Shown here: one piece after another, positions 1 to 64,000 of the stretch
How the letters are laid out: the number at the start of each line of letters is the position of its first letter
Numbering within the stretch: the first letter of the stretch is position 1
Virus record (IMG/VR): IMGVR_UViG_3300025151_006410
Coordinates: 1 to 64,000 of that record
Length of the DNA stretch: 64,000 bases
Source: a virus
Reading direction: 5' to 3' (one strand)
Notes under the pieces: model-generated
Seen by the model: only the letters and a program-made list of their open reading frames with translations
Told to the model about the DNA's origin: nothing
Databases searched by the model: none
Position numbers and translations under genes: made by a program

Positions 1-1269
1 TATTTGAGTCCACAATCAGAAAGAAGGATATGTTGTGCTTCAACAGAGCCTGCACAAAATTTTACACAATACATTGACACAGCTGAAGGATCAGGTAATT
101 ATCAACCAATGACACTAAATGAACATTGGAATTCTGAACACATGAATTCTGTAAGAGCTAGAATGTTAAAAGGTGAAAAGTTAGATGAGTGCAAAGTGTG
201 TGATGACAGTTTATTACACACAACTACATATAGAAACTATTTTAACAGTTTGTTTGGTAGACACATAGAAAAAGCATATGATCAAACAACAGAAGATGGC
301 AAGACTACTTTGTTACCAGCGAGTTTTGACTATAGATTTTCAAATTTGTGTAACTTTAAATGTAGAATGTGTGGATCAATGTTGTCATCACAATGGGAAG
401 CAGAAGAACGCAAATACAACATAGGGGCACAAGATGATAATTTATGGATGCAACCAGAAATAAAAGAAAAGATACAAACGTTTACAAAAAATGTTGTTGA
501 AAAAGAGTTTTCAGATGCTGTAGAAGAAAAACGTATAGAAGAAGTTTATTGGGTAGGTGGTGAACCATTGATGTATGAACAACATTGGAAATACATGAAA
601 CGTTTAGTTGAAATTGGTCATGCTAACAACGTGCATGCTAGGTATAATTCAAATTTATCCCGTATTGTTTTTAAAAATATAGATCTGTTCAAAGATATTC
701 TAGTAAACTTTAAAAGCTGGCAGATGTGTGCGTCAATTGATGGCACTGGAGCAGTTGGTGAATGGATTAGAACTGGGTTGGACTACAAAAAATTTATTGA
801 AAATTTTGAGTATGGATTGAGCTTTGCTAACCACAAAAGAAATCCAAGACAGATGCAGTTAGATTTTACATTAACAACGCCAGGATTATTTGAAGTTGAG
901 AACATGTTTGAATTGAGTCTAAAATATGATGTTGTTATTATCAGCAAAGTTTGTTTTGCTTTTAGCCCTAACATTGTGTTAGCACCTATGGTTTTACCAA
1001 GACACATTTTAGATAGGAAAGTGGATGAAATTCTAGCTAAAATAGAACATAGAGCAGGCTGGCGACAAAAGGGTATGATTGATATGTTGAAAAATTTAAA
1101 AAACAGACCAACGTTTCAAGAACAATGGCCAGACGAGTACAAGGTAGGATTTATGAAAGGCAGATCAAGACAGCGATCTTTAGAAAGCATTAGAACACAG
1201 CCTATTACAATAGATGAGATAATGCAAAAAGACAAAGAAATACATGAATGGTGGACACAGAAGGTATAA
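1..1269 (+). CDS. Radical SAM 'twitch' protein, 5'-truncated by window edge
   Basis: Radical S-adenosylmethionine enzyme. The cluster motif CNFKCRMC (CxxxCxxC) lies about 116 residues into the visible part, preceded by a CxxC pair (ECKVC). A glycine-rich WVGGEPLM follows, typical of the SAM-binding GGE motif. The overall architecture resembles the twitch-domain radical SAM proteins common in T4-like marine phages. The frame is open to base 1. The first usable codon is a TTG at base 4, but family members carry more N-terminal sequence (a CxP-type start), so the gene most likely begins outside the window. The substrate is unknown. Its neighbours (MazG, carbamoyltransferase, sugar genes) suggest small-molecule or surface-glycan modification. 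The stop is one base before the mazG ATG. Confidence 0.8.
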   Translation, partial: YLSPQSERRICCASTEPAQNFTQYIDTAEGSGNYQPMTLNEHWNSEHMNSVRARMLKGEKLDECKVCDDSLLHTTTYRNYFNSLFGRHIEKAYDQTTEDGKTTLLPASFDYRFSNLCNFKCRMCGSMLSSQWEAEERKYNIGAQDDNLWMQPEIKEKIQTFTKNVVEKEFSDAVEEKRIEEVYWVGGEPLMYEQHWKYMKRLVEIGHANNVHARYNSNLSRIVFKNIDLFKDILVNFKSWQMCASIDGTGAVGEWIRTGLDYKKFIENFEYGLSFANHKRNPRQMQLDFTLTTPGLFEVENMFELSLKYDVVIISKVCFAFSPNIVLAPMVLPRHILDRKVDEILAKIEHRAGWRQKGMIDMLKNLKNRPTFQEQWPDEYKVGFMKGRSRQRSLESIRTQPITIDEIMQKDKEIHEWWTQKV

Positions 1270-1270
1270 T

Positions 1271-1588
1271 ATGAATTTCAATGAATATCAAGAATTTGTA
1301 GCTTCTATAAAACGATACCCAGAGCAGTATAAAGTTTTATATCCTGCTTTAGGATTGTGTGGCGAAGCAGGCGAAGTTGCCGAAAAAGTAAAGAAAAAAT
1401 TTAGAGATGGCGAAAAAGATTCTTTTAAAGAAGACATCAGAAAAGAACTAGGAGATGTGTTATGGTATATTTCAGCGTTGGCAGGGGACTTAGACATTAC
1501 TCTCCAAGAAATAGCTGATGTAAATAAACAGAAACTGGAAGATAGATTATCTAGAAATCAAATACATGGAAACGGAGACAACAGATGA
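1271..1588 (+). CDS. mazG: MazG-like nucleotide pyrophosphohydrolase
   Basis: A 105-residue all-alpha NTP-PPase of the MazG family, which hydrolyses (d)NTPs to (d)NMP and PPi. Visible are the metal-binding helix GEAGEVAEKV near residues 31-40 and the second acidic helix KELGDVLWYISAL near 58-70. In-frame codons exist upstream (a GTG or ATG near 1244), but the ATG at 1271, one base after the preceding stop, gives the normal MazG start. Phage MazG proteins are proposed to tune nucleotide or (p)ppGpp pools during infection; this is family knowledge, not visible here. Confidence 0.85.
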   Translation: MNFNEYQEFVASIKRYPEQYKVLYPALGLCGEAGEVAEKVKKKFRDGEKDSFKEDIRKELGDVLWYISALAGDLDITLQEIADVNKQKLEDRLSRNQIHGNGDNR

Positions 1589-1689
1589 TATCATGGATAA
1601 AAAGTATTATTAACAAGATACGCCTGCACTTTGCTTACAGGAAAAAGATTAAAGAATTAAAAAAGAAAGACCCATTCATTTATCATTAA
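1585..1689 (+). CDS. 34-residue basic protein, conserved position before carbamoyltransferase
   Basis: A very short ORF. Its ATG overlaps the mazG stop as ATGA, and its TAA lies one base before the carbamoyltransferase ATG, so it fills the gap exactly. The product is strongly basic, with a hydrophobic amphipathic N-terminus (ISWIKSIINKI) and a Lys-rich C-terminus ending DPFIYH. The coupled start and stop argue for real translation. I recall similar short ORFs before this gene in marine T4-like phages. Function unknown. Confidence 0.6.
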   Translation: MISWIKSIINKIRLHFAYRKKIKELKKKDPFIYH

Positions 1690-1690
1690 T

Positions 1691-3145
1691 ATGATTATTT
1701 GGGGAGTATCAGCACTATTTCATGACGCCGGCCTTAGTGTGATCAAAGATGGCAAAATTGTCTTTGGTGCTCATGCTGAAAGATATTCTGGAATTAAACA
1801 CGATAAGCATTTAAATCAGCAAATAATTGACGAAGCCCTCACGTATGGCACGCCTGATAAGATTGCTTGGTATGAAAAACCTTATAAGAAAAATTTGAGA
1901 AAAATACAAACAGGTGAATGGTGGTACACAGGCTTTAATACATCACCCAAAAAATATTTGAAACAATTTGGAATCAAAGGGCCAAAAGTTATCACATTCG
2001 ATCACCATTATTCACATGCGGCCGCAGGTGCTTTTACAAGTCCACTAAGACATGGCACTGTGGTTGTGTTAGATGCTATTGGAGAGTTTGTTACAAGTTC
2101 TGTTTGGAAATATACCAATGGTAGCAAATTGGAAAAACTGTATGATAGCAAGTACCCTAGTTCATTTGGTTTGTTGTATTCAGCATTTACCCAACGTTGT
2201 GGCTTGAAACCAATGGATGAAGAATATATTACTATGGGCATGGCGGCCTGGGGGAAACCAATATATGCAAAAAAAATTAAAAAAGATTTTATCAAAAGTT
2301 ACTATCCATTTGCACTAAAGAAAAATGTCCACAAAGGCATAGGTGATTATTTGCCCAAGGCAGATGTAATGGATATTGCGGCAAGTATTCAGCAAGTAGC
2401 AGAAGAATTTATTTCTCATTACTGTGCAAAAGCAATAGAGCAAGTTGGTATTGATGATTTAATTTACCAAGGAGGAGTTGCATTGAATTGTGTGGCCAAT
2501 TCTAATTTATACCAAAATGCACATTCAGTATGGATTATGCCCAACCCAGGAGACTGTGGATCTAGCTTAGGATCTGCACTTGCAATGCACGGAAAACAGG
2601 TGGTTTTTCCTGGGGCTTACATTGGAACTAATATTGATCTTCCATACCCTGTAGACGCAATTATAAGCGAATTAGACGCCAAAAAGATAGTAGGTGTAGC
2701 GTCTGGACGAGCTGAATTTGGACCTAGAGCTTTAGGGCATAGATCATTGTTAGCTGACCCCCGCGGAAGCGAGATCAAGGACAAAGTAAATGAAATAAAG
2801 CGCCGACAAAAGTTTCGACCATTTGCTCCTGCGATATTGAAAGAACATGTGAATGAATATTTTGATATTTGCACTGACGATTCACCATACATGCAATTTG
2901 TTGGCATTTGTAAAAAACCAAAAGAGTTTCCTGCTATCATTCATGTAGATGGTACGTCAAGAGTACAGACAGTTGGTCCGGACGATTCGCCTGGTTTTAG
3001 AGCACTGCTAGAAAAATGGTATGCAAAAACAGGTTGCCCAATGTTGCTAAACACATCGCTTAACATCAGAGGCGAACCAATGGTTAATAACAGAGCAGAC
3101 GCAGATAGATTTGAGGAGAAGTACGGCATCAAGGTTTGTTCATAA
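1691..3145 (+). CDS. Carbamoyltransferase (NodU/CmcH/TobZ family)
   Basis: A 484-residue O-carbamoyltransferase. The Kae1/YrdC-like ATPase-fold N-terminus (WGVSALFHDAGLSVI, then FDHHYSHAAAGAF with the metal-binding His residues) and the C-terminal domain (GPRALGHRSLLADPR, RPFAPAIL, TSLNIRGEPMVN) are both present. The family transfers a carbamoyl group from carbamoyl phosphate, via carbamoyl-AMP, to hydroxyls on sugars or antibiotics. It is somewhat shorter than NodU-type enzymes. Homologues are frequent in T4-like marine phages. The neighbouring radical SAM, aminotransferase and epimerase genes suggest glycan or virion-surface decoration. The stop TAA overlaps the next ATG as TAATG. Confidence 0.88.
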   Translation: MIIWGVSALFHDAGLSVIKDGKIVFGAHAERYSGIKHDKHLNQQIIDEALTYGTPDKIAWYEKPYKKNLRKIQTGEWWYTGFNTSPKKYLKQFGIKGPKVITFDHHYSHAAAGAFTSPLRHGTVVVLDAIGEFVTSSVWKYTNGSKLEKLYDSKYPSSFGLLYSAFTQRCGLKPMDEEYITMGMAAWGKPIYAKKIKKDFIKSYYPFALKKNVHKGIGDYLPKADVMDIAASIQQVAEEFISHYCAKAIEQVGIDDLIYQGGVALNCVANSNLYQNAHSVWIMPNPGDCGSSLGSALAMHGKQVVFPGAYIGTNIDLPYPVDAIISELDAKKIVGVASGRAEFGPRALGHRSLLADPRGSEIKDKVNEIKRRQKFRPFAPAILKEHVNEYFDICTDDSPYMQFVGICKKPKEFPAIIHVDGTSRVQTVGPDDSPGFRALLEKWYAKTGCPMLLNTSLNIRGEPMVNNRADADRFEEKYGIKVCS

Positions 3146-4659
3146 TGTACGATCAATTTGAGTACAATGGAACACTAACAGACTATCCTGCTCGTACAGA
3201 TTGGTTTTGGATTGTTGATTCAAAGCACAATGACTATGCTGATTTTAATTTTGATTACACAGCACCCAGCTGGGAAGGAGATTATATTCATGCTTTTGGT
3301 GATCAATATTCAAAAGAGTCTAATACATTTTTAGTCAATAAAAACCACACACAAAATCAAGGCCGGCTGTATCATAAACATACAGTAGACAGAGTTACTC
3401 ATGCGCCAATATACAATGCTGTAAATTTGTTACCTTTTGAACCTGACGGTGTTAGAATGTTTTCTAACATGTTTAATTTTATTAAACGAATGGCAAACAA
3501 AACCACGGAAAGATATTTTTGGGTCACAGCATCTGTTTGCGATTACAATGCATTTGATTTTTTATGGCACCCAGAAATAGGTGAAGAAAATTTTATTCAT
3601 GCTTGGCCTTCACAAAATAACAAACACGGATATACATTTTTAATTCCTACTGAAGCTTTTAAAAAGCAACAAGACTCTTTGCAAAAATTAGAATGGTTTG
3701 AATATATCAAAATGCATGAGCCTTTAGCTCATATGCCTTTGCCTGTAAACAAGTTTAGTTTAAGTGAAGGAGTTGCTGAAGTTATAAAGAAGCATACGTT
3801 TACACATCACTATGAATGGTTTGTGCAGGACACGTATAATGAAGACGTGCCAGATTTTTATCCGGGACGTTGGGACGAAATTAACATAGAAGCATTTGGA
3901 CACAATTCAAATGTACTTTTAGTTCCACGCGAAGCAAAATCGTATATTTTAGATCAGGTGTATGATTATCCACACATAGTCAAACATGTGCAAACAATTC
4001 AACAACCAAAATTTGACATTATTGTGCTTGGATACAAAGAGCCAGATCTTGAAGAAAGATTCAATAATATTAAGGCAAAGCACCCAACAGCAAAACTTGT
4101 TTCAGGAATAGAAGGCAATGTTAATGCCTACAAAGAATGTGCAAGACAAAGTGATACAGAATATTTTTGGTGTGTGTTTGCAAAATCTAAATTGCATGAT
4201 GATTTCGATTTTTCATATCATCCTGATTGCTTAGAAAGACCACATCATCATATTTTCAAATGTTTAAATCCTATGATAGACTATGCATATGGTCATATGG
4301 GTATTATACTTTATCATAAGCAAATGGTATTAAATGCCACAGAATGGGGGCCTGATTTTACTTGTTCTTTTCCAGTCAAACTTGTTGATCAAATCAGCAA
4401 CATTGCCAATTACAATCAAACATCTTTTTTAACTTATAGAACTGCATTTAGAGAGTGTGTAAAACTTGCTTCAAATTGTATTGAAGGAAGTAGTGTTAAA
4501 CAGAACACAGAAATATTAGACAAATGGCTATCCAGCCCGGATCAATGGACACAACGTGGATCACAAGACGCAGTTGCTTATGTTAAAGACAGTGGTGATT
4601 TAATGAAAGTGTTTGATTGGAAATTTATTGAAGCAAAGTATAATGCTTCAAACATTTGA
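3145..4659 (+). CDS. Four-repeat W-D-DF-F protein, probable glycan-related, unknown function
   Basis: A 504-residue protein starting at the TAATG overlap with the preceding stop; a TTG nine bases upstream is less likely. It contains about four divergent copies of a module of roughly 60-100 residues: an aromatic strand W/Y-F-W, an acidic stretch, D-F-x-F-x-Y/W-x-x-P, a 'h-I/F-H/E-A/C-F' strand and a terminal L-I/V run (for example DYADFNFDYTAP, DYNAFDFLWHPE, DVPDFYPGRWDE, HDDFDFSYHP). I have seen such repeats in marine phage proteins near sugar genes but know no verified activity. The 3' end overlaps the convergent aminotransferase gene by 12 bp. Confidence 0.7.
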   Translation: MYDQFEYNGTLTDYPARTDWFWIVDSKHNDYADFNFDYTAPSWEGDYIHAFGDQYSKESNTFLVNKNHTQNQGRLYHKHTVDRVTHAPIYNAVNLLPFEPDGVRMFSNMFNFIKRMANKTTERYFWVTASVCDYNAFDFLWHPEIGEENFIHAWPSQNNKHGYTFLIPTEAFKKQQDSLQKLEWFEYIKMHEPLAHMPLPVNKFSLSEGVAEVIKKHTFTHHYEWFVQDTYNEDVPDFYPGRWDEINIEAFGHNSNVLLVPREAKSYILDQVYDYPHIVKHVQTIQQPKFDIIVLGYKEPDLEERFNNIKAKHPTAKLVSGIEGNVNAYKECARQSDTEYFWCVFAKSKLHDDFDFSYHPDCLERPHHHIFKCLNPMIDYAYGHMGIILYHKQMVLNATEWGPDFTCSFPVKLVDQISNIANYNQTSFLTYRTAFRECVKLASNCIEGSSVKQNTEILDKWLSSPDQWTQRGSQDAVAYVKDSGDLMKVFDWKFIEAKYNASNI

Positions 4660-5745
4660 GTGTCGTATTGCCCATTGTTGCGTTTCTTCTATTATTAAAT
4701 CTTGTTGTTGTCTGGTCAGTGAGTGATAACACGGCAAACTGACAATGCTATTGCAAATTTTTTCAGCCCGAACACATTGCTGATATGGAAAATAAGATTC
4801 ATACACATTGATTGGTTTTTTATAATGTATTTTTGTTTCTATTCCTTTGCTAGCCATGTGCTGTATAAACTTATTCCTGTTAGATACTTGTATCACATAC
4901 ACATAGTAACTGTGAACATTTTCTGATCTGGTCTTAGGAGTCACTACATAATCACTCAAAAAGGCTGAATATTGGTTGCACATAAACAATCTTTTTTCTT
5001 GCCAATCTTTGTAGTATTTCATTTTTTCTAACAACACAGCCGCTTGTATACAATCCATTCTGGCATTGTATCCAATAGTGCCGTATTCAAACATAGAACT
5101 CCGGCCATGGTCCCTGTACATTTTAACTTTGTCTACTAACTCTTTACGTCCTGTTACTGCTCCTGCATCTCCTATAGCACCTAAATTTTTTACAGGATTA
5201 AAACTAAAGCAAGTCAAATCAACAAGATTGCCTACTGGTTGTTTGTTGTATGATGCTCCAGTAGATTGTGCCGCATCTTCAATCACATAAAGATTATGTT
5301 TTTTGGCAATACGGTTAATGCTATCTATGTCAGCACATTGACCGTATAAATCAACAAATAATATTGCTTTGGTTTTGTCTGTAATGTGTGATTCTATTTT
5401 TGTTGCATCAATATGATAGTATTCATCTATGTCTACAAATATTGGTGTTGCTCCAACGATTTTAATTGCTTCAGCAGTGGCAATAAAAGTGTGCGGAGTT
5501 GTAATAACTTCATGTCCATTTGTTACACCACATGCCATTAAAGACAACACCAATGCAAAAGTACCATTGCCTACTGCCGCACAGTTTGCCGATCTGGTTG
5601 CACCTGCCCATGCTTCTTCAAATTTTTCTACAGTTGGTCCAGCTATAAATTCTGATGTATCTAATATTTTTTGAATAGCTGAGTCCACATCTGCTTTACA
5701 CTCAATGTACTGATCGTGTAATTTAGTGAATGGTATTTGGGTCAA
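4648..5745 (-). CDS. DegT/DnrJ/EryC1/StrS sugar aminotransferase
   Basis: A PLP-dependent nucleotide-sugar aminotransferase of 365 residues, full length for the family. The PLP lysine is visible in SFNPVKNLGAIGDAG (K186), the cofactor aspartate in IEDAAQ (D157), and the N-terminal FIAGPTVEKFEE is typical. Such enzymes convert keto-sugars to amino-sugars. The gene overlaps the upstream epimerase by 23 bp, so the two are translationally coupled and probably act in one nucleotide-sugar pathway. The final sugar and acceptor are unknown. Confidence 0.9.
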   Translation of the reverse strand: MTQIPFTKLHDQYIECKADVDSAIQKILDTSEFIAGPTVEKFEEAWAGATRSANCAAVGNGTFALVLSLMACGVTNGHEVITTPHTFIATAEAIKIVGATPIFVDIDEYYHIDATKIESHITDKTKAILFVDLYGQCADIDSINRIAKKHNLYVIEDAAQSTGASYNKQPVGNLVDLTCFSFNPVKNLGAIGDAGAVTGRKELVDKVKMYRDHGRSSMFEYGTIGYNARMDCIQAAVLLEKMKYYKDWQEKRLFMCNQYSAFLSDYVVTPKTRSENVHSYYVYVIQVSNRNKFIQHMASKGIETKIHYKKPINVYESYFPYQQCVRAEKICNSIVSLPCYHSLTRQQQDLIIEETQQWAIRHSNV

Positions 5746-6646
5746 TGTTTGCTAATGCTCCTTCTAAATTAAATTTGCTGTTGTAGTTTAATTTGTCTTT
5801 TATTTTGTTTATTTTCAATGACCCTCTGTTTGGAAAATACTTTTCTCTACTAACTGGAATCATTTTGCTTGTACTATTATAGTGTTTAGCTATTTGTTCT
5901 GCCAGTTCTTTCAAAGTTAATGTGTGTTCACTGCTTATGTTAAATGTTTCGTTGTCTGCATTGCCTTCAATTACAAGCTGTAATGCATTCACCATATCAG
6001 CCACGTATGTTATATCTGTGGTTGTGTCTTGTGCGTAAAAAATTTCTTCATTGTTTATTGCTTGCTTGATAAATTTAGGAACTAATCTATCCCCAATATC
6101 ATAGTTGCCAAACACACAAATTGGTCTTAAAATATTGTACACAAATCCTTTTAATTGTGCATTTGACTTTATAAGATATTCTTGTGTTAGTTTTAGTGAC
6201 CCATATAAATTAATTGGAGCACACAATGTAGTTTCGTCAGCATCATTTTGATAGTTGCCATATACATTTGAACTGCTGACATGCACATATTTTTTTACAT
6301 CATAAGCCATGGTGTTAATCAGTCCTTGTATCATACCTTCAGCACTAAGCACTGGATATTGTTCTGATAAACTGACTCTTGGATATGCGGCTAAATTTAC
6401 TACCACATCAGGTTTGAATGTATTAAATGTATGTTGAATCAATGAATTTTCAATTATTGATCCATTCACCGTTTTTACATTGAACCAGTTTTTGGTTCTG
6501 CCTTGTATGATTTTATGTTTTTGCACTTCATGCCTAACACCAAATATACTGAAGTTGTCATACACCAGTATATCGTGTTTGTGCTGTAATTGGTTTGTTA
6601 AATGATGACCAATAAAGCCAGCACCGCCAAAAATTAAAATTTTCAT
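5723..6646 (-). CDS. NAD-dependent sugar epimerase/dehydratase (extended SDR)
   Basis: A 307-residue extended short-chain dehydrogenase. The Rossmann glycine motif GGAGFIG (residues 7-13), the active-site SSSNVYG region (124-130) and the catalytic YxxxK as YGSLK (Y148, K152) are visible. It probably epimerises or dehydrates a nucleotide sugar for the adjacent aminotransferase. It overlaps the upstream omega-like gene by 4 bp (ATGA). Substrate specificity cannot be read from sequence. Confidence 0.88.
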   Translation of the reverse strand: MKILIFGGAGFIGHHLTNQLQHKHDILVYDNFSIFGVRHEVQKHKIIQGRTKNWFNVKTVNGSIIENSLIQHTFNTFKPDVVVNLAAYPRVSLSEQYPVLSAEGMIQGLINTMAYDVKKYVHVSSSNVYGNYQNDADETTLCAPINLYGSLKLTQEYLIKSNAQLKGFVYNILRPICVFGNYDIGDRLVPKFIKQAINNEEIFYAQDTTTDITYVADMVNALQLVIEGNADNETFNISSEHTLTLKELAEQIAKHYNSTSKMIPVSREKYFPNRGSLKINKIKDKLNYNSKFNLEGALANIDPNTIH

Positions 6647-6921
6647 TTTTCTTCTTCGTCGGTGCTAGGTGTTGGCTTTTTCTCTTTTTGTTTAGACTCT
6701 ATGTATTCGTCTTTTAGTGCTTTTAAATCTACTTCTCCACTTTCAAAATCACGTAGTGCATTCACTACATGAGAATCATTTGGTTCAGCAGGTACTATAG
6801 TCGGCTTGCCTTTTCTTAATTGTTTAGCATAATGCGATCCAAGAACAATCATATCAAATTTATTTGTTACGTCTTGCTCTGCACATTTGGCCATGGCGTC
6901 CATGGTGAAAACCCTAGCCAC
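6643..6921 (-). CDS. rpoZ: RNA polymerase omega subunit-like protein
   Basis: A 92-residue protein that lines up with bacterial omega (RpoZ, about 91 residues) over its first two thirds. It has the N-terminal MARV, the central NKFDMIVLGSHYAKQLRKG (bacterial NRFDLVLVAARRARQM-type helix), an acidic/asparagine turn, then VVNALRDFESGEVD (bacterial VIALREIEEGLI). The C-terminus is Lys/Glu-rich and disordered, as in omega. Omega binds the beta' subunit and aids assembly and ppGpp response, so a phage version could modify host RNA polymerase. It sits 3 bp after a conserved phage protein with an AT-hook-like tail and overlaps the epimerase. The assignment is from motif memory, not a search. Confidence 0.72.
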   Translation of the reverse strand: MARVFTMDAMAKCAEQDVTNKFDMIVLGSHYAKQLRKGKPTIVPAEPNDSHVVNALRDFESGEVDLKALKDEYIESKQKEKKPTPSTDEEEK

Positions 6922-6924
6922 AAT

Positions 6925-7518
6925 CTATACCTCTTCAGTTACTTTTTTAGGTCGTCCTTTTCTTGGTCTAAGCTCTGGATCAAGTTCGTATGCTCTTTCT
7001 TTGTATGCATCGACTTGTTTTTGCAGTCTTTCTGCTCTGCTGATGTACAATCTAGCTTCTGTTTTAGCACTAGTGCCTTCGGCAGTAGTGTCAGCCTGTA
7101 TTGCAAGTCCTTCCACTTTGACACCTTTTTGTTCAGCAATCATTTCATTCAGTTTATCAAGTTGTATAGCATCAGCACCTTCTTCGGTTACTAACACATT
7201 TTCCGTTGGTTGTTTAATGAGTCTGCCTGATGTGTGTAAGTGTTCAAGCACAGATATGCCTTGCACTGAAGTTGCTATGTCTTGAACCACAGGATTGTTT
7301 GCATCTTCCAATGGCATTTTTTGTCTGCCTAGTATGTGACCAAATTCAAACGAATCTTGCCCGTCACCTGATTCTAATAGTGATTCAACTATATCTGATT
7401 CAAATGGTGGCAGTGATTGTCTATCAATCACAAGTGCTGATAACGGATCCCCTGGCAATGTGCGATTAACAATCACTACTTTGGCTCCTGTTGTCTTTAA
7501 TGTTCCTACGTGTTTCAT
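6925..7518 (-). CDS. Conserved T4-like marine phage protein with AT-hook-like C-terminus
   Basis: A 197-residue protein of a family I recognise from T4-like marine phages but cannot assign. The N-terminal beta-rich part begins MKHVGTLKTTGAKVVIVNRTLPGDP. The middle is Gln/Glu-rich and helical, and the C-terminus is basic, RPRKGRPKK, resembling the GRP core of an AT-hook. It lies between a 96-residue phage protein (ends adjacent to its start) and the omega-like gene. A nucleic-acid or polymerase-associated role would suit the tail and neighbour, but that is inference. Confidence 0.65.
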   Translation of the reverse strand: MKHVGTLKTTGAKVVIVNRTLPGDPLSALVIDRQSLPPFESDIVESLLESGDGQDSFEFGHILGRQKMPLEDANNPVVQDIATSVQGISVLEHLHTSGRLIKQPTENVLVTEEGADAIQLDKLNEMIAEQKGVKVEGLAIQADTTAEGTSAKTEARLYISRAERLQKQVDAYKERAYELDPELRPRKGRPKKVTEEV

Positions 7519-7809
7519 TTATTTTGCCTCCGTATCACTCGGTGCTTCTGTTTGAGCAGGAGTTGTTGGTGCTGGTGTTTCGGTTTTAGCCTGTTCGGCT
7601 GCCGCGGCATCAACTGATTTTAGGAATGTGTCTAGTTTGTCATACACATCACCTACTAGTTTTAATTCGCCGCCTCTAAATGCTCCTCTGCCTGATGAAA
7701 GATCTATAATCGCTCTTATATTTCTAAGATCAGCAACAGTTAGATTAGGTGCTTGTGCTTGTGGTGTGGTTACTGTGCCATCAACCATCTTATTTGTATC
7801 GTCTGACAT
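7519..7809 (-). CDS. Conserved small acidic phage protein
   Basis: A 96-residue protein with disordered Pro/Thr/Ala-rich ends and a folded core (LTVADLRNIRAIIDLSSGRG, then GELKLVGDVYDKLDTFL) that I recognise as conserved in T4-like marine phages. First gene of the transcript behind the promoter at 7840-7869. The start has a good ribosome-binding site (AAGGAG six bases before ATG). Function unknown. Confidence 0.7.
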   Translation of the reverse strand: MSDDTNKMVDGTVTTPQAQAPNLTVADLRNIRAIIDLSSGRGAFRGGELKLVGDVYDKLDTFLKSVDAAAAEQAKTETPAPTTPAQTEAPSDTEAK

Positions 7810-7839
7810 GTCGTCTCCTTTATATTATAATATACATAC

Positions 7840-7869
7840 ATTATAATTTATTTTGCAACCAACTGTCAA
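7840..7869 (-). promoter_or_regulatory. Sigma70-type promoter upstream of the 7809 operon
   Basis: On the minus strand TTGACA (7864-7869) is followed after 18 bp by TATAAT (7840-7845). The predicted transcript starts about 30 bases before the ATG and carries an AAGGAG ribosome-binding site. The -35 element overlaps the end of the VWA gene. Confidence 0.75.
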
Positions 7870-9068
7870 GAATAATAAACGGTTTGGCCAAAAGGTGGTT
7901 TTACGTGTTCACCACTGTGTATAACCCAAAGTGTATCACAGTAATCTGGATCTCCCCATCGATCCCAAGTCTCCCCATCTGTAAACACAATTAATGATTT
8001 TGGACGGATATCGTTTTCATACATATATTTCCAGTTTACAGCAATATCTGTACCACCATAACCACCTGGATTGTAATCTTCTATTTCTTTTCCATCCCAT
8101 GTTTCAAAAGATTCATCTGCACATACCTCAGTATCAAAACACCACACACGGATTTTGTATGCATCAAATTCATCCTTGATTCCACTTATTTCGGATAAAA
8201 AATCTTTCAATTGACTTTCTTCGATTGAACCAGATGTATCAATTGCTACACATATATCTAATTCATTTTCAGCATCTAGTCCTGGTAATACAGCATTAGT
8301 AGAATACATTTTGCGTGACGGTTTAGTCCATGTATAATTGTTTTTTATTTGACTTTTTATAGTTTGTCGCAACAACTGTCTCCAATCAAGTTTAGGAGCA
8401 GTTATATCATTCAACAATCTTTTAAGTCCAGCTGGTACACTGCCTGCTTTGTCACCAGATGAAGCAGATGCTTTAGCTGACTGTAACAGTGAATTTTTTA
8501 TTTCATCTCGTAATGCATCTACCTCTGCTTTTGACATCCCATCGCCAATTTTCACCTTTTGTTTCTTACCATCCTTGTCTTCAACAGTTGCTTCACCCAT
8601 TTCAAGATCAATGTGTACGTCTAAAGTTTGTTGTTGTTTTTGCATAGGGCTTAATTTTTCATAGATTTGTTCTGCTGATAAGTTAGCGTATTGATGGTCC
8701 AGTAATGGAGCATTACCTCCTTTAGGTGCTTCGCCAATTTGTTCATCTACAAGTATTTGATTCACAGCATAATCACATGCAACATTCCAACCTTGTGGAT
8801 CTCTATCACCACGTCTTAGCATATGTTCAAATGCAACATGCAATACTTCATGTCCTAACAAAAATTCAGTTTGCTTAATATTAAGTTCGTCTATAAATTT
8901 TTTATTGTACCATAAATGTTTGCCATCGACTGCCGCAGTTGGTATGTCAGTAGATTCTTTCAGTATTAATCTAGTAGCCATGTTGCCAAAGAATGGTTTC
9001 TTCAGCAACAATGAAATTCTAGCAGTAATGATTTTTTCTTCTGTGTTTGAATATGTCATCTTATGCAT
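7866..9068 (-). CDS. VWA-domain putative metallopeptidase (DUF2201-like)
   Basis: A 400-residue protein with two parts. The N-terminal putative zinc-peptidase region has the motif HEVLHVAFEH (HExxH at about 73-77) in a DUF2201-like context (CDYAVNQIL follows). The C-terminal von Willebrand factor A domain has a MIDAS-like DTSGS and later FTDGE. Such proteins pair with MoxR-type AAA+ ATPases as chaperone or maturation systems, and the ATPase gene lies directly upstream and overlaps. Two starts are possible: ATG at 9068 overlapping the ATPase end, or ATG at 9059. Role in phage infection unknown. Confidence 0.8.
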   Translation of the reverse strand: MHKMTYSNTEEKIITARISLLLKKPFFGNMATRLILKESTDIPTAAVDGKHLWYNKKFIDELNIKQTEFLLGHEVLHVAFEHMLRRGDRDPQGWNVACDYAVNQILVDEQIGEAPKGGNAPLLDHQYANLSAEQIYEKLSPMQKQQQTLDVHIDLEMGEATVEDKDGKKQKVKIGDGMSKAEVDALRDEIKNSLLQSAKASASSGDKAGSVPAGLKRLLNDITAPKLDWRQLLRQTIKSQIKNNYTWTKPSRKMYSTNAVLPGLDAENELDICVAIDTSGSIEESQLKDFLSEISGIKDEFDAYKIRVWCFDTEVCADESFETWDGKEIEDYNPGGYGGTDIAVNWKYMYENDIRPKSLIVFTDGETWDRWGDPDYCDTLWVIHSGEHVKPPFGQTVYYS

Positions 9069-10155
9069 TATCCATACTAGCGATTACATACTTGCCAAAC
9101 TTTTCATGGAATTTATTGAATGATTTAAGTTTGGTTGGCTTCATAGGCAGTTTATAAGTTGCTAAAGCAATCTTGGCTCCCATTACAGTAAGTTCTGTAT
9201 CGAAGTTTTCCATCATAAAGTTTAAAAAACAGTCTGCTTTAGAATCAAAGTTTTTGTCTTTTTTATCTGCAAATTCTTTTAATTCATAACACATACTTAC
9301 AGCCAATGAATATTGTCCACTTACTTCTGTTTTCTTAGGCATGGTTTTTACTTTGCCTGATAAGATGTCTGTTGGGTTTGGAAGGTCAGCGGCAATTTTA
9401 CGATGAGCCATAAACTTGATAGCTAGACCTTCCCCAACAGCACCTGCGATTAGATCAGTAAGCACACTTTCTGGCAGGTGTTCGGTTAATAGTTGACTTA
9501 CAAATGACCAGCTTCTTGGAGTAGCAAATGCCTTCGAAGAACCTTTAGGATCAAAGTCATATAAATCTTGTTTTGCAAATGAAATGTAACCAACAACGTC
9601 TGCATGAGTATTATTTTTTGTTGCCCATACTAGCCAATCATCAAAATCAACTTTCATTTCTAAATGCACAAATCTATTGCTAAGTGGAGCCGGCATTCTA
9701 AATGTCACGCCTCTATCTGTTTCTCTGTTACCAGCGGCTACAATAGACACACCTTCTGGTAATTCATAAGCACCAACTCTTCTGTTAAGAATTAATTGAT
9801 ACGCCGCCGCCTGCACAGCCGGAGGAGCCGCGTTGATTTCATCTAAGAAAAGTATTGCTGTACTCTTTGGATCTTTTGGTAATTCTATAGGTGGTGCCCA
9901 CTCCATAGAGTTTGATTTTGAATTGTAAAAAGGAATACCTTTTATGTCAGTAGGTTCCCATAATGGAAGTCTAATGTCAATCACTTCACGTGAATCTTCG
10001 TCTCCAATCTGTTTAACAATGTCCGATTTACCAATACCTGGTGCACCCCATATCATTACGGGTCTCTTGATATCGATACAATGTTTAAGTGCAATAGTAG
10101 CCTGACTTGGCCCTATTTGTCTGGTAGTTTCTATAGTTTGTTTTTCTTTACTCAT
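9061..10155 (-). CDS. MoxR-like AAA+ ATPase
   Basis: A 364-residue AAA+ ATPase. Walker A is GAPGIGKSD (37-45), Walker B is FLDEINAAPP, and sensor 1 is VAAGNRETDRG, followed by an arginine-finger region (MPAPLSNRFVHL). The pattern is that of the MoxR/RavA family, which works with VWA-domain partners to remodel protein complexes or insert metals; the partner gene follows immediately. The start is preceded by AAGGAG, and a near-perfect sigma70 promoter lies 36 bases further upstream, implying strong early expression. Confidence 0.88.
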   Translation of the reverse strand: MSKEKQTIETTRQIGPSQATIALKHCIDIKRPVMIWGAPGIGKSDIVKQIGDEDSREVIDIRLPLWEPTDIKGIPFYNSKSNSMEWAPPIELPKDPKSTAILFLDEINAAPPAVQAAAYQLILNRRVGAYELPEGVSIVAAGNRETDRGVTFRMPAPLSNRFVHLEMKVDFDDWLVWATKNNTHADVVGYISFAKQDLYDFDPKGSSKAFATPRSWSFVSQLLTEHLPESVLTDLIAGAVGEGLAIKFMAHRKIAADLPNPTDILSGKVKTMPKKTEVSGQYSLAVSMCYELKEFADKKDKNFDSKADCFLNFMMENFDTELTVMGAKIALATYKLPMKPTKLKSFNKFHEKFGKYVIASMDNA

Positions 10156-10190
10156 CTAGTGTGCTCCTTATTGCTTCATCTATAGTAACT

Positions 10191-10218
10191 ATTATAATAC
10201 CAAACAATATAGTGTCAA
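10191..10218 (-). promoter_or_regulatory. Near-consensus sigma70 promoter for the MoxR/VWA operon
   Basis: Minus strand TTGACA (10213-10218), 16 bp spacer, TATAAT (10191-10196). Both hexamers match the consensus exactly. The leader of about 30 nt carries an AAGGAG ribosome-binding site before the ATG at 10155. Confidence 0.8.
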
Positions 10219-10234
10219 CCGACTAAAATCCGCA

Positions 10235-10318
10235 GATTTGCGTAATATTTGCAAAAAAATCATTGCATATTTGCGTCTGTGCTTCGTTTTAGCTACCGGG
10301 CTTGGTGTTTGTACCCGG
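10235..10318. repeat. Short ATTTGC repeats and GC-rich hairpin upstream of early promoter
   Basis: The 173-base gap 10156-10328 holds the promoter above and, farther upstream, three near-copies of ATTTGC(G) on the + strand at about 10235-10242, 10246-10252 and 10268-10275. A GC-rich inverted repeat follows: CCGGG (10296-10300) against CCCGG (10314-10318). This is conspicuous in AT-rich DNA. The hairpin lies after the end of the 10329 gene and could terminate its transcript, though it lacks a U-run. The repeats could be regulator sites. Both readings are inference. Confidence 0.4.
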
Positions 10319-10328
10319 GCAAAATCAC

Positions 10329-10676
10329 CTATAAATTGAAGTTTTCCACATCACCATCTAGTAGGTGTAAAATCATGGCAGGCTTCTCAGCGAACAGAAT
10401 TGCATACATTGTTCTGGGTGAAATGTAGTATGGGCAAGTGCATGATCTGTCTAGATTAATGATTGCTCGCATGGTTAGTTTTTTTTGTAGTTTAATTTTA
10501 TAACTTTTGATTCCAGCTTGTTTAAGCAGTTTTGAGCCTTTTGCTGTCAGTTGAAATCTTGCATCATCCCGTGTGAAAGATCTAAACATCAATCTCACTG
10601 TTTGATCATCATCTAAATCTAAATGACACTTGGTTTTTACTAATTTTGCTAAGTTGGATTTAGTTAATTTCATCAT
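10329..10676 (-). CDS. Unknown basic protein
   Basis: A 115-residue basic protein with no domain I recognise. It has a central LTAKGSKLLKQAGIKSYKI segment and a pair of cysteines (CTCPYYI). It overlaps the upstream gene by 17 bp, so it belongs to the 10956 operon. Last gene before the 173-base regulatory gap. Confidence 0.55.
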   Translation of the reverse strand: MMKLTKSNLAKLVKTKCHLDLDDDQTVRLMFRSFTRDDARFQLTAKGSKLLKQAGIKSYKIKLQKKLTMRAIINLDRSCTCPYYISPRTMYAILFAEKPAMILHLLDGDVENFNL

Positions 10677-10956
10677 TTAACAACTTGCCTTCACTGAGTT
10701 CGTAAACTTGAAAGTCATTAGACTTGAACATTGCATTTAGTTTCAATGCAAGGTTGTGTGCATGACCTGGATTTGAAAAAGAACACTTCTTATATTTTGG
10801 TCCAGGATAGTTGGAAATGATAGATGATGATTTTAGATTGATTGGTTTTCCTTGATAAAAAACTGCATAGATGGCTGACGCTTCAAGTACTTCTTCCATC
10901 TTATAGTTTTTCTTGTTACTGTGTTGTAACAAAGTTCGTGGTTTTGGTCTACTCAT
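10660..10956 (-). CDS. Conserved T4-like phage protein, unknown function
   Basis: A 98-residue protein beginning MSRPKPRTLLQH with a conserved-looking core (EASAIYAVFYQGKPINL, GPKYKKCSFSNPGHAHNLA). I recognise this family from marine T4-like phages but know no function. A late-type promoter (GATAAATA) lies 8 bases before the ATG. Confidence 0.65.
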   Translation of the reverse strand: MSRPKPRTLLQHSNKKNYKMEEVLEASAIYAVFYQGKPINLKSSSIISNYPGPKYKKCSFSNPGHAHNLALKLNAMFKSNDFQVYELSEGKLLNDEIN

Positions 10957-10964
10957 TATATGAG

Positions 10965-10972
10965 TATTTATC
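10965..10972 (-). promoter_or_regulatory. Late-type promoter GATAAATA
   Basis: Minus strand GATAAATA, 8 nt before the ATG at 10956, matching the NNTAAATA late-promoter class seen repeatedly in this window. Confidence 0.45.
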
Positions 10973-10989
10973 GGTGTAATATTGAGGAT

Positions 10990-11211
10990 TTAGTCTTGTA
11001 GAGCAGTTTTAAGCTGTTCGTAGCCACCTATAAGTTTGCCGTCAAGTATAATTTGTGGCACAGTCATTGCCCCTGGAGCAGATTCTAATAGTTGTTCTTT
11101 TGTCCATCCATTTCCAAGTTTTCTTTCTTCGAATTCTATACCTTTCATTTTTAAAAGGCTTTTTGCCATGTCACAAAATGGACACATTGGCTTACTCCAT
11201 ACAATGTTCAT
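10990..11211 (-). CDS. Glutaredoxin
   Basis: A 73-residue glutaredoxin with the redox motif CPFC at residues 10-13, TVPQI (cis-proline loop) and the GGYEQL C-terminal glutathione-binding motif. It would reduce disulphides using glutathione and, in T4-like phages, commonly supplies electrons to ribonucleotide reductase (compare T4 NrdC). The length is normal for a short phage glutaredoxin. A purine-rich ribosome-binding region (GGAAGGAAGGAAAT) precedes the start. Confidence 0.9.
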   Translation of the reverse strand: MNIVWSKPMCPFCDMAKSLLKMKGIEFEERKLGNGWTKEQLLESAPGAMTVPQIILDGKLIGGYEQLKTALQD

Positions 11212-11247
11212 TTCTTATTTCCTTCCTTCCATATTTACCAAAAATTT

Positions 11248-11778
11248 TTATGCTCTTTCAGACTTCAACCAAATGCTGTGTAAGGTCTTTGCCCAGCTAA
11301 GATCCGCCACAGGAAAAGTTTTTTTGACGTCTTCTAAGAAAGAATCATGGTATATGTTTTTGATATCAAACCTATTTTTAAATACTTGATGATCTTGCCA
11401 TGCTTTAAAATCATCAACAATGGTATGTTTTTTGTTTAAGTTTAAATCTGCTTTGACGTGTTCAACACTGTCATATTCGTTCCTTATCCAAAATCGTTCT
11501 GCAAACACTTTAAGCATTTTTTCATCTGAGCAGTAAAGTTGTATTACTTGGTCTGGATTTATTTGCTTACAAAAATCAGTATCATGTGAAAGAGTGTATC
11601 CGGTCATTTTACTGAAGTACTCGTGTTTTTCTTTTTCTGAAAAATTATAAAACTTTTTCATCACTGTGCGATCTTTTACTTGTGAGAACGGATAGATGCT
11701 TCTTAGATATTGTTTATCAAGCATACACAAAATTAGGTCCCCACACATTCCCCCTCTAAATAATATTACTTTGTGCAT
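11248..11778 (-). CDS. Sulfotransferase-like 'GG-DLI' phage protein, unknown
   Basis: A 176-residue protein starting MHKVILFRGGMCGDLILCML, which looks like a degenerate nucleotide-binding loop after a first beta-strand, and ending TLHSIWLKSE. The two tandem proteins at 33311-34620 show the same start (PLSGGNLIAQIL) and end (DIHNAWLDS, NIYNAWRKA), so I regard all three as paralogues. The fold resembles sulfotransferase-like P-loop proteins, but PAPS-binding residues are not clear. Overlaps the upstream gene by 13 bp. Confidence 0.5.
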   Translation of the reverse strand: MHKVILFRGGMCGDLILCMLDKQYLRSIYPFSQVKDRTVMKKFYNFSEKEKHEYFSKMTGYTLSHDTDFCKQINPDQVIQLYCSDEKMLKVFAERFWIRNEYDSVEHVKADLNLNKKHTIVDDFKAWQDHQVFKNRFDIKNIYHDSFLEDVKKTFPVADLSWAKTLHSIWLKSERA

Positions 11779-12413
11779 TTAAAAAGATATTTGATGTTTC
11801 CATTTGTGGTATCTGGATTTTCGTTTCCGTCACCATCTGCAAAATCCATTTGTGATTCTAAACAACTAAAACCTAAACTTTCGATTTGTTTGGCAAGATC
11901 AATAAACATTTCATAGTGATTAATTTTCAGCCTATTCCACGGAGTAAATTGTGTGTCACGCATTGAGTAAAAAAATAAACAATTATTTTTCATTGATTCT
12001 CTATATGCAGTAATGTGTTTACACAGCCCATCTGCGTCAGTCCATAGATCTGATCTATTGTTTGTCACAATAAAATTATCAAATCTATCTTGGAACATGT
12101 TTCCTATCTTATCACGTGAGTCTACAATAACTGCTTTAGGATAAAACTTTTTTACTATTTCATCTTGTTCGATCACAGTTAAATTATCAACGCAGTCTTC
12201 TAGGAAATATCCAGCACTGCCAAATATTGCAGTTTGACCTTTTTGCAATTTTTTTAAGATATAATCATCATACTCGGTAATGTATGTATGTTGAGATTTT
12301 CTAGATTTTAGCCACAATTCATGTTTTATTTTGCCTGTTCTGTATCTAAGATAAGCAGTCCTTTGATCCATAGACTTTCTTTTCAGCTCGTTTTGGTGTT
12401 TTACGATTTTCAT
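11766..12413 (-). CDS. Unknown protein, possible methyltransferase-like fold
   Basis: A 215-residue protein. After a basic N-terminus the segment AIFGSAGYFLEDCVDNLTVIEQ looks like the first strand, glycine loop and acidic second strand of a Rossmann-type SAM-binding domain, and CLFFYSMRDTQFTPW a later strand. A catalytic motif is not identifiable. Overlaps its upstream neighbour by 4 bp (ATGA). Possibly related to the 12410-12931 product. Confidence 0.4.
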   Translation of the reverse strand: MKIVKHQNELKRKSMDQRTAYLRYRTGKIKHELWLKSRKSQHTYITEYDDYILKKLQKGQTAIFGSAGYFLEDCVDNLTVIEQDEIVKKFYPKAVIVDSRDKIGNMFQDRFDNFIVTNNRSDLWTDADGLCKHITAYRESMKNNCLFFYSMRDTQFTPWNRLKINHYEMFIDLAKQIESLGFSCLESQMDFADGDGNENPDTTNGNIKYLFKCTK

Positions 12414-12931
12414 TTTTTTGATATATAAAATTTTTGATCAGGAATAACCCAAGTAAAATAAGATCCGTCGTCTACAAACCTTTCGCTGTAGTTTATTATC
12501 TTAGCATCTAAGGACTTTTCGAGCCATACTTGTATTGCAGATTCGTAGTCATCAGGTAATGTAGAATCAACTTCTGTTCCTGTGATGTTTAAGTAGTGCC
12601 TATTTAGGCATAAGAAAACATTGTCACACTGCTCTAATAATTCATTTATATTTTCTATTATTATTTTACATGTTGATCTGCTAAACTTTTGATCTGTGAT
12701 AAGCACAAGATCTGCGTTGTCAACACTGGACACTGTGTCAAAGTTAAAATCTATGTAATTGTCTTTAACATGGAATACGTTTTTGAATCCTTTATCAAAA
12801 ATAAACTTTTCTATTTTTATCTTTTCATATAGATCATAGGTTTCTGTAAAGAAGGATTTTTGTAATCTGTTCCAATTTTTGTGCCATTTATAAAGATTCT
12901 GAGAAGTTATAACTTTATTTTTCATCGCCAA
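12410..12931 (-). CDS. Unknown protein
   Basis: A 173-residue protein with alternating hydrophobic strands (NADLVLITDQKF, CDNVFLCLNRHYLN) suggestive of an alpha/beta fold. No motif recognised. Coupled to both neighbours by overlaps. Confidence 0.45.
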   Translation of the reverse strand: MAMKNKVITSQNLYKWHKNWNRLQKSFFTETYDLYEKIKIEKFIFDKGFKNVFHVKDNYIDFNFDTVSSVDNADLVLITDQKFSRSTCKIIIENINELLEQCDNVFLCLNRHYLNITGTEVDSTLPDDYESAIQVWLEKSLDAKIINYSERFVDDGSYFTWVIPDQKFYISKK

Positions 12932-13148
12932 ACATCCCTCCGTCCATGCTTACATCATTTACAGAACTAGATTCTATTTTCCTGCTTTGTATTTCAGCAT
13001 AGTGGATTAAGATTGTTGTGAGCGAATTACGTACACGTTTGGCCAATTCAACATCAATTTTTACTTCACGTTGTCTAGCGTTATCTGCCTTGTTTATTAT
13101 CTCAATGAAGTTTTTTAGATGTAGTGTATCGTCAACTTTTGTGGACAT
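12915..13148 (-). CDS. Conserved small phage protein
   Basis: A 77-residue protein if the ATG at 13148 (MSTKVDDTLHLKNF) is used; an in-frame ATG at 13175 would add nine residues that look unconserved and deepen the overlap with the upstream gene. Helical, charged, ending in an acidic Gly/Met tail. I recall similar 'DDTLHLKNFIEII' proteins in T4-like marine phages. Function unknown. Confidence 0.6.
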   Translation of the reverse strand: MSTKVDDTLHLKNFIEIINKADNARQREVKIDVELAKRVRNSLTTILIHYAEIQSRKIESSSVNDVSMDGGMFGDEK

Positions 13149-13638
13149 TTGAAAAAGCCTGTCTTTGTTCAACAACTGTTTTGAACGGTCCTTTGTATTC
13201 GTTGTTGCTTAATGTTTTTAATTTTGGACAAAATCCTTTCACCCAACCTTTTGGAAAATGTACTATATAATAACCAGCCGCATACATGTTATTTGAATTT
13301 GGTGATTTTGCATACAGTGGAATTTTGTGTTTAACATCAAGCACAGGATTGTAAGGAATATGTTTTGTTGGATAATCATATATTTCTTTTTTAACCCCTG
13401 GCTTGTCAACAACCTCGACAAGGTCTCTACCGAATAATTCAAAATGTGATCCTATTTCTTTTTTGGTCATTGTGGCCACAGATGAATCTGTTCCTGTGAT
13501 TATAAAATTGTTATCGTCGTGTCTTTGTATGGTGCCAATTCTCACACCATTCTGCTCTATGATCCAAAAACGATCAGGCAGTAATTGCTTGGTCTTGATC
13601 GAATCTTGCGTTGAAAGGTTCTGCATAAAACTTAACAT
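13132..13638 (-). CDS. Conserved T4-like marine phage protein
   Basis: A 168-residue protein. The ATG at 13638 is chosen because AAGGA lies nine bases upstream; a GTG six bases earlier and an ATG twelve bases later also exist. Conserved features I recognise from related phages are LPDRFWIIEQNG near the N-terminus, YDYPTKHIPYNP in the middle and AAGYYIVHFPKGWVKGFCPK near the C-terminus. No known domain. It overlaps the RNase H gene by about 65 bp, which is long and implies coupled translation. Confidence 0.65.
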   Translation of the reverse strand: MLSFMQNLSTQDSIKTKQLLPDRFWIIEQNGVRIGTIQRHDDNNFIITGTDSSVATMTKKEIGSHFELFGRDLVEVVDKPGVKKEIYDYPTKHIPYNPVLDVKHKIPLYAKSPNSNNMYAAGYYIVHFPKGWVKGFCPKLKTLSNNEYKGPFKTVVEQRQAFSNVHKS

Positions 13639-14584
13639 TGTCACTTATCCTTACTAAATCGTGTTTACTACAAAATTTTAACAGATACACACCGACGTTG
13701 CTAATTGCTTTGCTTGTGTTTTTAGCAATATCAATAGTTTCTGTTATTTTCATTTTAACTTCATTTGGTTGCATGGTCAAGTCAATTAATTGTTGATTCC
13801 TAGCATATTCGTCTTTGACTATACGTTCAACCCCATTATGATCTACCCATCTACTTAACATTATATTGTTCCATACAAAGCCTTGATTGTTTCTGTCTGC
13901 ATATGCTTCTAACAGTTTGTTTTTACGCACTTTAGGAAAAGCAGAAAAAACATTGTCCGCTGAATCGCCACGCATACATTTTTCAAACAGCAACCATTTA
14001 GGATCCGGTGCCACTTTAGGTTCTTTAGTTTTCTTATCGATAATTGGTTCATCTTTTTCATCAAAAAATCCGTTAGTGTTTGCATATACATCTGTTATTC
14101 CATTGTATTGTGATACATTTTCAGACAGCAATTGATAAAAATCTGTATCAGAGCTTACTATAATGTGTTTATCTTCCGGATGTTTTTGTGTCCATCCTGC
14201 AATTAAATCATCTGCTTCTAGTTCGCTATGCTGTAATACTGTACAATTTGTTTTGGTGGTTACAAAGTTTTTGAATTCGTCAAACGTTTCCCAGAACAAT
14301 TTATCAGCATCCTGTTCAGCTTGTGTCATAGCGTCTCTGGTCAGCTTTCTATTTGCTTTGTATGGCGTGTAAAAATCTTTACGCCATGATCTACCTTCGA
14401 AACAAAACACAACATGATCTGCTTTGAAACGTTCATAGCATTTTTTTACAGAGTTCATGCAAATGTGCAGTGCTAATCCTAGCTTTGTTTCTACATCATC
14501 ACCACGTACAACATGCCTTGCACGGAAGAATGTGTTTGCAGTATCAAAAATTAAAAATGTCTTAGGAGATTTCTGTTTTTCCAT
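13574..14584 (-). CDS. rnh: RNase H / 5'-3' exonuclease (FEN-1 family)
   Basis: A flap-endonuclease-family 5' nuclease like T4 RNase H, which removes RNA primers from lagging-strand fragments. The N-terminal metal aspartate in LIFDTANTFFRA (about D14), basic clamp region (RKDFYTPYKANRK), HSELEADDLIAGW and SSDTDFYQLL are typical acidic active-site motifs. About 336 residues from the ATG at 14584, which has a GAAGAG ribosome-binding site; an upstream in-frame ATG at 14617 gives 347 residues. Confidence 0.88.
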   Translation of the reverse strand: MEKQKSPKTFLIFDTANTFFRARHVVRGDDVETKLGLALHICMNSVKKCYERFKADHVVFCFEGRSWRKDFYTPYKANRKLTRDAMTQAEQDADKLFWETFDEFKNFVTTKTNCTVLQHSELEADDLIAGWTQKHPEDKHIIVSSDTDFYQLLSENVSQYNGITDVYANTNGFFDEKDEPIIDKKTKEPKVAPDPKWLLFEKCMRGDSADNVFSAFPKVRKNKLLEAYADRNNQGFVWNNIMLSRWVDHNGVERIVKDEYARNQQLIDLTMQPNEVKMKITETIDIAKNTSKAISNVGVYLLKFCSKHDLVRISDNVKFYAEPFNARFDQDQAITA

Positions 14585-14924
14585 CATCTCTTCTATTTTG
14601 TGATACAAGTGAATCATTAGTTGTATTCGACGGCATCATACTTTGGCCTTCTTCTGCTATGGTGTTGCATAAAACACTAAACCAATGATCAACTATCTCT
14701 TCATCAGAATTACCAGAAAATCCGTTGTCCTTTAAGTTTTTGACAAAATGCTTATTCCAATCAAGTTCAAAATATCCATACTTGGGATTTTTTGGATCCA
14801 CATTAGTGTCAATTACTTTAATGTAAGGTTCACCTTTTCTAGTGGCTATTTCTTTGTCTGTTTCTTTAGTTGTTGTTTTTTCCTTCTTAGGACTTTGAAA
14901 CATATTTTTAAGTTTGTTTAACAT
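14562..14924 (-). CDS. Conserved T4-like phage protein
   Basis: A 120-residue protein with a Lys-rich N-terminus and a conserved core, KEIATRKGEPYIKV and YGYFELDWNKHFVKNL, that I recognise from marine T4-like phages. The C-terminus is polar and poorly ordered. Function unknown. An extended -10 element (TGCTATAAT) lies seven bases before the ATG. Confidence 0.65.
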   Translation of the reverse strand: MLNKLKNMFQSPKKEKTTTKETDKEIATRKGEPYIKVIDTNVDPKNPKYGYFELDWNKHFVKNLKDNGFSGNSDEEIVDHWFSVLCNTIAEEGQSMMPSNTTNDSLVSQNRRDDGKTEIS

Positions 14925-14931
14925 AGCTTCT

Positions 14932-14940
14932 ATTATAGCA
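14932..14940 (-). promoter_or_regulatory. Extended -10 promoter element
   Basis: Minus strand TGCTATAAT, a TGn-extended -10, seven bases before the ATG at 14924. No -35 consensus at the right distance, so it could be an activator-dependent middle promoter. Confidence 0.45.
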
Positions 14941-15259
14941 CCTTTCTTATCTTATTATAATCGGATTCTGACATTTTGTCACCCTGTTTTGTAACATCTT
15001 TTGGCAATCCTGTGTTTGTGTATTGTGTATCTTGTGGCACAGTATTGTGCAAATCTGCGGTATACACATCAGCTCTGCGTAGTTTATTCATTATGTAGTT
15101 TACTACGGTTGAGATTAAAAAATATGACAGTGCTAGCAAACACACCACAAACAGTACAATAGTTTTTATTACTTTCGCTCCTACTTCATAAAATTTGGTT
15201 TGTGAAAATTGCCAAGCAACATTTTCAGCTTGAAACCACATCTCAACAAGTTTTTTCAT
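14933..15259 (-). CDS. Single-pass membrane protein
   Basis: A 108-residue protein with one clear transmembrane helix (IVLFVVCLLALSYFLI, about residues 34-50), flanked by an amphipathic N-terminal helix and a hydrophilic C-terminal tail ending in MSESDYNKIRKVL. No family recognised. Its start abuts the stop of the upstream basic protein. Confidence 0.55.
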   Translation of the reverse strand: MKKLVEMWFQAENVAWQFSQTKFYEVGAKVIKTIVLFVVCLLALSYFLISTVVNYIMNKLRRADVYTADLHNTVPQDTQYTNTGLPKDVTKQGDKMSESDYNKIRKVL

Positions 15260-15456
15260 TATTTGCTTTTACCTGGTCGGTTAGTTCTATAGTCAATTTT
15301 ACCTTTACGTTTAGACACATGTTTCCTTTTTCTTTTGAGTCTTCTCTGTATTGTAACTACTTTTCTTTCTATCATTTCTGGTGTCTCAGGAAAAGGTATA
15401 ATTTTTGGATCAACAAAACTGTTAATTTTCCTTTTAAGCCACTCTATGTACTTCAT
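15259..15456 (-). CDS. Small highly basic protein
   Basis: A 65-residue protein starting at the ATG in a TAATG overlap with the 53-residue ORF upstream (an in-frame ATG at 15468 is less likely). It has a helical N-terminus, a Pro-rich IIPFPETPEM, then a strongly basic tail (RRLKRKRKHVSKRKGK). Probably nucleic-acid or membrane associated; function unknown. Confidence 0.55.
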   Translation of the reverse strand: MKYIEWLKRKINSFVDPKIIPFPETPEMIERKVVTIQRRLKRKRKHVSKRKGKIDYRTNRPGKSK

Positions 15457-15617
15457 TAAACATCCCATCCATATTTTGGCTTGTATTTCTTTTTTGCATA
15501 CTGTTTCAATCTAGTTCCAGCTTTTTTATATGATTTCATTGCTCTATTGTCTTCTGCTTTTTGCTTTTTTGCATTTGCTTTGATAAGTTTATCAGCTTTT
15601 CCTTTAAGCCCTAACAT
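15456..15617 (-). CDS. 53-residue Lys-rich protein
   Basis: A short ORF locked between neighbours by two TAATG overlaps: its ATG overlaps the queE stop and its own stop overlaps the next ATG. The product is Lys/Ala-rich and helical, ending YKPKYGWDV. The double overlap is strong evidence that it is translated. Function unknown. Confidence 0.6.
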   Translation of the reverse strand: MLGLKGKADKLIKANAKKQKAEDNRAMKSYKKAGTRLKQYAKKKYKPKYGWDV

Positions 15618-16513
15618 TATGTTCCTATTGCATTGCCAAACAGATACACATGTACTCTTGCCGCCACATTGTAACCTCTTCTAAATGCTTTTCTTGCCAC
15701 TTCTCCTGCTGTGTCAGATTGTTCTTCTTCTCTCGCACCCACAGGCATTATCCACACAGGATAGTCAACGCCAGCATCTCTAAATTTTTTCACAGTCATT
15801 TCTAGTTCTTCCCACTGTTCATCTTTGTGGCCAACAACAAATTTTAATTGTCCTTTTTTGGATAGCTCATAATATTCTGCAACATTATCAGGCTTGATAG
15901 CTTTTTCAGTTTTTTCTCCTGCCACTGTCCACAGTTTAGGACTAACACTAAAAAATACTTCTGTGTTATGACTGCTTACCCAATCTTTAAAGTCTGGTCT
16001 CAGTATTTGTGTTCCGTTAGTTTCAAACGTCATCGATTCAGGCAAATTGTTTTGACGTTTGAGCTCGTCATATATTCCAACCACTGCTTGTTGTCCTGTA
16101 ACCATTAATGGTTCTCCACCAGTAAAACACAAATGTTGTTTTTGTTTAGATGTTGGATGCAAAAATAAACCATCCGGATTATCATCTGTTCTTAAACAAT
16201 CAATCAGTTTGTGTGCTAACACAGTAGGGGTTTCTTGCCCCATTAAATGTTTATATTTTTTAGACCATGTGTAAGATGAATCACACCCTTTGTCCCAAAC
16301 TGGTAAATCTTCGACTCGTTTTACTTGTGATACATCATATGATGCATATGGTAATTCCCATGATGATGGATCAGTTGGATTCAGTTGTCCAAATCCATCA
16401 CATTGTAAATTACATAAAAAGAATCTTAGCCATGCAGTTGGAACGCCAGTATAGTGGCCTTCTCCTTGTATAGAATAAAATATTTCTGAATAATAGTATT
16501 TTTTCTCAACCAT
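15617..16513 (-). CDS. queE: 7-carboxy-7-deazaguanine synthase (QueE), split cysteine motif
   Basis: Radical SAM enzyme that converts 6-carboxytetrahydropterin to 7-carboxy-7-deazaguanine, the core step in preQ0-type base synthesis. Visible are EIFYSIQGEGHYTGVPTAW (QueE N-terminus), CNLQC (C34, C38), CDSSYTW (C77) and CFTGGEPLM (SAM-binding GGE). In ordinary QueE the third cluster cysteine follows the second by two residues (CDTxYTW); here 38 residues separate C38 and C77, an insertion inside the cluster loop. 298 residues versus about 220-240 usual. Part of the dpdA operon, next to PRTase and GMP reductase genes. Confidence 0.88.
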   Translation of the reverse strand: MVEKKYYYSEIFYSIQGEGHYTGVPTAWLRFFLCNLQCDGFGQLNPTDPSSWELPYASYDVSQVKRVEDLPVWDKGCDSSYTWSKKYKHLMGQETPTVLAHKLIDCLRTDDNPDGLFLHPTSKQKQHLCFTGGEPLMVTGQQAVVGIYDELKRQNNLPESMTFETNGTQILRPDFKDWVSSHNTEVFFSVSPKLWTVAGEKTEKAIKPDNVAEYYELSKKGQLKFVVGHKDEQWEELEMTVKKFRDAGVDYPVWIMPVGAREEEQSDTAGEVARKAFRRGYNVAARVHVYLFGNAIGT

Positions 16514-16529
16514 GTGCTATTAGTATATA

Positions 16530-17000
16530 CTATTTAGAAGATTTGTCTACTTCCCATGGATACACAATCCAACTTGGATCTTTGGATTTATCTATAGTTA
16601 CAGCAGAATAATCAACGTCAAAACTTGATGGTATATTATCATGTATTACAGCAAAATCAACATCGTTATCATGTTTAGTAAACTGTTCTTTTAGATATTC
16701 AAACGTTTTACCAGTATCATTAATGTCGTCGACACACAGGTACTTCATTGGTTTTAGATTCAGTTGTGAAGGCAAAATTTTTGTTTTAACATCTGCATGA
16801 TCTCTAAATGAACACTTTACACTATACAATGGTATTTTCATTTTATGTGAAAGTATTACAGCAGGAATGAGACCTCCACGTTCTACACCTATAATTGCAT
16901 CATAATCATATGGCATTGATTCACATTGTATTGATATATCGTTAGTCCAGTCGTGTACTTGTTCCCAAGTAATGTAGATTTTATTTGGTGTATTGTTCAT
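16530..17000 (-). CDS. Purine-type phosphoribosyltransferase
   Basis: A 156-residue type I phosphoribosyltransferase. The PRPP-binding motif is YLCVDDINDTGKTF (88-100), and an upstream IIGVERGGLIPAVIL is typical of xanthine-guanine/hypoxanthine PRTases. It would make GMP, XMP or IMP from free base and PRPP. It overlaps the start-proximal end of guaC by 20 bp, so the two are probably co-translated, linking purine salvage to the deazaguanine pathway. Base specificity cannot be told. Confidence 0.82.
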   Translation of the reverse strand: MNNTPNKIYITWEQVHDWTNDISIQCESMPYDYDAIIGVERGGLIPAVILSHKMKIPLYSVKCSFRDHADVKTKILPSQLNLKPMKYLCVDDINDTGKTFEYLKEQFTKHDNDVDFAVIHDNIPSSFDVDYSAVTIDKSKDPSWIVYPWEVDKSSK

Positions 17001-18030
17001 AAGCCCTATTGATTACATTGTTTGTTCGTATAAATGTTGCACACTTGGCCATGTCCTTTAATCTTTTTGCACCTATATAGGTACAAGCACTTCTCACACC
17101 ACCTAGTATGTCTTGTATTGTTGGTTCGACAGGACCTCTATCTGGCAAAGATATCAATCTTCCTTCGTTACCACGGTATCCACCTTTTGATTTGTTATGC
17201 ACTTCTCTTGCACGATCCGAACTCATGCCGTAAAATTCTCTTTTTCCATCTACAGCTTTAATTCCTGATTCATCATGCCCAGCCAACATTCCGCCTATCA
17301 TAACCATATGAGCTCCACCGCCCAATGCCTTTGCTATATCTCCAGGATGTACACAGCCACCGTCTGCCATGATATGTCCACCTACTCCATTAGCCGCATC
17401 TGAACATTCTACTATTGCAGAAAACTGCGGAACACCTACACCAGTCATTGTTCTTGTTGTACACACAGAACCTGGCCCTATACCTACTTTGACAATGTCT
17501 GCACCATTTAATATTAATTCTTCTGTCATTTCACCAGTTACAACATTTCCAGTCACAATTACTTTGTCAGGATATTCATTTCTTACCATTTTTACAAAAT
17601 CGACCATGTGTTGATGATATGCATTAGCAACATCAATAGTGATCATTTTAATATCAGGAAAACTTTTGAGAACTGCTTGCATAGTTTTGTAATCTTCAGC
17701 TTCAGCATCAAATACTCTTTTAGTACCAGTACACACTGATACACTTTGTAATCTTAAACCATCACCCACAGCCTGTTTCCATTGATCAATAGTGGTAGTT
17801 TTTGTAATCACAGTCATCATTTTATATTTTTGCAACACTTTTGCCATTTGAAATGTGCCTACCCCATCCATGTTACTTGCGAATATAGGACAAAAATCTA
17901 AAACTTTGTTTGAATTGCGGAAAGAAAACTTGCGTGTCATTTCCACGTCTGCTCTTGATGTTAGCGTGCTTCGTTTTGGCTGTAATAAAACATCCTCAAA
18001 ATTTAATTTTATTTCTTGACTAATTCTCAT
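16981..18030 (-). CDS. guaC: GMP reductase
   Basis: A 349-residue IMPDH/GMPR-family barrel, matching the E. coli GuaC length (about 347). Signatures seen are LNFEDVLLQPKRSTL, the NAD(P)H/phosphate loop VGIGPGSVCTTR with catalytic Cys190, MADGGCVHPGDIAKALGGGA, and the GMPR-type flap RGPVEPTIQDILGGVRSACTY. There is no CBS insert, which favours GMP reductase over IMP dehydrogenase. The reaction is GMP + NADPH to IMP + NH3. A purine-converting enzyme in a deazaguanine operon is unusual: it may steer guanine nucleotides, or shift G toward A in an AT-rich phage. Confidence 0.92.
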   Translation of the reverse strand: MRISQEIKLNFEDVLLQPKRSTLTSRADVEMTRKFSFRNSNKVLDFCPIFASNMDGVGTFQMAKVLQKYKMMTVITKTTTIDQWKQAVGDGLRLQSVSVCTGTKRVFDAEAEDYKTMQAVLKSFPDIKMITIDVANAYHQHMVDFVKMVRNEYPDKVIVTGNVVTGEMTEELILNGADIVKVGIGPGSVCTTRTMTGVGVPQFSAIVECSDAANGVGGHIMADGGCVHPGDIAKALGGGAHMVMIGGMLAGHDESGIKAVDGKREFYGMSSDRAREVHNKSKGGYRGNEGRLISLPDRGPVEPTIQDILGGVRSACTYIGAKRLKDMAKCATFIRTNNVINRAYEQYTK

Positions 18031-18033
18031 ATT

Positions 18034-18381
18034 TTATTCTTTTTCTTCCTTTTCACGTTGTTCACACATATGTTTAACCATACAATATTTTTCCCATATG
18101 TCCTGTAGTGCTGGATATTTTTTTCTTAATTTTACATGTGGCCATTCTTCGCCTTCCCATGCAAACTCATCTGCCATATGCACAGTATATCCCGAAGAAG
18201 CTGTGTCAAAAACTTCTGGTGCTAAATTTACAGTTGTTGTACCATCTAGATCTGTTTGCCATTCTAATCCTTTTAGATCCATCTGTTCTGCCCATTCAGT
18301 TTCGTTTTCTTCCTGTGTTTGTCCTTGCCTCGGCTTTGGCTGTGGCTGACGCAAAGTTAATGTATATTCACCTTTGGGCAC
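18034..18381 (-). CDS. Unknown acidic protein in deazaguanine operon
   Basis: A 115-residue protein with a Pro/Gln-rich linker near the N-terminus and an acidic, aromatic body (ADEFAWEGEEWPHVKLRKKYPAL). No domain recognised. It sits between folE (adjacent, 1-base overlap) and guaC (3 bases apart), so it is certainly co-transcribed with the pathway. Confidence 0.55.
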   Translation of the reverse strand: MPKGEYTLTLRQPQPKPRQGQTQEENETEWAEQMDLKGLEWQTDLDGTTTVNLAPEVFDTASSGYTVHMADEFAWEGEEWPHVKLRKKYPALQDIWEKYCMVKHMCEQREKEEKE

Positions 18382-19058
18382 TAAGCATGGCCTTTCATAG
18401 ACAAACAGATATCATAAAATTCTTGTTTAAGTGCAGGGTCTTCACCAAACCCGCCTAACATTACTGCTGTAGTCATATCTGATTCATGTTCACGTACACC
18501 TCTGTGTGTCATGCAATGATGTTCTGCTTTTACTACCACTGCCACATGTGGAGTCTTTGCAAACTTTACTAATTCATCAGCAATGTGTGTAGTCATTTCT
18601 TCTTGTATTTGTGGACGTTCTGCTATATGATGCACAATTCTATTGAACTTGCTCAAACCAATTACTTCATCCTCTGGAATAATACCTATCCATGCTTTGC
18701 CTACAATGTTTTGAAAATGATGGGCACAAGTTGATCTGATTGATATTGGACCTGATGTGTATAAACTTTTGTATCCCATGTTTGGAAAAGCAGTTATCTT
18801 TGGTTGTTTTTTAAATCTACCACCAAAAATTTCTTGCACATACATTTTTGCCACTCTTCTTGCTGTGTCTTGTGTGTTGTGATCGTTTTCTGTATCAATC
18901 ACAAGACTGTCTAACACATTTTGGAATTTTTCTTCAACTTCTTGTTGCAGTTTTTCTAAGTCACCTTCATACATGAACTCAGAAATGTTATCGTTGGAAT
19001 GAAACCTTCGACCAACACTTTGTATTCTACTTTTGATTATTTCACTAATCTTTTCCAT
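18381..19058 (-). CDS. folE: GTP cyclohydrolase I (FolE)
   Basis: A 225-residue GTP cyclohydrolase I, which opens GTP to 7,8-dihydroneopterin triphosphate, the first step toward 7-deazaguanines. The zinc and catalytic residues are present: STCAHHF (C111, H113, H114) and HCMTHRGV (C182, H185). ARRVAKMY and LGLSK-like IGLSKFNRIV motifs are typical. A GGAGA ribosome-binding site precedes the ATG. First of the three pathway enzymes encoded here (folE, queD-like, queE). Confidence 0.93.
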   Translation of the reverse strand: MEKISEIIKSRIQSVGRRFHSNDNISEFMYEGDLEKLQQEVEEKFQNVLDSLVIDTENDHNTQDTARRVAKMYVQEIFGGRFKKQPKITAFPNMGYKSLYTSGPISIRSTCAHHFQNIVGKAWIGIIPEDEVIGLSKFNRIVHHIAERPQIQEEMTTHIADELVKFAKTPHVAVVVKAEHHCMTHRGVREHESDMTTAVMLGGFGEDPALKQEFYDICLSMKGHA

Positions 19059-19098
19059 ATAGTTTCTCCGATGTTGAGGCAGTGGATTGCCATTGTTA

Positions 19099-20169
19099 TC
19101 ATTTTAGTATACTTTCTAGGATTGCTTTATACAAGTTATTTCCGTGGAAAAATTTTTCATCTAGTGTTTTTTTCTGTTTGTGCATTGGTGTGATGTATGT
19201 GTGATAGTTTTCCATATAGTCTACAATCTTTTCTATTATTTTTGGCTTATATTGTTGATAGGATGTTTGGCTTTTGGTCCACACACTTGGATACTTAAAT
19301 GTATTATCAAACATTTCAAAATAAGATAATCTGTCTGGAACCATTGGAATAGTTTCCAATATTAATCCTTCATAGCCAGATATGCCTAATGTTTCTTGTA
19401 AGTTTGCACTGAATATAAGTTTTGCTTCAGCCAACAAGTTATGATAATCATTTTTGCTCAACTGTTTTTCTTGGCAAACTACAAATTCATATTGTGGCAA
19501 CGCATCTTTTAGATCATAAAATATTTCAGGCTGTTTTTCTGGCGCAAGTCTGTGCGGAAACAATATGAGATTGCGTTTGGTTGTGTTTTTATAGCTTTCG
19601 AGATCTGAATCCATATACTCCATTGGCCATCCTGTTTGGATTGTCTTTGGTTCTTTGTGTAATAAAGTCTCAGGATATAATGCTTCATACAACAGTTTGA
19701 TATGAAAGTCTGTTGCAAAAAAATTATTATCATAGCATTCAAACATTGAACGTTCAGCATTGCGTACCCAGTTCGCACTACCAATTAGTCTACCCAAAAA
19801 GTCCGCAGGATCATAAGAGCCAGCGTGCCATAATCCGCCAATTTTAATATCTACGCCTAACAGCTTGGACATGTATTTTAATTGTATAACAGTTGGGTTC
19901 CATGCGTCAGTGTATAAAAAATAATCTCCATTTTTTATTTGGCCACTGCAAAACATTTCGCCTATTTGTTCTAATTGTTTTGACTTGTAAACATTAGTCC
20001 CGCCAAAGTTTAAAAAAGCACCCGGAGTTGTTGCCTGCGGAGTATCGCCACCAGATACAGTGATTACTTTTTTTCCAGTGTGTTTTTCAAGCTGTTTTGG
20101 CAAATGCTTTTTCCACTGTGCTGTATAGCGTGTTTCTACTGCTTCTATGTCAACAAGGTAAATGGTCAT
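19099..20169 (-). CDS. Glycosyltransferase (GT4/GT-B-like) inside the DNA-modification operon
   Basis: A 356-residue GT-B-type glycosyltransferase. The C-terminal half has FPHRLAPEKQPEIFYDL (donor phosphate-binding loop), FSANLQETLGISGYEGL (the E-x7-E-like acidic motif region) and VPDRLSYFEMF. The N-terminal half is an alpha/beta acceptor domain. It overlaps its upstream neighbour by 4 bp and lies between queD-like and folE, so it may act on the product of this pathway, for example glycosylating a modified base as T4 glucosyltransferases do. That role is inference; a surface-sugar role is also possible. Confidence 0.72.
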   Translation of the reverse strand: MTIYLVDIEAVETRYTAQWKKHLPKQLEKHTGKKVITVSGGDTPQATTPGAFLNFGGTNVYKSKQLEQIGEMFCSGQIKNGDYFLYTDAWNPTVIQLKYMSKLLGVDIKIGGLWHAGSYDPADFLGRLIGSANWVRNAERSMFECYDNNFFATDFHIKLLYEALYPETLLHKEPKTIQTGWPMEYMDSDLESYKNTTKRNLILFPHRLAPEKQPEIFYDLKDALPQYEFVVCQEKQLSKNDYHNLLAEAKLIFSANLQETLGISGYEGLILETIPMVPDRLSYFEMFDNTFKYPSVWTKSQTSYQQYKPKIIEKIVDYMENYHTYITPMHKQKKTLDEKFFHGNNLYKAILESILK

Positions 20170-20468
20170 ATGCTTTTGTGTATTGAATCCTCTACTAATT
20201 TAAATTTCATTGCTAGATAAGTTTTAATTTTTTGATCTTTACATGAAAACACAACTTCGTCACAGCCTGAATCTTCATAGAAAAAATCTTCTCCGTACTT
20301 GTATCCTTTTTGTCCTAGATCGTTTGATACAATGCACCCTGCATCGAAATCAGTATAGTTGCCATTCAAGGCTCCTCCTTCAACAGGATAATAAGATGCT
20401 CTATCAGTGGTGCTTTTTGAATCTATTATCACAGTGTGTTTAAATTTATAAGGCCCTGGATTCGACAT
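20166..20468 (-). CDS. Unknown protein in deazaguanine operon
   Basis: A 100-residue protein, TAATG-coupled to queD-like upstream and ATGA-coupled to the glycosyltransferase downstream. Beta-rich sequence (KHTVIIDSKSTTDRASYYP; FDAGCIVSNDLGQKGYKYG) with three cysteines. No homologue recognised. Its position makes it a candidate accessory protein of the pathway. Confidence 0.5.
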   Translation of the reverse strand: MSNPGPYKFKHTVIIDSKSTTDRASYYPVEGGALNGNYTDFDAGCIVSNDLGQKGYKYGEDFFYEDSGCDEVVFSCKDQKIKTYLAMKFKLVEDSIHKSI

Positions 20469-20830
20469 TAATTAAGTGCTTTCTTTTCATATGTACACAA
20501 ACTACCATTTTCACCATCTTCTGATACTTCAATAGTGATACTGCGATTTGGATATTTGTTTTGTATTTCTTTTGCTAAATCATCTGATATCATTTCACAC
20601 GATTTATAATCTAATTCAAGTGTGCCTTCATACAATCCTTCCATCCATCTTTTGAATTGTATAAATTCAATATCTCTATCATCATGATATACTTCAATCA
20701 TAACTTTGAAATGGAAAATGTGTCTGTGTGGGTATCCTAAAAAACTTACATCTTCTAGTTTAGGATCCTGCAGTGCGGCTGGATATTTGTGAATACCTTC
20801 TTTGCGAAAAGTTACCCAAATGTTTTTCAT
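20468..20830 (-). CDS. queD: QueD/PTPS-like T-fold protein, catalytic Cys not apparent
   Basis: A 120-residue protein with the 6-pyruvoyltetrahydropterin synthase layout: a first zinc His (H14 in EGIHKYP), the HxH pair (H35, H37 in YPHRHIFHF) and a late acidic motif (IEVSEDGENG) where the family has its substrate-binding Glu. QueD makes 6-carboxytetrahydropterin from dihydroneopterin triphosphate. The usual catalytic cysteine a few residues before HxH is missing (VSFLGYPH). Its neighbours folE and queE support the role; the missing Cys leaves a changed mechanism or reaction possible. Confidence 0.65.
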   Translation of the reverse strand: MKNIWVTFRKEGIHKYPAALQDPKLEDVSFLGYPHRHIFHFKVMIEVYHDDRDIEFIQFKRWMEGLYEGTLELDYKSCEMISDDLAKEIQNKYPNRSITIEVSEDGENGSLCTYEKKALN

Positions 20831-21336
20831 AGTGTTTCATCCTTTGTATATTCATTCCATTCTGTAAAATGTTCATCAGTAATCAAATCTCTCACTGACC
20901 AACACCATACACCTGGATTGGTTGCTTTAAAATCTTTGTCATCAATTTTCAATACAATATTACCACGCATGTTCATAATGTTTTCTACTGGCAATGCATA
21001 TACTATTGTAAATTTTTTATTTGTCAAGCATTCTTCGAAGTGTGAAGCATTACTTACTCTTGTGTCAACTGTAACGTAATAATCTAATTTAAGCAGTTTG
21101 TCGATGGTATTAAGTAAAGGTTGGCTTTGTTCATACTCAATGTGTTTGAGTGAATGATTTGCACCTAAATAAATGTGTTTACAGTTATGTTGTATTGCTA
21201 GTTCTTTAATTTTTTCCACCGCCTGATATCCAACCACAAACAAAGTTTTCAACCCGTATGTTGGTGTTTTTTCAACTTCTGTACCAGTAAAGAAAACTAC
21301 GTTATCTTTTACTCCATCTGTATAATCACGTTTCAT
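20827..21336 (-). CDS. Conserved phage protein tied to dpdA/queD, unknown function
   Basis: A 169-residue protein beginning MKRDYTDGVKDNVVFFTGTEVE and containing YGLKTLFVVGYQAVEKI, HIYLGANHSL, YYVTVDTRVSN and NPGVWCWSVRDL. I recognise closely similar proteins next to queD in marine T4-like phages, but no function. Alternating strands and helices suggest an alpha/beta domain, perhaps TIM-barrel-like or QueE-associated. Overlaps queD-like by 4 bp and the coiled-coil gene by 11 bp. Confidence 0.65.
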   Translation of the reverse strand: MKRDYTDGVKDNVVFFTGTEVEKTPTYGLKTLFVVGYQAVEKIKELAIQHNCKHIYLGANHSLKHIEYEQSQPLLNTIDKLLKLDYYVTVDTRVSNASHFEECLTNKKFTIVYALPVENIMNMRGNIVLKIDDKDFKATNPGVWCWSVRDLITDEHFTEWNEYTKDETL

Positions 21337-21538
21337 CTTGCTCTAACCATTTTTCTATTTCTTCATACTCCTCATGAGTAAGCATTTCTTTCATTCTTAA
21401 TTTTATTTTTTTCATTTCTATCAGTTCTGCTTTGTGGTCAAATGATCTGGTAAGTTCACGCTGTGATTCCATTTGTTTTACACGTTTTTTAAGTTTTTTC
21501 AGCTCTTGCTTGAATTCTAACAATTTGTCGTCAGTCAT
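21326..21538 (-). CDS. Small coiled-coil protein
   Basis: A 70-residue, almost entirely helical, charged protein (KQELKKLKKRVKQMESQ; MLTHEEYEEIEKWL). Directly follows dpdA-like with a good GGAGG ribosome-binding site. Possibly a partner subunit; no family recognised. Confidence 0.55.
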   Translation of the reverse strand: MTDDKLLEFKQELKKLKKRVKQMESQRELTRSFDHKAELIEMKKIKLRMKEMLTHEEYEEIEKWLEQDET

Positions 21539-22996
21539 TTACACCTCCTCAAATAGATCAGTAAATTTTGTTTGTGCATTAACAATTCTTTTGCCAGTGT
21601 TGCCTCTTGTACCAATAATGCTATCCCAATATTTAGAATATTCATTTATTACTGCATTGGCTACATCTCTATCGTCAGTGGCAAATATTGCTTCTACTAT
21701 ATCTCTGAACATAATACGATCAAAGGTTTCATTAATTAACATAGCAGGAATCTTACCTTTTTCATATTGCCTGTTTGCTTCTTGTACTGCGTTTATGTGC
21801 ATCCAAACATTGTGCCCCATCATAATTGCATATGAAAAAGAATCCCATGATGTCTTTCCTTCTTTACCAACTTTATTTAGATCACCCGGTGCGTAAATGC
21901 AAATATCTTTTGCAGTAAGATCTTTTGTAATTGGTGAATCTAAGAAACTTACATGCTTGCCTTCTCTTACAAATGCTTCAGCAAATCTTGTACCATCATT
22001 TGCAAAAGATTTGTTATCAATTGACGGCACCATTCTATACACCCATTTGTGTCTATCTTCAGTTTCTAGTTCGCAATAAATCTGTCCATTTGCTGTGGCA
22101 AGGAATGGCGATGCACAATCAAATGTGATTGTAAAATTAGGATTATGATATTTTCTTACTGCTCGTTGTATATCTGTCAGCAGTGTTGCCCATTCAAGTT
22201 TTGATGTTCCTAAAAAGTGCATGAAATCATGCAAGCCTTTTTCTAACAATCCATCAAATCTTAGTGCAACTAATCTTTTCAACACAAGATGTATGTCACA
22301 CATGTTTTGCCCACCCATTGACCAACCGTTAAAGTGTGTGCTAGGATATTGTTTAGGATCACAATATTTTTTCATACGTTCGTACCAATCATCTGCATCC
22401 GTGTGATTTTCGCCTTGAAGCACATTTAAAAATTTACAACTGCCATTCCTGTTCTTCATAAAATATTCATTGTTGATTTCAGTGGCTTTACAGGCTTCTT
22501 CATAGGTCGATATGCCAGTTGCTTGTTGGCCTTTAGGAGAACGAGCCACCCAAGCAGGAATGTCAAGTATCATGCCATAGTCCATCAGTGCATCCATCCA
22601 TTTCAAAACAAGTTCACGTTTTTTTGATGCTTTAGGACAGTTAGGATCTTTCCAATCACCTTCCCACACACCTTTTCCTATTTGGAAGCCGCCTGAATCT
22701 CCTAGCGTCCAAGACGTTGACTTGTCGCGTTGGCGGAACATATCTTCTTTTGGTGAATCTTTAGTTAAATCTAGTTCAGCGTGTCCTGCCGAATACAAAC
22801 ACCACTTATAATTAAACTGTGCTTTTGGATTAAGAAAGTTAAGACTTTCTACACCGTTGACAAAGTTTTTTGGAATACGATTATTATCTACGTATTCCTC
22901 TCTTCTTTGTTTACCAACAAATGTCGCATAGAATCCACTAACTGCTGGAAGGAATACAGCATAATCTTTTTGTTCAGCAGTTAGATCTACGTTCAT
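21539..22996 (-). CDS. dpdA: DpdA-like DNA-guanine transglycosylase (TGT family)
   Basis: A 485-residue tRNA-guanine-transglycosylase-like protein. It keeps the TGT signatures in order: GDSGGFQIGKG (nucleophile/base pocket, D100-Q105), FLNVLQGENHTDADDWYERM (the VQGG-type loop), WSMGGQN (the GLAIGG-like loop) and FLGTSKLEWATLL. It is longer than bacterial Tgt and lacks an obvious zinc site, as for phage DpdA proteins that swap guanine in DNA for a 7-deazaguanine. Neighbouring folE, queD-like and queE genes strongly support that role. TAATG-coupled to clamp gene 45. Confidence 0.82.
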   Translation of the reverse strand: MNVDLTAEQKDYAVFLPAVSGFYATFVGKQRREEYVDNNRIPKNFVNGVESLNFLNPKAQFNYKWCLYSAGHAELDLTKDSPKEDMFRQRDKSTSWTLGDSGGFQIGKGVWEGDWKDPNCPKASKKRELVLKWMDALMDYGMILDIPAWVARSPKGQQATGISTYEEACKATEINNEYFMKNRNGSCKFLNVLQGENHTDADDWYERMKKYCDPKQYPSTHFNGWSMGGQNMCDIHLVLKRLVALRFDGLLEKGLHDFMHFLGTSKLEWATLLTDIQRAVRKYHNPNFTITFDCASPFLATANGQIYCELETEDRHKWVYRMVPSIDNKSFANDGTRFAEAFVREGKHVSFLDSPITKDLTAKDICIYAPGDLNKVGKEGKTSWDSFSYAIMMGHNVWMHINAVQEANRQYEKGKIPAMLINETFDRIMFRDIVEAIFATDDRDVANAVINEYSKYWDSIIGTRGNTGKRIVNAQTKFTDLFEEV

Positions 22997-23733
22997 TATT
23001 TTGTTTGTGCTGGTAAGATATATTGATATTTTCCTATGCCAGAATCAAGTGTGATTTGTGCCGCTCCATCATCTGAGAAAGACATTTCACATTCATTAGA
23101 TTCTGCTAGTTTTAGAATTTGTGTTACTTGTGCAACTGGCCATGACCAAGATTTAGACAATGCTCCTTCAATCCCTTTAACAAAAGTAAACTCGCCTGCA
23201 TGTGATGATGCATCACCAAATTTAAATTTTAGCTCGTCACCATCTGTACTAACTGTAAACACTTGTTCTTCTAGGTTGGCTTGTGCCTGTTGATTCAATC
23301 TAAGTATATCTGGCATGGTTGGCTTTATATTGACGTGCCAATTAACACCACGAAACTTTACTGACTTTAGTTTTTCATTTACAATTTCAGAATTCATAAA
23401 TCTATAATCATTTTTAAAATCTTTTCTTGCATTTTCAAAATGCAAACCAGTTGGCACTACTTCATTGTTACGTTCCTGTGTATTCACTGATATGTTAGCA
23501 CTATCTTTGTATTCAGGAAGTTTAAGCAGTATGTCTAGCTTGCCTAAATTAGGCATTCCAAATGTGCCTTTCATTTCCGGCACTGGGTTTTTGAATTCAG
23601 CTTTTACAACAACTGACTTATCTTCTGCCATAGCATCCATAGTAGTTGCTGTTTCGTCGCCAACAATTTTTACTAGTTCAATAAATCCTAGCGAATGCGT
23701 ATGTTGTACGACATCTTGTAATATATCTTTCAT
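22996..23733 (-). CDS. 45: Sliding clamp (gp45-like)
   Basis: A 245-residue T4 gp45-type processivity clamp (T4 gp45 is 228). The protein is acidic with repeated beta-rich half-domains (VVKAEFKNPVPEMKGTFGM; LDILLKLPEYKD; QVTQILKLAE; GKYQYILPA), typical of this family. The clamp tethers polymerase and, in T4, activates late transcription via gp55/gp33. It heads the dpdA-queE operon, so the modification genes are expressed together with replication. AAGGAG ribosome-binding site. Confidence 0.88.
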   Translation of the reverse strand: MKDILQDVVQHTHSLGFIELVKIVGDETATTMDAMAEDKSVVVKAEFKNPVPEMKGTFGMPNLGKLDILLKLPEYKDSANISVNTQERNNEVVPTGLHFENARKDFKNDYRFMNSEIVNEKLKSVKFRGVNWHVNIKPTMPDILRLNQQAQANLEEQVFTVSTDGDELKFKFGDASSHAGEFTFVKGIEGALSKSWSWPVAQVTQILKLAESNECEMSFSDDGAAQITLDSGIGKYQYILPAQTK

Positions 23734-23754
23734 GCGTGTATCTCCTTAGTCTTT

Positions 23755-23783
23755 ATTATAATTGTAATTAGGTTAAAAGTCAA
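23755..23783 (-). promoter_or_regulatory. Sigma70-type promoter for the clamp/DNA-modification operon
   Basis: Minus strand TTGACT (23778-23783), 17 bp spacer, TATAAT (23755-23760), then AAGGAG and the ATG at 23733. The -35 overlaps the 3' end of the methyltransferase gene. Confidence 0.8.
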
Positions 23784-24613
23784 TATTTCTCTATCTTGGT
23801 TAGATATTTTTTTTGTGTACTAATTTCACCTGGTTTGGACAAATGGAAAAAAGTGTACATTGAATCAACATGGTACACATTTTCATAATTAAGATCAAAT
23901 TGGCTTGCAAAGTCCTTGATTATTTCAGTACTACAGTATGTTCTTTGTTTACCAACAACTGATTTCCACTCATCTTCGTTATCTGCATCGGTAATATGTA
24001 ACAATGCCTCTCCACCTGGTCTTAGTATTTTGCTCAGGTGTTGTATATAATTTCTAACTTGTTCAATTGAAAGATATGGAAAGTAATCAATGCTAAATGT
24101 AAATTTAATTTGGTTATGTGGTACATCATAATCATCTATAATGCCTTCATGATTTAATCTTTTTACTCTAAACATTTGTGGATTACTTGATGGTATCTTG
24201 TTTAACTTCCTCTTTACGTGTGCTAACATTTGATCTAGTGTAAAATTGTTTGTACAAACATAAACTAACGTAGACTTCAAACAGTGTTCTGTGTAATTAG
24301 GTCTTGTTGGTAATAATAAACACCATGGATATTTCCAATCACTTTGTTTTTGCATCCAATCTTTAATAAAGTTTTGTACAGGAAAAGAATGTTCTATGTT
24401 GAGATTTGCAAAAAATTTTTCATCAAACCCAAAAACAACTTGTGCTTTGCCCATGTCGGCTGATGTAAGTTTATGATATTCATCCATTTCATGAATATTT
24501 TTTTTTAGACTGTTGAGTGTGTTTTGTAATTCATCAGATATTTCTTTAAAGCCTTCTATGTTTGCTTGTTCTAATATTTGAATAGCTTTTTTAATTTGGT
24601 GACGTGAAACCAT
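23780..24613 (-). CDS. SAM-dependent methyltransferase-like protein
   Basis: A 277-residue protein with a helical N-terminal part and a class I methyltransferase-like C-terminal half. LVYVCTNNFTLDQM is a plausible motif I/early strand. IKFTFSIDYFPYLSIEQVRNY followed by LSKILRPGGEALLHITDAD is the typical post-IV/motif V 'LRPGGxLLI' arrangement. The substrate is unknown. It replaces regA/62/44 of the T4 order between polymerase and clamp. TAATG-coupled to gene 43. Confidence 0.6.
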   Translation of the reverse strand: MVSRHQIKKAIQILEQANIEGFKEISDELQNTLNSLKKNIHEMDEYHKLTSADMGKAQVVFGFDEKFFANLNIEHSFPVQNFIKDWMQKQSDWKYPWCLLLPTRPNYTEHCLKSTLVYVCTNNFTLDQMLAHVKRKLNKIPSSNPQMFRVKRLNHEGIIDDYDVPHNQIKFTFSIDYFPYLSIEQVRNYIQHLSKILRPGGEALLHITDADNEDEWKSVVGKQRTYCSTEIIKDFASQFDLNYENVYHVDSMYTFFHLSKPGEISTQKKYLTKIEKY

Positions 24614-27246
24614 TACGCAAATAATTTATCAAATGTATTGTCAGCTTCGGAGTTTCCTATGTCCCATTCCAACACACCTATTAAATTGTCTAGTTTTTTA
24701 TTAATTAAAGTGGCTTCCATTTCTGAATCGTCAAATGGCAGTTCTTTGAACCATTCTGGTATGCGTAGTTCATCAGTTGGAATTGCAATAGAAGTATAGC
24801 CCATTGGATTAGGCTTTAATTTGCACACAATACATTTTTGTCCATCCATAATGTCCATTGAGTATCTGTCATTGTAAACTTTTTTCAGTGTGTTCCAATT
24901 GATTGCCGCTCTGACGTGTCCAGGCATGTTTACTTTTCCTTTGCGTTTCTCACGCGAATGGTATTCAGTAAGTTTATTGACACGTCTTGGAGAACCTTTT
25001 TCCCAGCCTGGTCTCTTTTTAAATTCAAGTCGGAAGTCTGCTATAAAATTCATAATATCTTCTTCTGGTGCGCCAGTCAGCACTTTGTCTAATACGTCTG
25101 ATAGGAAATTTTGAATATAACCAGGAGTATCTGAACGCTTTAAATCTAACCCCATGGCTTTAATTTTATCAACTTTTTCACCTTCGAGATCATATATTTT
25201 GATAGCATATCTTTTTTTAGTAATAAACAATCCTTTGGATCCAATGATTTCTCTACCACCTGCAATAATTTTACCATATGTTGGCGGACAGTTGAATGCT
25301 TGTCGCATATATGTTGGAAATGATTTGTTTACTTCTTCAGCAACTGAATCATATAATTGCACTACTGAATCTTTGTTCCATGGAATCTTACCAGCATCGA
25401 TTTCTGTTTTAAGTGACTCATATGCAGAAAAATAAACTGAATCTGTATCACCATAAATTATAGATGGTCCTTTGTAATCATACTCGCCAGTAATAATTTC
25501 ATTTGTTTTTGCTCCCATGTGTTTTGTAATACATCTACCTGTAAGTGTAGTGCTTTGCCCTATACGTATGTCAAAAAATCTACAGCCTGGATTTAGTATT
25601 GCTCCATACAGCGAATTCAAATTAATCTTTTTTACTAATTGTCTTTTGGCCCAAAATTCCTGTTCTGTTTTGTTTCCAGCGGCAATGGCTTGCCTCATTT
25701 TTGCTTGCAGTTCTTTACGTTCAGCATACCAACGTTCTAGCAAGCCTGGAATAACACCTGCAAATTCATGTGTAAAAATAGTGCCATTCGCACTTAAAAA
25801 CCATGGTTGATCATTGTTGAATATTAATTCATACACTTCTGCGGCACTGAGTATATTTGATTCACCAGTTTCCCAATCTATTGTAATGCTTTTTGCTCTG
25901 TCTTTTCGCATTACAGCTTGATACTCTAGTGTGCCAAACTCACCTTCCCATGCTCCTGCAAAGGAAATTTTTTGATTCATTTTTGCTTCTATCTGTGCAT
26001 CAGTTTCTATTGGTCGGAGCTGTCCTACAATAGTTTCGTTAGCCATGTTCAATGCTCTAATAACTGATGGATACAGCGAATTGATATCAATTGACCCAAT
26101 CCAGTCATGCAAGCCTTTTTTTGGATATGCAACATAGGCACCAGCCGCCGGATCTGACCCAGGCTCACGCCTTACTCTATCAGGAACAACCATACCACGT
26201 CTGTGTGCTTCATTAATAATAGCTTGTTCAGTCACTGCTACTGCCCCCATTGTAGTTTGTATTAACACAGTGTTTTGATGAGCTAGTTCATTTGATAGTG
26301 CGATGAATTTTAATTTGGCATCAAGTCTGCCAAGCAGTGCAACGTCTTGCCTGTTGTATTCTATAAACTTAACAAAGTCTTTGTTATACAGTGTATCAAG
26401 TGTGCCTTCATAAGGAGTTTTTTGTTCTCCTAGTTCATGCTTTGAAATAAAGTCAAGTGCGTATGAATGTCTTTCTTCATAGGTGTATTTTCGATATAAT
26501 TGCATGTAGTCTAAATGCACACGACCAATTATGTCATATGTAACTTCTTCGTTGCCAAATCTCTCAAAAGTTCTTTTGCGAGGCATAGTATTCCACAAGC
26601 ACAAGCGCCTTGTGTCATCTTTGCTTAATACTTTTTGTATCCTATTCACGGTGTATGGAATATCATAGCCTTCTGAATTCCAACCACTGATTACGTCAGC
26701 ATCATCAAGTATGTCAATAAATTTATCCAGCATGTCTGCTTCGTTGGCACACAACATTGTATTATCAAATTGTTGCTCTATAATTTCTGGATTAGGAAAA
26801 TCTTTTGGTGGAATAGCCAACGTTATTAGTTGATCCAGCCATTGCAAATACACAGTGACTGATATAATCGGCATGAATGGATCTGAAGGTTTTGAAAATC
26901 CTCTTGCAGGATCAAAGTCAACTTCAATGTCAAAAAATGCCACATGCAGTTCCGGAGCATCTTTGTTAAGATAGTTTTCCTCTAAACATCTAAATATTGG
27001 GTTGATGTCAGTTTCATATGTTTTCTTTTCTGAATGATACGCTAATTCACGTTTGAATTCTTTGTTTTGTTTGGTAGCAATTCTTGAAACTGGATTACCA
27101 TATATGCTTTTGTACTTGCCTTTTGGGTCATCATAATAAGCAATCCATCTAGCAGGATATTCAGTAAAACGTCTTTTGCCTTCTACACGTTCTACTACAG
27201 ATATTTTGTCTGCTTCTCTGTCAAATAATGCGTCAACGTAACTCAT
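24613..27246 (-). CDS. 43: DNA polymerase (gp43-like, family B)
   Basis: Full-length family B replicative polymerase of 877 residues (T4 gp43 is 898). Exonuclease motifs: FFDIEVDF (D106, E108), GWNSEGYDIPY and YNRQDVALLG. Polymerase motifs: DINSLYPS (A), KKINLNSLYGAI (B) and YGDTDSVYF (C). All catalytic acidic residues are intact. It is followed by the methyltransferase and preceded by a small membrane protein gene (ATGA overlap). Confidence 0.97.
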   Translation of the reverse strand: MSYVDALFDREADKISVVERVEGKRRFTEYPARWIAYYDDPKGKYKSIYGNPVSRIATKQNKEFKRELAYHSEKKTYETDINPIFRCLEENYLNKDAPELHVAFFDIEVDFDPARGFSKPSDPFMPIISVTVYLQWLDQLITLAIPPKDFPNPEIIEQQFDNTMLCANEADMLDKFIDILDDADVISGWNSEGYDIPYTVNRIQKVLSKDDTRRLCLWNTMPRKRTFERFGNEEVTYDIIGRVHLDYMQLYRKYTYEERHSYALDFISKHELGEQKTPYEGTLDTLYNKDFVKFIEYNRQDVALLGRLDAKLKFIALSNELAHQNTVLIQTTMGAVAVTEQAIINEAHRRGMVVPDRVRREPGSDPAAGAYVAYPKKGLHDWIGSIDINSLYPSVIRALNMANETIVGQLRPIETDAQIEAKMNQKISFAGAWEGEFGTLEYQAVMRKDRAKSITIDWETGESNILSAAEVYELIFNNDQPWFLSANGTIFTHEFAGVIPGLLERWYAERKELQAKMRQAIAAGNKTEQEFWAKRQLVKKINLNSLYGAILNPGCRFFDIRIGQSTTLTGRCITKHMGAKTNEIITGEYDYKGPSIIYGDTDSVYFSAYESLKTEIDAGKIPWNKDSVVQLYDSVAEEVNKSFPTYMRQAFNCPPTYGKIIAGGREIIGSKGLFITKKRYAIKIYDLEGEKVDKIKAMGLDLKRSDTPGYIQNFLSDVLDKVLTGAPEEDIMNFIADFRLEFKKRPGWEKGSPRRVNKLTEYHSREKRKGKVNMPGHVRAAINWNTLKKVYNDRYSMDIMDGQKCIVCKLKPNPMGYTSIAIPTDELRIPEWFKELPFDDSEMEATLINKKLDNLIGVLEWDIGNSEADNTFDKLFA

Positions 27247-27530
27247 TTAATGTAATCCATAATCAAAACAAATAATGCAATAGCGTTCATTAATGTAAAC
27301 CAACTGCACAAAAATATCACCATTCCTGCTCGTCGTATCCATGAACTAATTATACCCAATGCTGATCCAATCATATACAATGGCACAAACAGCCATGTTG
27401 CTGGATCAAGTATTGTGTATGTAATAATAAAACTTGCTCCTATTAGAAGCACAGTTTCTATTGCTTCACACCAAAAGGCAAATGGACTTTGCACATAAGA
27501 TTCACTAAAGAATTTTTTGATTACTTGCAC
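27243..27530 (-). CDS. Small polytopic membrane protein, conserved next to gene 43
   Basis: A 95-residue hydrophobic protein with about three transmembrane helices (VLLIGASFIITYTIL, WLFVPLYMIGSALGI, MVIFLCSWFTLMNAIALFVL). Begins with GTG in a TAGTG overlap with the dsbA-like stop and ends overlapping gene 43. I recall similar membrane proteins beside polymerase in marine T4-like phages. Function unknown. Confidence 0.65.
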   Translation of the reverse strand: MQVIKKFFSESYVQSPFAFWCEAIETVLLIGASFIITYTILDPATWLFVPLYMIGSALGIISSWIRRAGMVIFLCSWFTLMNAIALFVLIMDYIK

Positions 27531-27787
27531 TATGATGTTTTCTTAACTACTTCTAAAATGTGTTCAAGATCCTCAAACTCTTGTCGTTCAGCTGACAATG
27601 ATTCTTTGTATGCCACGTTCACTACTTTTGACAGCAACGCAGGCTTTAGTTCCATTTCATCAGCAATAGCTTTGATAGTTTCTCGTAATCCTGTATTCAA
27701 ATCAGCAACTTCTTGCTTCACTTGTATTCCACTGTTTACAAGATGTTTTAGTTTTGTTATTTCTTCTTGATTAAAAACTTTTTCCAT
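27530..27787 (-). CDS. dsbA: DsbA-like double-stranded DNA-binding protein
   Basis: An 85-residue helical protein resembling the T4 DsbA family (T4 DsbA is 89 residues), a dsDNA-binding protein that aids late transcription. Core: LNTGLRETIKAIADEMELKPALLSKVVNVAYKES, split here by my reading into a helix-turn-helix-like pair. Not the disulphide isomerase of the same name. AGGAG ribosome-binding site. Confidence 0.62.
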   Translation of the reverse strand: MEKVFNQEEITKLKHLVNSGIQVKQEVADLNTGLRETIKAIADEMELKPALLSKVVNVAYKESLSAERQEFEDLEHILEVVKKTS

Positions 27788-27806
27788 AATAATCTCCTGT
27801 TGTGTT

Positions 27807-27834
27807 ATTATAACAGGATTTGTTTTTTTTGCAA
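27807..27834 (-). promoter_or_regulatory. Sigma70-like promoter for dsbA-gene 43 operon
   Basis: Minus strand TTGCAA (27829-27834), 16 bp, TATAAT (27807-27812), then AGGAGA and the ATG at 27787. The -35 is weaker than in the other early promoters. Confidence 0.6.
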
Positions 27835-28398
27835 GTGTTCAATCACACGCTCAGCGATTATTTTGTGTCCTTTCTTAGTTGGGTGCCCACATGGTGTATT
27901 TCCTACACCATCAACTACTTCGAGTATTGATGTTGGTAACCAATTTTCAGGATCAAAATTCCTAGTGCGTTTTCTTTCTTCTGGAAAGGCACACCATTGA
28001 AAATGTGGTATTTGATTTTTCAACAATTTGTCTACAATCCATGTTTTATCTACCCAGTCTTGAAATTGCACATCTGTATTCATATCTTTGTACCATTGCT
28101 CAATAAACTTCCCAGGAAATGAGTTTCCATTGGGTTGCATTTGATAAACTATTTCGCCATGATGCACTTCTGAACGATTCCAATGACTCCATGTCACAAT
28201 TATTGCGTCTACGTCTGCATTCTTTCTCATATAATTCACAAGGTTTCGTAATATGGCATGATTTGACCCGCCTGCCACAAATTGATTGTCTGCTTTCATA
28301 TAAAAATGTTTTGCAACTAAGTTAGGCCAAATGTCTGGATCATCTGTTCTAAATGGAGTGCCTTGCGTGAAAGAGTCTCCAAAAAAAGCTATGGTCAT
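27808..28398 (-). CDS. SGNH/GDSL-type hydrolase-like protein
   Basis: A 196-residue SGNH-fold protein. The nucleophile block is FFGDSFTQGTPF, block II glycine AGGSN, block III/strand IIVTWSHWN, and the C-terminal catalytic His block is GHPTKKGHKIIAERV. The family deacylates lipids, polysaccharides or peptidoglycan-linked groups. Two further SGNH-like proteins occur in this window (35330, 55087). TAATG start overlap with the upstream 54-residue ORF. Substrate unknown. Confidence 0.75.
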   Translation of the reverse strand: MTIAFFGDSFTQGTPFRTDDPDIWPNLVAKHFYMKADNQFVAGGSNHAILRNLVNYMRKNADVDAIIVTWSHWNRSEVHHGEIVYQMQPNGNSFPGKFIEQWYKDMNTDVQFQDWVDKTWIVDKLLKNQIPHFQWCAFPEERKRTRNFDPENWLPTSILEVVDGVGNTPCGHPTKKGHKIIAERVIEHLQKKQILL

Positions 28399-28562
28399 TA
28401 CTGTTTTATTTTAAATGTTTTATTGTCTTTGTCAATAGCTTCTTTATCAAACCAACGTTTCGCTGGTCTGTGTTTATTAAGTTTAAGTCCCCTAGCACCA
28501 GGACTTTGAGGTTTAACTGTTTGCTGTGCTACCGGTATGTCCATGATTTCTGAGATTTTCAT
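28398..28562 (-). CDS. 54-residue basic protein with MKISEI start, late promoter
   Basis: A short ORF starting MKISEIMDIP, then basic (KLNKHRPAKRWFDKEA). Its stop overlaps the SGNH ATG (TAATG). A late promoter AGTAAATA ends exactly 5 bases before its ATG with no ribosome-binding site. The N-terminus resembles that of other late small proteins here. Confidence 0.62.
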   Translation of the reverse strand: MKISEIMDIPVAQQTVKPQSPGARGLKLNKHRPAKRWFDKEAIDKDNKTFKIKQ

Positions 28563-28567
28563 ACAAG

Positions 28568-28575
28568 TATTTACT
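28568..28575 (-). promoter_or_regulatory. Late promoter AGTAAATA
   Basis: Minus strand AGTAAATA, 5 nt before the ATG at 28562. The 16-base stretch AGTAAATACTTGTATG is identical to the one at 32536-32551. Confidence 0.65.
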
Positions 28576-29251
28576 TGTCATCTGATTTAAAGCCTTCGTC
28601 ATAATTAAACTGTTCTGGCTTTTCTTGTTCAAACTGTGTAAAATACGAGTCATCTGTGATGGATTCTTCTCTGGTGTTTTCAACTGTGTAGAAGTTTTGA
28701 TCAATAAGGTAACCTGGATTGCTTTGTAATCTTTCTTCCATAAATGCGTCATCATACCAAACAATTCTGTTGTTCGGATAACAAAAGAATGTGCCTTCAT
28801 CCATTCTAAACATATGTCCGCATTTGTGTTCTGGGTCTTCTGAGAAATTTGTATCTAGTATGGCACCTTTATCTTCCCAACCCCAGTCCACTGTGAACAT
28901 GTATGTTCCTTTGCGTTTAACACCTTTCCAGTCAATAAGTTCTGCTCTACAGTTTGCAAGTCTATTTCTTCTTTGTACATTTACGTATGGCGAAAAACAA
29001 TCCCAATACATGTGTACATTTAATGGATGTTTTGGTGCATCTTTTTTCCAAACTAATGAATGGATTGGTCTACGTGTCCAATTGACTCCATTTGGTAACA
29101 GCACTTCGAATAACAATGCTCTGCGTTCTAAAGATGCTATACAGTGTACATCACAAAATGAAAATGTATCATGCCCTTTGGTATGGTTATATAGATATTC
29201 ATTTCTGATGTAAGCTGAAAAAGGTGGAATATTATGGTTTAAGTATGCCAT
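28571..29251 (-). CDS. Unknown conserved-looking phage protein
   Basis: A 226-residue protein rich in aromatic residues (TYMFTVDWGWEDKGAIL; MFRMDEGTFFCYPNNRIVWYDDAF) with an acidic tail. Beta-rich appearance, maybe a virion or host-recognition component. No family name recognised. A variant late motif AATAAGTA lies 9 bases upstream of the ATG. Confidence 0.5.
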   Translation of the reverse strand: MAYLNHNIPPFSAYIRNEYLYNHTKGHDTFSFCDVHCIASLERRALLFEVLLPNGVNWTRRPIHSLVWKKDAPKHPLNVHMYWDCFSPYVNVQRRNRLANCRAELIDWKGVKRKGTYMFTVDWGWEDKGAILDTNFSEDPEHKCGHMFRMDEGTFFCYPNNRIVWYDDAFMEERLQSNPGYLIDQNFYTVENTREESITDDSYFTQFEQEKPEQFNYDEGFKSDDK

Positions 29252-29276
29252 CTACACTGCTACTTATTAAAATTTC

Positions 29277-29477
29277 TTAATCTCCATTTACAACTTGATT
29301 CATCTGCTTTATGCGATCACTTGCATAATGATCAAACCATCTAGGCGCCAACCCGTGTATTAGTAAAGCCAACATAGCTGTAAAACACGCCCATGCTAAT
29401 GCCCAAGCAAATTTGAGATGTTGCCAAGCAGTCATATTGTTTTCTTCTAAATGTGCTTTACACTTTTTAGATATCAT
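29277..29477 (-). CDS. DUF6356-like single-pass membrane protein
   Basis: A 66-residue protein with one transmembrane helix (WALAWACFTAMLALLIHGL), then PRWFDHYASDRIKQM, a pattern I associate with the DUF6356 family of marine phages. The start at 29477 is set by a TAATG overlap with the upstream stop; an internal ATG (MTAWQH) is possible. Function unknown. Confidence 0.62.
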   Translation of the reverse strand: MISKKCKAHLEENNMTAWQHLKFAWALAWACFTAMLALLIHGLAPRWFDHYASDRIKQMNQVVNGD

Positions 29478-30352
29478 TATTTTTTAGGCTTGTTGCTTAC
29501 GTTGATTGCTTTGCCTTTTCTATTAGGATTTTTGTCTTTTGATCTTTTTCTACGCACTGCGGCCGCAATGGCTTTTTTGCCTCCACTTGCACGTAATGAA
29601 GCCGCTCTGGCTTTGGATAAGCATTTTGGTTTGCCTTCGCCTGGTTTACGATCACCACATTTACCTATGCGTTCGCCTTTGGCATTGTAACGATCCCAAC
29701 CTCCTCCACCAGCTCCACCTTTTTTGCCTTTGCCGAACCAAGCTCTTAGTCCAGAATGGTTTGCTTCGTCCACCTGGTCATGTGTAGCACATGAATCTAA
29801 TAGATCGTAATATTCATAAAAGAAGTTAATTGCTTTTGTTTCATCTGCAGTTTCATACACTACATCTTCAAACTTGTCTATGATTGCGTATCTGTTTTCA
29901 TTTTTGACACAGTTTGGAACACGTTTGCCAAACATTTTTTTGAAACCTTTGCGTTTATACCCTTTCCAACAACGTGTGCCTTCAGTCATCTGTGACTTCA
30001 CTATCTCACTCTTAACTTTTTTTGGAACTTCTTCTTCATACTCTTCATCTTTAAATTTGTAAACTGTAACATTTGGTCTTTGACCTGGCATGCCTTGCAT
30101 AGGTTCTTGTGGGATTGATATATCAGTCTGACCTTTTTGGAGTAAGGTATCTAAACCTAAACTTGCCACTTCCTTGTCAGTTGCTGGCACTACCTTAATA
30201 AAGTTAGCTGGATCGTCTTTTGACTTTCCAGTTATCGATCCACTTCTCTTAAAAGTTGTTTTAACATATTTTCCTGTTGGCATTTTTACAAAGGCAATGT
30301 TAGATGCAAATGTGTCTAGTTCGGACAATTTTTGTATTTCTGCAAGTTTCAT
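29477..30352 (-). CDS. Basic virion-type protein with conserved GGGGWDRY tail domain
   Basis: A 291-residue protein. The ATG at 30352 (MKLAEIQKLSELD) is chosen because it overlaps the upstream stop as ATGA. It contains EGTRCWKGYKRKGFKKMFGKR, then an acidic helical stretch and a C-terminal Gly/Lys domain (GLRAWFGKGKKGGAGGGGWD, KPKCLSKARAASLRASGG). I recognise the latter as a small domain spread through marine phage proteins. Likely structural or internal head protein; inference. Confidence 0.6.
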   Translation of the reverse strand: MKLAEIQKLSELDTFASNIAFVKMPTGKYVKTTFKRSGSITGKSKDDPANFIKVVPATDKEVASLGLDTLLQKGQTDISIPQEPMQGMPGQRPNVTVYKFKDEEYEEEVPKKVKSEIVKSQMTEGTRCWKGYKRKGFKKMFGKRVPNCVKNENRYAIIDKFEDVVYETADETKAINFFYEYYDLLDSCATHDQVDEANHSGLRAWFGKGKKGGAGGGGWDRYNAKGERIGKCGDRKPGEGKPKCLSKARAASLRASGGKKAIAAAVRRKRSKDKNPNRKGKAINVSNKPKK

Positions 30353-30537
30353 TTCTTTTTGCCGCCTGTTCCCCAGTTCTTGGCACCTTTTTTGCGGCAC
30401 TGAACTAGAGCACCAGAGGCATAAGCACTAGGCCAAACTTTGTATCTTGATTTTACTTTATAGTAGCAGGCGTCTTTTTTCTCTGCTAGTCTTTCAAACT
30501 CTTCTTCTGTGATACCTGTGATTTCGTTGACTTTCAT
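30349..30537 (-). CDS. Small basic phage protein, KVKSRYKVWPSAYASGALV family
   Basis: A 62-residue protein of a widespread short phage family: ACYYKVKSRYKVWPSAYASG is the conserved core, followed by CRKKGAKNWG. Starts MKVNEITGITEE, matching the N-terminal tag described in the findings. Function unknown; the gene lies in a run of late basic proteins. Confidence 0.72.
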   Translation of the reverse strand: MKVNEITGITEEEFERLAEKKDACYYKVKSRYKVWPSAYASGALVQCRKKGAKNWGTGGKKK

Positions 30538-30540
30538 ACA

Positions 30541-30936
30541 TTACCAATTTCTACAAGACCAGTATCTTGCTTTTGTTTTTGGTCCTGGATTATCACAGTT
30601 GTGTCTTGCTCTGAATGAGCGTCTTCTTGCTGGATTAGATTTTCTAATTCTCATGGTTGGTCTTTTTGCTGAAGTACCACCATGTCCAAAATTTACTTTT
30701 TTGACATTGCCTGTTTTTGGGTCTTTGACATATACTTTGAATTTTTTTACATCTCCACGCATTGGCTTGTTGAGTGGAACTTTTCTACCTCGATATTCTG
30801 CCTCCCAAACTTCTTCTTCTGGAAACCCCAGTATACCAAATACGTCATTAAATTCTTCGTGATCTTCTACAGTAATTTCGTCCTCTATTGGAAAGTCAAC
30901 ATATTCAACTGCTTGAAAAAATTCATCTAGTTTCAT
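30541..30936 (-). CDS. Small phage virion-type protein, RARHNC...RYWSCRNW family
   Basis: A 131-residue protein with an acidic N-terminal half (MKLDEFFQAVEYVDF) and a basic C-terminal domain I recognise from many marine phages: FKVYVKDPKTGNVKKVNFG, RRRSFRARHNCDNPG and ARYWSCRNW. The conserved Cys/His pair suggests metal binding. ATGA-coupled to the upstream gene. Probably packaged or structural; not proven. Confidence 0.7.
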   Translation of the reverse strand: MKLDEFFQAVEYVDFPIEDEITVEDHEEFNDVFGILGFPEEEVWEAEYRGRKVPLNKPMRGDVKKFKVYVKDPKTGNVKKVNFGHGGTSAKRPTMRIRKSNPARRRSFRARHNCDNPGPKTKARYWSCRNW

Positions 30937-32036
30937 GCTGAGCTGATCCTGTCATCATAGTCCATACCCATTTCGTATGGCACAAACATTGTTTTACCCA
31001 TTCTTTTACCACTGCCTTCGTCTTTTTCTACTTTGACATGATATCCTAATGCTCCTGGCTGTGATTGAGATTCGGCATCAACTTTTGTTACTGTGCCTAT
31101 GATAAATCTATCTGGTCTGCCTGGCATTGGTTCAAAATCGTATGCTTTGATTTTGTCACCTTCTTTGTATTTGCCTTGAAACTTTAATGCTTCATCTACA
31201 TTATCGCAATCGCATCCTTCTTCACCTTCACATGCACAATCGCTTACAGTTTCCATTTGGTCTGCTTCATCGTAATATTCTTTTGCTTTTTGTACTTCTC
31301 TATCAAAACTTAAACCTGTTATTTCAGCAAAGTGAATAGCATCAGCAAGTAAGTCAGCAAGTGAATCAATTCTATTTGCTCTCATTATTTTATCGATTGC
31401 AATAGCTTTTGATTTGTTTGGTACTGCTTCAAAAATGCCTTCTTTCATTTTCTTTTTCTTTTTCATCTTGTGCATTGATTCATCAATAGAAAGATCGGCT
31501 AATATTTCTTGTGCATCTTCAAAGTCTTGTTTTTCTTTGTCAGACAATCCTGATGTTTTTTCTTTTTTTGCAAGATTTCTTATAAATGCTCTTGCTTTGT
31601 CTGGATCAAAATCAAACATTGCTTTAAGTCTTGCTACGTTGTTTTCACCAATTACTTCTTCGTCTTCGTCTTTCATTTTCTTTTTGTCTTTTTTGAAATG
31701 TGGCTCTTTTGCATCTTTTGGTTTTGCTGTAGTTGTAACACCAATTTTAGAATCACGATTTTTGTATTTGTCTCTAGCCCCTAGCCCAATTTGTCCTAAT
31801 GAATATTCACCTAGTAATGCTTGCACTAACTTTGATTCTGCAAATTTTGGATTGGCTGATGCTAGTGCTGTTAGATATGTTCTTGGTTGAACTCCTCTTG
31901 ATCTTGCCGCATCTGAAATCATTTTTTCAAAATCTAATAATTTAACTTTTGCTTCCATTTTTGATGCTGGTTTCTTGGCTTTTTTCTGTTTTTTCATTTC
32001 GTCTATATTGTTAAAAAGGTCTGTTAAGAAGTTCAT
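30933..32036 (-). CDS. Lys/Asp-rich late protein with Cys cluster, possible internal or core protein
   Basis: A 367-residue protein starting MNFLTDLFNNIDEM, with charged low-complexity stretches (KKDKKKMKDEDEEV, HKMKKKKKMKEG) typical of head-core or scaffold-associated proteins. A cysteine-rich acidic patch, DCACEGEEGCDCD, could bind metal. The C-terminal part (YKEGDKIKAYDFEPMPGRPD, FIIGTVTKV) looks like a small beta-barrel. A late promoter ends 5 bases before its ATG. Confidence 0.55.
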   Translation of the reverse strand: MNFLTDLFNNIDEMKKQKKAKKPASKMEAKVKLLDFEKMISDAARSRGVQPRTYLTALASANPKFAESKLVQALLGEYSLGQIGLGARDKYKNRDSKIGVTTTAKPKDAKEPHFKKDKKKMKDEDEEVIGENNVARLKAMFDFDPDKARAFIRNLAKKEKTSGLSDKEKQDFEDAQEILADLSIDESMHKMKKKKKMKEGIFEAVPNKSKAIAIDKIMRANRIDSLADLLADAIHFAEITGLSFDREVQKAKEYYDEADQMETVSDCACEGEEGCDCDNVDEALKFQGKYKEGDKIKAYDFEPMPGRPDRFIIGTVTKVDAESQSQPGALGYHVKVEKDEGSGKRMGKTMFVPYEMGMDYDDRISSA

Positions 32037-32041
32037 GCAAA

Positions 32042-32049
32042 TATTTATT
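32042..32049 (-). promoter_or_regulatory. Late promoter AATAAATA
   Basis: Minus strand AATAAATA, 5 nt before the ATG at 32036, overlapping the stop of the upstream gene. No ribosome-binding site between. Confidence 0.65.
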
Positions 32050-32287
32050 ACAACTTAAAAGTTGTGCTTTGTTTTGATTTTAATAAAAATCTATTATTAC
32101 AAGTAAAGGTACCTTTTCCTGTGTTTTGTACCATGCAATCATCTGATTCTGAGTCACTTGCATAATGGAAAGTAAGTTTATTTTTGTTAAATTTTAAAGT
32201 TTGATCCAAAAATATTTCATTATTAATGAATACTCTAACAGAAGTAGACTGATCACCATTAACAACAATGCTGGCTGTTTTTAACAT
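32048..32287 (-). CDS. Small beta-rich late protein
   Basis: A 79-residue protein of alternating strands (ASIVVNGDQSTSVRVFINNEIFLDQTL; FTCNNRFLLKSKQ), probably a small virion component. TAATG-coupled to the gene upstream. No family recognised. Confidence 0.55.
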   Translation of the reverse strand: MLKTASIVVNGDQSTSVRVFINNEIFLDQTLKFNKNKLTFHYASDSESDDCMVQNTGKGTFTCNNRFLLKSKQSTTFKL

Positions 32288-32538
32288 TATCTACGTATTA
32301 GTGCAGGTCCACCAAATATTGATGTGCCTTTCATATCAAGTGCATTGTCAGTGGGTTTTTGCTTCTTTATTTTAGGTACTCTTGGAGCTTTTTTGCCTGA
32401 TCTGCCAGGCTTGCCTGTAAAAGATTTTTTAGTCCTATCTTTGCCAATAGCAATGTGTGGCGAAGCTACAGTGGCAATGTTTGCTGATGATGTTGCTCCC
32501 GCTGTTGCTTGCTCTTTGATGATGTCTGATATTTTCAT
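32287..32538 (-). CDS. Small basic virion-type protein (MKISDIIKE start)
   Basis: An 83-residue protein from the ATG at 32538, chosen because a late promoter ends 5 bases upstream. N-terminus MKISDIIKEQATAG, then Lys/Pro-rich sequence and the C-terminal NALDMKGTSIFGG. I recall similar 'KEQATAG... KGxxIFGG' proteins in marine phages. The IKE at residues 7-9 fits a prohead-protease (I/L)xE site. Function unknown. Confidence 0.68.
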   Translation of the reverse strand: MKISDIIKEQATAGATSSANIATVASPHIAIGKDRTKKSFTGKPGRSGKKAPRVPKIKKQKPTDNALDMKGTSIFGGPALIRR

Positions 32539-32543
32539 ACAAG

Positions 32544-32551
32544 TATTTACT
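32544..32551 (-). promoter_or_regulatory. Late promoter AGTAAATA
   Basis: Minus strand AGTAAATA exactly 5 nt before the ATG at 32538; identical context to 28568-28575. Confidence 0.65.
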
Positions 32552-33311
32552 AGTACACTGTTACGTTTTGAATTCCTAACATCATGTTTATGCATGTCAA
32601 ATAATCTACTACTGATGTTATTTTCCTATAAAAAAACACATCTGACATAGGCAGGGTTTTTTTGCCTATGGTTAGATATTGCCATCTTTCTGATGATGAC
32701 ATGCTGGTGGAACAGTTAACATGAATATAAGGATCTTGCCTAAATGATATGTACAAATTTCTACGTGGATGTACATTACCAGGCACATGATAGCACACAA
32801 ACCAACTGTTTGGCACATATTCAAAATTTTTGTTACTCATTTTAATAAAGGTTTTTACTGAGATATCATTCAACTGTAAGGTAGTAAAGGTTTCAGCATT
32901 CACTTGTTGTAGGTCAATTTTAAATTCAGATTTTCCAGTGTCTTCACCTGCACCTAGCCATGATATTCCTTGTGATAGTAACCATCGATGATCTGCATCG
33001 TCAGTGGTAGGAGTCACTGCTGGCATAAATGCTGTTACACCTACGTATTTTTTCCTATAGTATGGCTGTCGTCTCCATATGCAAAATGGTGTTGCATGGA
33101 AATTTTCGTCATGATGTGTGTATTGCACTGTAAGTTTAATATCATTGGTTACTGGCTCATGTTCTCCTGCCACCACAGGCACGTGTAAAAAATGTCCACT
33201 TGCGTCTAGTTCATAAAACTTATCATTATTAATACACCTCACAGTGTAGGATTGGCATGCTTTGGGCATGATATAGGCAATAAATTGATTGTATGGTCCT
33301 GATGCGTCCAT
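32550..33311 (-). CDS. Unknown late protein, beta-rich
   Basis: A 253-residue protein from the ATG at 33311 in a TAATG overlap with the upstream gene. Rich in aromatic residues and strands (CQSYTVRCINNDKFYELD; HATPFCIWRRQPYYRKKYVG; NLYISFRQDPYIHVN). Looks like a virion or adhesion component. No domain recognised. Confidence 0.5.
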   Translation of the reverse strand: MDASGPYNQFIAYIMPKACQSYTVRCINNDKFYELDASGHFLHVPVVAGEHEPVTNDIKLTVQYTHHDENFHATPFCIWRRQPYYRKKYVGVTAFMPAVTPTTDDADHRWLLSQGISWLGAGEDTGKSEFKIDLQQVNAETFTTLQLNDISVKTFIKMSNKNFEYVPNSWFVCYHVPGNVHPRRNLYISFRQDPYIHVNCSTSMSSSERWQYLTIGKKTLPMSDVFFYRKITSVVDYLTCINMMLGIQNVTVY

Positions 33312-33958
33312 TAAAAATATTTGTCTTTCATTGCCCAATGGTGCCATACATCTTCATACTTGTTATGCATTCTTCCATCATATGTTTCATTGTTGCTGTC
33401 TAACCAAGCATTGTGTATATCTGATACTGTTGATTTGTCAAGTGATATTTTCAGTAGTTTTGCAATGTGCATGATTCTTTTAACAAATATTTTCCTATTA
33501 TCAAAAAATTCATAAAACTTTAACGCCATATGTGGAACGCCTTGTCTTTGAATATAAAAAAGCATTTCATTGTGATAGTTCATATGCAGATGCATTATAT
33601 TATCATTCATAACAGATTGATGTATAAATTTATGCCTCCACTTTATTAATTTCTTACTTTCTATATCACCACAATCAATATACACAATTTGATCGAGCTT
33701 GTGTAGGTCTTTAAACCGTACTTGGAAAGATGGTACTATGCCTATTTTTTCATGCAATCCAAACTTATATTCACGCAAGACCCATGGGTCTTTATTTGTT
33801 TTGTATAGGTCAGTGTAGTGTTCACCTTTATCATTGAATGCTGTGGAAAAAATTTGTGCAATCAGATTGCCACCACTCAATGGCATGTACACAATGTTGC
33901 ACAGTCTTGAGCCATTTAATTTTCCTTTGTCTGAATCCAATTGCTTGATATACGCCAT
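33311..33958 (-). CDS. 'SGGNLIAQ' family protein, copy 2
   Basis: A 215-residue protein that shares a start with the following gene product: RLCNIVYMPLSGGNLIAQIFSTAF here, RLCTIIFTPLSGGNLIAQIL there. Both have a late MNYHNE/MNYHTE segment and end near DIHNAW / NIYNAW. The glycine loop after the first strand resembles a degenerate P-loop of sulfotransferase-like proteins. Tandem duplication is clear; activity unknown. Confidence 0.6.
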   Translation of the reverse strand: MAYIKQLDSDKGKLNGSRLCNIVYMPLSGGNLIAQIFSTAFNDKGEHYTDLYKTNKDPWVLREYKFGLHEKIGIVPSFQVRFKDLHKLDQIVYIDCGDIESKKLIKWRHKFIHQSVMNDNIMHLHMNYHNEMLFYIQRQGVPHMALKFYEFFDNRKIFVKRIMHIAKLLKISLDKSTVSDIHNAWLDSNNETYDGRMHNKYEDVWHHWAMKDKYF

Positions 33959-33969
33959 GTTACTAATAG

Positions 33970-34620
33970 TTATTCAGTTTCATCTACACCACCGAATCGG
34001 TTGGTCATGTTTGGCCATTTATCCTCAAACCAATCAGGTGGTCTTTGCTTTTTGTATTTCCATTGTGTTTGATGTGCTTTACGCCATGCATTGTATATGT
34101 TTTTAATAGTAGACTTGGATACATTAAGATTTAATTTATCTGCTAGTCTTTGCATAGTATTAATAAAATCCGCTTCCACAAAAAAATCTCTGAATGCAAG
34201 TTTGTGTAGTAAGCAGTTTTGGCTTTCCAAATAGTGTTCTAGCTCTGTATGGTAATTCATTTCAAATTCTAAAGACCAATTATCTTCTGCTGACGTTGTT
34301 GTGCGAACAACTTTGCTTCTGTGGTGTATTCCTTTGCGTGAATGTTCATCAGCAACTGATATCAGTACTAGGTTTGGTCTTTTTTTGCAATAATCTTCAA
34401 ATGTAAAATTTCGATTTTCAAGTTGATCAGCAAAAGTTGGCTGTGTGTGTATTGATGGATGCAATTTGAAGCCAAGTTGCTCACGCTGAATCCATGGCAC
34501 ATCTTGTTTATATGCTTTTACTACATCTGCTTCGTTATTGTAAAAATGTGTGCTTAGTATTTGAGCTATTAAATTGCCGCCTGATAAAGGTGTGAAAATA
34601 ATCGTACACAATCGATCCAT
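33970..34620 (-). CDS. 'SGGNLIAQ' family protein, copy 1
   Basis: A 216-residue paralogue of the 33311-33958 product, with MDRLCTIIFTPLSGGNLIAQ at the N-terminus and NLNVSKSTIKNIYNAW at the C-terminal end. A late-type promoter AGTAAGTA ends 5 bases before the ATG. The shared motif with 11248-11778 suggests a three-member family. Function unknown. Confidence 0.6.
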   Translation of the reverse strand: MDRLCTIIFTPLSGGNLIAQILSTHFYNNEADVVKAYKQDVPWIQREQLGFKLHPSIHTQPTFADQLENRNFTFEDYCKKRPNLVLISVADEHSRKGIHHRSKVVRTTTSAEDNWSLEFEMNYHTELEHYLESQNCLLHKLAFRDFFVEADFINTMQRLADKLNLNVSKSTIKNIYNAWRKAHQTQWKYKKQRPPDWFEDKWPNMTNRFGGVDETE

Positions 34621-34625
34621 GTGAA

Positions 34626-34633
34626 TACTTACT
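34626..34633 (-). promoter_or_regulatory. Late-type promoter AGTAAGTA
   Basis: Minus strand AGTAAGTA, 5 nt before the ATG at 34620; one base from the NNTAAATA consensus. Confidence 0.5.
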
Positions 34634-34826
34634 TTTTCTTAGCACGACCACGTTTCATGTTGAGATTCCATTGAGCCATTCTTTTGCGTTCGCCTGTTCC
34701 TGTTTTTGCAATTTTTTTCAGCTGTGCAATAGACATTTTTTGACTAACACCAACACGTTTAGATAATCCTTTGCGTCCTGGTTTTTTACCGTCTGCAAAA
34801 CTTTCAACAAACTCTGATAATCTCAT
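34629..34826 (-). CDS. Small basic virion-type protein (GRKGLSKRVGV family)
   Basis: A 65-residue basic protein: MRLSEFVESFADG, then KKPGRKGLSKRVGVSQKMS, RKRMAQWNLNMK and a Lys/Arg tail. I recognise the core as a small family frequent in marine T4-like phages. ATGA-coupled to the upstream gene. Likely nucleic-acid binding or packaged; not shown. Confidence 0.7.
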   Translation of the reverse strand: MRLSEFVESFADGKKPGRKGLSKRVGVSQKMSIAQLKKIAKTGTGERKRMAQWNLNMKRGRAKKK

Positions 34827-35143
34827 TTCTTCTTTGCCTTTGTTTTCTTTTTCATTGTGTTAATATATTTTCTATAAATTGAAGCAGGTCCTGTTTTGCC
34901 AGCCGCTTTTGCTCTTTGTTCCATAGCCACTGCCGCTTGTATTTTGTGTGCATGTGATCTACCTGATTTTCTAATTTTAGTGATACTAGCCCTTGCAGTC
35001 GCATCATCTTTGAATCCTAGACCGTGAATAGTGCCTTTAGGATCTTCATCAGTGTACAAGTCTGAATGTTTTTTTGACTTTGCTGGCTGTCCTTTTTTGC
35101 GTGGGATACGTTTGCCTTCTAAAATAATATCTGCTATTTTCAT
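34823..35143 (-). CDS. Basic virion-type protein (HSDLYTDEDPKGTI family)
   Basis: A 106-residue protein starting MKIADIILEGKRI. Conserved core HSDLYTDEDPKGTIHGLGFK, then RSHAHKIQAAVAMEQRAKA and YRKYINTMKK, familiar from many marine phages. ILE at residues 7-9 fits a prohead-protease site. ATGA overlaps on both sides. Function unknown. Confidence 0.7.
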   Translation of the reverse strand: MKIADIILEGKRIPRKKGQPAKSKKHSDLYTDEDPKGTIHGLGFKDDATARASITKIRKSGRSHAHKIQAAVAMEQRAKAAGKTGPASIYRKYINTMKKKTKAKKK

Positions 35144-35349
35144 TTTTTGGTCCTTTTTAATTTTTTATTGACTGGTCCGGTTAGGTATGGTCTTGAAAAC
35201 CATAGTTTGAACCAAGCTGGATCACCTGGACGTAGACCCAATTCACGTTCTTTTTTGCGTTTTTCTGTGCCAGTGATAGACATGTTTTCTTTGGGTTGTT
35301 GATCATAAACCCCTACACCAGCTAATTTTTTAAGTTCTTCTAAGGTCAT
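35140..35349 (-). CDS. Small conserved phage protein (ITGTEKRKKE...LWFSRPYLTG)
   Basis: A 69-residue protein beginning MTLEELKKLAGVGVY, with the conserved NMSITGTEKRKKE and DPAWFKLWFSRPYLTG motifs seen in other marine T4-like phages. Overlaps the SGNH-like gene by 20 bp. Function unknown. Confidence 0.68.
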   Translation of the reverse strand: MTLEELKKLAGVGVYDQQPKENMSITGTEKRKKERELGLRPGDPAWFKLWFSRPYLTGPVNKKLKRTKK

Positions 35350-35986
35350 GTTGTTCCATATATTTAATCAAATAGTCGGCCCAACGTCTATGCCCTGCAA
35401 CTGTAGGATGGTAGTCTTTTTCGCTTACATAGGTCTTGTTGTCTTGGCAGTATTCAAAGTGACTATAATTCATCTTAAAAAAGTATTTTTCGTCTATTAG
35501 ACTGCGGAGTAAATTACAATCATTTGAATCAGTAATTTTGTTTGGTAAGCCAAAATACATTAGATATTTGATATTGTTCATTTTAAAGTAGTTTTGTAAA
35601 TCAACTATATGATTCAATACTGTTACAGATTCGTGTTCTACATCATCAAATCCTGGCATCACGTTTAAAATATTTCTAGTATGATATGTTCTCCAAGTAG
35701 AACTAAATTCTTTTATTTTTTTGAATCCATCGTTTGTAACATAGTCTACACGCCCAGCCTGGGTCCATTCAATCAGAGCAACTGTATCCTTTTTACGTTG
35801 CGGATATGTTTCAAACCATAATTTGGTAGTGGTGTTGATTCTGTGATTGCCTCGACCACCACGTGCAAAGTTGTTAAGTTTAAATCGAAAATAGTTGGCA
35901 ACCATTTTGCCGGTAAACGTAGCAATTCGACCTTTGTCATTTGGGGTGTTAAAAGAGCACCCATTTACAAAAAGTTGTTCAAGCAT
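35330..35986 (-). CDS. SGNH hydrolase-like protein
   Basis: A 218-residue protein. Nucleophile-block VNGCSFNTP, the glycine/asparagine block FARGGRGNHRI (SGNH Gly and Asn) and the C-terminal DYHPTVAGHRRWADYL (Asp/His dyad) are all present. Second SGNH-like protein in the window and not close in sequence to the first. Possible role on cell-surface polymers or virion glycans. Confidence 0.68.
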   Translation of the reverse strand: MLEQLFVNGCSFNTPNDKGRIATFTGKMVANYFRFKLNNFARGGRGNHRINTTTKLWFETYPQRKKDTVALIEWTQAGRVDYVTNDGFKKIKEFSSTWRTYHTRNILNVMPGFDDVEHESVTVLNHIVDLQNYFKMNNIKYLMYFGLPNKITDSNDCNLLRSLIDEKYFFKMNYSHFEYCQDNKTYVSEKDYHPTVAGHRRWADYLIKYMEQHDLRRT

Positions 35987-36004
35987 AGTGTTATGCTTAA
36001 TTTA

Positions 36005-36322
36005 TTACTCTTGGCTTTCTTTGACCTCGTGGATTGACATGTTTAGATTATAAGTTTTGCCATTCCATTTATATTGTACGTCTGCAGAATTCATGCCAGT
36101 GCCTGTGCTTTCAACTTCTGCTCCTGCTTCTGCAAGACCACTTTCCATAACTTTTGTTAGATTAGCAACATGGTCAGCTGTTTCTTCAGCTAATTTGGCA
36201 AACTCATCTTCTTTGTCTTTGAGTGCGTCCATTATTTTGCTGTACTGTTCAGCATCAGTTTTTAATGACAATGAATCTATATTGTCTGCAAGTCTTCTTA
36301 ATTCAGCGCCTTCTTTACTCAT
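36005..36322 (-). CDS. Small helical acidic protein
   Basis: A 105-residue protein from the ATG at 36322 (MSKEGAELRRLADN), which overlaps the end of the upstream structural gene. Long helices (MDALKDKEDEFAKLAEETAD) and a final strand region (QYKWNGKTYNLNM). No family recognised. Probably virion-associated. Confidence 0.5.
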   Translation of the reverse strand: MSKEGAELRRLADNIDSLSLKTDAEQYSKIMDALKDKEDEFAKLAEETADHVANLTKVMESGLAEAGAEVESTGTGMNSADVQYKWNGKTYNLNMSIHEVKESQE

Positions 36323-38009
36323 TGCGTAACATTTCACAACCGCCAAATTCAGTTGTTACTTCTCCAAACATTTCTTCGCCTAAATCTTCGTACATTGACT
36401 TGATTGAATCAACTGCTAACACATGATCTTCAAAAAAGTTTTTGCCTGATAGATCTAAAACATTAAGTTTATGGTTTACAGGATATGTACCATTGCCGTC
36501 TCTTGAAAGATAAGGCACATTACCAGCACCAATTTGCCCAACAATTTTGCCTTCTTTTACAAGATATGCTACTGTGTAGTTTGTGGTATCACCTTCCCAT
36601 GCTCCATCTTCTGCAACAAGACCACCTTCTGGTTTTGTTACTACTTCTGCAATTACAAATTTTGCACCATCATACAGTGATTCGTCTGCAATAATTCTAG
36701 CTGACGCTGTAAGTCCTAGTGCATCTTGAGCCCCACCAACAAGCATTAGTTCATATTGTTTGTTGAGCTCTTCGATCATTCTATCTGTATCTGAAATAGA
36801 TTCATCTTTTTTCTTTTCTTTGTCTTTAGCCGCTTTTTTCATAGGTTCTTTTTTGTCGCCATCTTTGTCTAAATCTAAAAAGTCAGGCTTAGCATGCTTA
36901 GCCTCATCAACGTCTTCATCGTCTTTTGAATCGCCTTGTTTTTTCTTAATAGCGTCTTGTAAACCTTTTGGTAATTTTTTTTGAGCCGCTGTTAGTTCTT
37001 CGTCAAGCTCTTCGCCTTCTGGTAACGGATTGTCACCTCTTGAAGCCGCTGATGGACCCATTTTTGAATTAGGAACTTTGTTTCTTTTGAGTTCAAAATC
37101 ATCTTTATCTAAGTATGCTTCGTCTTTGTCATTTGCATACATTTCAGTTTCTGGCTCAGCATCTACTGGTCCTTCCATATCACTTTTTGGTGCTTCAGGC
37201 TCATCTCCCATCGGCGCCATTGGTGCTTCAGGTTCAGGCATTGAGGGTTGCTGTCCTTGAATGTTCATTTGGCTTGGATCTAGTCCTGCATTTTTAAGTA
37301 TAGTCATGAGTGCAATGGAATCTTCCAATGTATCTGTAGTGATACTAATACCCTCATTTAGTTTCTTTTTGTCTGACATTGTTGATTCTCCTATTTGCGA
37401 TTTGTCATCTTTCATTGCCAATTTTGTTGCTGTTGCATACATTACTGCATCAGCGTCTTTGCCGTAACGTTTACGGAAACCTGCTTTGTCTTTTTTCATT
37501 GATTTTACAATTTTTTCTTTTTTGTCTGTTTCAGCTTTTGTCATTTCTCTTCCTGTTGAACTGTGTTCCCCACCATGCTTTTCAGTCATTTCATCTGAGT
37601 CTTCAACATCGTTGGTAAGATAATTTTTTACAGCTTCTACATCACTCTGTGCCACTGCTAGTTTATTAGTAAGCCACGTATCAAGATTGCCAGTGCCATC
37701 CATCTCTTTGAATTTTGCATGTAGCGCCATCAAATCTTTGATCATGACAACTGTTTTACGTTGCATTGAGTCTACATCAGTGTGACCATCTTCGCCGAGT
37801 GCATCTTTCATTTCTTCTTTTGACTTGCCATGTTTCTTTTTGAACTCAGCATCTGATAATTCTTTCATGTCTAATGCTATATCTGACATTTTGCCTTCTT
37901 CTACACCTTCTCTTTGCAATCTGTTGTAATAAGTTTCTGGCTTGCTAACCAAATTTATAGCATCATATTTTTGATATAGATCTGCTAAAAAATCTGATTC
38001 GTGTGACAT
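36315..38009 (-). CDS. Large acidic virion-associated protein
   Basis: A 564-residue protein with charged, low-complexity regions (KKDKAGFRKRYGKDADAV; PEPEAPMAPMGDEPEAP; a KEPMKKAAKDKEKKK linker). A conserved segment EDGHTDVDSMQRKTVVM ... WLTNKLAVAQSDVEAV is one I know from T4-like marine phage structural proteins. The C-terminal part is a folded beta domain (GAKFVIAEVVTKPEGGL). Probable head or prohead-associated protein; the late promoter upstream fits. Confidence 0.62.
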   Translation of the reverse strand: MSHESDFLADLYQKYDAINLVSKPETYYNRLQREGVEEGKMSDIALDMKELSDAEFKKKHGKSKEEMKDALGEDGHTDVDSMQRKTVVMIKDLMALHAKFKEMDGTGNLDTWLTNKLAVAQSDVEAVKNYLTNDVEDSDEMTEKHGGEHSSTGREMTKAETDKKEKIVKSMKKDKAGFRKRYGKDADAVMYATATKLAMKDDKSQIGESTMSDKKKLNEGISITTDTLEDSIALMTILKNAGLDPSQMNIQGQQPSMPEPEAPMAPMGDEPEAPKSDMEGPVDAEPETEMYANDKDEAYLDKDDFELKRNKVPNSKMGPSAASRGDNPLPEGEELDEELTAAQKKLPKGLQDAIKKKQGDSKDDEDVDEAKHAKPDFLDLDKDGDKKEPMKKAAKDKEKKKDESISDTDRMIEELNKQYELMLVGGAQDALGLTASARIIADESLYDGAKFVIAEVVTKPEGGLVAEDGAWEGDTTNYTVAYLVKEGKIVGQIGAGNVPYLSRDGNGTYPVNHKLNVLDLSGKNFFEDHVLAVDSIKSMYEDLGEEMFGEVTTEFGGCEMLRNE

Positions 38010-38017
38010 AACGTGTA

Positions 38018-38025
38018 TATTTATG
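38018..38025 (-). promoter_or_regulatory. Late promoter CATAAATA
   Basis: Minus strand CATAAATA, 8 nt before the ATG at 38009. Confidence 0.6.
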
Positions 38026-38033
38026 ATAGCAGG

Positions 38034-39101
38034 TTATGATAACAAGCCAATTTGTGGGTAAGGATTGTTGGCTGGGTCAGTTGTAGCCAGTGGATATGCT
38101 GTGTTTACATCCAATGATAGTCCACTTTTGGTTAAGTCACTAACATTTTTTGCAAATGTATAAGTTTTTTGTCCAAGATCAATAAACAGTATACCTTTTA
38201 AATCACCTTTTGCTCTTTTAGTAGCAAGATAGTATTGTATATTCATTTTGCCATACAGCAGTCTTGCACTGTCACTGTCTTTGACTAGTGCATTAGTAAT
38301 ACGTTCAACACCTTTCACACCAGGAAAAACATTGCTCAGTACGGCTGTGACATCATTAAGTATTTGTTTTTTTCGAGATGTTTGCACTAGTTTGGCTAAT
38401 TGAGCAAGATTCATACCTTGATTTGATCTCATTTTGAGTCCTTGTTGTTCTAGTGCTTGTATATCTTTTGCATATTTTTTTAGAAACTTATCAACTAGTC
38501 CAGGGTATTGTGATGATACCGAAACATTCCTATCTGTAAATCTAGCATTTTTTACACGCTTTGCTTTTAGTTCAACTGGTGATCCATCTATAATCAAATC
38601 ACCTGATCCAGCTCCTGCCCCAATGCCTGATATGCCTTTGCTTAATACTGCGAGTGTAAATTCGCCAGGCCCAATACCTTGTGCAATTACATCATTGAAA
38701 TCATCAACAAGTTCGGTCATCGCAGGGTTCTTGCCATATCCTACAAATATGTCACTCATTTTGTGTACACCGCCTGAAGTTAAAACTTTTTTATTAACAA
38801 TTTTGTCTGCGTTCCACAGTTTGAACAGTTTTTCTCTACCCTGTGAATCGAAGTCCACAGTGGAAACCATTTTTGCGATTTTTTTCACAGCTCTTTGCAC
38901 ATCATTATCGTCAATCTGTTCTACTCGCGAAAGCAAAGACTGTACTCTACCACCTACCCCAACATCGTTCAGTAATTGCGTAATCCTATCGATTACAGCT
39001 ACACTTTCAGAATCTGTGCCTATGCTTTGTATCTTTTGGATTAGCTCTTTCTTTTGTAGCTTCAGTTGTTCTGGCTTAATTTTAAATTCATACAGTCGCA
39101 T
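38034..39101 (-). CDS. Late protein with PD-(D/E)XK-nuclease-like motif
   Basis: A 355-residue protein starting MRLYEFKIKPEQ. After helical regions the segment GIGAGAGSGDLIIDGSPVEL followed by KAKR gives a G-x-G-D-L/I ... E-L-K pattern, the PD-(D/E)XK nuclease active-site signature (D, then E-x-K about ten residues later). The rest is mainly helical. Phage late proteins with this motif may be structural or injected nucleases; activity is inferred. A late promoter ends 5 bases before the ATG. Confidence 0.55.
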   Translation of the reverse strand: MRLYEFKIKPEQLKLQKKELIQKIQSIGTDSESVAVIDRITQLLNDVGVGGRVQSLLSRVEQIDDNDVQRAVKKIAKMVSTVDFDSQGREKLFKLWNADKIVNKKVLTSGGVHKMSDIFVGYGKNPAMTELVDDFNDVIAQGIGPGEFTLAVLSKGISGIGAGAGSGDLIIDGSPVELKAKRVKNARFTDRNVSVSSQYPGLVDKFLKKYAKDIQALEQQGLKMRSNQGMNLAQLAKLVQTSRKKQILNDVTAVLSNVFPGVKGVERITNALVKDSDSARLLYGKMNIQYYLATKRAKGDLKGILFIDLGQKTYTFAKNVSDLTKSGLSLDVNTAYPLATTDPANNPYPQIGLLS

Positions 39102-39106
39102 ATGTG

Positions 39107-39114
39107 TATTTACT
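39107..39114 (-). promoter_or_regulatory. Late promoter AGTAAATA
   Basis: Minus strand AGTAAATA, 5 nt before the ATG at 39101, overlapping the stop of the upstream gene. Confidence 0.65.
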
Positions 39115-39526
39115 CAGCTAGTTCTTCATTAACAACATCTAATAAATTGTTTGTATCAAAGCTCCAATTGACTCCATATGACAATAAACAGGTGAATTGG
39201 GTATCTCTCAATGTCATATAAAAGACGCCTCTGTTGTTGTCTTTGTTGTACCAAAACGACATAGTGCCTAATATATCATTTGTAATGATACCATTTCGTC
39301 TTACTTCAGCAGAACCTTGATATTGCATACCCATTTGTTCTTTTGTCAATAATAACATATCTAAACTGTTGCCACAGTATAGGGGTAGTGGTACTGCTGT
39401 TAACATACCAGGTGGATAACCAATTGGTGGCTCTTCTGCTTGTGCTTTGTGTGAGGCACCCAACATTATCAAACAGAATATTGTTAGTGCTATTATGCCA
39501 ATTAGTTGTATTTTGTTCCAATCCAT
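39110..39526 (-). CDS. Signal-peptide exported protein
   Basis: A 138-residue protein with a hydrophobic N-terminal segment (IIALTIFCLIMLGASHKAQA) ending in a plausible signal-peptidase site AQA-EE. The mature part is beta-rich (YYMTL-like runs, LLSYGVNWSFDTNN) with two cysteines. Exported to the host periplasm or envelope. No family recognised. Confidence 0.6.
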   Translation of the reverse strand: MDWNKIQLIGIIALTIFCLIMLGASHKAQAEEPPIGYPPGMLTAVPLPLYCGNSLDMLLLTKEQMGMQYQGSAEVRRNGIITNDILGTMSFWYNKDNNRGVFYMTLRDTQFTCLLSYGVNWSFDTNNLLDVVNEELAE

Positions 39527-39555
39527 GTTTTTATACTACTTAAAACAGTAACAAA

Positions 39556-40026
39556 CTAGATTGCTGTAACGTGAGTTGCGCCACGTCCTTTACCAATTCT
39601 AGCTATCTTTGACATGGCCATCACTGCCTTTTGAAAGTACCCTTCTGGTTTGCCTGCATCGATAAATGCGCCACCGCCTGCTCGTCTATCTACTTGGTCA
39701 GGTTGTGCTGGTGATTGTTTACCTATTGACTGTTTTAAAAATTGTGTTGCTTTGGCAATGAATTCATCTATTGGTATGGTGTCTTCTGTGTCATAGCCTA
39801 GTGTGTCCATTACTTCACGCATGTTGGCATTGGATAGACTTAGATCTTCTTCTGGATCATAGTCGGGATTTGGCTTAGGATCTTTGTCATAGGGCCAATC
39901 TCTTTTGTAAAAATCAGGCTCATATTTTGGTTGATCGCCTGTCACTGGGTAGTAATAGCCCTTTTCTTTGTCAAACTTCCTTGCAGAAAACGACATACTT
40001 TCTATTATAAAATCACTTGCCTTCAT
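39556..40026 (-). CDS. Late protein with MKASDFIIES start
   Basis: A 156-residue protein from the ATG at 40026; a GTG or ATG a few codons upstream overlaps the previous gene more. The N-terminus MKASDFIIESMSFSARKFDKE is close to a T4-type capsid-targeting sequence, with IIE at 7-9. A Pro/Asp/Tyr-rich middle (YEPDFYKRDWPYDKDPKPNP) and a helical C-terminus follow. Unknown function, probably virion. Confidence 0.58.
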   Translation of the reverse strand: MKASDFIIESMSFSARKFDKEKGYYYPVTGDQPKYEPDFYKRDWPYDKDPKPNPDYDPEEDLSLSNANMREVMDTLGYDTEDTIPIDEFIAKATQFLKQSIGKQSPAQPDQVDRRAGGGAFIDAGKPEGYFQKAVMAMSKIARIGKGRGATHVTAI

Positions 40027-40555
40027 TACTAAGCGCCTTTTCAAGTTGTTGTATTGTTGTATTTACACTTCCAGTTTTATGCTGGATACCTATTCCGCCA
40101 GCTTCTGTCCATTTTCTAATGTTTACTCCAAAGTCGTCAATCAGTATGTTTCTAGTACCATCACGCTGAACAGCGTATTTGCCTTTGTTTCCAGTTGCTG
40201 GCATGATAATTGTGTCTCTAGGACGAAGTGGCAAATTGTTGATCCATTGCTTTTTTTGTATTACAGCATTTGAATCTTCAGTGCCAGGTGCTTTAGACAA
40301 AACTATGTAGTCACCTTTAAAAAGGTCTGCGATACTGGACATTAATTTTGGCACATCTGGTAATACTTTCAAATTGATCCAAAAATCTTCCGAGTTAGCA
40401 ATGCGTCTTAACACTTTACTAATTGTAGTTTTGTCTGCATCACTCCAATGTTTTACCCCAGCCATTTTATTAAATGGTCCGTAAAAGTCTGCTAACACAC
40501 CATCCATATCTACATATAATATCGGTTTGGATTGTTCTAGTTCAATTAGGTTCAT
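40013..40555 (-). CDS. 5'(3')-deoxyribonucleotidase-like HAD phosphatase
   Basis: A 180-residue HAD-superfamily phosphatase with the catalytic DMDGVLADF motif (D16, D18), VLSKAPG (motif II Ser) and LIDDFGVNI (motif IV acidic). This layout matches the 5' nucleotidase C family, which dephosphorylates dNMPs. ATGA overlap with the upstream nucleotidyltransferase. Starts MNLIELEQ in a region of proteins sharing an N-terminal tag. Confidence 0.8.
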   Translation of the reverse strand: MNLIELEQSKPILYVDMDGVLADFYGPFNKMAGVKHWSDADKTTISKVLRRIANSEDFWINLKVLPDVPKLMSSIADLFKGDYIVLSKAPGTEDSNAVIQKKQWINNLPLRPRDTIIMPATGNKGKYAVQRDGTRNILIDDFGVNIRKWTEAGGIGIQHKTGSVNTTIQQLEKALSNEGK

Positions 40556-41442
40556 AGTTTGTACAATTTTAATTTTTTAAGTTGTCTTTTTATTTCGCCT
40601 GGCTTAACATCTTTTGTCGTATTTTGTTTTGTAATGATGCCAACCCCAGCCGCCTCTGATTTTTTTAATAAAGTGTTTTTAATGTTGTTTATATCTGCTT
40701 CAACTTGTGTGAGATTATCTAGTATGTCTTTTGGAACTGCTCTGCCATCACCAAATTTCATTTTGAGTACGTCTAATGTTCCTTGCATATCTTTTACCTG
40801 TTGTATCACATAGCGATTATCAAAGTCGTTTAATTCTTTAATAGGTTTGTTTGGTCTTTTCACTACAGGCTTATTTTCTTTTATGTTCATACCTTGTCTT
40901 ACACTCCTAAATAGCATTTCTTTAGTTTTGTCACCACCTGCAACAATTTTTTTGAAACTGTTGAAATCATTTTTTAATGCAAATTCTCTAGCCATCGAAG
41001 CTGACGCTCCTGCTACGCCATCAGCATCTGGATCTCTTTGGCCTGCTGATTGCACGTTGATTGAATCAAATTTGTATTCTTTGTTGTTGTATTTTTTTAA
41101 CAGTGTTTCAAAAGATTTTGCTCTGTCTGATCCTGCTACCATTGTTACATCTGTATATCCTTCATTCTGTAATGACTTCATTACATCAATAATTGTTTTG
41201 ATACTTGCATCTTTTACAATGGATTTGCCATGTTCTGGAAATTGTTGTGATAAAAAATTTAATTTAGTTTTGTATTCTAACGGGTTTTTCTTGCTGTCTT
41301 GAGTTTGTGATGCAAAAATTTTGTAATTGCTGTTACTGGCTAAAGTGTCAAGTAGTTTACCATGTCCGATTGTTGGTGGATTGAAACGTCCAAATACAAA
41401 AGCTACCTCTTTACTGTTGACTTCCTGGAGTTTCATTTTCAA
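40552..41442 (-). CDS. Cytidylyltransferase-like nucleotidyltransferase
   Basis: A 296-residue protein whose first 160 residues form a nucleotidyltransferase domain: GRFNPPTIGH (HxGH-type motif, residues 18-27) and a later SASMAREFAL (SxxxxR-type motif). This resembles NMN/phosphopantetheine adenylyltransferases. The C-terminal third is basic and helical with no known domain. It could act in NAD metabolism, or on another nucleotide adduct. Starts MKMKLQEVN. Confidence 0.75.
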   Translation of the reverse strand: MKMKLQEVNSKEVAFVFGRFNPPTIGHGKLLDTLASNSNYKIFASQTQDSKKNPLEYKTKLNFLSQQFPEHGKSIVKDASIKTIIDVMKSLQNEGYTDVTMVAGSDRAKSFETLLKKYNNKEYKFDSINVQSAGQRDPDADGVAGASASMAREFALKNDFNSFKKIVAGGDKTKEMLFRSVRQGMNIKENKPVVKRPNKPIKELNDFDNRYVIQQVKDMQGTLDVLKMKFGDGRAVPKDILDNLTQVEADINNIKNTLLKKSEAAGVGIITKQNTTKDVKPGEIKRQLKKLKLYKL

Positions 41443-41683
41443 TCATACTTTGGTATAAATCAATGGCTACTTCCCTTTTCAGATCGGATGGCATTTGATC
41501 ATAATTTAAGTTGTTATTTTTACAATAATGCATGATAGCATTATCTACTAATTCTATTACTCTGTCTTTATCGTCAGGATTTTTCTGCATGTGATACACT
41601 GTTGGAACATACAATCTTCTGTAAATGTCCTCATCGTCGAAAATTGACGAGAATACAAGATCTTTTAGGTTTTCGTCATGCAT
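41411..41683 (-). CDS. Small conserved phage protein
   Basis: A 90-residue helical, acidic protein (MHDENLKDLVFSSIFDDEDI; MPSDLKREVAIDLYQSM). I recall this pattern from marine T4-like phage structural regions. Overlaps the nucleotidyltransferase gene by 32 bp. A late promoter lies 7 bases upstream of its ATG. Confidence 0.6.
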   Translation of the reverse strand: MHDENLKDLVFSSIFDDEDIYRRLYVPTVYHMQKNPDDKDRVIELVDNAIMHYCKNNNLNYDQMPSDLKREVAIDLYQSMIENETPGSQQ

Positions 41684-41690
41684 AGTACAG

Positions 41691-41698
41691 TATTTATT
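41691..41698 (-). promoter_or_regulatory. Late promoter AATAAATA
   Basis: Minus strand AATAAATA, 7 nt before the ATG at 41683. Confidence 0.65.
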
Positions 41699-42137
41699 AG
41701 AACAGTTTTTCTAACAGCCAATCATAAGTTGGCACTTTGAATTTAAGTTCCCAAGTGCCGTTGTGCCCTAAATCAGTTATTTTAGTTAATGGCTCGCTGG
41801 TCTGATCGTTGTTAAACACTCCTTCTTCTGTGATAATTGACATAAGATTAATATCATCAATGCAGACCTCTTTGATGGACACCACAGAATCAGCAATAAC
41901 TTCATTAGATGAATTGACTTTTGTGTTGGCCTCATTTTTGTTTGAAATCTGTAATTTCATGGTGTGTTCACCTGAATCAATAGCCACTTTCTTGTTAATA
42001 ACAACTTCTGATTTATTGCTACCAAAATCGACATGTATTGCTCGGTCATCGATGAATAATGCTATTCTTAATGGGTGATCAATCCATTGATGTGTGTATA
42101 CAAATTTAAGTTTAATTTTATGTTTGTCTTTTTCCAT
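41697..42137 (-). CDS. Beta-sandwich-like late protein
   Basis: A 146-residue protein starting at the ATG at 42137, one base after the upstream stop. Alternating strands (KIKLKFVYTHQWIDHPLRIALF; EVVINKKVAIDSGEHTMKLQISN; GTWELKFKVPTYDWLL) resemble a carbohydrate-binding or Ig-like beta-sandwich. Function unknown. Confidence 0.52.
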   Translation of the reverse strand: MEKDKHKIKLKFVYTHQWIDHPLRIALFIDDRAIHVDFGSNKSEVVINKKVAIDSGEHTMKLQISNKNEANTKVNSSNEVIADSVVSIKEVCIDDINLMSIITEEGVFNNDQTSEPLTKITDLGHNGTWELKFKVPTYDWLLEKLF

Positions 42138-42138
42138 C

Positions 42139-42333
42139 TTAACCCTCTTTGTGGACAAATTCATAACCAGAAAAGTTACCAACATACAGGCCTGGTCTAG
42201 TTGATGTCAATTGCACTCTAATATCTCCTGGTTTAATTAACACTACCATGCCTTTGTCTGATTTACTAATCACATCAGCATTAACAACTTGGTCGTTATC
42301 TGTGCAGTGTAGTTTAATTGTTTGCATATTCAT
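42139..42333 (-). CDS. Small beta-barrel-like conserved protein
   Basis: A 64-residue protein (TIKLHCTDNDQVVNADVISK; GMVVLIKPGDIRVQLTSTRP; LYVGNFSGYEF). A strong AGGAG lies upstream of the first ATG. I have seen similar sequences in T4-like marine phages; function unknown. Confidence 0.6.
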   Translation of the reverse strand: MNMQTIKLHCTDNDQVVNADVISKSDKGMVVLIKPGDIRVQLTSTRPGLYVGNFSGYEFVHKEG

Positions 42334-42344
42334 TTTACTTACTC

Positions 42345-42692
42345 CTAACCATACCAGATGTGTAATGATGTGAACATTACAAGATAATGCAACATTTGAT
42401 CAGAGCCGATGCTTAACCAAAACAGTTTTAACTGTTTTGTTTTTTGAAAATGTGAATTAATTTTTGATGTGATGAAATCTTGTATCCAATGGGCCACACC
42501 CATTGCTACGACCCAAACAAAAGTTGCGCCAAAAAGTGTTGTAATGATCCCAATGGACGCTGTCCAAATCAAAACATGTATTGTGAGCCATTTCAGTGAT
42601 GTAGCTTTTCCAACAGCCATTGTTTCTGATTGCAGTAAGTAGTCCCCTACCCAATGTGCGATAATAATTGCAAGTATTAATTGTATTTCCAT
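42345..42692 (-). CDS. DUF3307-like membrane protein
   Basis: A 115-residue integral membrane protein of about four helices with DUF3307 hallmarks: AHWVGDYLLQSETMAVGK near the N-terminus and VAHWIQDFITSKIN later, conserved His/Asp in the membrane. The family's function is unknown. The gene directly abuts the next one upstream. Confidence 0.75.
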   Translation of the reverse strand: MEIQLILAIIIAHWVGDYLLQSETMAVGKATSLKWLTIHVLIWTASIGIITTLFGATFVWVVAMGVAHWIQDFITSKINSHFQKTKQLKLFWLSIGSDQMLHYLVMFTSLHIWYG

Positions 42693-43034
42693 TTATTTCC
42701 CTAACTTCCATTCGTAGCCGATAGCTACACCAATATTGCCACCATGTGATTGTTCGTATGCTGGTGCTACCCACCATCCGTCATTAATATATCTTATCAT
42801 AGGTGCAACGTCCATGCCACTGTATCCAGTCACTAGTCCTAATTCAAGATCCCAATTTTTATCAACGTCTTCTATCACTTTACCTACATACAAACTAATG
42901 TTGTCTTCACTATTGTAATAAGCGCCTGATATGAACGTATCTGTGGTGCATCTGGCATGAGGATGTATTTGATTGTAGTTGCCTTCAAGCCCTATATGTA
43001 ATGATAGAGCAAGTAATAATGATAAGCAATTCAT
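42693..43034 (-). CDS. Signal-peptide protein, small beta-barrel-like
   Basis: A 113-residue protein with a short hydrophobic signal-like start (MNCLSLLLALSLHIGLEG) and a beta-rich remainder (YNSEDNISLYVGKVIEDVDK; LELGLVTGYSGMDVAPMIRY; WWVAPAYEQ; GVAIGYEWKLG). I recall similar envelope-type proteins in marine phages. An early-type promoter lies 5 bases before the ATG. Confidence 0.62.
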   Translation of the reverse strand: MNCLSLLLALSLHIGLEGNYNQIHPHARCTTDTFISGAYYNSEDNISLYVGKVIEDVDKNWDLELGLVTGYSGMDVAPMIRYINDGWWVAPAYEQSHGGNIGVAIGYEWKLGK

Positions 43035-43039
43035 ACTTT

Positions 43040-43067
43040 ATATTAACTTAAATTGTGTGAATGTCAA
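43040..43067 (-). promoter_or_regulatory. Sigma70-like promoter TTGACA-16-TAATAT
   Basis: Minus strand TTGACA (43062-43067), 16 bp, TAATAT (43040-43045), ending 5 nt before the ATG at 43034, so the mRNA would be leaderless or nearly so. Confidence 0.6.
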
Positions 43068-43441
43068 TTAGTTTTTTTAGGTGGATTACCGTTTTTAACA
43101 TATCCAACAGTTTCACGTTGAATATCATCATGACTAAATTCAGCCCAATACAGCTCAAATGCAACACCGTCTTTGACTCCTTCGAACTGATGATACACAC
43201 CTGGTTTTACCTGGCAAAAATCACCTGCTTTTAGATGTGTTTCATCTACAAGGTCATAATCATTTTGCCAAACTCTTACAATCATTTCTCCTGATTCCAC
43301 AAAGAATCCATTCCATTTGAATGCATGTTTGTGCTTGGAACATGTGCCTTTTGCTTTGTACTCTATTCTATGAAATTCTAATACACCATTTGCGTGTACT
43401 AGTTCTGTTTGTCCCCAAATTTTACCTGCTATTTTGCTCAT
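43064..43441 (-). CDS. Cupin-domain protein
   Basis: A 125-residue single cupin. Motif 1 is SKHKHAFKWNGFFVESGE with the HxH pair and Glu, motif 2 is GDFCQVKPGVYHQF with the metal-binding His. Cupins of this type include sugar isomerases and small-molecule-binding proteins. The likely metal site is intact. Substrate unknown; possibly related to the surface-sugar genes. Confidence 0.8.
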   Translation of the reverse strand: MSKIAGKIWGQTELVHANGVLEFHRIEYKAKGTCSKHKHAFKWNGFFVESGEMIVRVWQNDYDLVDETHLKAGDFCQVKPGVYHQFEGVKDGVAFELYWAEFSHDDIQRETVGYVKNGNPPKKTN

Positions 43442-43446
43442 GCAAG

Positions 43447-43454
43447 TAATTATG
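43447..43454 (-). promoter_or_regulatory. Late-type promoter CATAATTA (variant)
   Basis: Minus strand CATAATTA, 5 nt before the ATG at 43441. Weaker match; included because the spacing equals that of the stronger sites. Confidence 0.35.
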
Positions 43455-43461
43455 TGGTGGT

Positions 43462-43809
43462 TTAAAAATTAAGTTGTATCTTGGTCACTGATCCAGTGGT
43501 CACTGTAGTTGATGATCTTACCCACACAAAGTTACCTGTAAAGTTAATGTATTGTGTTGCTACCACTGAAGAGCCATCTCCTACTGATGTTCCGTCGATG
43601 TCAAACCAATCTGTTGATTCTGGATTTGTTGCAAGGGATGCCTGCATTTTAATTGTACCTACAAAGTCAGATGATGTAATGTAAGCAACTGTGTGTAAAC
43701 CGTCTGCGTTGCCATAATAACCGTCTGCTTTTACTTTATCAGACACTGTTGCGGCTGTAGAGTCAGCGGCGTCTACTTGTGATTGTACTGTTACTGATGC
43801 TGTTGGCAT
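43462..43809 (-). CDS. Virion structural-type protein
   Basis: A 115-residue beta-rich Ser/Thr/Val protein (TASVTVQSQVDAADSTAATV; TVAYITSSDFVGTIKMQASL; YINFTGNFVWVRSSTTVTTG) resembling small phage virion or fibre-associated proteins. It follows a perfect TATAAATA late promoter. Function inferred from composition and promoter. Confidence 0.6.
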   Translation of the reverse strand: MPTASVTVQSQVDAADSTAATVSDKVKADGYYGNADGLHTVAYITSSDFVGTIKMQASLATNPESTDWFDIDGTSVGDGSSVVATQYINFTGNFVWVRSSTTVTTGSVTKIQLNF

Positions 43810-43814
43810 GTAGC

Positions 43815-43822
43815 TATTTATA
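43815..43822 (-). promoter_or_regulatory. Consensus T4-type late promoter TATAAATA
   Basis: Minus strand TATAAATA, 5 nt before the ATG at 43809, with no ribosome-binding site between. Exact match to the T4 late promoter. Confidence 0.8.
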
Positions 43823-44102
43823 GGTTCATCTCAGGGAACAAGCGTCTTATTGTAGGCTGATCCATTCCATTGATTTCGTGTATTTTGTTTGAGCTTACTA
43901 CATGTGTCTTCAAATTCTCAGGATCACACCCTTTTACATACAAGTTGCCTTTATCAGATTCTGCCCACTCTTCAAACAGTATGTTTTTCTCTAAAATTAC
44001 TGGCTGTCCACCTAGCCCGTGTACCCTTATAGTTGCGTTTATTAATGAATTCTTTTTAACAAACTCGTTGTCTATCATGTACTTTACTATTTCTCGTTTC
44101 AT
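43818..44102 (-). CDS. Unknown small protein
   Basis: A 94-residue protein from the ATG at 44102 (MKREIVKYMIDNEFVKKN). Contains SLINATIRVHGLGGQPVILEKN and ends LFPEMNL. No domain recognised. Located just after clpA; a longer frame reading back into clpA is less likely. Confidence 0.5.
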   Translation of the reverse strand: MKREIVKYMIDNEFVKKNSLINATIRVHGLGGQPVILEKNILFEEWAESDKGNLYVKGCDPENLKTHVVSSNKIHEINGMDQPTIRRLFPEMNL

Positions 44103-44109
44103 TATTAAC

Positions 44110-46326
44110 CTATCCGTTGATTGTAAATTCTTTTGTTTTCTGATCATATGTAACTGTTACAGATGATTTTTTAATATCTTGGAACAATAGTTGTTTACTC
44201 AGAGGTAATTTAATTCTGTTTGTAATTACTCTTTGCAATGGTCTTGCTCCCATTTTGGTGTCAAACCCTTCTTCGATCAGCTGTTCTTTTGCACTCTTGT
44301 CTAGTTTTAGTTTGACTTTTTTGTCAGCTAGTTGATCGTTCAATTGACTAATAAATTTGTCTACAATGTTTTTCATAACTTTTTTGTCTAATGATTTGAA
44401 TCTCAGCACACCATCTAGTCTGTTTCTGAACTCTGGCGAAAAGAAATTTTTAATATCAACTTCGCCGTCATGTGTTTGCCCATCAACAAAGCCTAGTGTA
44501 TTAGCCTGCATATCTTCAGCACCTAAGTTAGATGTCATTAATAATATTGCATTACCGAGTCTTACTTTTTTGCCATTAGATGATGTTATTACTGCATCAT
44601 CCATAGCTTGTAAAAGTATTGTCATCACATCCCTATGTGCTTTTTCAACCTCATCAAACAATATTACTGAGTTAGGGTGTTTTTCTAATTCATTTATAAG
44701 TTGTCCAGAACCAGTGTTTCCATCATCATACCCAACATACCCTGGAGGTGCTCCGATTAACTTTGCTACAGAATGTTTTTCTTGATATTCACTCATATCA
44801 AATTTGACAAGTGGAATACCCATTCCTTCAGCTAATTTACGGGCTGTTTCAGTTTTCCCACAACCAGTAGGTCCTACACACAAAAATGATCCAATTGGTT
44901 TGTTTTCTTGTTTCAGTCCAGCTTGTGCTACCAACACAGTATCAACTAATTTTTCAATAACTTCGTCTTGCCCAAATACTTGCTGTTTAATTGTTTTATC
45001 AAGATTTTCTAAAGACTGTGTTTTTGTTTGCACTATTGAATCAAAACTAACACCTGATATTTTTGCAACTTGTTCTTGTATATCTGTCATCTCTACGTCT
45101 TTAAATGCATCAAATATTTTTGCTTTTGAACAAGCTCTATCTAATACATCAATTGCTTTGTCTGGCAACTGTCTGTCAGTAATATATTTTACAGATAAGT
45201 CAACAGATCCTGCCACCGCATCGTCGGAGATTTGAACATTATGATATGCTTCAAACTGAGTTTTCAATCCTGCCATAATTTGTTTTGCGTGTTCTATGCT
45301 AGGCTCTTCTATGTTTACTTTTCCAAATCTACGCATTAAAGCACGATCTTTTTCAAAGTGCTTTCTATATTCTTCCCATGTTGTTGAAGCAATAACTTTA
45401 AGGTCACCTCTAGCTAGGGAAGGTTTTAAAAGGTTTGCAAGATCAACACCGCCTTGGCCACCTGATCCTGCACCGTGCATCATGTGTGCTTCGTCGATAA
45501 ACATGATAGCTTTTTCATGTTTTTCTAGTATCCCTAACAGCACTTTTAACCGTTCTTCGAAATCTCCTCTGTATTTGGAACCAGCTATTAATGACCCCAC
45601 ATCAACAGAATAAATTGTGTGATCTTTTATCACATCAGGAACTTTGTTTGCAACAATCATATGTGCTAGTCCTTCAGCAATAGCTGTTTTTCCGACACCT
45701 GGATCGCCTATCATGATTACGTTGTTTTTTACTTTACGTCCTAATACCAAAGTGATCTCATCAACAACATCTTGCCTTCCTATGCAAGTAAATGTTTTGT
45801 TGTTTTTTGCCTGTTCATTCAAATTAACTGTGTATTGACTTAATATTTTTGAAGCTTGCTTAGAACTTACTTTTGCTTCTTCGAGATCTTCTATCCCATA
45901 TTCTACTGTGTAGTCAACCACCGCTTTTTTTGTTATATTGTTTTTCAGCAGATAATAAACTGCATGAGAATTTTTTTCGCCATACATTGAACTTAAAATA
46001 TGGAAACAATTAACATGCTCGTGACCTGTGAAAATAGCCTGTGTAAATGCCCTATTCACGCAACGATCTGTGCTCTGTGTTCTTTTAGGATACACATCCT
46101 CTTTTGTTTTAATTTCATTTAGTCTATTTTGCACATAATCATCTAACTCATTAACAAGTGTATCATATTGATGGTTTGGAAAAGTTTTCATCATTTCTGA
46201 TATTTCAGGCTGAGCAACTAAAATTTTCAACAGGTGCTCTAAAGTAATGTATTCATGATGATGTTCTCTAGCCAATTTAACTGCTTCGTCAAAAATACCT
46301 TTAAGTCTATCGTCTGCTTGTATCAT
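44110..46326 (-). CDS. clpA: ClpA-like AAA+ unfoldase with ClpP-binding-type loop
   Basis: A 738-residue two-ATPase Clp protein. N-terminal Clp repeat region (about 1-150), D1 Walker A GDPGVGKT (207-214) and Walker B FIDEAH (277-282), D2 Walker A GPTGCGKT (485-492) and Walker B LFDEVE (556-561). No long middle-domain coiled coil, which favours ClpA over ClpB. Between D2 Walker B and SPEFRNRL lies LGF (611-613), where ClpA/ClpC carry the IGL/IGF/LGF tripeptide that docks on ClpP. This implies use of host ClpP. Overlaps deformylase by 20 bp. Confidence 0.9.
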   Translation of the reverse strand: MIQADDRLKGIFDEAVKLAREHHHEYITLEHLLKILVAQPEISEMMKTFPNHQYDTLVNELDDYVQNRLNEIKTKEDVYPKRTQSTDRCVNRAFTQAIFTGHEHVNCFHILSSMYGEKNSHAVYYLLKNNITKKAVVDYTVEYGIEDLEEAKVSSKQASKILSQYTVNLNEQAKNNKTFTCIGRQDVVDEITLVLGRKVKNNVIMIGDPGVGKTAIAEGLAHMIVANKVPDVIKDHTIYSVDVGSLIAGSKYRGDFEERLKVLLGILEKHEKAIMFIDEAHMMHGAGSGGQGGVDLANLLKPSLARGDLKVIASTTWEEYRKHFEKDRALMRRFGKVNIEEPSIEHAKQIMAGLKTQFEAYHNVQISDDAVAGSVDLSVKYITDRQLPDKAIDVLDRACSKAKIFDAFKDVEMTDIQEQVAKISGVSFDSIVQTKTQSLENLDKTIKQQVFGQDEVIEKLVDTVLVAQAGLKQENKPIGSFLCVGPTGCGKTETARKLAEGMGIPLVKFDMSEYQEKHSVAKLIGAPPGYVGYDDGNTGSGQLINELEKHPNSVILFDEVEKAHRDVMTILLQAMDDAVITSSNGKKVRLGNAILLMTSNLGAEDMQANTLGFVDGQTHDGEVDIKNFFSPEFRNRLDGVLRFKSLDKKVMKNIVDKFISQLNDQLADKKVKLKLDKSAKEQLIEEGFDTKMGARPLQRVITNRIKLPLSKQLLFQDIKKSSVTVTYDQKTKEFTING

Positions 46327-46843
46327 GCTTATTCATTATCTCCATATTTGCTTTACGTTGTTTTTTTCTTGCCATATCTAATTTTAATTTACTTGCATAA
46401 TCAATAAAAAGTTTGCCATCCAAATGATCAATTTCATGTTGTATGCATTGTGCCCACATATTCTCGAATCTGTCAACTCTTTTTTCTAACTTTTCATCAT
46501 ACCATTCAACATCAATAATTTTTGGTCTTTTTACTTTGAAAAAAAGATTTGGAAAAGACAAACAGCCTTCTTCAAGTAATTGTGTTTCTTCTGAGAATGC
46601 AGTTATACGTGGATTGATAAATGTTTTTTTACCATACATTACAAACATTCTTATATCAATGTTAACTTGATTGGCGGCAAGTCCTATGCCATTTGCTTTC
46701 TGCATAGTCCAATCCATTAGGTCTGCAATTTTATCCCATTCTAAATCTTGTGTAATGTCTGTTTCTGCTAAGGTATGACGCAATACATCATTGCCTTCTA
46801 GATTTATTTTAAGAATAGGTGATTCCGATATTTCTGATGTCAT
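46307..46843 (-). CDS. def: Peptide deformylase
   Basis: A 178-residue peptide deformylase that removes N-terminal formyl groups. All three signature motifs are intact: GIGLAANQ (52-59), EGCLS (92-96) and QHEIDH (135-140) with the metal ligands Cys94, His136 and His140. Phage deformylases are known from marine cyanophages. It overlaps dnaJ and clpA, forming a protein-quality-control module. Confidence 0.93.
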   Translation of the reverse strand: MTSEISESPILKINLEGNDVLRHTLAETDITQDLEWDKIADLMDWTMQKANGIGLAANQVNIDIRMFVMYGKKTFINPRITAFSEETQLLEEGCLSFPNLFFKVKRPKIIDVEWYDEKLEKRVDRFENMWAQCIQHEIDHLDGKLFIDYASKLKLDMARKKQRKANMEIMNKHDTSRR

Positions 46844-47627
46844 CTTTATCCTTTTGTGTTAAGTTGTTTGGAATGCTTACCAAAATATGAATATACAAAT
46901 GTCCTGCTTGTTTATGTACATTTTTCATTCCGTGTTCTGGTATCCTCATAATTGTACCTGGTTGTGTACCTGGATGTACTTTTAATTTAATTGTTTTACC
47001 ATCTATGGTAGCCACATCAATTGTTTTTCCTAGCATAGCATCAAAGCAGTTTACAGTTTCTTCTACGTGTATGTCTAGTCTTTTTCTTTTGTAGCGAGCA
47101 TGTGGTTTCACATAGACCCTAACCAATAGATCTCCGGGTGGTGCTTCACGTATTTGATCCATACCTAATTTAGGGTATTTTATAGACTGCCCGTTGTCAA
47201 TTCCTGCAGGAATATCAATAGACATTGTTTTGCCTGTTTCCTTTATTTTTACTTGTTTGCTAATGCCTTTGTACACTTCTTCTAATGTGCATTCGATTGA
47301 AATTTGCAAATTTTTATTACGTGGGCGTCTTTGTTGCCAACGTTGTCTTGGGCCACCCCCAAAAAATGATTCAAACATCTCAGCCATATCAAATGCATTT
47401 CCATTAAAATTAAATGAATGATTACCTTGACCAAACTGTTGACTCATGTCATACTGTTGTCTTTTTTCCGCAGTTTTTATTTGTTCGTAAGCACTCGATA
47501 TTTCCTTAAATTTTGCTTCATTACCACCACGGTCAGGATGATGTTGCTTTGCTAAATTTTTATATGCATTTTTGATTTGAGAATCAGTAGAACTTTTGTT
47601 CACTCCTAAGACAGTATATGGATCCAT
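46809..47627 (-). CDS. dnaJ: DnaJ/CbpA-like co-chaperone
   Basis: A J-domain protein of 272-274 residues. The HPD motif is in KQHHPDRGGNEAKF and the C-terminal substrate-binding domains carry DIPAGIDNGQSIKYPKLG and KVHPGTQPGTIMRIPEHGM. There is a short G/F region but no zinc finger, so it is class B, like CbpA. It would recruit host DnaK. The ATG at 47627 (MDPYTVLGV) is preferred over the one at 47633, because the promoter's TATACT ends six bases before it. Confidence 0.9.
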   Translation of the reverse strand: MDPYTVLGVNKSSTDSQIKNAYKNLAKQHHPDRGGNEAKFKEISSAYEQIKTAEKRQQYDMSQQFGQGNHSFNFNGNAFDMAEMFESFFGGGPRQRWQQRRPRNKNLQISIECTLEEVYKGISKQVKIKETGKTMSIDIPAGIDNGQSIKYPKLGMDQIREAPPGDLLVRVYVKPHARYKRKRLDIHVEETVNCFDAMLGKTIDVATIDGKTIKLKVHPGTQPGTIMRIPEHGMKNVHKQAGHLYIHILVSIPNNLTQKDKDDIRNIGITYS

Positions 47628-47633
47628 GCTCAT

Positions 47634-47661
47634 AGTATATTATATAATACTTAGATGTCAA
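47634..47661 (-). promoter_or_regulatory. Sigma70-like promoter TTGACA-16-TATACT for dnaJ-def-clpA
   Basis: Minus strand TTGACA (47656-47661), 16 bp, TATACT (47634-47639). Transcription would begin at about 47627, the second dnaJ ATG, giving a leaderless message. Confidence 0.65.
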
Positions 47662-47674
47662 CAATACTAGTAGT

Positions 47675-48016
47675 TTACTTCTTGCTAGTGCCAGCGTATA
47701 AACCAAACCATGCCGCACCAGCCCCTACTACTACTGAAATCAATCCTGATTGTTCCAGTGTAGGTGCTTCTAATTCCATATACCATATCACACATTTGTA
47801 CAATAAAATTATGTATGTTGTAATAAAAATACGTGGAAATATACGCCATTGGTCAAACGCTTTTGCCATATGTATCCACCATTGAAATGGATTTGGACCA
47901 ACATCTTTTGTATGGGTATCAACTTCAAGTTCTACTGTTACTTTCTTTTTAACAGAGTCCTTAGAAGCAGGTACTTCGATTTGGTCTTCTTTTTTAATGT
48001 CTTCTGTATCAGCCAT
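47675..48016 (-). CDS. Two-helix membrane protein, holin candidate
   Basis: A 113-residue protein with a charged N-terminal 40 residues, then two transmembrane helices (FITTYIILLYKCVIWYM and LISVVVGAGAAWFGLYAG). I recognise the GPNPFQWWIHMAKAFDQWRI core as conserved in marine T4-like phages. Size, topology and position near spanin and lysozyme genes make it a holin candidate; unproven. Confidence 0.6.
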   Translation of the reverse strand: MADTEDIKKEDQIEVPASKDSVKKKVTVELEVDTHTKDVGPNPFQWWIHMAKAFDQWRIFPRIFITTYIILLYKCVIWYMELEAPTLEQSGLISVVVGAGAAWFGLYAGTSKK

Positions 48017-48025
48017 AATGTGTAA

Positions 48026-48050
48026 GTGACGGCAGGTTTACTGCCATCAC
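48026..48050 (-). other. Stem-loop in leader before the holin-candidate gene
   Basis: Inverted repeat 48026-48035 with 48041-48050: ten pairs on the minus-strand RNA, including one G-U, with a five-base loop. It lies between a late-type promoter (48053-48060) and the ATG at 48016, so it would form the 5' end of that mRNA. No U-run follows; it may protect the mRNA or act as a weak terminator. Confidence 0.55.
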
Positions 48051-48052
48051 AT

Positions 48053-48060
48053 TATTTACT
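48053..48060 (-). promoter_or_regulatory. Late promoter AGTAAATA
   Basis: Minus strand AGTAAATA directly before the stem-loop; 36 nt upstream of the ATG at 48016. Confidence 0.5.
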
Positions 48061-48220
48061 AATCTTTCTTAAAAATTTGCCACAATGCGTAAGCTACACC
48101 AACGTAAGCGATCATTTTTGCTAAGCCGCCAAATGCGATCACTAACAGGCAAGCAATTAGTATAACTCCGCCATTCATTGTGCTAACTTCTTTTATTCGT
48201 GATTTGATGTAATCCATCAT
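48059..48220 (-). CDS. 53-residue membrane protein
   Basis: A short ORF. Its ATG at 48220 overlaps the upstream stop as ATGA (a second ATG follows immediately). One or two hydrophobic helices (GGVILIACLLVIAFGGLA; IAYVGVAYALWQIF) and a basic end KKD. Lies in the lysis/membrane gene group. Function unknown; could be a small holin or antiholin. Confidence 0.58.
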   Translation of the reverse strand: MMDYIKSRIKEVSTMNGGVILIACLLVIAFGGLAKMIAYVGVAYALWQIFKKD

Positions 48221-48498
48221 TTTTGCTTCTCCAATTTTTTGATCCTTTTTTCAAGTTCATCTATTTTCTTTGTAACATAAGGATATTTTTTACGCCAAGC
48301 ATCTGTGGGTTGTTCTAACCAAGTCCAACCCCAACGTTCTACAAAGTAGTCTAATATGCGGTCAAACCATCCGTACAGCCACAGGCCTATGCGTGTGCTT
48401 TTAAAATATGTGGAGAATGCCAATCCAAATAAAGATCCAACTAAAGCTGTGTATATCCACAGCCTGTCAGAAGCCATTCTTTCAATCATTTCCCACAT
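48217..48498 (-). CDS. Single-pass membrane protein, conserved
   Basis: A 93-residue protein with an N-terminal transmembrane helix (LWIYTALVGSLFGLAFSTYF) and a helical, charged C-terminus (WLEQPTDAWRKKYPYVTKKI, then DELEKRIKKLEKQ). I recall the EQPxDAWRKKYP motif from other marine T4-like phages. Late promoter 8 bases upstream. Confidence 0.62.
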   Translation of the reverse strand: MWEMIERMASDRLWIYTALVGSLFGLAFSTYFKSTRIGLWLYGWFDRILDYFVERWGWTWLEQPTDAWRKKYPYVTKKIDELEKRIKKLEKQK

Positions 48499-48506
48499 TG
48501 TAGTAT

Positions 48507-48514
48507 TATTTATT
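48507..48514 (-). promoter_or_regulatory. Late promoter AATAAATA
   Basis: Minus strand AATAAATA, 8 nt before the ATG at 48498. Confidence 0.65.
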
Positions 48515-48902
48515 GGGGTGGCAAGTCTTCAACTGCTACAGGTTCGTAATAGTCTTTGTATGCTATAATAACATTTCTATGTTCAGCTATTGCTGTTCTG
48601 ATTTCAGCAAAGTTCTTAGCTAATAGTTCATAACCATCTTGGTTCAGTGCAAACAGCACAACTTCGCCTTTTGGATTTTCAGCCAACTTAGCCCAGACTT
48701 CTTCAGCATTTTCAGGTGTAATGATTATCCATTCAACGTCTTTTAATTTTAATGGCTCTGGTAAATCAATGTTTATTGGTGTTTTAGGTTCCGGCCTGTT
48801 TAAAACTTCTATTGTTTTTACTGCTGTGGTACAGCTTGATAATAAAAATGCGCCAAGCAATATTACTAATATTATTACGCCCCTGCCTACATGTCTGTTC
48901 AT
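48510..48902 (-). CDS. Lipoprotein, outer-membrane spanin candidate
   Basis: A 130-residue protein from the ATG at 48902, overlapping the upstream stop as ATGA. Signal sequence VIILVILLGAFLLSSC ends in a lipobox LSSC; the mature part is Pro-rich, then folded (VEWIIITPENAEEVWAKL; VVLFALNQDGYELLAKNF). A lipoprotein overlapping a membrane-anchored coiled-coil gene is the usual Rz1/Rz layout, though this protein is longer than typical Rz1. Confidence 0.6.
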   Translation of the reverse strand: MNRHVGRGVIILVILLGAFLLSSCTTAVKTIEVLNRPEPKTPINIDLPEPLKLKDVEWIIITPENAEEVWAKLAENPKGEVVLFALNQDGYELLAKNFAEIRTAIAEHRNVIIAYKDYYEPVAVEDLPPQ

Positions 48903-49393
48903 AAGTTCTTTTCTTTCCATGCATCTGATTGTGCATGAGGATCAAAATTTGGATTAGCAATTTGCCAACATTCAGGATTGATCTCACTTGGTTTTGATGC
49001 ATTTAGTTCATCTTCTGTGAGTTCAGCGCCTGACACAATCTCAGCACATCTGTTTGCATTGTTACTTGCATTATTAATTACCTTCTCAACTAAACTTGGT
49101 TTGTTTTCTGCAAGCACACCAAGGTCATGTCTGCCAAGTTTGTCAGCTAATGTTTTTTCTGATGCTTTGAGCTTTGCATTCTTATCTTCTAAATCTTTGT
49201 TAATCTTTTGTATTTTTTCAAAATCCTGTTTCATTTGCTTGACCAGAGCTTGTTGCTCGCCTACTGCTGTTTCTAGTTTAGCATTGTTGGCTTCAGAAAT
49301 TTTCAAGTCAGCTTGTAGTTTTTGCACATAGAAATATCCTCCTGCACCGCCGGCTATGACAAAGAGCATTAACATTAATTTAATTTGAAACAT
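48899..49393 (-). CDS. Membrane-anchored coiled-coil protein, inner-membrane spanin candidate
   Basis: A 164-residue protein with an N-terminal transmembrane anchor (IKLMLMLFVIAGGAGGYFYV), a long coiled coil (about residues 22-100) and a C-terminal domain (NRCAEIVSGAELTEDEL, INPECWQIANPNF) with two Cys. This matches the Rz-like i-spanin plan and I recall relatives in marine T4-like phages. The lipoprotein gene follows with ATGA overlap. Confidence 0.62.
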   Translation of the reverse strand: MFQIKLMLMLFVIAGGAGGYFYVQKLQADLKISEANNAKLETAVGEQQALVKQMKQDFEKIQKINKDLEDKNAKLKASEKTLADKLGRHDLGVLAENKPSLVEKVINNASNNANRCAEIVSGAELTEDELNASKPSEINPECWQIANPNFDPHAQSDAWKEKNL

Positions 49394-49550
49394 TATTAAA
49401 ATCCCATCTGCTATTTTTTAGATAATCAGTATCTTCATATCTTGGGTGTTCGCAAATAATCACTTCTATCTCCTTACCGTCTCCATCAATATGTGTTTCA
49501 ACTAATCTGCTATCGTGATATCGTCCGCAATTTTGGCAAACTTTGTTCAT
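49380..49550 (-). CDS. Small zinc-ribbon-like protein
   Basis: A 56-residue protein from the ATG at 49550, which overlaps the lysozyme stop (ATGA). CQNCGRYHD then VIICEHPRY give three Cys and two His, a possible small zinc site. Function unknown. Confidence 0.5.
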   Translation of the reverse strand: MNKVCQNCGRYHDSRLVETHIDGDGKEIEVIICEHPRYEDTDYLKNSRWDFNNVSN

Positions 49551-50056
49551 ATAAGTGTCAAAGCAAGTTCTGTTGTTTCGTTTACTCTTCTTGTCCAACC
49601 TTTACCGAAAGTATCAAATGTTGATAAAGATTCATAATATTTTTGACGTTCTTGTTGATAATTTTTGATCGCTTGTTCTTGGCCTACGTCTTCAATGTAA
49701 CTAGACACTGCTTTTAAAGTGTTAGGCCCAATGCCGCCGTCAGCTACAGTACCTATCATGGTTTGTAGATACTTGGCCGCTCTACCTGGTCCTGCATTAA
49801 CACCAAAGTCAAATACACACAGATCTAAGCCTCCAGGTAAATCGTCACCTTTCATTTTGTTCCAGTATCCTTTTTTGTATATTGGTGCAACATCTTCAAC
49901 TGTTAGATCTTTCATATCTTTTGTGCCACCATGTTCTTCATACACTCTTTTGGTCACGCCAAGATTAGTTTCACCACCTGGATCTTTTGGATGATTTACA
50001 TAACCACCTTCGTGATGCAGGATTGCTTCTAAGCACTTATCATAATTTTGTTGCAT
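49547..50056 (-). CDS. GH108 family lysozyme (endolysin)
   Basis: A 169-residue muramidase of the GH108 type. The catalytic Glu is in HHEGGYVNHPKDPGGETNLG (E16), with YWNKMKGDDLPGGLDLCVFD typical of the family, and a C-terminal peptidoglycan-binding-like region (GPNTLKAVSSYI). It degrades peptidoglycan at lysis; it has no signal peptide, so it needs a holin, for which candidates lie nearby. TAATG start. Confidence 0.88.
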   Translation of the reverse strand: MQQNYDKCLEAILHHEGGYVNHPKDPGGETNLGVTKRVYEEHGGTKDMKDLTVEDVAPIYKKGYWNKMKGDDLPGGLDLCVFDFGVNAGPGRAAKYLQTMIGTVADGGIGPNTLKAVSSYIEDVGQEQAIKNYQQERQKYYESLSTFDTFGKGWTRRVNETTELALTLI

Positions 50057-50772
50057 TACAGCTCCTCTGATTTAAGAATAATGTTTTTGTTTTGTTTGCC
50101 AATCTTAAACATATCATCAACTTTAACTATGTGATATAAGTTACCTAGCCAATTGTTTAAGTATTCTGCTTGTGATGAGGACGATTCATCAATTCTAAAT
50201 ATTCCATTGATTTCTTTTTGTGGAACATTTACGCCTTCGATAATAAACTTGTGTTTGTTGTATAATGTTTTCATTATCAACTCTTTGCCATTTCTTTTTA
50301 CTGTGGCTTTTGATTCTTTGAATAGTGTATTAATATCTTCATCAATTGCATCATCAGTTAAAAATGTATATTGTTCGGGTGATGTTGGAATAATGTTGTT
50401 TAGATTTTGTTCATCTAAATGATAAAAATCATCTTCTTTGTGAAATCTAAACTTCCATGGCAACATGCCAGTGACTTGTTCACAGTCTCTAACCAGCTTC
50501 ATAATGTTTTGTGGTAACTCTTCATTGCGTTCAACTTCAACAAATACATTGTATTTCTTTTGTGTATTTTTAGCTGGAGAATAATCTGCGTCTAGTATGT
50601 AATCATGTCCTGACTCAATAAATTGTACCAAGTCACTTGCAACGTCTTTATTGTCTGATTGAAATTGAATTACTGACACATCTTCGTCACGTCCTAATTT
50701 AGCCTGAAAAGCATCAATCACAACTTCAGGACTTACGTGATTAGACATTTCTAAATTTCTAATTGATTTCAT
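50056..50772 (-). CDS. Unknown late protein
   Basis: A 238-residue mostly acidic protein. The ATG at 50772 overlaps the upstream stop as ATGA; a later ATG at 50748 (MSNHVSPE) is possible. Contains YNVFVEVERNEELPQNIMKL and NGIFRIDESSSSQAEYLNNW. Conserved-looking in marine T4-like phages, to my memory, but function unknown. Confidence 0.55.
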   Translation of the reverse strand: MKSIRNLEMSNHVSPEVVIDAFQAKLGRDEDVSVIQFQSDNKDVASDLVQFIESGHDYILDADYSPAKNTQKKYNVFVEVERNEELPQNIMKLVRDCEQVTGMLPWKFRFHKEDDFYHLDEQNLNNIIPTSPEQYTFLTDDAIDEDINTLFKESKATVKRNGKELIMKTLYNKHKFIIEGVNVPQKEINGIFRIDESSSSQAEYLNNWLGNLYHIVKVDDMFKIGKQNKNIILKSEEL

Positions 50773-51245
50773 AGTTCAGATGCATCTTGTGTTGATTGGT
50801 CAACTGCCATACCAGAAACAGTCTTTGCTGGTTTTGTTTCAGCATTGAAATCTTCTATAACTGTTTTTGGTACAGTAATACGTACCAACCAAACTGGTTG
50901 TTCTTCTAGTTTTGCTTTTCTTGTTCCTGGTCTAAAGTCAGCATATGACTTTATTTTTTTTGGACTTAATCTTATGTCTTTTTTGTACTCAACTTTGGCA
51001 CCTAGATTTAGCAATCTTTTGCCAGCTTCTGGGTCAGGCATATCTGCTTGTTCCCACATAAAAGTTGCTGATACGTCATATTTGGTATCGTGCGGCCCAT
51101 CGACTATTTCGCCTTTGGACCAGTTTTTATATGCGTACATATTAACATCATCCATTACTTTTTCCATGCTGATAATAGAATTAATTATATTGTCTGAAGC
51201 ATATATTTTTTTAATGTTGCGTATAATTTCTAGGGTTTGTATCAT
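50769..51245 (-). CDS. Conserved T4-like marine phage protein
   Basis: A 158-residue protein with motifs I recognise: MYAYKNWSKGEIVDGPHDTK, ATFMWEQADMPDPEAGKRLL, YKKDIRLSPKKIKSYADFR and KLEEQPVWLVRITVP. Function unknown, probably virion morphogenesis. First gene of the minus-strand block, behind a GATAAATA late promoter. Confidence 0.65.
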   Translation of the reverse strand: MIQTLEIIRNIKKIYASDNIINSIISMEKVMDDVNMYAYKNWSKGEIVDGPHDTKYDVSATFMWEQADMPDPEAGKRLLNLGAKVEYKKDIRLSPKKIKSYADFRPGTRKAKLEEQPVWLVRITVPKTVIEDFNAETKPAKTVSGMAVDQSTQDASEL

Positions 51246-51252
51246 AGTAAAT

Positions 51253-51260
51253 TATTTATC
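51253..51260 (-). promoter_or_regulatory. Late promoter GATAAATA
   Basis: Minus strand GATAAATA, 7 nt before the ATG at 51245. Confidence 0.6.
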
Positions 51261-51266
51261 GATCTG

Positions 51267-51287
51267 CTGTTTGCCAACAGTTTTTTT
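51267..51287 (+). terminator. Rho-independent terminator-like hairpin (+ strand)
   Basis: CTGTT/AACAG stem (51267-51271 with 51276-51280), four-base loop, then seven T. It points into the divergent gap before phoH, where no upstream + strand gene is known. It could stop antisense transcription entering from the left. A separate inverted repeat TATGCG-TT-CGCATA (51334-51347) lies closer to phoH. No strong promoter is clear in the rest of the 142-base gap. Confidence 0.5.
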
Positions 51288-51387
51288 ATTATAACATCAC
51301 TTATATTTGATTTGTACATTTTAAATATTTTTATATGCGTTCGCATAAAAACAACAAAATCAATTACAACATTAGATCGGAGGCGTT

Positions 51388-52077
51388 ATGAGTCGGAAAA
51401 AAACCGTACTATCTTTTCAAGAATTACAAAATGAATATTCACGTTATGAGGTTAAACCAAGGTCTATCAATCAGCAAGCATATTGGAATATGCTTAGAGA
51501 TGATCAAACATCAATTGTTATTGCACATGGCCCAGCTGGAAGTGGCAAAACACTACTGGCCACCCAGTATGGCATTGATCTAATGAAACTACAAAGGATT
51601 GAAAAAATTGTTATTACACGCCCTGTGGTAGGTGCAGACGAGGACATAGGGTTTTTACCTGGTAATGTCAACAGGAAAATGGAACCATGGACTAGGCCAC
51701 TAATAGATATATTCCACAAAAACTATACCATAAACAGAGTACAAAAAATGATCAGAGATGAGCAAATTGAAATAGCTCCATTGGCTTTCATGCGTGGAAG
51801 GACATTTGAAAATGCTTATATTATTGCTGATGAAATGCAAAATACAACAATTAATCAGTTTAAAATGCTAGTTACACGCATAGGTGAAGGATCAAAACTT
51901 GTAATTACAGGTGATTTAGAACAAACTGATAGAGGTAGTGCAAATGGTCTAGCAGATTTCCTACAAAAACTGCACAGTGCTGATTCAAAATATATTAACA
52001 GTGTTCGGCTACAAGCACATGATATTCAACGACATCAAGCAGTTAGTGAAGCTTTATCCCTATACAAAGCCAGTTAG
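51388..52077 (+). CDS. phoH: PhoH-like ATPase
   Basis: A 229-residue PhoH P-loop ATPase. Walker A is HGPAGSGKT (47-55), Walker B IIADEMQN, with VITRPVVGADEDIGFLPG and VITGDLEQTD typical of the family. phoH is a hallmark gene of marine phages; its role in infection is unclear. Strong GGAGG ribosome-binding site. First gene of the three-gene + strand island. Confidence 0.93.
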   Translation: MSRKKTVLSFQELQNEYSRYEVKPRSINQQAYWNMLRDDQTSIVIAHGPAGSGKTLLATQYGIDLMKLQRIEKIVITRPVVGADEDIGFLPGNVNRKMEPWTRPLIDIFHKNYTINRVQKMIRDEQIEIAPLAFMRGRTFENAYIIADEMQNTTINQFKMLVTRIGEGSKLVITGDLEQTDRGSANGLADFLQKLHSADSKYINSVRLQAHDIQRHQAVSEALSLYKAS

Positions 52078-52081
52078 GAGC

Positions 52082-52089
52082 GTTAAATA
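52082..52089 (+). promoter_or_regulatory. Late-type promoter GTTAAATA (candidate)
   Basis: GTTAAATA, 6 nt before the ATG at 52096 and just after the phoH stop; same layout as the minus-strand late promoters. The first bases differ from the T4 consensus. Confidence 0.4.
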
Positions 52090-52095
52090 TATACA

Positions 52096-53217
52096 ATGCT
52101 GAATATACCATATAATGTTTGGAACAAGTGGGACCCAATAAAAGAAGTAATTGTTGGGTCCTGCGTGAATGAGAATTTTTTTGCTCATATCAAAAATAAC
52201 GAGATAAAAGAAAAACTGACCAAACTTCTTGTTGAAACACAAGAAGATCTTGATAACTTTGCTGATGTGTTGAGCAAACACGGAGCAAAAGTGCATAGGC
52301 CATATGTGGATCCCAACGTTAGGATGGACCCAGACAAAAAACAAAAAAGATTACAAATGATTACTACACAACCTCGAGATGACATCGGCGTGCTAGGCAA
52401 CAACCTATTCTTTTCTAATTCAGTAGGGGGAGAGGCTGTACCACCGGCTGTTGAGTTGTACAAGAAAACTTTAGGAAAAGATAACGTTGTGGAAGATCTC
52501 AAAGAACCATGGATTCAATTGCTAAGGAAAAGGATTTCATGTACTTTACCAAACTGGACTTTAGTAGGAAAAGATCTTTTCATTGATGAAGTCACAGAAG
52601 GAAAAAACCCACTACATGGGTTTTCGGAAATTAGAAAAGGGGCCAATCGCACCATGTTGTGGAAATTACGAGATAACATAGCTGAATGGATACCTAACAC
52701 AGAAGTGCATTGGATCAAAATTGGTGGGCACAATGATGCATGTTTCCATACTTGTAAGCCAGGAGTAATTGTTTCATTGTTTGATATACAAAATTACAGC
52801 GAAACATTTCCTAAATGGGACGTGTTACCTATTGCTAAGGAACACAAATGGTGGGATACATTAAATCCGTTTATGGAAGCTAAAAGACTCACACAAGGAA
52901 AATACTGGATACCAGGAGAAGAGAAAAACGAGCCATTGTTACAATTTATTAATTCATGGTTAGATGAATGGGTAGGATATGCTGAAGAAACTGTATTTGA
53001 TGTTAATATGTTTATGATAAATGAATCAACTGCGTGTGTATCTAATTATAATAAAGATGTATTTGACTTTTTTAAGAAACATAAAATAGAGCCTATCATA
53101 GTTCCTTTGAGGCACAGATTTTTCTGGGATGGCGGCCTGCATTGCTGTTCAACTGACTTGGTGCGTGAAGGGGATCAACAAAGTTACATACAAGTAAAGT
53201 TACGTACAAGTTGGTGA
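52096..53217 (+). CDS. Amidinotransferase-family protein
   Basis: A 373-residue protein of the amidinotransferase/StrB-like guanidino-group-modifying superfamily. N-terminal NVWNKWDPIKEVIVGSC is typical of the five-bladed propeller start. The active site has GGHNDACFHTCKPG (Asp/His) and the C-terminal catalytic GGLHCCSTDL (His-Cys). The family moves amidino groups from arginine to amines. Why a phage carries it is unknown. The following gene starts right at its stop. Confidence 0.82.
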   Translation: MLNIPYNVWNKWDPIKEVIVGSCVNENFFAHIKNNEIKEKLTKLLVETQEDLDNFADVLSKHGAKVHRPYVDPNVRMDPDKKQKRLQMITTQPRDDIGVLGNNLFFSNSVGGEAVPPAVELYKKTLGKDNVVEDLKEPWIQLLRKRISCTLPNWTLVGKDLFIDEVTEGKNPLHGFSEIRKGANRTMLWKLRDNIAEWIPNTEVHWIKIGGHNDACFHTCKPGVIVSLFDIQNYSETFPKWDVLPIAKEHKWWDTLNPFMEAKRLTQGKYWIPGEEKNEPLLQFINSWLDEWVGYAEETVFDVNMFMINESTACVSNYNKDVFDFFKKHKIEPIIVPLRHRFFWDGGLHCCSTDLVREGDQQSYIQVKLRTSW

Positions 53218-53757
53218 GTGATGTTAGCGTTTGCTATAGACAACTTCTTACCGGAAAAAGTCTTTAGTAGTATATCTACTAGAGTTACTAAACAACCACA
53301 GTATAAAACCAATCAACAAACACATGATAAAGATAAATCGAAGTGGGTCGACGATTTTACCACCTCAATACTTGATCAGATGAAAGAAAATTTTATTAAT
53401 AGAAATATATGGTTAAAAGATTGGAATCAAAAGTTTTATAAAAATTGTTATCAAGTTGCCCGTGCTTACACACCTGATATGCCATTTCCAAGTCCTCATT
53501 TAGATCCCGGAGGTTTTGTTTACTATATCCATCCTGCCTGGGAAGCAGAATGGGGCGGCCGTTTTTACATTGAAGAAATTGAACAGTTTATAGATCCATT
53601 ACCTAATAGACTTATTTGGGTAAATCCTCCAACTCCTCATTGTGTGGAGCCATTAACATACAAAGCACCTAACAATAGAATGTGTATAGTTGGCCAACCA
53701 ACAGGAACCATGCTACCAAGTCATATTCAAAATCAAAAACAATTACAAGTCTATTAA
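53218..53757 (+). CDS. 2OG-Fe(II) oxygenase-like protein
   Basis: A 179-residue protein with a 2-oxoglutarate dioxygenase plan: SPHLDPGGFVYYIHPAW (HxD iron motif), WGGRFYIEE and NRLIWVNPPTPHCVEPL (distal His), then RMCIVG near the C-terminus (possible 2OG-binding Arg). Start is GTG at 53218 or, more likely, ATG at 53221. Common in marine T4-like phages, usually of unknown target. Its end overlaps the convergent gene 44 by 4 bp. Confidence 0.8.
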   Translation: MMLAFAIDNFLPEKVFSSISTRVTKQPQYKTNQQTHDKDKSKWVDDFTTSILDQMKENFINRNIWLKDWNQKFYKNCYQVARAYTPDMPFPSPHLDPGGFVYYIHPAWEAEWGGRFYIEEIEQFIDPLPNRLIWVNPPTPHCVEPLTYKAPNNRMCIVGQPTGTMLPSHIQNQKQLQVY

Positions 53758-54683
53758 TTTTTATTACTGATTCTAGCTAGTTTTATAAGTGTAGCAGACA
53801 AATTTATTTCTGCTTCTGCAACAAAAGAATGATCCACTAATCCTTGTTTGATAGCAAGTATGGCGTCGTCTTGTTGATCTTCAGTGTTGCCAAATATTTC
53901 AATGTTATCATACATCCATTTGTATATGTCTTCCATCTCTTCTGGGCGTGCTTGTGAACATAATAATTTTCTTGCTTCTGTGATACGACCTGCTTTGAAT
54001 AATTCTACCATTTCTATTTTGTAATCACTTTCGCCAGTGTCTGCTGTGTTTGGTTGCTGAAGTTTGCCTTCCGCGGAATTCATTTGCACTGTGTTGATAC
54101 ATTTTCTAAGATCAGGATAAGTTGCTTTAACGTAAGTGTCTAGCGTATCCAAATCCATTTCGACATTTTCTTCTACAAGTATAGTTGCCACTCGAGCAGT
54201 GAATTCTGTTTTGTCTATTTTTTCAATGTGGAATCCTTGACATCTTGAATGCAATGCAGGTATGACTCTATTGGGATAATTGCAAGTTAAAATAAATCTT
54301 GCTGATTGGTGATACATTTCCATTACGCCACGCAATGCGGCCTGTCCATTTGGAGTAATGTAGTCAGCCTCATCTAACAATACAACTTTGAAATCGCCGA
54401 ATGGCATTGTTTGTACAAAGTTTGTAATTTTATCTCGAATTGTATCTACACTGTTTTCTCGCGAAGCATTTATTTCAAGCACATCAGAACCTTCTACATC
54501 AAGTTGATGTAGCAAAATTTTTGCTAGTGTAGTTTTGCCTACACCAGGAGCACCAGAAAATAGTAGATGTGGAATAGTTTTGTTTTTTATCCAACCTTCA
54601 ACTTGTGCTTTTTGATTGTCATCACGAAACACATATCCTTCTAGTGTGTTTGGTCTATATTTCTCAACCCAAAGTGTCTTCAT
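53754..54683 (-). CDS. 44: Clamp-loader ATPase (gp44-like)
   Basis: A 309-residue RFC-small-subunit-like AAA+ ATPase. Walker A is GAPGVGKT (44-51), Walker B VLLDEADY (101-108), sensor 1 LTCNYP and the SRC trans-acting arginine motif in HSRCQG (146-150). It loads gp45 onto DNA. T4 gp44 is 319 residues. It is far from gp45 here (30 kb), and no gp62-like partner is visible in the window. Confidence 0.93.
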   Translation of the reverse strand: MKTLWVEKYRPNTLEGYVFRDDNQKAQVEGWIKNKTIPHLLFSGAPGVGKTTLAKILLHQLDVEGSDVLEINASRENSVDTIRDKITNFVQTMPFGDFKVVLLDEADYITPNGQAALRGVMEMYHQSARFILTCNYPNRVIPALHSRCQGFHIEKIDKTEFTARVATILVEENVEMDLDTLDTYVKATYPDLRKCINTVQMNSAEGKLQQPNTADTGESDYKIEMVELFKAGRITEARKLLCSQARPEEMEDIYKWMYDNIEIFGNTEDQQDDAILAIKQGLVDHSFVAEAEINLSATLIKLARISNKN

Positions 54684-55059
54684 CTAGCACCTCTTCTGTA
54701 AGATTATGTTCACGATCTAAATACTTCCATTCTATTTTAACAGGATCAAAAGACTTTTTCAACTTGTTAAACACAATTTTTGGATCAAATGGTCCGCAAG
54801 TGTAAACGTCTAATTGCATTAGTCCAGGATCTGCTTCGTCCCAAACATGCATCGAAATATGACTAGTTTCAATGATTGTCACACAAGTTAAGCCTTTGTT
54901 ACCAGGTTGGTCTATGTAAGCACTAATAGGTCCTTTGCATATGACCATGCCAATTTCATCAACTAGCTCACGCATCCAATTTTCTACAACCTTTGGCTCA
55001 GTAGGTGTGATTTTAGTTTCTGCTCGTATGATTAAATGTTTGTGTATAGGTTTGTGCAT
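54664..55059 (-). CDS. speD: S-adenosylmethionine decarboxylase-like (SpeD)
   Basis: A 131-residue bacterial-type SpeD proenzyme. The self-cleavage region is IIETSHISMHVWDE: serine at about 66 with His67 but Thr in place of the usual Glu before it. The proton-donor Cys is in YTCGPFDP (C88). The family makes decarboxylated SAM for spermidine synthesis after pyruvoyl formation. A promoter ends six bases before the ATG. Marine T4-like phages often carry speD. Confidence 0.85.
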   Translation of the reverse strand: MHKPIHKHLIIRAETKITPTEPKVVENWMRELVDEIGMVICKGPISAYIDQPGNKGLTCVTIIETSHISMHVWDEADPGLMQLDVYTCGPFDPKIVFNKLKKSFDPVKIEWKYLDREHNLTEEVLDEDTLG

Positions 55060-55065
55060 ATGTTG

Positions 55066-55094
55066 ATTATAAATTAAATATGCGAATTATTCAA
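55066..55094 (-). promoter_or_regulatory. Sigma70-like promoter TTGAAT-17-TATAAT for speD-44
   Basis: Minus strand TTGAAT (55089-55094), 17 bp, TATAAT (55066-55071), six nt before the ATG at 55059; predicted start of transcription falls on the ATG. Confidence 0.7.
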
Positions 55095-55857
55095 CCATTA
55101 ATTTAGAAATAATAAATGGTTTCACAAATTCATTATAAAAAATTTTAGACCCTTTATAATTTAGATGCCAGTCGTTTGTGAAAAGTTGTGTGACTACATA
55201 TTTTTTACCAAATTTGTTGAACAACCAATTGAATCCTGTCTGATTGATTCCGAGATTGTTAGCATTAGTGTCTTGATTGAACATTGTAAAATAATTGAAA
55301 TGTTTAAAGAATTTTCCATACAGTGATTCCAGTGTGTTTATAAAAACTTCGCTGTAATGATCCGGAAGATTGTTTTGTGGGAAAATTGTTTGTGTAGCTA
55401 GTTTAAAAAAATCACCATTACGAGCAAATTTTCTCTGCAGTTTTGGATCACCAATTTTTGGAAACCAGTGTTCTGGTTGTAATGTCGCATGATTTGTTAT
55501 TAATTTATGTTCAGTCAAATTATCTTTTGGATGTTTGGTCTCCCAGATTTGATTGTGTGTGTTTGCATCAACAACTATTTTATTTTTTCTTGTTGGTAGG
55601 ATCCATCTTGTGTGTGTGGTGAGTTGAACAATACATGCATCATAATCTTTTTGAATAATATTTTTCAAACACATATCAAAATATAAAGAACCTTGGGAGG
55701 ATCTTGCATAACAATCAAAATGTATGTTTGGATTATCCTCAGATGCATGCCAAAGCCAACTATAATAACTGTTAGGAGTGCGAGCTGGGGGTAGTAAATT
55801 TGGATCTGTTAAGTTTAGGTCAGTATGACTGCACCCTACTACTGCAATTTTCATCAC
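55087..55857 (-). CDS. SGNH-like protein
   Basis: A 256-residue protein with GCSHTDLNL (nucleophile-like Ser), ARSSQGSLYFD (Gly/block II), VQLTTHTRWI (block III-like, Asn not clear) and DWHLNYKGSKIFYNEF (Asp/His). Third SGNH-like protein in the window. Whether it is active is unclear. ATGA overlap with the next upstream gene. Confidence 0.55.
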   Translation of the reverse strand: MMKIAVVGCSHTDLNLTDPNLLPPARTPNSYYSWLWHASEDNPNIHFDCYARSSQGSLYFDMCLKNIIQKDYDACIVQLTTHTRWILPTRKNKIVVDANTHNQIWETKHPKDNLTEHKLITNHATLQPEHWFPKIGDPKLQRKFARNGDFFKLATQTIFPQNNLPDHYSEVFINTLESLYGKFFKHFNYFTMFNQDTNANNLGINQTGFNWLFNKFGKKYVVTQLFTNDWHLNYKGSKIFYNEFVKPFIISKLMVE

Positions 55858-56093
55858 TTGATAATATTGACTTCAGACTCAGTTTCAATAACTACTCTTG
55901 CTCCACATGACAGTATAGGTTTGTCATTACCGCCATACATCACTCGTGAAGGGCCTGCTATTTCTACTTCGTGACAGTATGTATTTTTTGAACCTTGTTT
56001 AACTGTAATTACAGGTTCGTCAGTGCCATGCTTTTTGTTTGCACGAATTTTATGTTGATTAACATGAATAAATGTTTTTTTAGTTCGTGGCAT
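55854..56093 (-). CDS. Conserved small phage protein (near co-chaperonin)
   Basis: A 79-residue protein, MPRTKKTFIHVNQHKIRANK, with VKQGSKNTYCHEVEIAGPSR and LSCGARVVIETE. I recognise this family from marine T4-like phages beside the GroES-like gene. Beta-rich; function unknown. Overlaps the co-chaperonin gene by 14 bp. Confidence 0.66.
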   Translation of the reverse strand: MPRTKKTFIHVNQHKIRANKKHGTDEPVITVKQGSKNTYCHEVEIAGPSRVMYGGNDKPILSCGARVVIETESEVNIIK

Positions 56094-56523
56094 TCATTGT
56101 GGTGTTATTATGATAACTTGCAGGTTTTTGATAGGTTGCATTTGGCTCATCATCTGAAACCATAAGAATATCTTTTTCATCAACCATCCTTAAATCTAAA
56201 ATGTTTCCATCTCCTTGATCTAGTGTAACACCTCTGGTCCATCTGCCATGTGCAATTAAAATCCATTGTCCTATCTGCACATCTTCTTGTAGATTACCAA
56301 CTGCAAAAACTTTTGCCCAACGTGGATGCACACCGGTCGCTTTACCATCATCATCCATAATAATAAGTCCAGCGTCTGTGCGAGACTCACCAAAATGCAT
56401 ATTGCTTACCAATACTCTTTTTTTGAGTGGCTTAATAGTTCCTTGCACTATATGAGTACTTGCAATTTTGTTAGGCATTTTATTATTAGGAAAGCTATAA
56501 GTTCCGGGTTGTGCTTTTGGCAT
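56080..56523 (-). CDS. GroES/gp31-like co-chaperonin
   Basis: A 147-residue protein with a GroES-type beta-barrel: IKPLKKRVLVSNMHFGESRT (GroES-like start and mobile loop) then ATGVHPRWAKVFAVGNLQED and QWILIAHGRWTRGV. In T4 the analogue gp31 replaces host GroES to fold the major capsid protein. The mobile-loop region and the conserved WTRGV point to this family. Longer than GroES by N- and C-terminal extensions. Confidence 0.78.
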   Translation of the reverse strand: MPKAQPGTYSFPNNKMPNKIASTHIVQGTIKPLKKRVLVSNMHFGESRTDAGLIIMDDDGKATGVHPRWAKVFAVGNLQEDVQIGQWILIAHGRWTRGVTLDQGDGNILDLRMVDEKDILMVSDDEPNATYQKPASYHNNTTMNATN

Positions 56524-56541
56524 TGTCTACTCCTTTTTCAA

Positions 56542-56721
56542 TTATTTTTCGTCACGTTTTTTAATAATTTTGCCACCTTCACCTAGTGTGTCACCTCTTG
56601 CGTTGCGTTTAGTATTTCCAACGGCTATGGTTTTTTCATGCTTGGTTCTTAGTGCTTCAAAATCAACTGGTTTGCCCTGCATAGAGTAATGCACTTTTTT
56701 AGTGTTCATTTTTCTTGGCAT
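56542..56721 (-). CDS. 59-residue conserved basic protein
   Basis: A short ORF, MPRKMNTKKVHYSMQGKPV, with the conserved-looking NTKRNARGDTLGEGGKII that I recall from marine T4-like phages. TAATG overlap at its start fixes the frame. Function unknown. Confidence 0.62.
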   Translation of the reverse strand: MPRKMNTKKVHYSMQGKPVDFEALRTKHEKTIAVGNTKRNARGDTLGEGGKIIKKRDEK

Positions 56722-56930
56722 TATTCATTCTCCTTAAAATATTTGTTAATGATCTCAAGCTGGTCTTCATATTTTGCTATGTGATCAATTTCTTTTTCTA
56801 ATGTTTCAACAATGTCTGAATGTTCTCCAATACCAATAGTGCTGTTCATATAGACGTCAACATTAGTTTTATGTTTTGCTATTTGTCCTTTTGCATGGCT
56901 AATTAAAGCTTCTAGTAGTTGTTTCTTCAT
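56721..56930 (-). CDS. Small helical phage protein
   Basis: A 69-residue helical protein (LLEALISHAKGQIAKHKTNV; IVETLEKEIDHIAKYEDQLE). Conserved-looking across marine T4-like phages; no function. ATGA overlap upstream, TAATG downstream. Confidence 0.6.
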   Translation of the reverse strand: MKKQLLEALISHAKGQIAKHKTNVDVYMNSTIGIGEHSDIVETLEKEIDHIAKYEDQLEIINKYFKENE

Positions 56931-57457
56931 CTTAAAAACTCCTTGTAGTTTAGCTTATATTTAACTGGGTCAATATGGTGGACACCTATCAAATAGAGAA
57001 CAAGGCTAGATACAGAAGAACCTCTACCAACCCCTGTAACAATATCTTTTTGCTCAATTTGATCCATTAGATAGCACATGAATCGTAGCACATCAATCAT
57101 ATTTCTTTGTTTAAACTCATTATATTCTTTGTTTAGTATTTGAACATAATCAAATGATATTAAATTTTTTTGTTCTAATTTTTTACAACAAAAATCAAGA
57201 ACATCTAAGTTCTTATATGTGTCTGGCATATGCCAATCAGATGATAAAAGTTTGTGATATTCAACAGGATCAATATCTGGCTTGTTTGGTTTTACTAAAG
57301 GATCAATTTCAAACTGTGTACAGTTTTTGTTGTGTAGTTTATATTCATGATCATCTTCTAAAAACAAAGACTTTGTTTTAAAGTTTTCGTCACTATAAAA
57401 TTTATCTGTTATTTCTTTAGTGTTCAAATACACTTGCCCATATTCATCAACTATCAT
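56927..57457 (-). CDS. DNA polymerase III alpha-like fragment protein
   Basis: A 176-residue protein whose C-terminus, DIVTGVGRGSSVSSLVLYLI followed by GVHHIDPVKYKLNYKEFLR, matches the GxGRGSxxxSLxxYxLGIxxIDPxxYxLxxERFL segment of bacterial polymerase III alpha. The catalytic acidic residues of the palm are absent, so it is not a polymerase. The N-terminal part is unlike the PHP domain. Similar fragments occur in marine T4-like phages. Possibly a host-replication or clamp interactor. Confidence 0.62.
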   Translation of the reverse strand: MIVDEYGQVYLNTKEITDKFYSDENFKTKSLFLEDDHEYKLHNKNCTQFEIDPLVKPNKPDIDPVEYHKLLSSDWHMPDTYKNLDVLDFCCKKLEQKNLISFDYVQILNKEYNEFKQRNMIDVLRFMCYLMDQIEQKDIVTGVGRGSSVSSLVLYLIGVHHIDPVKYKLNYKEFLR

Positions 57458-57463
57458 AGCACT

Positions 57464-57492
57464 ATTATAATACCTATTTGTGTTTTAGTCAA
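57464..57492 (-). promoter_or_regulatory. Sigma70-type promoter TTGACT-17-TATAAT
   Basis: Minus strand TTGACT (57487-57492), 17 bp, TATAAT (57464-57469), six nt before the ATG at 57457. Drives the polymerase III-like and co-chaperonin genes. Confidence 0.75.
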
Positions 57493-58065
57493 TTATTTCG
57501 TTCTTCCTCCTTGGATAACATGCAATATTGGTTCGTTACTGACAGTAAACCCAATTTCATCCCATGTCATTTTGGTTGTATCAAATGATGAAAAGTGTGG
57601 ACTACTATTTTTCCACCAATGGTAATCGATAGTCTTTTCTATTTCTTGCAGAGTGCTCCACTCAGGAGATTCATTTGTGATTACATACTGGAGATTTTCT
57701 CCCTGCCATGATTCTATTTGAATTGCTTCAACTTTTAAAACTCCGTCACCAATGGCGTTTAGTTTAGAAAACATTTGCACGCCTGTTATTTGATCAAATG
57801 GTTCAACTACAAAATCAATTACAAAATTACTAAAAGATTTTAAAGTGTTGTATGCTTTAAGATCATGTTTTATAAAAACGCTATTTTGAAAAACTCTATA
57901 AAAACAATATTTGTATTTTTCAAATACTAAATTTTGCTTTTTGGCATCGCTTACTAATGCAACAAAATTTATTGTAATTTTATAATCGTTAGGCCATAAC
58001 TTGCCTTTTAAACAAATTGTGTTAGTAAATCTTGTATTCCAGGAAATTCCGTGCTCATTCAACAT
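57493..58065 (-). CDS. Conserved T4-like phage protein
   Basis: A 190-residue protein (MLNEHGISWNTRFTNTICLK; FSNFVIDFVVEPFDQITGVQ; LQYVITNESPEWSTLQEIE) that I recall as conserved in marine T4-like phages. Ends with VIQGGRTK. Overlaps its upstream neighbour by 11 bp. Function unknown, probably structural. Confidence 0.58.
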   Translation of the reverse strand: MLNEHGISWNTRFTNTICLKGKLWPNDYKITINFVALVSDAKKQNLVFEKYKYCFYRVFQNSVFIKHDLKAYNTLKSFSNFVIDFVVEPFDQITGVQMFSKLNAIGDGVLKVEAIQIESWQGENLQYVITNESPEWSTLQEIEKTIDYHWWKNSSPHFSSFDTTKMTWDEIGFTVSNEPILHVIQGGRTK

Positions 58066-58291
58066 TAATCAATCCATCTAGATTAGAATCAGTTTGTTCT
58101 TTATCGTTGGATTTTTTAATCTTGCGTTGTTCTTTCTCCATCTGCAGGTTATTATTCACTGCTAAAAGTTGATTGTAAAGTTCTAAATGATTCATTCTTT
58201 TTGCTTGGTTGATCTTTATTGTAACATCATTTATTTTAGATTCCAAGTCTTGATCACTCATCCCCTTTGGGTCAAAAGTTGGGTGAAACAT
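58055..58291 (-). CDS. Small coiled-coil phage protein
   Basis: A 78-residue helical protein, MSDQDLESKINDVTIKINQA and NNNLQMEKEQRKIKKS. Similar small proteins occur beside structural genes in T4-like marine phages. Function unknown. Confidence 0.55.
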   Translation of the reverse strand: MFHPTFDPKGMSDQDLESKINDVTIKINQAKRMNHLELYNQLLAVNNNLQMEKEQRKIKKSNDKEQTDSNLDGLINVE

Positions 58292-58294
58292 TTA

Positions 58295-58885
58295 TTATGC
58301 CGGATATTCTAGTATAGGGCCAATATATTTGGTAGTGCCGCCATCTACTGAAAATACATCAAACACAAAAGTGCTTACTCTTTCTGGAAAAGTTGTACTC
58401 ATTGTAGATGAATCCAAATTTGATTCATCAAAACTTGCAACTGTTGGAAAGCTAACGCCAGTTAGTGTCACTGAATGAGTTGAAGTGCCTTTGGTAAGGA
58501 ACACTCTATGCACTGCATAAGTGTTAGTTGAACCATCATCTTCTGTAGGAAAGTTTGTGAATGTTAAAGTAACATTGCCACTGGTAGTGAGTGTTGTAAC
58601 GTTACCATCAGCAAAGCTACACGCTACCGCACCAGATACTGATCCTTTAGCAACTACTTTTTGCCCCCAATCTTTAAGCACCAATTCGGATTGATCATGG
58701 CCATTAAAGTCAGTGTTTGCATTTGTAACTGCTTGGTTAGTTTGGATAGTTGTAATTTCAGTCTCAGCTGTGTCTAGCTGTGTTTTAATTTGTGTAAAAT
58801 TATCTCTAAAACCTTGAGAATCATTGTCTTGCCCTGCTACAGGGTAAGCTACGTCTATATTACTTGTGTCTATATTACTTGCCAT
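58295..58885 (-). CDS. Tail-fibre-type structural protein
   Basis: A 196-residue protein with the DNDSQGFRDNFTQIKTQLDT motif near its start, which recurs in phage fibre and adhesin proteins, then a Ser/Thr-rich beta domain. Late promoter seven bases upstream. Probably a fibre or baseplate-associated component; inference from motif and composition. Confidence 0.62.
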   Translation of the reverse strand: MASNIDTSNIDVAYPVAGQDNDSQGFRDNFTQIKTQLDTAETEITTIQTNQAVTNANTDFNGHDQSELVLKDWGQKVVAKGSVSGAVACSFADGNVTTLTTSGNVTLTFTNFPTEDDGSTNTYAVHRVFLTKGTSTHSVTLTGVSFPTVASFDESNLDSSTMSTTFPERVSTFVFDVFSVDGGTTKYIGPILEYPA

Positions 58886-58892
58886 TGTGTGT

Positions 58893-58900
58893 TATTTATT
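58893..58900 (-). promoter_or_regulatory. Late promoter AATAAATA
   Basis: Minus strand AATAAATA, 7 nt before the ATG at 58885. Confidence 0.65.
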
Positions 58901-60497
58901 ATGCAGTTCTCAATAGTTTTCGTTGTTTTGATACATGTGTAATTCTATCAGTAATACTGGATCTTTGCATCATCACCTGTGTTGATTGTTCTGTTTTTCT
59001 GTCAAATGTTACAATATCATTAGTGAATACAGTGCCATCTCCATCAAATGTAGTTTCATCACCAGCACCATCATCAAATTTAGTGATAAGATTCTTGCCA
59101 AACGTAGTTTTCTTCAACGTAATTACTATAGAAGATCCATTTACAGGTGCTGTGTTGAATGATAATTGTAGTCCAGTTAAGTCCACAGAAGCTTTGGTAT
59201 TGCTATTATCACACAGAGTATCTGTAGAATCTGCAGTTGTGTTTGTCATGAATTCAGTCTGATATGTAAAAGGCTCAGTGTTGGCTAGAGTGTTAGTGGT
59301 ATCAGCTGTATCGCCTGCTGATACTGTAGACGAGTCTCCAATCGATAATTCTGTGCCAGCGTTTATATCTCTTGTTGTTTGGGTCAATGTAGTAACTCCG
59401 CCGACAGTTACTGTTAGGCTGTTTGACCTTGCAATATCATATGGAATAGCAAAAACTTTGGTTGTGCCATCTCCAGTGTGTGTCGACTGGTATGTTGAGG
59501 CATCTATAGTAGTTCCAATGTTTCTGTCAGTGACCCAACGGTCGACTTTGCAAACCAATGATTTAATATCATAGGTTGATTCATTGTTGATTTTATACAA
59601 TATAGATGCACCTTCTCCAGGTTTAACATATTTGATAGGCAAAGCAAGTTTATATCCTGGCACTAATTTGTCATCTTGTGGTGATTTCATCCACTGAGGC
59701 AAATATTCAAAGTTTTCTACTGTGAGTCCTGATTTAATTTCATTCTGCATTCTCGTGACTGCATTAATATACAAATTGTCGGCTGTGTCATAAGGTATTG
59801 GTAAATGACTTGAAGCTAGTATGTGTGTTGAACCTGCTCGTAAGTCAACATTAATTGCTGGAAGATTATTTGCTGTTAGTGTAATTTTGTTTGGAGCACC
59901 TGCTAAAGGATCAATTAATTCACAATACAATACTTCATATAACACTGTTCCATCTTGTGCCTTTGCTTTTGCAAGTTTGATGTCACCCATATACAAAGTT
60001 GTATTGTAGTTGTTGGTCACCATTAAGTCTGATAAAGCTGACAAGTAACTACTGTGTACACCAGCAAGGAACAGGAACTTTGGTTGTAAAGTATTAAAAT
60101 ATAATTCAGTTGGTCTGTACACTGACTTAAATGGAAATAAAGCAATGTCAGAAACAAACGCTTTCCAATTTGCTAATGATGTTTGATCAACATATAAATG
60201 TCCATATAAATTTGCTATTGTATCTGTGGTCAAAACTTTTACTTTGATTGCAAAAGTTTGTGTTGCGTTAAGTGAACCTGACAATGTTTCAACTGATACA
60301 GTAAACGTGTAAGTTTTATCTTCCGAAACATCTCCACACTCACCTACAATGGCTCCATCTGATTGTAAAGAAAGCCCTGGCGGAAGTGTGCCAGAATGAT
60401 ATTTGTAAATTAAATTTTCACCTGTGCGTGATGTGGCTCCTATGCTAAACAAAGAAACTTTGCTTGGAGATATTGTGCCTAGAGTAATAGTTGCCAT
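58899..60497 (-). CDS. Large virion structural protein with Ig-like N-terminal module
   Basis: A 532-residue protein. The N-terminal 90 residues form a putative Ig-like (He_PIG) module: GTLPPGLSLQSDGAIVGECG then TYTFTVSVET. The rest is a mixed structural protein, and the C-terminal half is Thr/Asp-rich (STHTGDGTTKVFAIPYDIAR; TQTTRDINAGTELS). Follows the related 60497-61615 gene with a TAATG overlap, so together they may be one adhesin split in two. Confidence 0.65.
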   Translation of the reverse strand: MATITLGTISPSKVSLFSIGATSRTGENLIYKYHSGTLPPGLSLQSDGAIVGECGDVSEDKTYTFTVSVETLSGSLNATQTFAIKVKVLTTDTIANLYGHLYVDQTSLANWKAFVSDIALFPFKSVYRPTELYFNTLQPKFLFLAGVHSSYLSALSDLMVTNNYNTTLYMGDIKLAKAKAQDGTVLYEVLYCELIDPLAGAPNKITLTANNLPAINVDLRAGSTHILASSHLPIPYDTADNLYINAVTRMQNEIKSGLTVENFEYLPQWMKSPQDDKLVPGYKLALPIKYVKPGEGASILYKINNESTYDIKSLVCKVDRWVTDRNIGTTIDASTYQSTHTGDGTTKVFAIPYDIARSNSLTVTVGGVTTLTQTTRDINAGTELSIGDSSTVSAGDTADTTNTLANTEPFTYQTEFMTNTTADSTDTLCDNSNTKASVDLTGLQLSFNTAPVNGSSIVITLKKTTFGKNLITKFDDGAGDETTFDGDGTVFTNDIVTFDRKTEQSTQVMMQRSSITDRITHVSKQRKLLRTA

Positions 60498-61615
60498 TAT
60501 ATTATCAACTCCCTATCTACAGTATTCCAGCTTATTGCGCCATAGTTTGCGCCTCGAATAGTAATAGCAAATTGTCTTTCAACAAATTGCAAACCAAACA
60601 ACGGATTGGTTTTTTCTGCTCTTATCGAAAAATTATATGTAGTTTCTGCGTCTAAAGTATAAGGCACTGTGCCATAAACTTCACCAGTGGCATAATCTAA
60701 ACTCATGCCTGGTGGTAATGAACTTGTTGTGCTGTCTAAATTTTGGTCCAGCAATGAATATGTTATTGTGTTGCCTCCTGATAGTCCTAGTGCATCATCT
60801 GGGTCTTTGGTATCTATTTTAACAATATGATAGTTGCTGTGTGTCAGTGTTGCTAATGATCCAGAATCTTGAACAAAATATAATCCACGTGCATCGCTGG
60901 CATCTGCTGTAATGGCAGTTGCATCCGCTAATATTTTAGTGGTGTCTGCTTTATCATTTGACCTACCTCTAACATCCAAACTAAACTTTCGATCTGCATG
61001 AGCTACACCGTCTGAAACTCTTACTGTGAATTCCCATAATCTATCAATAGACCCTGATCTTACTATCAAGTCAAATGGCTGTGTTTGATCAAAAGCTGTG
61101 GCATCCCATCCAACATTGGTCGAATCGTATGTGTTTAGTTCAATTGGATCAATTACACCTGTTAATCTGCCAGTTTGTGTGTTAAGGTCCACGGACGGAG
61201 GAAGTGCACCTTCTACAACTTTGTAAAATTTGATGTTATCATCAGCATCAGTTGCCACCAACTGTTTGTCCACAAACAAACCATCTTGCACAATGCCAAG
61301 TGAACCTGCCGCGGTACTCCAAACGGGAGCATCTGCACCATTCACAAACAGTGTAAATGTTCGATCAACGCTGTCAGTGCCATCCGTGACTCTTACAACG
61401 AACCTACTTTCTGTGCGTTTAGATACTTCATCTGGTGTTCCGCTAATAACTCCAGCAGTAGATAATACTAATCCACTAGGCAAAGATCCAGCTACGACAC
61501 TAAAAGTTAGAATATCGTCATCTGCATCAACAGCCGTCAGTGTATTGGTATAAGCAACGCCTTCGTCTATTTCAGCGATGGTGCCAGCAGATGATGTCCA
61601 TATTGGGATTGCCAT
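60497..61615 (-). CDS. Adhesin-like protein with tandem He_PIG/cadherin-like modules
   Basis: A 372-residue protein with about three Ig-like repeats carrying the He_PIG signature: AGSLPSGLVLSTAGVISGTP, then ALPPSVDLNTQTGRLTGVI and SLPPGMSLDYATGEVYGTVP. Such modules occur on phage fibres and bind carbohydrates or cell surfaces. Late promoter six bases upstream of the ATG. Probably part of the host-recognition apparatus. Confidence 0.72.
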   Translation of the reverse strand: MAIPIWTSSAGTIAEIDEGVAYTNTLTAVDADDDILTFSVVAGSLPSGLVLSTAGVISGTPDEVSKRTESRFVVRVTDGTDSVDRTFTLFVNGADAPVWSTAAGSLGIVQDGLFVDKQLVATDADDNIKFYKVVEGALPPSVDLNTQTGRLTGVIDPIELNTYDSTNVGWDATAFDQTQPFDLIVRSGSIDRLWEFTVRVSDGVAHADRKFSLDVRGRSNDKADTTKILADATAITADASDARGLYFVQDSGSLATLTHSNYHIVKIDTKDPDDALGLSGGNTITYSLLDQNLDSTTSSLPPGMSLDYATGEVYGTVPYTLDAETTYNFSIRAEKTNPLFGLQFVERQFAITIRGANYGAISWNTVDRELII

Positions 61616-61621
61616 ATACGA

Positions 61622-61629
61622 TATTTATT
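61622..61629 (-). promoter_or_regulatory. Late promoter AATAAATA
   Basis: Minus strand AATAAATA, 6 nt before the ATG at 61615. Confidence 0.65.
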
Positions 61630-61636
61630 GGATACA

Positions 61637-61657
61637 GTGGGTGCTAAAAACACCCAC
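61637..61657 (-). terminator. Hairpin between structural genes, terminator candidate
   Basis: Seven-base stem GTGGGTG/CACCCAC (61637-61643 with 61651-61657) and a T-rich loop on the minus strand. It lies after the 61678 gene and just before the next late promoter. There is no U-run after the stem, so it may be an RNA-stabilising or processing hairpin instead. Confidence 0.55.
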
Positions 61658-61677
61658 CGTTTGGTTAGATAGTTAGA

Positions 61678-62157
61678 TTATTGAGAATCTACAGATGCAA
61701 CGCCAAGTGTACTAACAGATGAAGCATCAAAATCATCGTCGCCGATAGCTGTACCTCTCTGAAGGTTGGTATCGTCTGTGATTGATAACTTGAATTTGTT
61801 TGTGCTTGCAGAAGCGTCTGCTCCAATGCCATTTAGAACAACTGTTCTGTTGTGTAATTTTGTAACGTTGTCAACAGATGAGTCGCCTGTTAATGGATTG
61901 ATTCCATCAATTCTGAATTCGCCTGCGGCTAAAGCCCCAGCGGCTTTATTAACAAGTGTTAATACTTCTGTTACAGTTGATGAATCAGAAGGTTTTGTTG
62001 CAGAAACTTTGAACTTTCTTGTTGATCTTTGTGATACAATGTATGCACCTAAACCTTCTTCAGCTCCTGCTTCATCTTCACCTGTTAATCTGTAGTTACT
62101 AACTTGGATCTTGCCTGAGCCTGATCCTATTTTGCTTGGATTGATTGGTCTTCCCAT
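61678..62157 (-). CDS. Virion structural protein (MGRPINPSKIG family)
   Basis: A 159-residue protein from the ATG at 62157, which has the strongest ribosome-binding site nearby (AAGGAGA). Starts MGRPINPSKIGSGSGKIQVS; I recognise the MGRP-type start from abundant structural proteins of T4-like marine phages. The rest is Ser/Thr/Ala-rich beta structure. A 90-base structured leader and its own promoter suggest high expression. Confidence 0.66.
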   Translation of the reverse strand: MGRPINPSKIGSGSGKIQVSNYRLTGEDEAGAEEGLGAYIVSQRSTRKFKVSATKPSDSSTVTEVLTLVNKAAGALAAGEFRIDGINPLTGDSSVDNVTKLHNRTVVLNGIGADASASTNKFKLSITDDTNLQRGTAIGDDDFDASSVSTLGVASVDSQ

Positions 62158-62159
62158 TT

Positions 62160-62274
62160 TTAGTCTCCTTTTGTTTAGTCCAACGTGGGTTCTAGCCACT
62201 ACGCGGAGGATATTACCGCATAAGTCTCACTATGTTGTGAGTTCTATCAGACACAGTATTTACTACTGTGCCTG
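62160..62274 (-). other. Structured leader: four consecutive stem-loops and late promoter
   Basis: The 142-base gap 62158-62299 holds four inverted repeats: 62248-62258/62264-62274 (11 pairs, one G-U), 62226-62230/62237-62241, 62203-62206/62216-62219 and 62185-62188/62196-62199. A late-type AGTAAATA (minus, 62257-62264) overlaps the first. If it is the promoter, the last three hairpins form the 5' leader; the first could also terminate the upstream gene. Confidence 0.5.
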
Positions 62275-62299
62275 ATTTATAATGTTTTAGGTTAATTTA

Positions 62300-63760
62300 T
62301 TATACGTTTAAGTATGAGTCTAAGTTCCATGCACCGTTGGCAAAGACACAAGTTGCTAATGTTCTTTTACCTACAGTTGAATCGCCTGTTTCTGATGTGC
62401 CATTTATAAATGGTTGCCATGCATATGTTGCCAACACATCACCATCTCTTGGATCTCTTACCTGTGAAAGTGTAACAGTGGTAGCCGCTGTGCCTGCCGC
62501 AGTTGAATCACCACCTGCAAGTACAAAGTGCATGATCTGTCCTTCTGATCCTGCCGCTAAAGTGTAATCAGCTTCAGCACCAGCTAGGGCATGTATTGTA
62601 GTTGTTAAGGACAATGCAGTAGCAGATGTCTCCAAGTTGTCTACTATACCCATTGTTGTTTCCCCACCAATGTCTAGTGCACCTCTTAAATTACAAGCAC
62701 CATTAACATCTAAGGCATCTTGCACTACTAGTGCAGTTGAATCTGCCGCTGAAATATTTCCACTGATTCTAACATTGTCATTGAACACAACACCAGTTGA
62801 ATCATCGGAAGAAATTTCATTAACAATTAAACCATTAGCAATGTTAACAATGTCATTCATCACTAGTTCGGTTGAGTCACCATTGGAAATAGGACCGTTC
62901 AGTTGTATTCCACCTGTGCCTTGTGGCTGAATGATGATGTTTCCGTTTGTTGTTCTGTTATTAATTTGAACATCATTAGTGTTGGCATCTTTAATTTCGC
63001 CATTTGTGTTAAGTTTTACATTTCCACTGCCAATTTCATTGATGTTAGCTTGTGCGGCATTGGTACTACTAATAATACCGTTGATGTTTGAGCCAACTGT
63101 GATACTATCACATGTGATATTGTCTGTGGTTACGTCACCTTCAACCAACAATGCACTTGAAGTTGAGTCATTGTTGTCAATAGTTACACCACCTCTAATT
63201 TGTATAGAGTCATTAAGTGTAATTTGTCCTTCATCTAATGCTTGTAGTGTGTCTACTTTTGCCGTAGTTGCATCAACGTTAGCAACGATAGTTGCTGTTG
63301 CTGTATCAGTTACTGAAGTTACTGTTGCCGCTGAAGCTGATGTAACTGCTTTAAATTTATCTTCACCTTCGTTCCAATAAAATACAGCATTGTTACCAGC
63401 ACCACCTCTTTGCACGTAGATACCTGCGTCAACGTCAGCACCAGAGGAGTTTCTATTAAGTTCTATTAATGCGTCTTCTACTTGAAATGATGTTGCGTTT
63501 ACTTGTGTTGTTGAGCCTTTTACTTCTAGGTTCGAGTTGATTACAACTGATCCTGTGCCGTTAGGTGTAATGTTAATGTTTTCGTTGGTTACATCTGAAA
63601 TTAATGCATTGCCTGAAAGTTGTAAACTAGATAGTGATGTTCCGCCTAGTTCTGTATAAATTTCTGTAAAGTTGTCGTTGATTTTATCAAACGCCGTTCT
63701 TAGTGGATCACCTGTACCATCATTGGCTGCTGATCCTATGTTAATCGATTGGTATGCCAT
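62300..63760 (-). CDS. Tail-fibre/adhesin-type structural protein
   Basis: A 486-residue protein. N-terminal INIGSAANDGTGDPLRTAFD then KINDNFTEIYTELGG is the widespread phage fibre N-terminal motif. Beta-helix-like repeats follow (INITPNGTGSVVINSNLEVK; NGNIIIQPQGTGGIQLNGP), then repeated DST motifs and a C-terminal folded domain. Probably a fibre or baseplate-associated trimer. Strong GGAG ribosome-binding site and a consensus late promoter 24 bases upstream. Confidence 0.72.
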   Translation of the reverse strand: MAYQSINIGSAANDGTGDPLRTAFDKINDNFTEIYTELGGTSLSSLQLSGNALISDVTNENINITPNGTGSVVINSNLEVKGSTTQVNATSFQVEDALIELNRNSSGADVDAGIYVQRGGAGNNAVFYWNEGEDKFKAVTSASAATVTSVTDTATATIVANVDATTAKVDTLQALDEGQITLNDSIQIRGGVTIDNNDSTSSALLVEGDVTTDNITCDSITVGSNINGIISSTNAAQANINEIGSGNVKLNTNGEIKDANTNDVQINNRTTNGNIIIQPQGTGGIQLNGPISNGDSTELVMNDIVNIANGLIVNEISSDDSTGVVFNDNVRISGNISAADSTALVVQDALDVNGACNLRGALDIGGETTMGIVDNLETSATALSLTTTIHALAGAEADYTLAAGSEGQIMHFVLAGGDSTAAGTAATTVTLSQVRDPRDGDVLATYAWQPFINGTSETGDSTVGKRTLATCVFANGAWNLDSYLNV

Positions 63761-63783
63761 TGTTTAATTCTCCTCTGGTGTGT

Positions 63784-63797
63784 TTATTTATAAATAA
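63784..63797. promoter_or_regulatory. Palindromic bidirectional late promoter
   Basis: TTATTTATAAATAA is a perfect 14-bp palindrome. It places TATAAATA on the + strand (63789-63796, 22 nt before the ATG at 63819) and on the minus strand (63785-63792, 24 nt before the ATG at 63760), so one element can serve two divergent late genes. Confidence 0.75.
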
Positions 63798-63818
63798 TTT
63801 TTATAAACCAAACGTAAA

Positions 63819-64000
63819 ATGTTCATCAAAGAAACCCACACTATTCATTTGCATCAAAGAGAAAGTAAGCATGGCAAACTGCACAACTTTAGGCGTAAAC
63901 GCAGTGCTTATCATTTCAAGTGTGATTCATGTGCAAAAGAATTTGTACGTGACAAAAGCAAAGTTTCACCTAGTAGAGCTTCAAATAATTTCCATCATGT
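63819..64000 (+). CDS. Zinc-finger-like conserved phage protein, 3'-truncated by window edge
   Basis: The + strand ORF from the ATG at 63819 stays open to the last base. The visible 60 residues begin MFIKETHTIHLHQRESKHGK and contain FKCDSCAKEFVRD, a CxxC zinc-finger-like half-site. I recall this family from T4-like marine phages (HLHQRESKHGKLHN). Driven by the palindromic late promoter. Function unknown. Confidence 0.65.
   Translation, partial: MFIKETHTIHLHQRESKHGKLHNFRRKRSAYHFKCDSCAKEFVRDKSKVSPSRASNNFHH

Follow-up and report, generated by a model that had tools for sequence, protein, structure and literature searches.

An operon of a marine phage predicted to place a 7-deazaguanine in DNA, possibly after decarboxylation by a QueD-fold protein and with an added sugar

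The window considered here, 64,000 nucleotides in length, comprises positions 1-64,000 of IMG/VR record IMGVR_UViG_3300025151_006410 (69,019 bases in all), which comes from a marine virus infecting bacteria. At 15617-23733 its minus strand, on which all the features described below are located, carries an operon with intergenic gaps of -20 to +40 bases and the gene order sliding clamp, DpdA-like protein, 70-aa ORF, 169-aa protein, 120-aa protein, 100-aa protein, glycosyltransferase (GT), FolE, 115-aa protein, GMP reductase, phosphoribosyltransferase (PRT) and QueE. The genes named in a preliminary description of this DNA were all found in their places on that strand, with the gp45-like clamp (22996-23733; phrog_12062) indeed heading the operon and preceding the DpdA-like gene. 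The operon had also been described as fused to the clamp gene, which is accurate only in the sense that the two genes are coupled by a TAATG in which the clamp stop overlaps the DpdA start, the proteins themselves not being fused. Directly upstream of the clamp lies the top-scoring promoter-like site of the region (TTGACT-17-TATAAT, 23755-23783), a consensus match only (11/12), the total count of such sites in the region being not above that of shuffled sequences. The position of the clamp 5' of DpdA is conserved in the marine relatives and in PA5oct. Moreover, the order polB-clamp-DpdA-169 aa-120 aa-GT-(PRT)-FolE-QueE was found in 80 related viral contigs and persists in relatives with a DNA polymerase only about 62% identical, and therefore the arrangement is not due to chance.

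Four products of the operon have no known function. The 70-aa ORF (21326-21538) and the 100-aa protein (20166-20468) occur in close relatives only, the 115-aa protein (18034-18381) weakly matches PA5oct EST35_0319 (1.4e-4), and the 169-aa protein (20827-21336) appears in the phage collection only in the PA5oct group and ACP17. The identities of FolE and QueE are sound according to family matches. FolE (GTP cyclohydrolase I; 18381-19058) matches PF01227 at 2e-46 (158 bits, cut-off 27) and NCBIfam FolE at 5.5e-51, while QueE (7-carboxy-7-deazaguanine synthase, a radical SAM enzyme; 15617-16513) matches phrog_2076 at 3.6e-52, carries C34, C38 and C77, and scores 3e-10, below cut-off, with the NCBIfam QueE models. 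The Gpt-like PRT (16530-17000) has a PRPP loop and conserved DDINDTG and WIVYPWE motifs, the Lys that contacts the 6-oxopurine in Gpt being replaced by Asn. The GuaC-type GMP reductase (16981-18030; NCBIfam PRK05096, 456 bits, cut-off 397) is an optional member, present in 22 of 167 related loci, a set in which counts are biased because 80 of the loci were selected by DpdA.

The 485-aa product of 21539-22996 is a predicted DpdA-type DNA guanine transglycosylase, a divergent member of the TGT superfamily according to hhalign and to alignments that include E. coli TGT. Loss of the DpdA active-site residues had been named in advance as evidence against this assignment; in the alignment with E. 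coli TGT they are intact (general base D100, D145, Q194-G195, G229-G230, H260-L-G263 and nucleophile D293), every catalytic motif of the E. coli enzyme is present, and DSGGFQ, D145, QG, GG, H-LG and D293 are invariant across divergent relatives as well. By hhalign the protein matches the DpdA2 group (nt-1/ACP17/X1) at E 9.6e-7, nt-1 being a phage with dPreQ0 measured in its DNA (PMC6884629), and the direct comparison with E. coli TGT is weak (E 0.0019). The C-terminal zinc site CxCxxC...H is absent, the His-Asn region alone aligning, and the marine DpdA proteins form a separate deep clade without CxCxxC. This motif, retained in Aura and PhiXhv-16, is not regarded as defining for phage DpdA. 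The window protein found no match in a PF01702 (TGT) search, which is uninformative as a direct test because even the proven 9g DpdA was missed. Sequence searches of the PDB (phmmer or hmmsearch) gave no useful match for this protein, the GT or the 169-aa protein. In Vibrio phage 2.275 a relative of the DpdA adjoins QueF, a COG1738 transporter, QueC and FolE. Taken together, the operon very probably serves 7-deazaguanine modification of DNA.

To call this operon complete-looking is an overstatement, because canonical QueD (PF01242) and QueC are both missing from the 69-kb fragment. A search of the rest of the genome for queC had been proposed after none was seen in the operon, and neither QueC nor Gat-QueC is present in the whole 69,019-base record. 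Both are likewise absent from the complete relatives PA5oct, Phosso, ACP17 and BUCT-ZZ01, and X1 has a QueC match below cut-off only. Weak QueC matches in marine contigs were rejected as other PP-loop proteins, one of them beside radical SAM genes. In the D479 match the SGGxDS motif is broken. Between the two options of the preliminary description, use of a host QueC or a carboxylated or novel base, the second is the better fit, since the absence of QueC is common to the complete relatives.

The 120-aa protein (20468-20830), hereafter sQueD, had been taken for a QueD-like enzyme. Its AF2 model (pLDDT 94.6) has E. coli QueD as top PDB match (E 3.7e-5, TM 0.69), and its conserved residues are H14, H35, H37, H49, R52, E55, C78 and E79, the zinc histidines H14, H35 and H37 being invariant. 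However, the catalytic Cys and the Asp-His pair that canonical phage QueDs retain are absent from all sQueD members in the alignment, and a true QueD is encoded alongside sQueD in PA5oct, Phosso, ACP17 and phiST (PF01242) and, going by annotation, in BUCT-ZZ01 and RHph_I1_18. On its modelled fold, sQueD is a small QueD-fold (PTPS) paralogue and not QueD. At least 594 viral contigs encode it; single-protein searches seeded with PA5oct DpdA, phiST and D479 added no viral contigs. It pairs with four DpdA subfamilies and co-occurs with QueE, and in 16 phage lineages it and QueC exclude each other (10 with sQueD and no QueC, 6 the reverse; P = 1e-4). The 97 loci collected via sQueD include DpdA in 87 cases, GT in 78 and QueC in none. 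Three Streptomyces loci (L154-L156) carry sQueD and QueD, with FolE in two of them, and have no DpdA match; a role of sQueD in DNA modification is therefore not obligatory.

The co-occurrence of sQueD with QueE and DpdA in the absence of QueC is the pattern of DpdL, to which sQueD may correspond. DpdL is reportedly a decarboxylase in phage phiST, whose DNA is said to contain dDG. There are reasonable grounds to propose that sQueD acts on 7-carboxy-7-deazaguanine (CDG) in place of QueC, the reaction probably being a DpdL-like decarboxylation. A point against glycosylation is that a decarboxylated 7-deazaguanine presents no obvious acceptor for a sugar, with just C7, C8 or N2 available.

The product of 19099-20169 is a GT4-type retaining glycosyltransferase of GT-B fold. 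Its model (pLDDT 82) shows the GT4 fold and matches most closely BshA (1e-8), followed by the T4 alpha-glucosyltransferase acting on DNA (5.7e-5). With BshA-type GT4 enzymes and the T4 enzyme it shares the fold and the E-x7-E (E259-x7-E267) and R..EK (R207..E211-K212) motifs, at about 12-15% sequence identity to BshA. The GT lies within 3.5 kb of sQueD on the same strand in 145/145 loci, and all 19 GT-positive records of the phage collection have DpdA. The BUCT-ZZ01 cluster encodes two GTs, in one locus (L163) a sugar epimerase gene overlaps that of the GT, and a 277-kb contig (L219) has GT and sQueD with no DpdA match. In PhiXhv-16 the GT adjoins a PIG-L deacetylase and occurs with Gat-QueC, so it is independent of sQueD. 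In phiST, an sQueD homologue adjoins a DpdA3-like protein and the window GT finds no match.

The GT could be a mere neighbour of the deazaguanine genes, adding sugars to hydroxymethyl-pyrimidines, to a protein of the virion or to a polysaccharide of the host, as some phage GTs are known to do. The acceptor of the T4 enzyme is hydroxymethylcytosine, and thymidylate-synthase family genes are present in PA5oct, Phosso and PhiXhv. That family (PF00303) is nevertheless missing from several GT-carrying members, namely ACP17, X1, BUCT-ZZ01 and five large marine contigs, for which a hydroxymethyl-pyrimidine acceptor is rejected, and the tight linkage of GT to sQueD and DpdA in unrelated phages also makes this explanation unlikely. 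A TET/JBP search gave no matches, its controls being silent too. The GT is therefore viewed as part of the deazaguanine module and, together with sQueD, as the distinctive co-inherited core of the cluster, overlooked by the preliminary description; this core in turn points to a decarboxylated, glycosylated base.

Without QueC the pathway stops at CDG, and the final base might simply be dCDG, with sQueD binding, activating or channelling CDG and a sugar possibly attached as a glycosyl ester to the carboxylate. The latter is an obvious handle, and BshA, the nearest fold to the GT, glycosylates malate, a carboxylic acid. Yet glycosyl esters are labile, and phiST, with sQueD and no GT, is reported to carry the decarboxylated dDG, which leaves dCDG a rather improbable end product. 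It is improbable, too, that sQueD works as QueD and a host QueC supplies preQ0, the DNA then carrying dPreQ0 or dADG and the GT being a hitch-hiker. Although sQueD has the QueD fold and is the only QueD-like protein in the record, and QueC is frequent in hosts, the missing catalytic residues, the phages that encode QueD in addition, the mutual exclusion with QueC and the tracking of DpdA by GT across unrelated phages all speak against it.

Compared with the DpdA2/dG+ and dPreQ0 phages 9g, nt-1, CAjan and Rosebush (Hutinet et al. 2019, PMC6884629), the window has in common FolE, QueE and a TGT-like DpdA, and the 9g order polB-clamp-dpdA-folE-queD is nearly identical to that of the operon. Those systems differ in having canonical QueD and QueC or Gat-QueC, in none being described with a glycosyltransferase, and in their DpdA, that of the window belonging to its own deep clade without CxCxxC. 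The DpdL/dDG pathway, reportedly described by Cui et al. (2023), has QueE without QueC, as here. Tubercidin and toyocamycin clusters (PMC6112128) also combine FolE, QueE, PRT and GMP reductase, the tubercidin cluster with a UbiD decarboxylase and no transglycosylase. An analogous route, in which the PRT forms a CDG ribonucleotide that GMP reductase processes and the polymerase incorporates, is very improbable: TubE is a CDG-specific PRT (PMC6112128) and the PRT of the operon has Asn in place of the Lys with which Gpt contacts guanine, but the GMP reductase is of the ordinary GuaC type and mostly absent from related loci, no UbiD-type decarboxylase was seen in the operon, and intact DpdA catalytic residues make a nucleotide route unnecessary.

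In the pathway that we infer from the gene identities, folds, conserved active sites and linkage, FolE, QueE and a canonical QueD, supplied by the host or by another region of the phage genome, would produce CDG, which sQueD would take instead of QueC and most likely convert to 7-deazaguanine, before or after insertion. The DpdA, whose gene is coupled to that of the clamp, would replace guanine by the modified base in freshly synthesised DNA, and the PRT (and GMP reductase, where present) may recycle the released guanine. The GT4 enzyme would then use a nucleotide sugar to glycosylate the base, whose bulk would protect the DNA against nucleases. To this whole explanation (deazaguanine insertion, CDG processing by sQueD and sugar addition) we assign a probability of roughly 0.55. 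For the glycosylation step by itself, with the modified base as presumed acceptor, the case is fairly good. The fuller proposal, of a glycosylated 7-deazaguanine perhaps C7-linked after carboxyl removal by a recruited QueD-fold enzyme, and common among marine T4-like phages as well as present in Pseudomonas jumbo phages and cyanophages, is tentative, at slightly less than even odds.

The decarboxylated, sugar-bearing deazaguanine is a new prediction, and a literature search found no description of glycosylated 7-deazaguanine. To our knowledge, sugars on phage DNA occur on pyrimidines only. The analysis sets out a QueC-independent way of making bases derived from CDG and puts names to two orphan families, those of the 120-aa and 169-aa proteins. 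Isolates carrying the system exist (PA5oct/Paride, ACP17, X1 and BUCT-ZZ01, the last infecting Synechococcus elongatus PCC 7942). If true, a deazaguanine bearing a sugar would represent a previously undescribed class of DNA hypermodification, with the sugar on a purine rather than a pyrimidine, hiding phage DNA from host defences, which would account for the retention of the cluster in hundreds of viral contigs.

The window belongs to an IMG/VR record of 69,019 bases (G+C 36%), whose B-family polymerase, clamp and clamp loader genes indicate a T4-like phage as the source. On its minus strand, from 23733 to 15617, lies the gene set that a preliminary description had assigned to a 7-deazaguanine operon headed by the clamp gene, in the order clamp, DpdA-like protein, 70-aa, 169-aa, 120-aa and 100-aa proteins, glycosyltransferase (GT), FolE, 115-aa protein, GMP reductase, phosphoribosyltransferase (PRT) and QueE. 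Intergenic gaps range from -20 to +40 bases, and the top promoter-like site of the region is directly upstream of the clamp gene. The operon had also been called fused to that gene, which holds as far as coupling is concerned (a TAATG overlap joins the clamp and DpdA genes) and not in the sense of a fusion protein. Since the record is a fragment, the absence of QueD and QueC from it is by itself weak proof; the case was built on complete relatives. The phage also encodes an ATP-dependent protease (44110-46326, minus strand; phrog_4871, 1e-236).

Taken by itself, the 485-aa DpdA-like protein (21539-22996, minus strand) drew no convincing hit from Pfam, PHROGs or NCBIfam. Its tblastn relatives are found in the PA5oct group, Phosso, Vibrio phage 2.275, PhiXhv, Ep032 and Aura, with D100-SGG, D145, G195, H260-LG and D293 invariant in the alignment. 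E. coli TGT keeps the same positions except H260, including the FDC...NG surrounding the nucleophile; the C-terminal zinc motif of TGT is missing from the clade to which the 485-aa protein belongs. Alignment of profiles against the DpdA2 group (nt-1, ACP17, X1) gave E 9.6e-7, and dPreQ0 has been measured in the DNA of Vibrio phage nt-1 (PMC6884629). In Vibrio phage 2.275 the DpdA homologue adjoins QueF, a COG1738 transporter, QueC and FolE. The 485-aa protein is very probably a DNA transglycosylase (probability about 0.9).

The 120-aa product (20468-20830, minus strand) matches neither PF01242 nor anything else in Pfam. The AlphaFold2 model of its family (25 diverse homologues; pLDDT 94.6) has E. 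coli QueD as top PDB match (E 3.7e-5, TM 0.69), and hhalign against canonical phage QueD gave 1.9e-6. This small QueD-fold family retains the three zinc histidines and a glutamate at the substrate position, is devoid of QueD's catalytic cysteine and Asp-His pair, and presents H49, R52, E55 and C78 as newly invariant residues. ACP17, PA5oct, Phosso, phiST, BUCT-ZZ01 and RHph_I1_18 carry both canonical QueD and a member of this small family. A DpdA3-like protein lies near the small protein in Ahp1, D479, RHph_I1_18, Bakedbeans, phiST and MA9V-3, and an actinophage-type DpdA does so in actinobacterial prophage-like loci. Ten phage lineages have the small protein without QueC and six have QueC without the small protein (P = 1.2e-4 assuming independent lineages; 5.7e-4 counting D479 against). 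This exclusion, the presence of QueE in all these lineages and the occurrence of the small protein near four kinds of DpdA indicate that it most likely acts on 7-carboxy-7-deazaguanine (CDG), replacing QueC. Decarboxylation is the natural guess for its reaction. Cui et al. 2023 are reported to have described the decarboxylated nucleoside dDG from phage phiST and to have introduced the name DpdL for a CDG decarboxylase, which makes the identity of the 120-aa family with DpdL a lead. In L175-L177, two ORFs matching the small protein share a cluster. In a marine relative (L091, G011:34500-38500), two radical SAM genes and a TctA-like transporter gene flank a PP-loop ATPase whose zinc tail resembles that of QueC; these surroundings are not a queuosine context.

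The GT (19099-20169, minus strand; 356 aa) yielded a confident GT-B model (pLDDT 82, pTM 0.82). Among solved structures it is closest in fold to BshA (1e-8), and T4 alpha-glucosyltransferase with DNA ranks lower (5.7e-5). Divergent members keep the E-x7-E and R..EK motifs, the first Glu being Asp in the BUCT-ZZ01 and L139 types. GT was found in 19 of 50,697 phage records (PA5oct group, ACP17, X1, Phosso, PhiXhv, Ep032), all 19 with DpdA. A profile search added cyanophage BUCT-ZZ01, whose cluster has a second, classic GT4; there, two glycosyltransferases flank DpdA2 and XGPRT adjoins QueE (L121:5373-9530). In all 145 loci with both genes, a count made, like the other linkage counts, without phylogenetic correction, GT lies within 3.5 kb of the small QueD-fold protein on the same strand, a linkage also seen in Magnetospirillum. 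A sugar epimerase gene overlaps the GT gene in L163, a DegT-type aminotransferase gene sits in other clusters, and in PhiXhv-16 a PIG-L deacetylase and Gat-QueC adjoin GT, the deacetylase pairing resembling BshA-BshB. Hydroxymethyl-pyrimidines are unlikely sugar acceptors in ACP17, X1 and BUCT-ZZ01 and in five large marine contigs, since no thymidylate-synthase/hydroxymethylase family member was found in them. The window also encodes a NodU-like carbamoyltransferase (1691-3145, plus strand; phrog_1601, 8.6e-102). Such enzymes put carbamoyl on sugars, and this one could tailor a DNA-linked sugar; against this role stand its distance of 12 kb from the operon and the commonness of the enzyme among marine T4-like phages.

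Guanine freed by DpdA can be recycled via PRT and GMP reductase, the latter an ordinary GuaC and an optional member (22/167 related loci). In BUCT-ZZ01 and PA5oct, PRT homologues adjoin QueE. An Asn replaces the Gpt lysine that contacts purine O6, so PRT may instead be directed at CDG or deazaguanine, by analogy with TubE of tubercidin (PMC6112128). The 169-aa protein (20827-21336), with no recognised fold, is present in 139/167 loci (alignment A5), and within the phage collection only in phages carrying GT, namely the PA5oct group and ACP17.

Some loci depart from the pattern. A 277-kb viral contig (L219) keeps GT, the small QueD-fold protein, FolE, PRT and QueE and has no DpdA match; an ORF judged by eye to be valyl-tRNA-synthetase-like (L219:4398-5786) lies between clamp and small protein, the slot of DpdA in relatives. 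Three Streptomyces loci (L154-L156), also with no DpdA match, carry the small protein and QueD, with FolE in L154 and L155, and are possibly a 7-deazapurine natural-product cluster. Magnetospirillum L146-L149 (e.g., L147:6817-10899) hold GT, the small protein, DpdA and QueD, with phage-type integrase and CoiA-like nuclease genes close by; a bacterial or prophage DNA-modification island is possible.

The pathway drawn on the observed gene homology, folds, active-site residues, linkage and QueC absence is one for which we infer all substrates, the order of steps and the final base. CDG would be made by FolE, QueD (from the host or encoded elsewhere) and QueE, and then processed by the small QueD-fold protein; DpdA would exchange guanine for the processed base behind the replication fork, and GT would add a sugar. 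Nothing comparable to a glycosylated, decarboxylated 7-deazaguanine system was found in the literature searched. The operon is a real, widespread 7-deazaguanine DNA-modification operon that differs from known ones, and its end product is probably a glycosylated, decarboxylated base.

Follow-up and report, generated by a model that had tools for sequence, protein, structure and literature searches.

The window, a 64,000-nucleotide stretch of viral DNA, is part of a 69-kb fragment from a marine, jumbo-type phage of the T4 superfamily, which PolB comparison places closer to T4-type than to phiKZ-type relatives. Between positions 28398 and 41450, 10 of 23 genes begin M-[KR]-hydrophobic-x-[DE]-[FILV], compared with none of 80 elsewhere in the window (Fisher p=4.8e-8). 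The ten N-termini listed in an earlier sequence-only reading are all present, all on the minus strand. Their description as late products agrees with TAAATA upstream of gene starts: 15 of the 23 minus-strand copies lie 8–32 nt before a start, including those of 28398, 32287, 38034 and structural-looking genes. The looser TAAATA is enriched; the exact T4 late promoter, TATAAATA, is not.

All genes described here are on the minus strand, and a slash marks a predicted cut. The first (28398..28562) encodes a 54-residue basic protein (MKISEIMDIP..., pI 10.2) with AGTAAATAC 13 nt upstream; in relatives its sequence drifts while the tag pattern stays (MKIEEIINVP, MKLIELGITT, MKIKEVIQTP). The product of 29477..30352 (MKLAEIQKLSE/) carries CWKGY and WFGKG domains and a second predicted site, MTE/GTRCWKGY, at residue 124/125. 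In relative G036 the tag sits directly on the domain (MKIYEITE/GTRCWKGYEKKG), and L003 reads MRLLELIEIEE/GTRCWKGY. The 62-residue product of 30349..30537, MKVNEITGITE/EEFERLAE/KKDACYYKVKSRYKVWPSAYAS, matches phrog_727 and phrog_3477, and has its second predicted site at residue 19. It is followed by MKLDEFF... (30541..30936), with a predicted cut at VWE45/AEYRGRK, and by an untagged 367-residue neighbour (30933..32036; TAAATA 11 nt upstream). The L003 counterpart of this neighbour is fused to the 30349 domain, which there has no tag of its own; the neighbour is probably a polyprotein partner, as far as its sequence indicates.

Further along are an 83-residue protein, MKISDIIKE/QATAGATSSANIAT (32287..32538), and two basic proteins: MRLSEFVE/SFADGKKPGRKG (34629..34826; pI 12.0), whose orthologue in the gp21-bearing phage G034 begins MRASEFITE/NFADGKKPGRKG, and MKIADIILE/GKRIPRKKGQ (34823..35143). 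The same cluster holds an untagged, acidic, polyprotein-like product of 564 residues (36315..38009) with phrog_12788 and phrog_24078 segments and TAAATA upstream. The 355-residue protein at 38034..39101 (MRLYEF...) keeps its tag in L003 as MRLFEL over a body that is 61% identical. The 156-residue protein at 39556..40026 (MKASDFIIE/SMSF) has an L003 orthologue, MRLHEFKQINE/GMSF, in which tag sequence and length differ and the body resumes past the Glu. The last of the set, at 40552..41436, is a cytidylyltransferase/NMNAT-like nucleotidyltransferase beginning MKLQE/V (phrog_3041, E=2e-57; PF01467); its start is more likely the ATG at 41436 (MKLQE) than the upstream TTG at 41442 (MKMKLQE).

These proteins share a tag and have unrelated bodies, most of them strongly basic: nine of ten have a pI above 9.5, compared with 12% of other genes above 9. 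PHROG and Pfam searches gave no name to any small tagged body. The tag pattern was defined post hoc from the same data, but it recurs in separately fetched relatives: seven contigs of the related group carry 29 distinct tags between them, and G034 and G036 add further ones. It starts 6 of 1,056 ORFs in six other T4-superfamily phages, and few ORFs in the isolates Phosso (5/600) and Atu_ph07 (10/882), a scarcity that counts against the propeptide reading proposed below.

Could the shared N-terminus be a bias of short genes, or a DNA element tied to translation or the promoter, with no function as a peptide? Met-Lys starts are common in phages, and TAAATA lies 11–13 nt before some of the tagged starts. 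Random start bias was rejected, as the pattern is absent from the other 80 window genes and, in a narrower form ending in [FIL], matches only one of 499 internal Met codons of window proteins. The tag codons differ freely (AAA/AAG/AGA/CGA, GAA/GAG/GAC/GAT, ATC/ATA/ATT/CTT/TTT and so on); selection therefore acts on the peptide rather than the DNA, and DNA-level conservation was rejected too. Moreover, one of the tagged bodies carries T4-type tags in other phages. We regard this explanation as very improbable.

We propose instead that these N-termini serve as a capsid-targeting propeptide like that of T4, removed by a protease of the gp21 type, and we put the probability of this reading, drawn from sequence comparison, at about 0.83. 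The sequence-only reading gave the T4 tag as MKTYQEFI-x-E; indeed, IPII and IPIII both begin MKTYQEFIAE. The likeness it saw holds in kind, as a head-targeting propeptide, but does not extend to the T4 consensus: the hydrophobic anchors come one residue earlier and residue 5 is acidic.

Cleavage after (L/I)xE had also been suggested. Clear I/L-x-E sites are found in 29477, 30349, 32287, 34823 and 39556, and 40552 has L-Q-E at residue 5. The 34629 site reads F-V-E, and the best-supported site of 30541 is V-W-E at residue 45. Two of the ten tagged proteins, 28398 and 38034, lack a convincing match even to the broader hydrophobic-x-E. Within the window the enrichment of (I/L)xE is modest (5/10 tagged and 11/93 untagged proteins, p=0.008), and the cleavage claim therefore rests on comparative evidence. 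Across the related group, 16 of 29 tagged proteins have the motif compared with 34 of 222 others (p=7e-6).

The protease itself, which the earlier reading had asked to be identified, is present in relatives: we did not find gp21 (PF03420) in the 69-kb fragment, but all ten large relatives, fetched by way of the Phosso capsid protein and including some with 64–65% PolB identity, encode it. It was mostly missed in the fragment and the first relatives because those contigs are short. G034 (PolB 65% identical) brings the parts together in one genome: gp21, a gp23 with the site LAE/SATAGATSAGN, and five tagged proteins that all have hydrophobic-x-E by residue 9. Candidate substrate peptides for the gp21 of a G034-like phage are RKYLAESATAGATSAGN, MKIREIFETATAGATSSAN and MRASEFITENFADGKK.

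One comparative case is the 34823 body. This body is about 80% identical among phages while its first 11 residues are exchanged, and it occurs under four kinds of N-terminus: window-type tags (MKIADIILE/, MKIKEIVFE/, MRLFEILAE/), T4-type tags (MKTLQQFLE/, MKTFLEFLAE/, MKNLRQFLEE/), polyproteins, and none. Of 58 distinct polyprotein contexts, 48 have hydrophobic-x-E before the body at a fixed offset. Three phages have the body untagged (L048, L117/S-SM2 and L124), although S-SM2 encodes gp21. For other domains, the 14 residues before the domain contain hydrophobic-x-E in 34/35, 24/24 and 15/16 contexts; control stretches sometimes score high on this measure because they hold other domain boundaries, and the fixed-offset counts are cleaner.

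What precedes the 30541 body varies with the presence of the protease. In gp21-bearing phages (C48C1, HTVC008M, Melnitz, immuto and, presumably, the window phage) hydrophobic-x-E stands directly before it, and in four phages that lack gp21 the protein starts at MAKYKGR or MAKYQGR, coinciding with the predicted cut. The L045 counterpart of this junction, NELFD/AEYRGRK, has Asp in place of Glu.

The predicted mature N-terminus of the 32287 protein imitates that of the major capsid protein, in that the sequence past its Glu, and past that of its orthologues, is the sequence past the gp23 cleavage site of the clade (L[SAMI]E/[STQ]ATAGATSAGN). The orthologues read MKIQDILE/QATAGATSAGN (L003), MKMHEIFE/QATAGATSAGN (L008) and MKIREIFE/TATAGATSSAN (G034).

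These junctions bear on whether the tag might sort proteins elsewhere, such as to tail assembly, a membrane or a jumbo-phage nucleus. The two tagged proteins that lack a convincing cleavage site might follow such a signal. Yet the hydrophobic-x-E junctions equal the capsid-protein site, the N-terminus of the 30541 body depends on gp21, the tag contains no hydrophobic signal stretch, and the relatives are T4-type rather than phiKZ-type. We consider a different destination unlikely.

Virion evidence for head targeting comes from cyanophages, whose homologues of two of the cargo families are virion proteins by published mass spectrometry. The 40552..41436 product belongs to cyanophage family T4-GC190 (558 phage records matched, mostly cyanophages), and this cytidylyltransferase/NMNAT has been detected by mass spectrometry in virions of S-SM1 (PMC3037559), S-CREM2 (PMC10665884) and S-SCSM1 (PMC9602691). 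Its homologues begin MKSFSQFLTE in P-SSM2, MKNFSSFLTE in S-CREM2 and MLLKELFLKE in L045. By sequence comparison, the 29477 domains and the 30349 domain are found in S-CREM2 ORF160, itself a virion protein detected by mass spectrometry (PMC10665884); the 30349 domain is also in S-SCSM1 gp029, annotated 'virion protein'. Five of the six or seven S-CREM2 proteins with T4-type tags were detected in virions (p=0.003–0.008), among them a SAM hydrolase and a kinase. Several non-structural virion proteins of S-CREM2 carry T4-type tags, on which the authors did not remark. Predicted cuts in that phage fall past MKDFDSFLEE, MKDLHSFLTE, VKRFDAFLTE and MKNFSSFLTE, past LLTE in gp23 and past ...FASFMAE in Cas9.

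Packaging and cleavage of the tagged proteins are thus well supported as predictions from related phages. The large internal-protein set foreseen by the sequence-only reading stands at about ten proteins, including the nucleotidyltransferase with its virion homologues; the 'nuclease-like' member has no family match. The latter, 38034..39101, contains a GDLII..PVELK motif reminiscent of PD-(D/E)xK nucleases that is kept in only one homologue, and neither Pfam nor PHROG matched it; its structure model, built from two sequences only, was unreliable (pLDDT 45) and left unused.

How might the tag work? Late in infection, the short amphipathic M-[KR]-hydrophobic-x-[DE]-[FILV] peptide would bind the prohead scaffold, or core, and the tagged proteins would thereby be built into the prohead. 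A gp21-type protease would then cut past hydrophobic-x-Glu, mostly at residues 8–11 and sometimes further in, and the bodies, most of them strongly basic, would stay with the DNA in the head. The cargo domains may also enter the head by a second route, as polyprotein segments separated by sites of this kind. At infection the bodies would most likely exit with the DNA, as T4 internal proteins do. Since the tag would carry about ten proteins into the head, the virion probably holds a substantial stock of finished proteins; that these are injected into the host is plausible from the T4 precedent.

Alternatively, the tag may bring proteins to the prohead core solely as components of assembly or of the scaffold, or to condense DNA as head proteins that remain in the virion, rather than as delivered effectors. 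Tagged bodies are mostly small, strongly basic and of no recognizable enzymatic family; in relatives, a small, conserved, head-core-like gene near gp21 begins much like the tag (MILRELFY or MKLNEFF), which also speaks for the propeptide reading; and 32287 imitates the capsid-protein arm. This is a real possibility, if the lesser one: the cargo includes a nucleotidyltransferase, the tagged SAM hydrolase and kinase in S-CREM2 virions are more like delivered enzymes, and T4 injects its internal protein I (PMC3012670).

With somewhat less assurance than for the propeptide itself, we favour an exchangeable head-delivery code in the T4 superfamily, in which a short tag or a polyprotein hydrophobic-x-E site would lead to packing of the cargo and its release within the head. 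In marine members the cargo of this code would be large and quick to change, comprising basic DNA-binding domains, the nucleotidyltransferase and, for S-CREM2, a SAM hydrolase, a kinase and perhaps Cas9. Some cargo would imitate the mature capsid N-terminus, and the tag may imitate the small head-core protein near gp21. With such a code, the capsid-targeting sequence of T4 would no longer be peculiar to T-even phages but could be read across marine and jumbo T4-like phages. Among hundreds of unknown proteins, sequence could then single out those carried in the virion, which might reach the host as infection begins and are likely to serve in counter-defence, takeover or DNA packing. The code could also account for puzzling enzymes in the virions of cyanophages (cytidylyltransferase/NMNAT, SAM hydrolase, kinase, Cas9), and it points to other address tags by which phage heads might be loaded with proteins.

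The closest known system is that of T4. Like the window tag, the capsid-targeting sequence (CTS) of IPI, IPII and IPIII is a short N-terminal propeptide with Lys at position 2 and two hydrophobic anchors three residues apart; the internal proteins likewise share the terminal Glu, the gp21 cut (predicted in the window), basic bodies and variable cargo. In T4 the CTS alone is enough to package a foreign protein, a result shown for that phage only (PMC9026906). The T4 consensus has hydrophobic residues at 4 and 7, I/L at 8 and E at 10, whereas the window tag has its anchors at 3 and 6, an acidic residue 5, and Glu mostly at 8–11 with some later sites. The window phage also has more cargo genes per cluster, with bodies unrelated to the T4 internal proteins. 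Cyanophage T4-GC190 is homologous to 40552..41436, but has T4-type tags in P-SSM2 and S-CREM2 where the window copy has the other type, and the C-terminal parts differ, alignments ending near residue 190. A further parallel is offered by the cleaved ejection proteins of the giant phages phiKZ, 201phi2-1 and SPN3US, in which many head proteins have propeptides removed by a protease past Glu (PMC9026906). These phages are not close by PolB, their propeptides differ from the window tag, and their proteases, though homologous to gp21, have diverged from it.

Ten proteins of this phage share a short N-terminal tag. The sequence-only reading had likened the first residues of these products, encoded at 28398-41442, to the capsid-targeting sequence (CTS) of T4, and the minus strand does encode all ten N-termini. 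Of the 23 genes at 28398-41450, 10 open with M-[KR]-hydrophobic-x-[DE]-[FILV], against 0 of 80 others (p=4.8e-8). This pattern occurs in 6 of 1056 ORFs from six other T4-superfamily phages; of the window's own internal methionines, 1 in 499 matches a narrower form ending in [FIL]. Codons of the tag vary among the ten genes, so conservation acts on the tag peptide. The bodies that follow the tag are mutually unrelated and mostly strongly basic (pI >9.5 in 9 of 10, against >9 in 12% of other minus-strand genes).

Cluster genes and structural-looking genes have in common a TAAATA 11-14 nt before the start. Of 23 minus-strand copies, 15 have a gene start 8-32 nt downstream (permuted hexamers, 2-22%), for example those at 28573, 32549, 39112 and 43822 and those upstream of 58295 and 60497. 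This placement of a late-promoter-like motif fits late transcription of the cluster, and with the motif so near the starts the transcripts would be almost leaderless. Amid the tagged genes sits a match to the ferredoxin-labelled phrog_3704 (28571-29251, E=4e-48). Untagged neighbours include two GDSL-like proteins (27808-28398 and 35330-35986) and a tandem related pair beginning ...PLSGGNLIAQI (33311-33958 and 33970-34620).

The phage is a T4-superfamily, jumbo-type virus. The isolates with the nearest B-family DNA polymerase are the jumbo phages Phosso (Sinorhizobium, 49%) and Atu_ph07 (Agrobacterium, 46%), in both of which window-type tags are few; larger uncultivated relatives (contigs of 175-197 kb) share 64-65% of the polymerase. 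The source record, whose bases 1-64000 form the window, is a 69,019-base fragment of an uncultivated virus, with the head genes outside it. No match to PF03420, the family of the T4-type prohead protease gp21, occurs anywhere in these 69,019 bases; gp21 is found in 10 of 10 large relatives. Just beyond the window (record 66.4-67.7 kb; L002, 6416-7697), a phage-borne iron superoxide dismutase lies near an iron-sulphur cluster biosynthesis protein (PF01521).

Comparison of relatives shows the tag to be a detachable module. Orthologues in the syntenic contig L003 preserve the pattern of the tag and not its letters: MKASDFIIE/SMSF in the window (slash, predicted cut point) corresponds to MRLHEFKQINE/GMSF, and MKIADIILE/GKRIPRKKGQ (gene 34823-35143) to MRLFEILAE/SKHKRIPRKKGQ. 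The 34823 body is present in 80 viral contigs and is about 80% identical throughout, yet its first residues come in four kinds. It may carry a window-type tag (MKIKEIVFE/A) or a classical T4-type tag (MKTLQQFLE/S, MKTFLEFLAE/S, MKNLRQFLEE/S), lie inside a polyprotein, or have no tag (three phages, one having gp21). Among 58 distinct polyprotein contexts, 48 have hydrophobic-x-Glu at one fixed offset upstream of the body, other offsets reaching at most 17%. For other cluster domains, 34/35, 24/24 and 15/16 contexts have it no more than 14 residues upstream, a count that is sometimes high in control stretches too because further domain boundaries lie in them.

Fusion and tag act as alternatives for the same domain. 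In the window, KKDACYYKVKSRYKVWPSAYAS forms a separate 62-aa protein with its own tag. L003 has this domain attached behind the counterpart of the neighbouring gene 30933, with only an internal ...ITEEEFEALAE/KKDACYHKV. In cyanophage S-CREM2 it is joined to domains of window gene 29477 in ORF160, a protein found by mass spectrometry in purified virions. MKIYEITE/GTRCWKGY in contig G036 places a tag directly on a domain that follows MTE/ at residue 124 in the window. Large acidic/mixed polyproteins, with small cysteine- and lysine-rich domains and hydrophobic-x-Glu in between, are encoded at 36315-38009 and by S-SCSM1 gp029 (L137, 11368-12921), the latter annotated as a virion protein.

The predicted cut point resembles the capsid maturation site. 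Window gene 32287 reads MKISDIIKE/QATAGATSSANIAT, and its relatives MKIQDILE/QATAGATSAGNIAS, MKMHEIFE/QATAGATSAGNIAT and MKIREIFE/TATAGATSSANIAT. Major capsid proteins of the clade carry L[SAMI]E/[STQ]ATAGATSAGN[VI]AT where their N-terminal region ends, which by analogy with T4 corresponds to the cleavage position of gp23. The tag Glu therefore corresponds in position to that of the capsid maturation site. One 186 kb fragment (G034) encodes gp21 (90036-90671), a capsid protein with LAE/SATAGATSAGN, and five tagged proteins, all with hydrophobic-x-Glu by residue 9 (MKANEILTE/A, MRASEFITE/N, MKIREIFE/T, MRLTEILTE/S and MKANEFIFE/D). The G036 tag MKINEIIIRRINNE/QATAGAT is an exception to the site rule, at P3. 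Across the clade (L139-L218), a small gene near gp21 begins MILRELFY, MKLNEFF or MLLLEFF, which is the tag pattern; its conserved 70-110 aa product, with a DTRK-R-LTL motif, is a possible counterpart of T4 gp67/gp68. The shared pattern suggests that the tag may mimic a head-core protein.

Natural starts coincide with predicted cuts. In four phages without a PF03420 match (HTVC202P, HTVC026P, Kolga and CRP-902) the 30541-30936 body begins directly, as MAKYKGR, MAKYQGR or MATYKGK. In gp21 phages it is preceded by a site: LTE/AEYQGKK (C48C1), LEE/AEFQGKK (HTVC008M), MME/SEYQGKD (Melnitz) and LDE/GEYRGKD (immuto); the window reads VWE/AEYRGRK. The untagged protein naturally begins at the predicted mature N-terminus. 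Likewise, the untagged protein in L117 begins MSNPRIPRK, precisely at the predicted cut point of LAE/SNPRIPRK.

Relatives of tagged proteins have been found in cyanophage virions. Members of the cytidylyltransferase family of window gene 40552 belong to the virions of S-SM1 (PMC3037559) and S-CREM2 (PMC10665884), and an NMNAT-like relative is present in S-SCSM1 virions (PMC9602691). Cytidylyltransferase N-termini are MKSFSQFLTE (P-SSM2) and MKNFSSFLTE (S-CREM2). Virion-detected S-CREM2 proteins with T4-type tags include a SAM hydrolase (MKDFDSFLEE), a kinase (VKRFDAFLTE), ORF13 (MKDLHSFLTE) and ORF136 (MQTFSMFFSE); five of the 6-7 with the tag pattern were detected (p=0.003-0.008). A virion-detected Cas9-like nuclease of S-CREM2 (OR473000; L021, 7704-10313) has a T4-type tag and site, (P)LRFASFMAE/A, 16 residues from the annotated start. 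Text of the S-CREM2 paper (PMC10665884) nowhere mentions targeting, N-terminal or CTS, and the titles and abstracts of 15 papers with the term "capsid targeting sequence" deal with T4, P1, SPN3US or other topics, not cyanophages or marine phages. T4-like phages generally may use a CTS, as PMC9026906 suggests.

Packaging and cutting of the tagged proteins are strongly supported by these sequence comparisons; that they are delivered into the cell is proposed solely by analogy, and the 38034 product is at most a putative nuclease. In the T4 propeptide, residues 4 and 7 serve targeting and residues 8 and 10 processing, and changing Glu to Asp at position 10 blocks processing and not targeting (PMC9026906). 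The tagged 28398 and 38034 products, which lack a clean cleavage site, may therefore be packaged uncut. T4 internal proteins begin MKTYQEFIAE/A and MKTFKEFTSTTTPVSTITE/A, and the window tag departs from the exact T4 consensus. Its anchors are at residues 3 and 6, one residue earlier than in T4, and its site is usually at residue 8-11. The spacing between the hydrophobic anchors equals that in T4, and the predicted site is T4-like; the tag probably functions like the T4 capsid-targeting propeptide.
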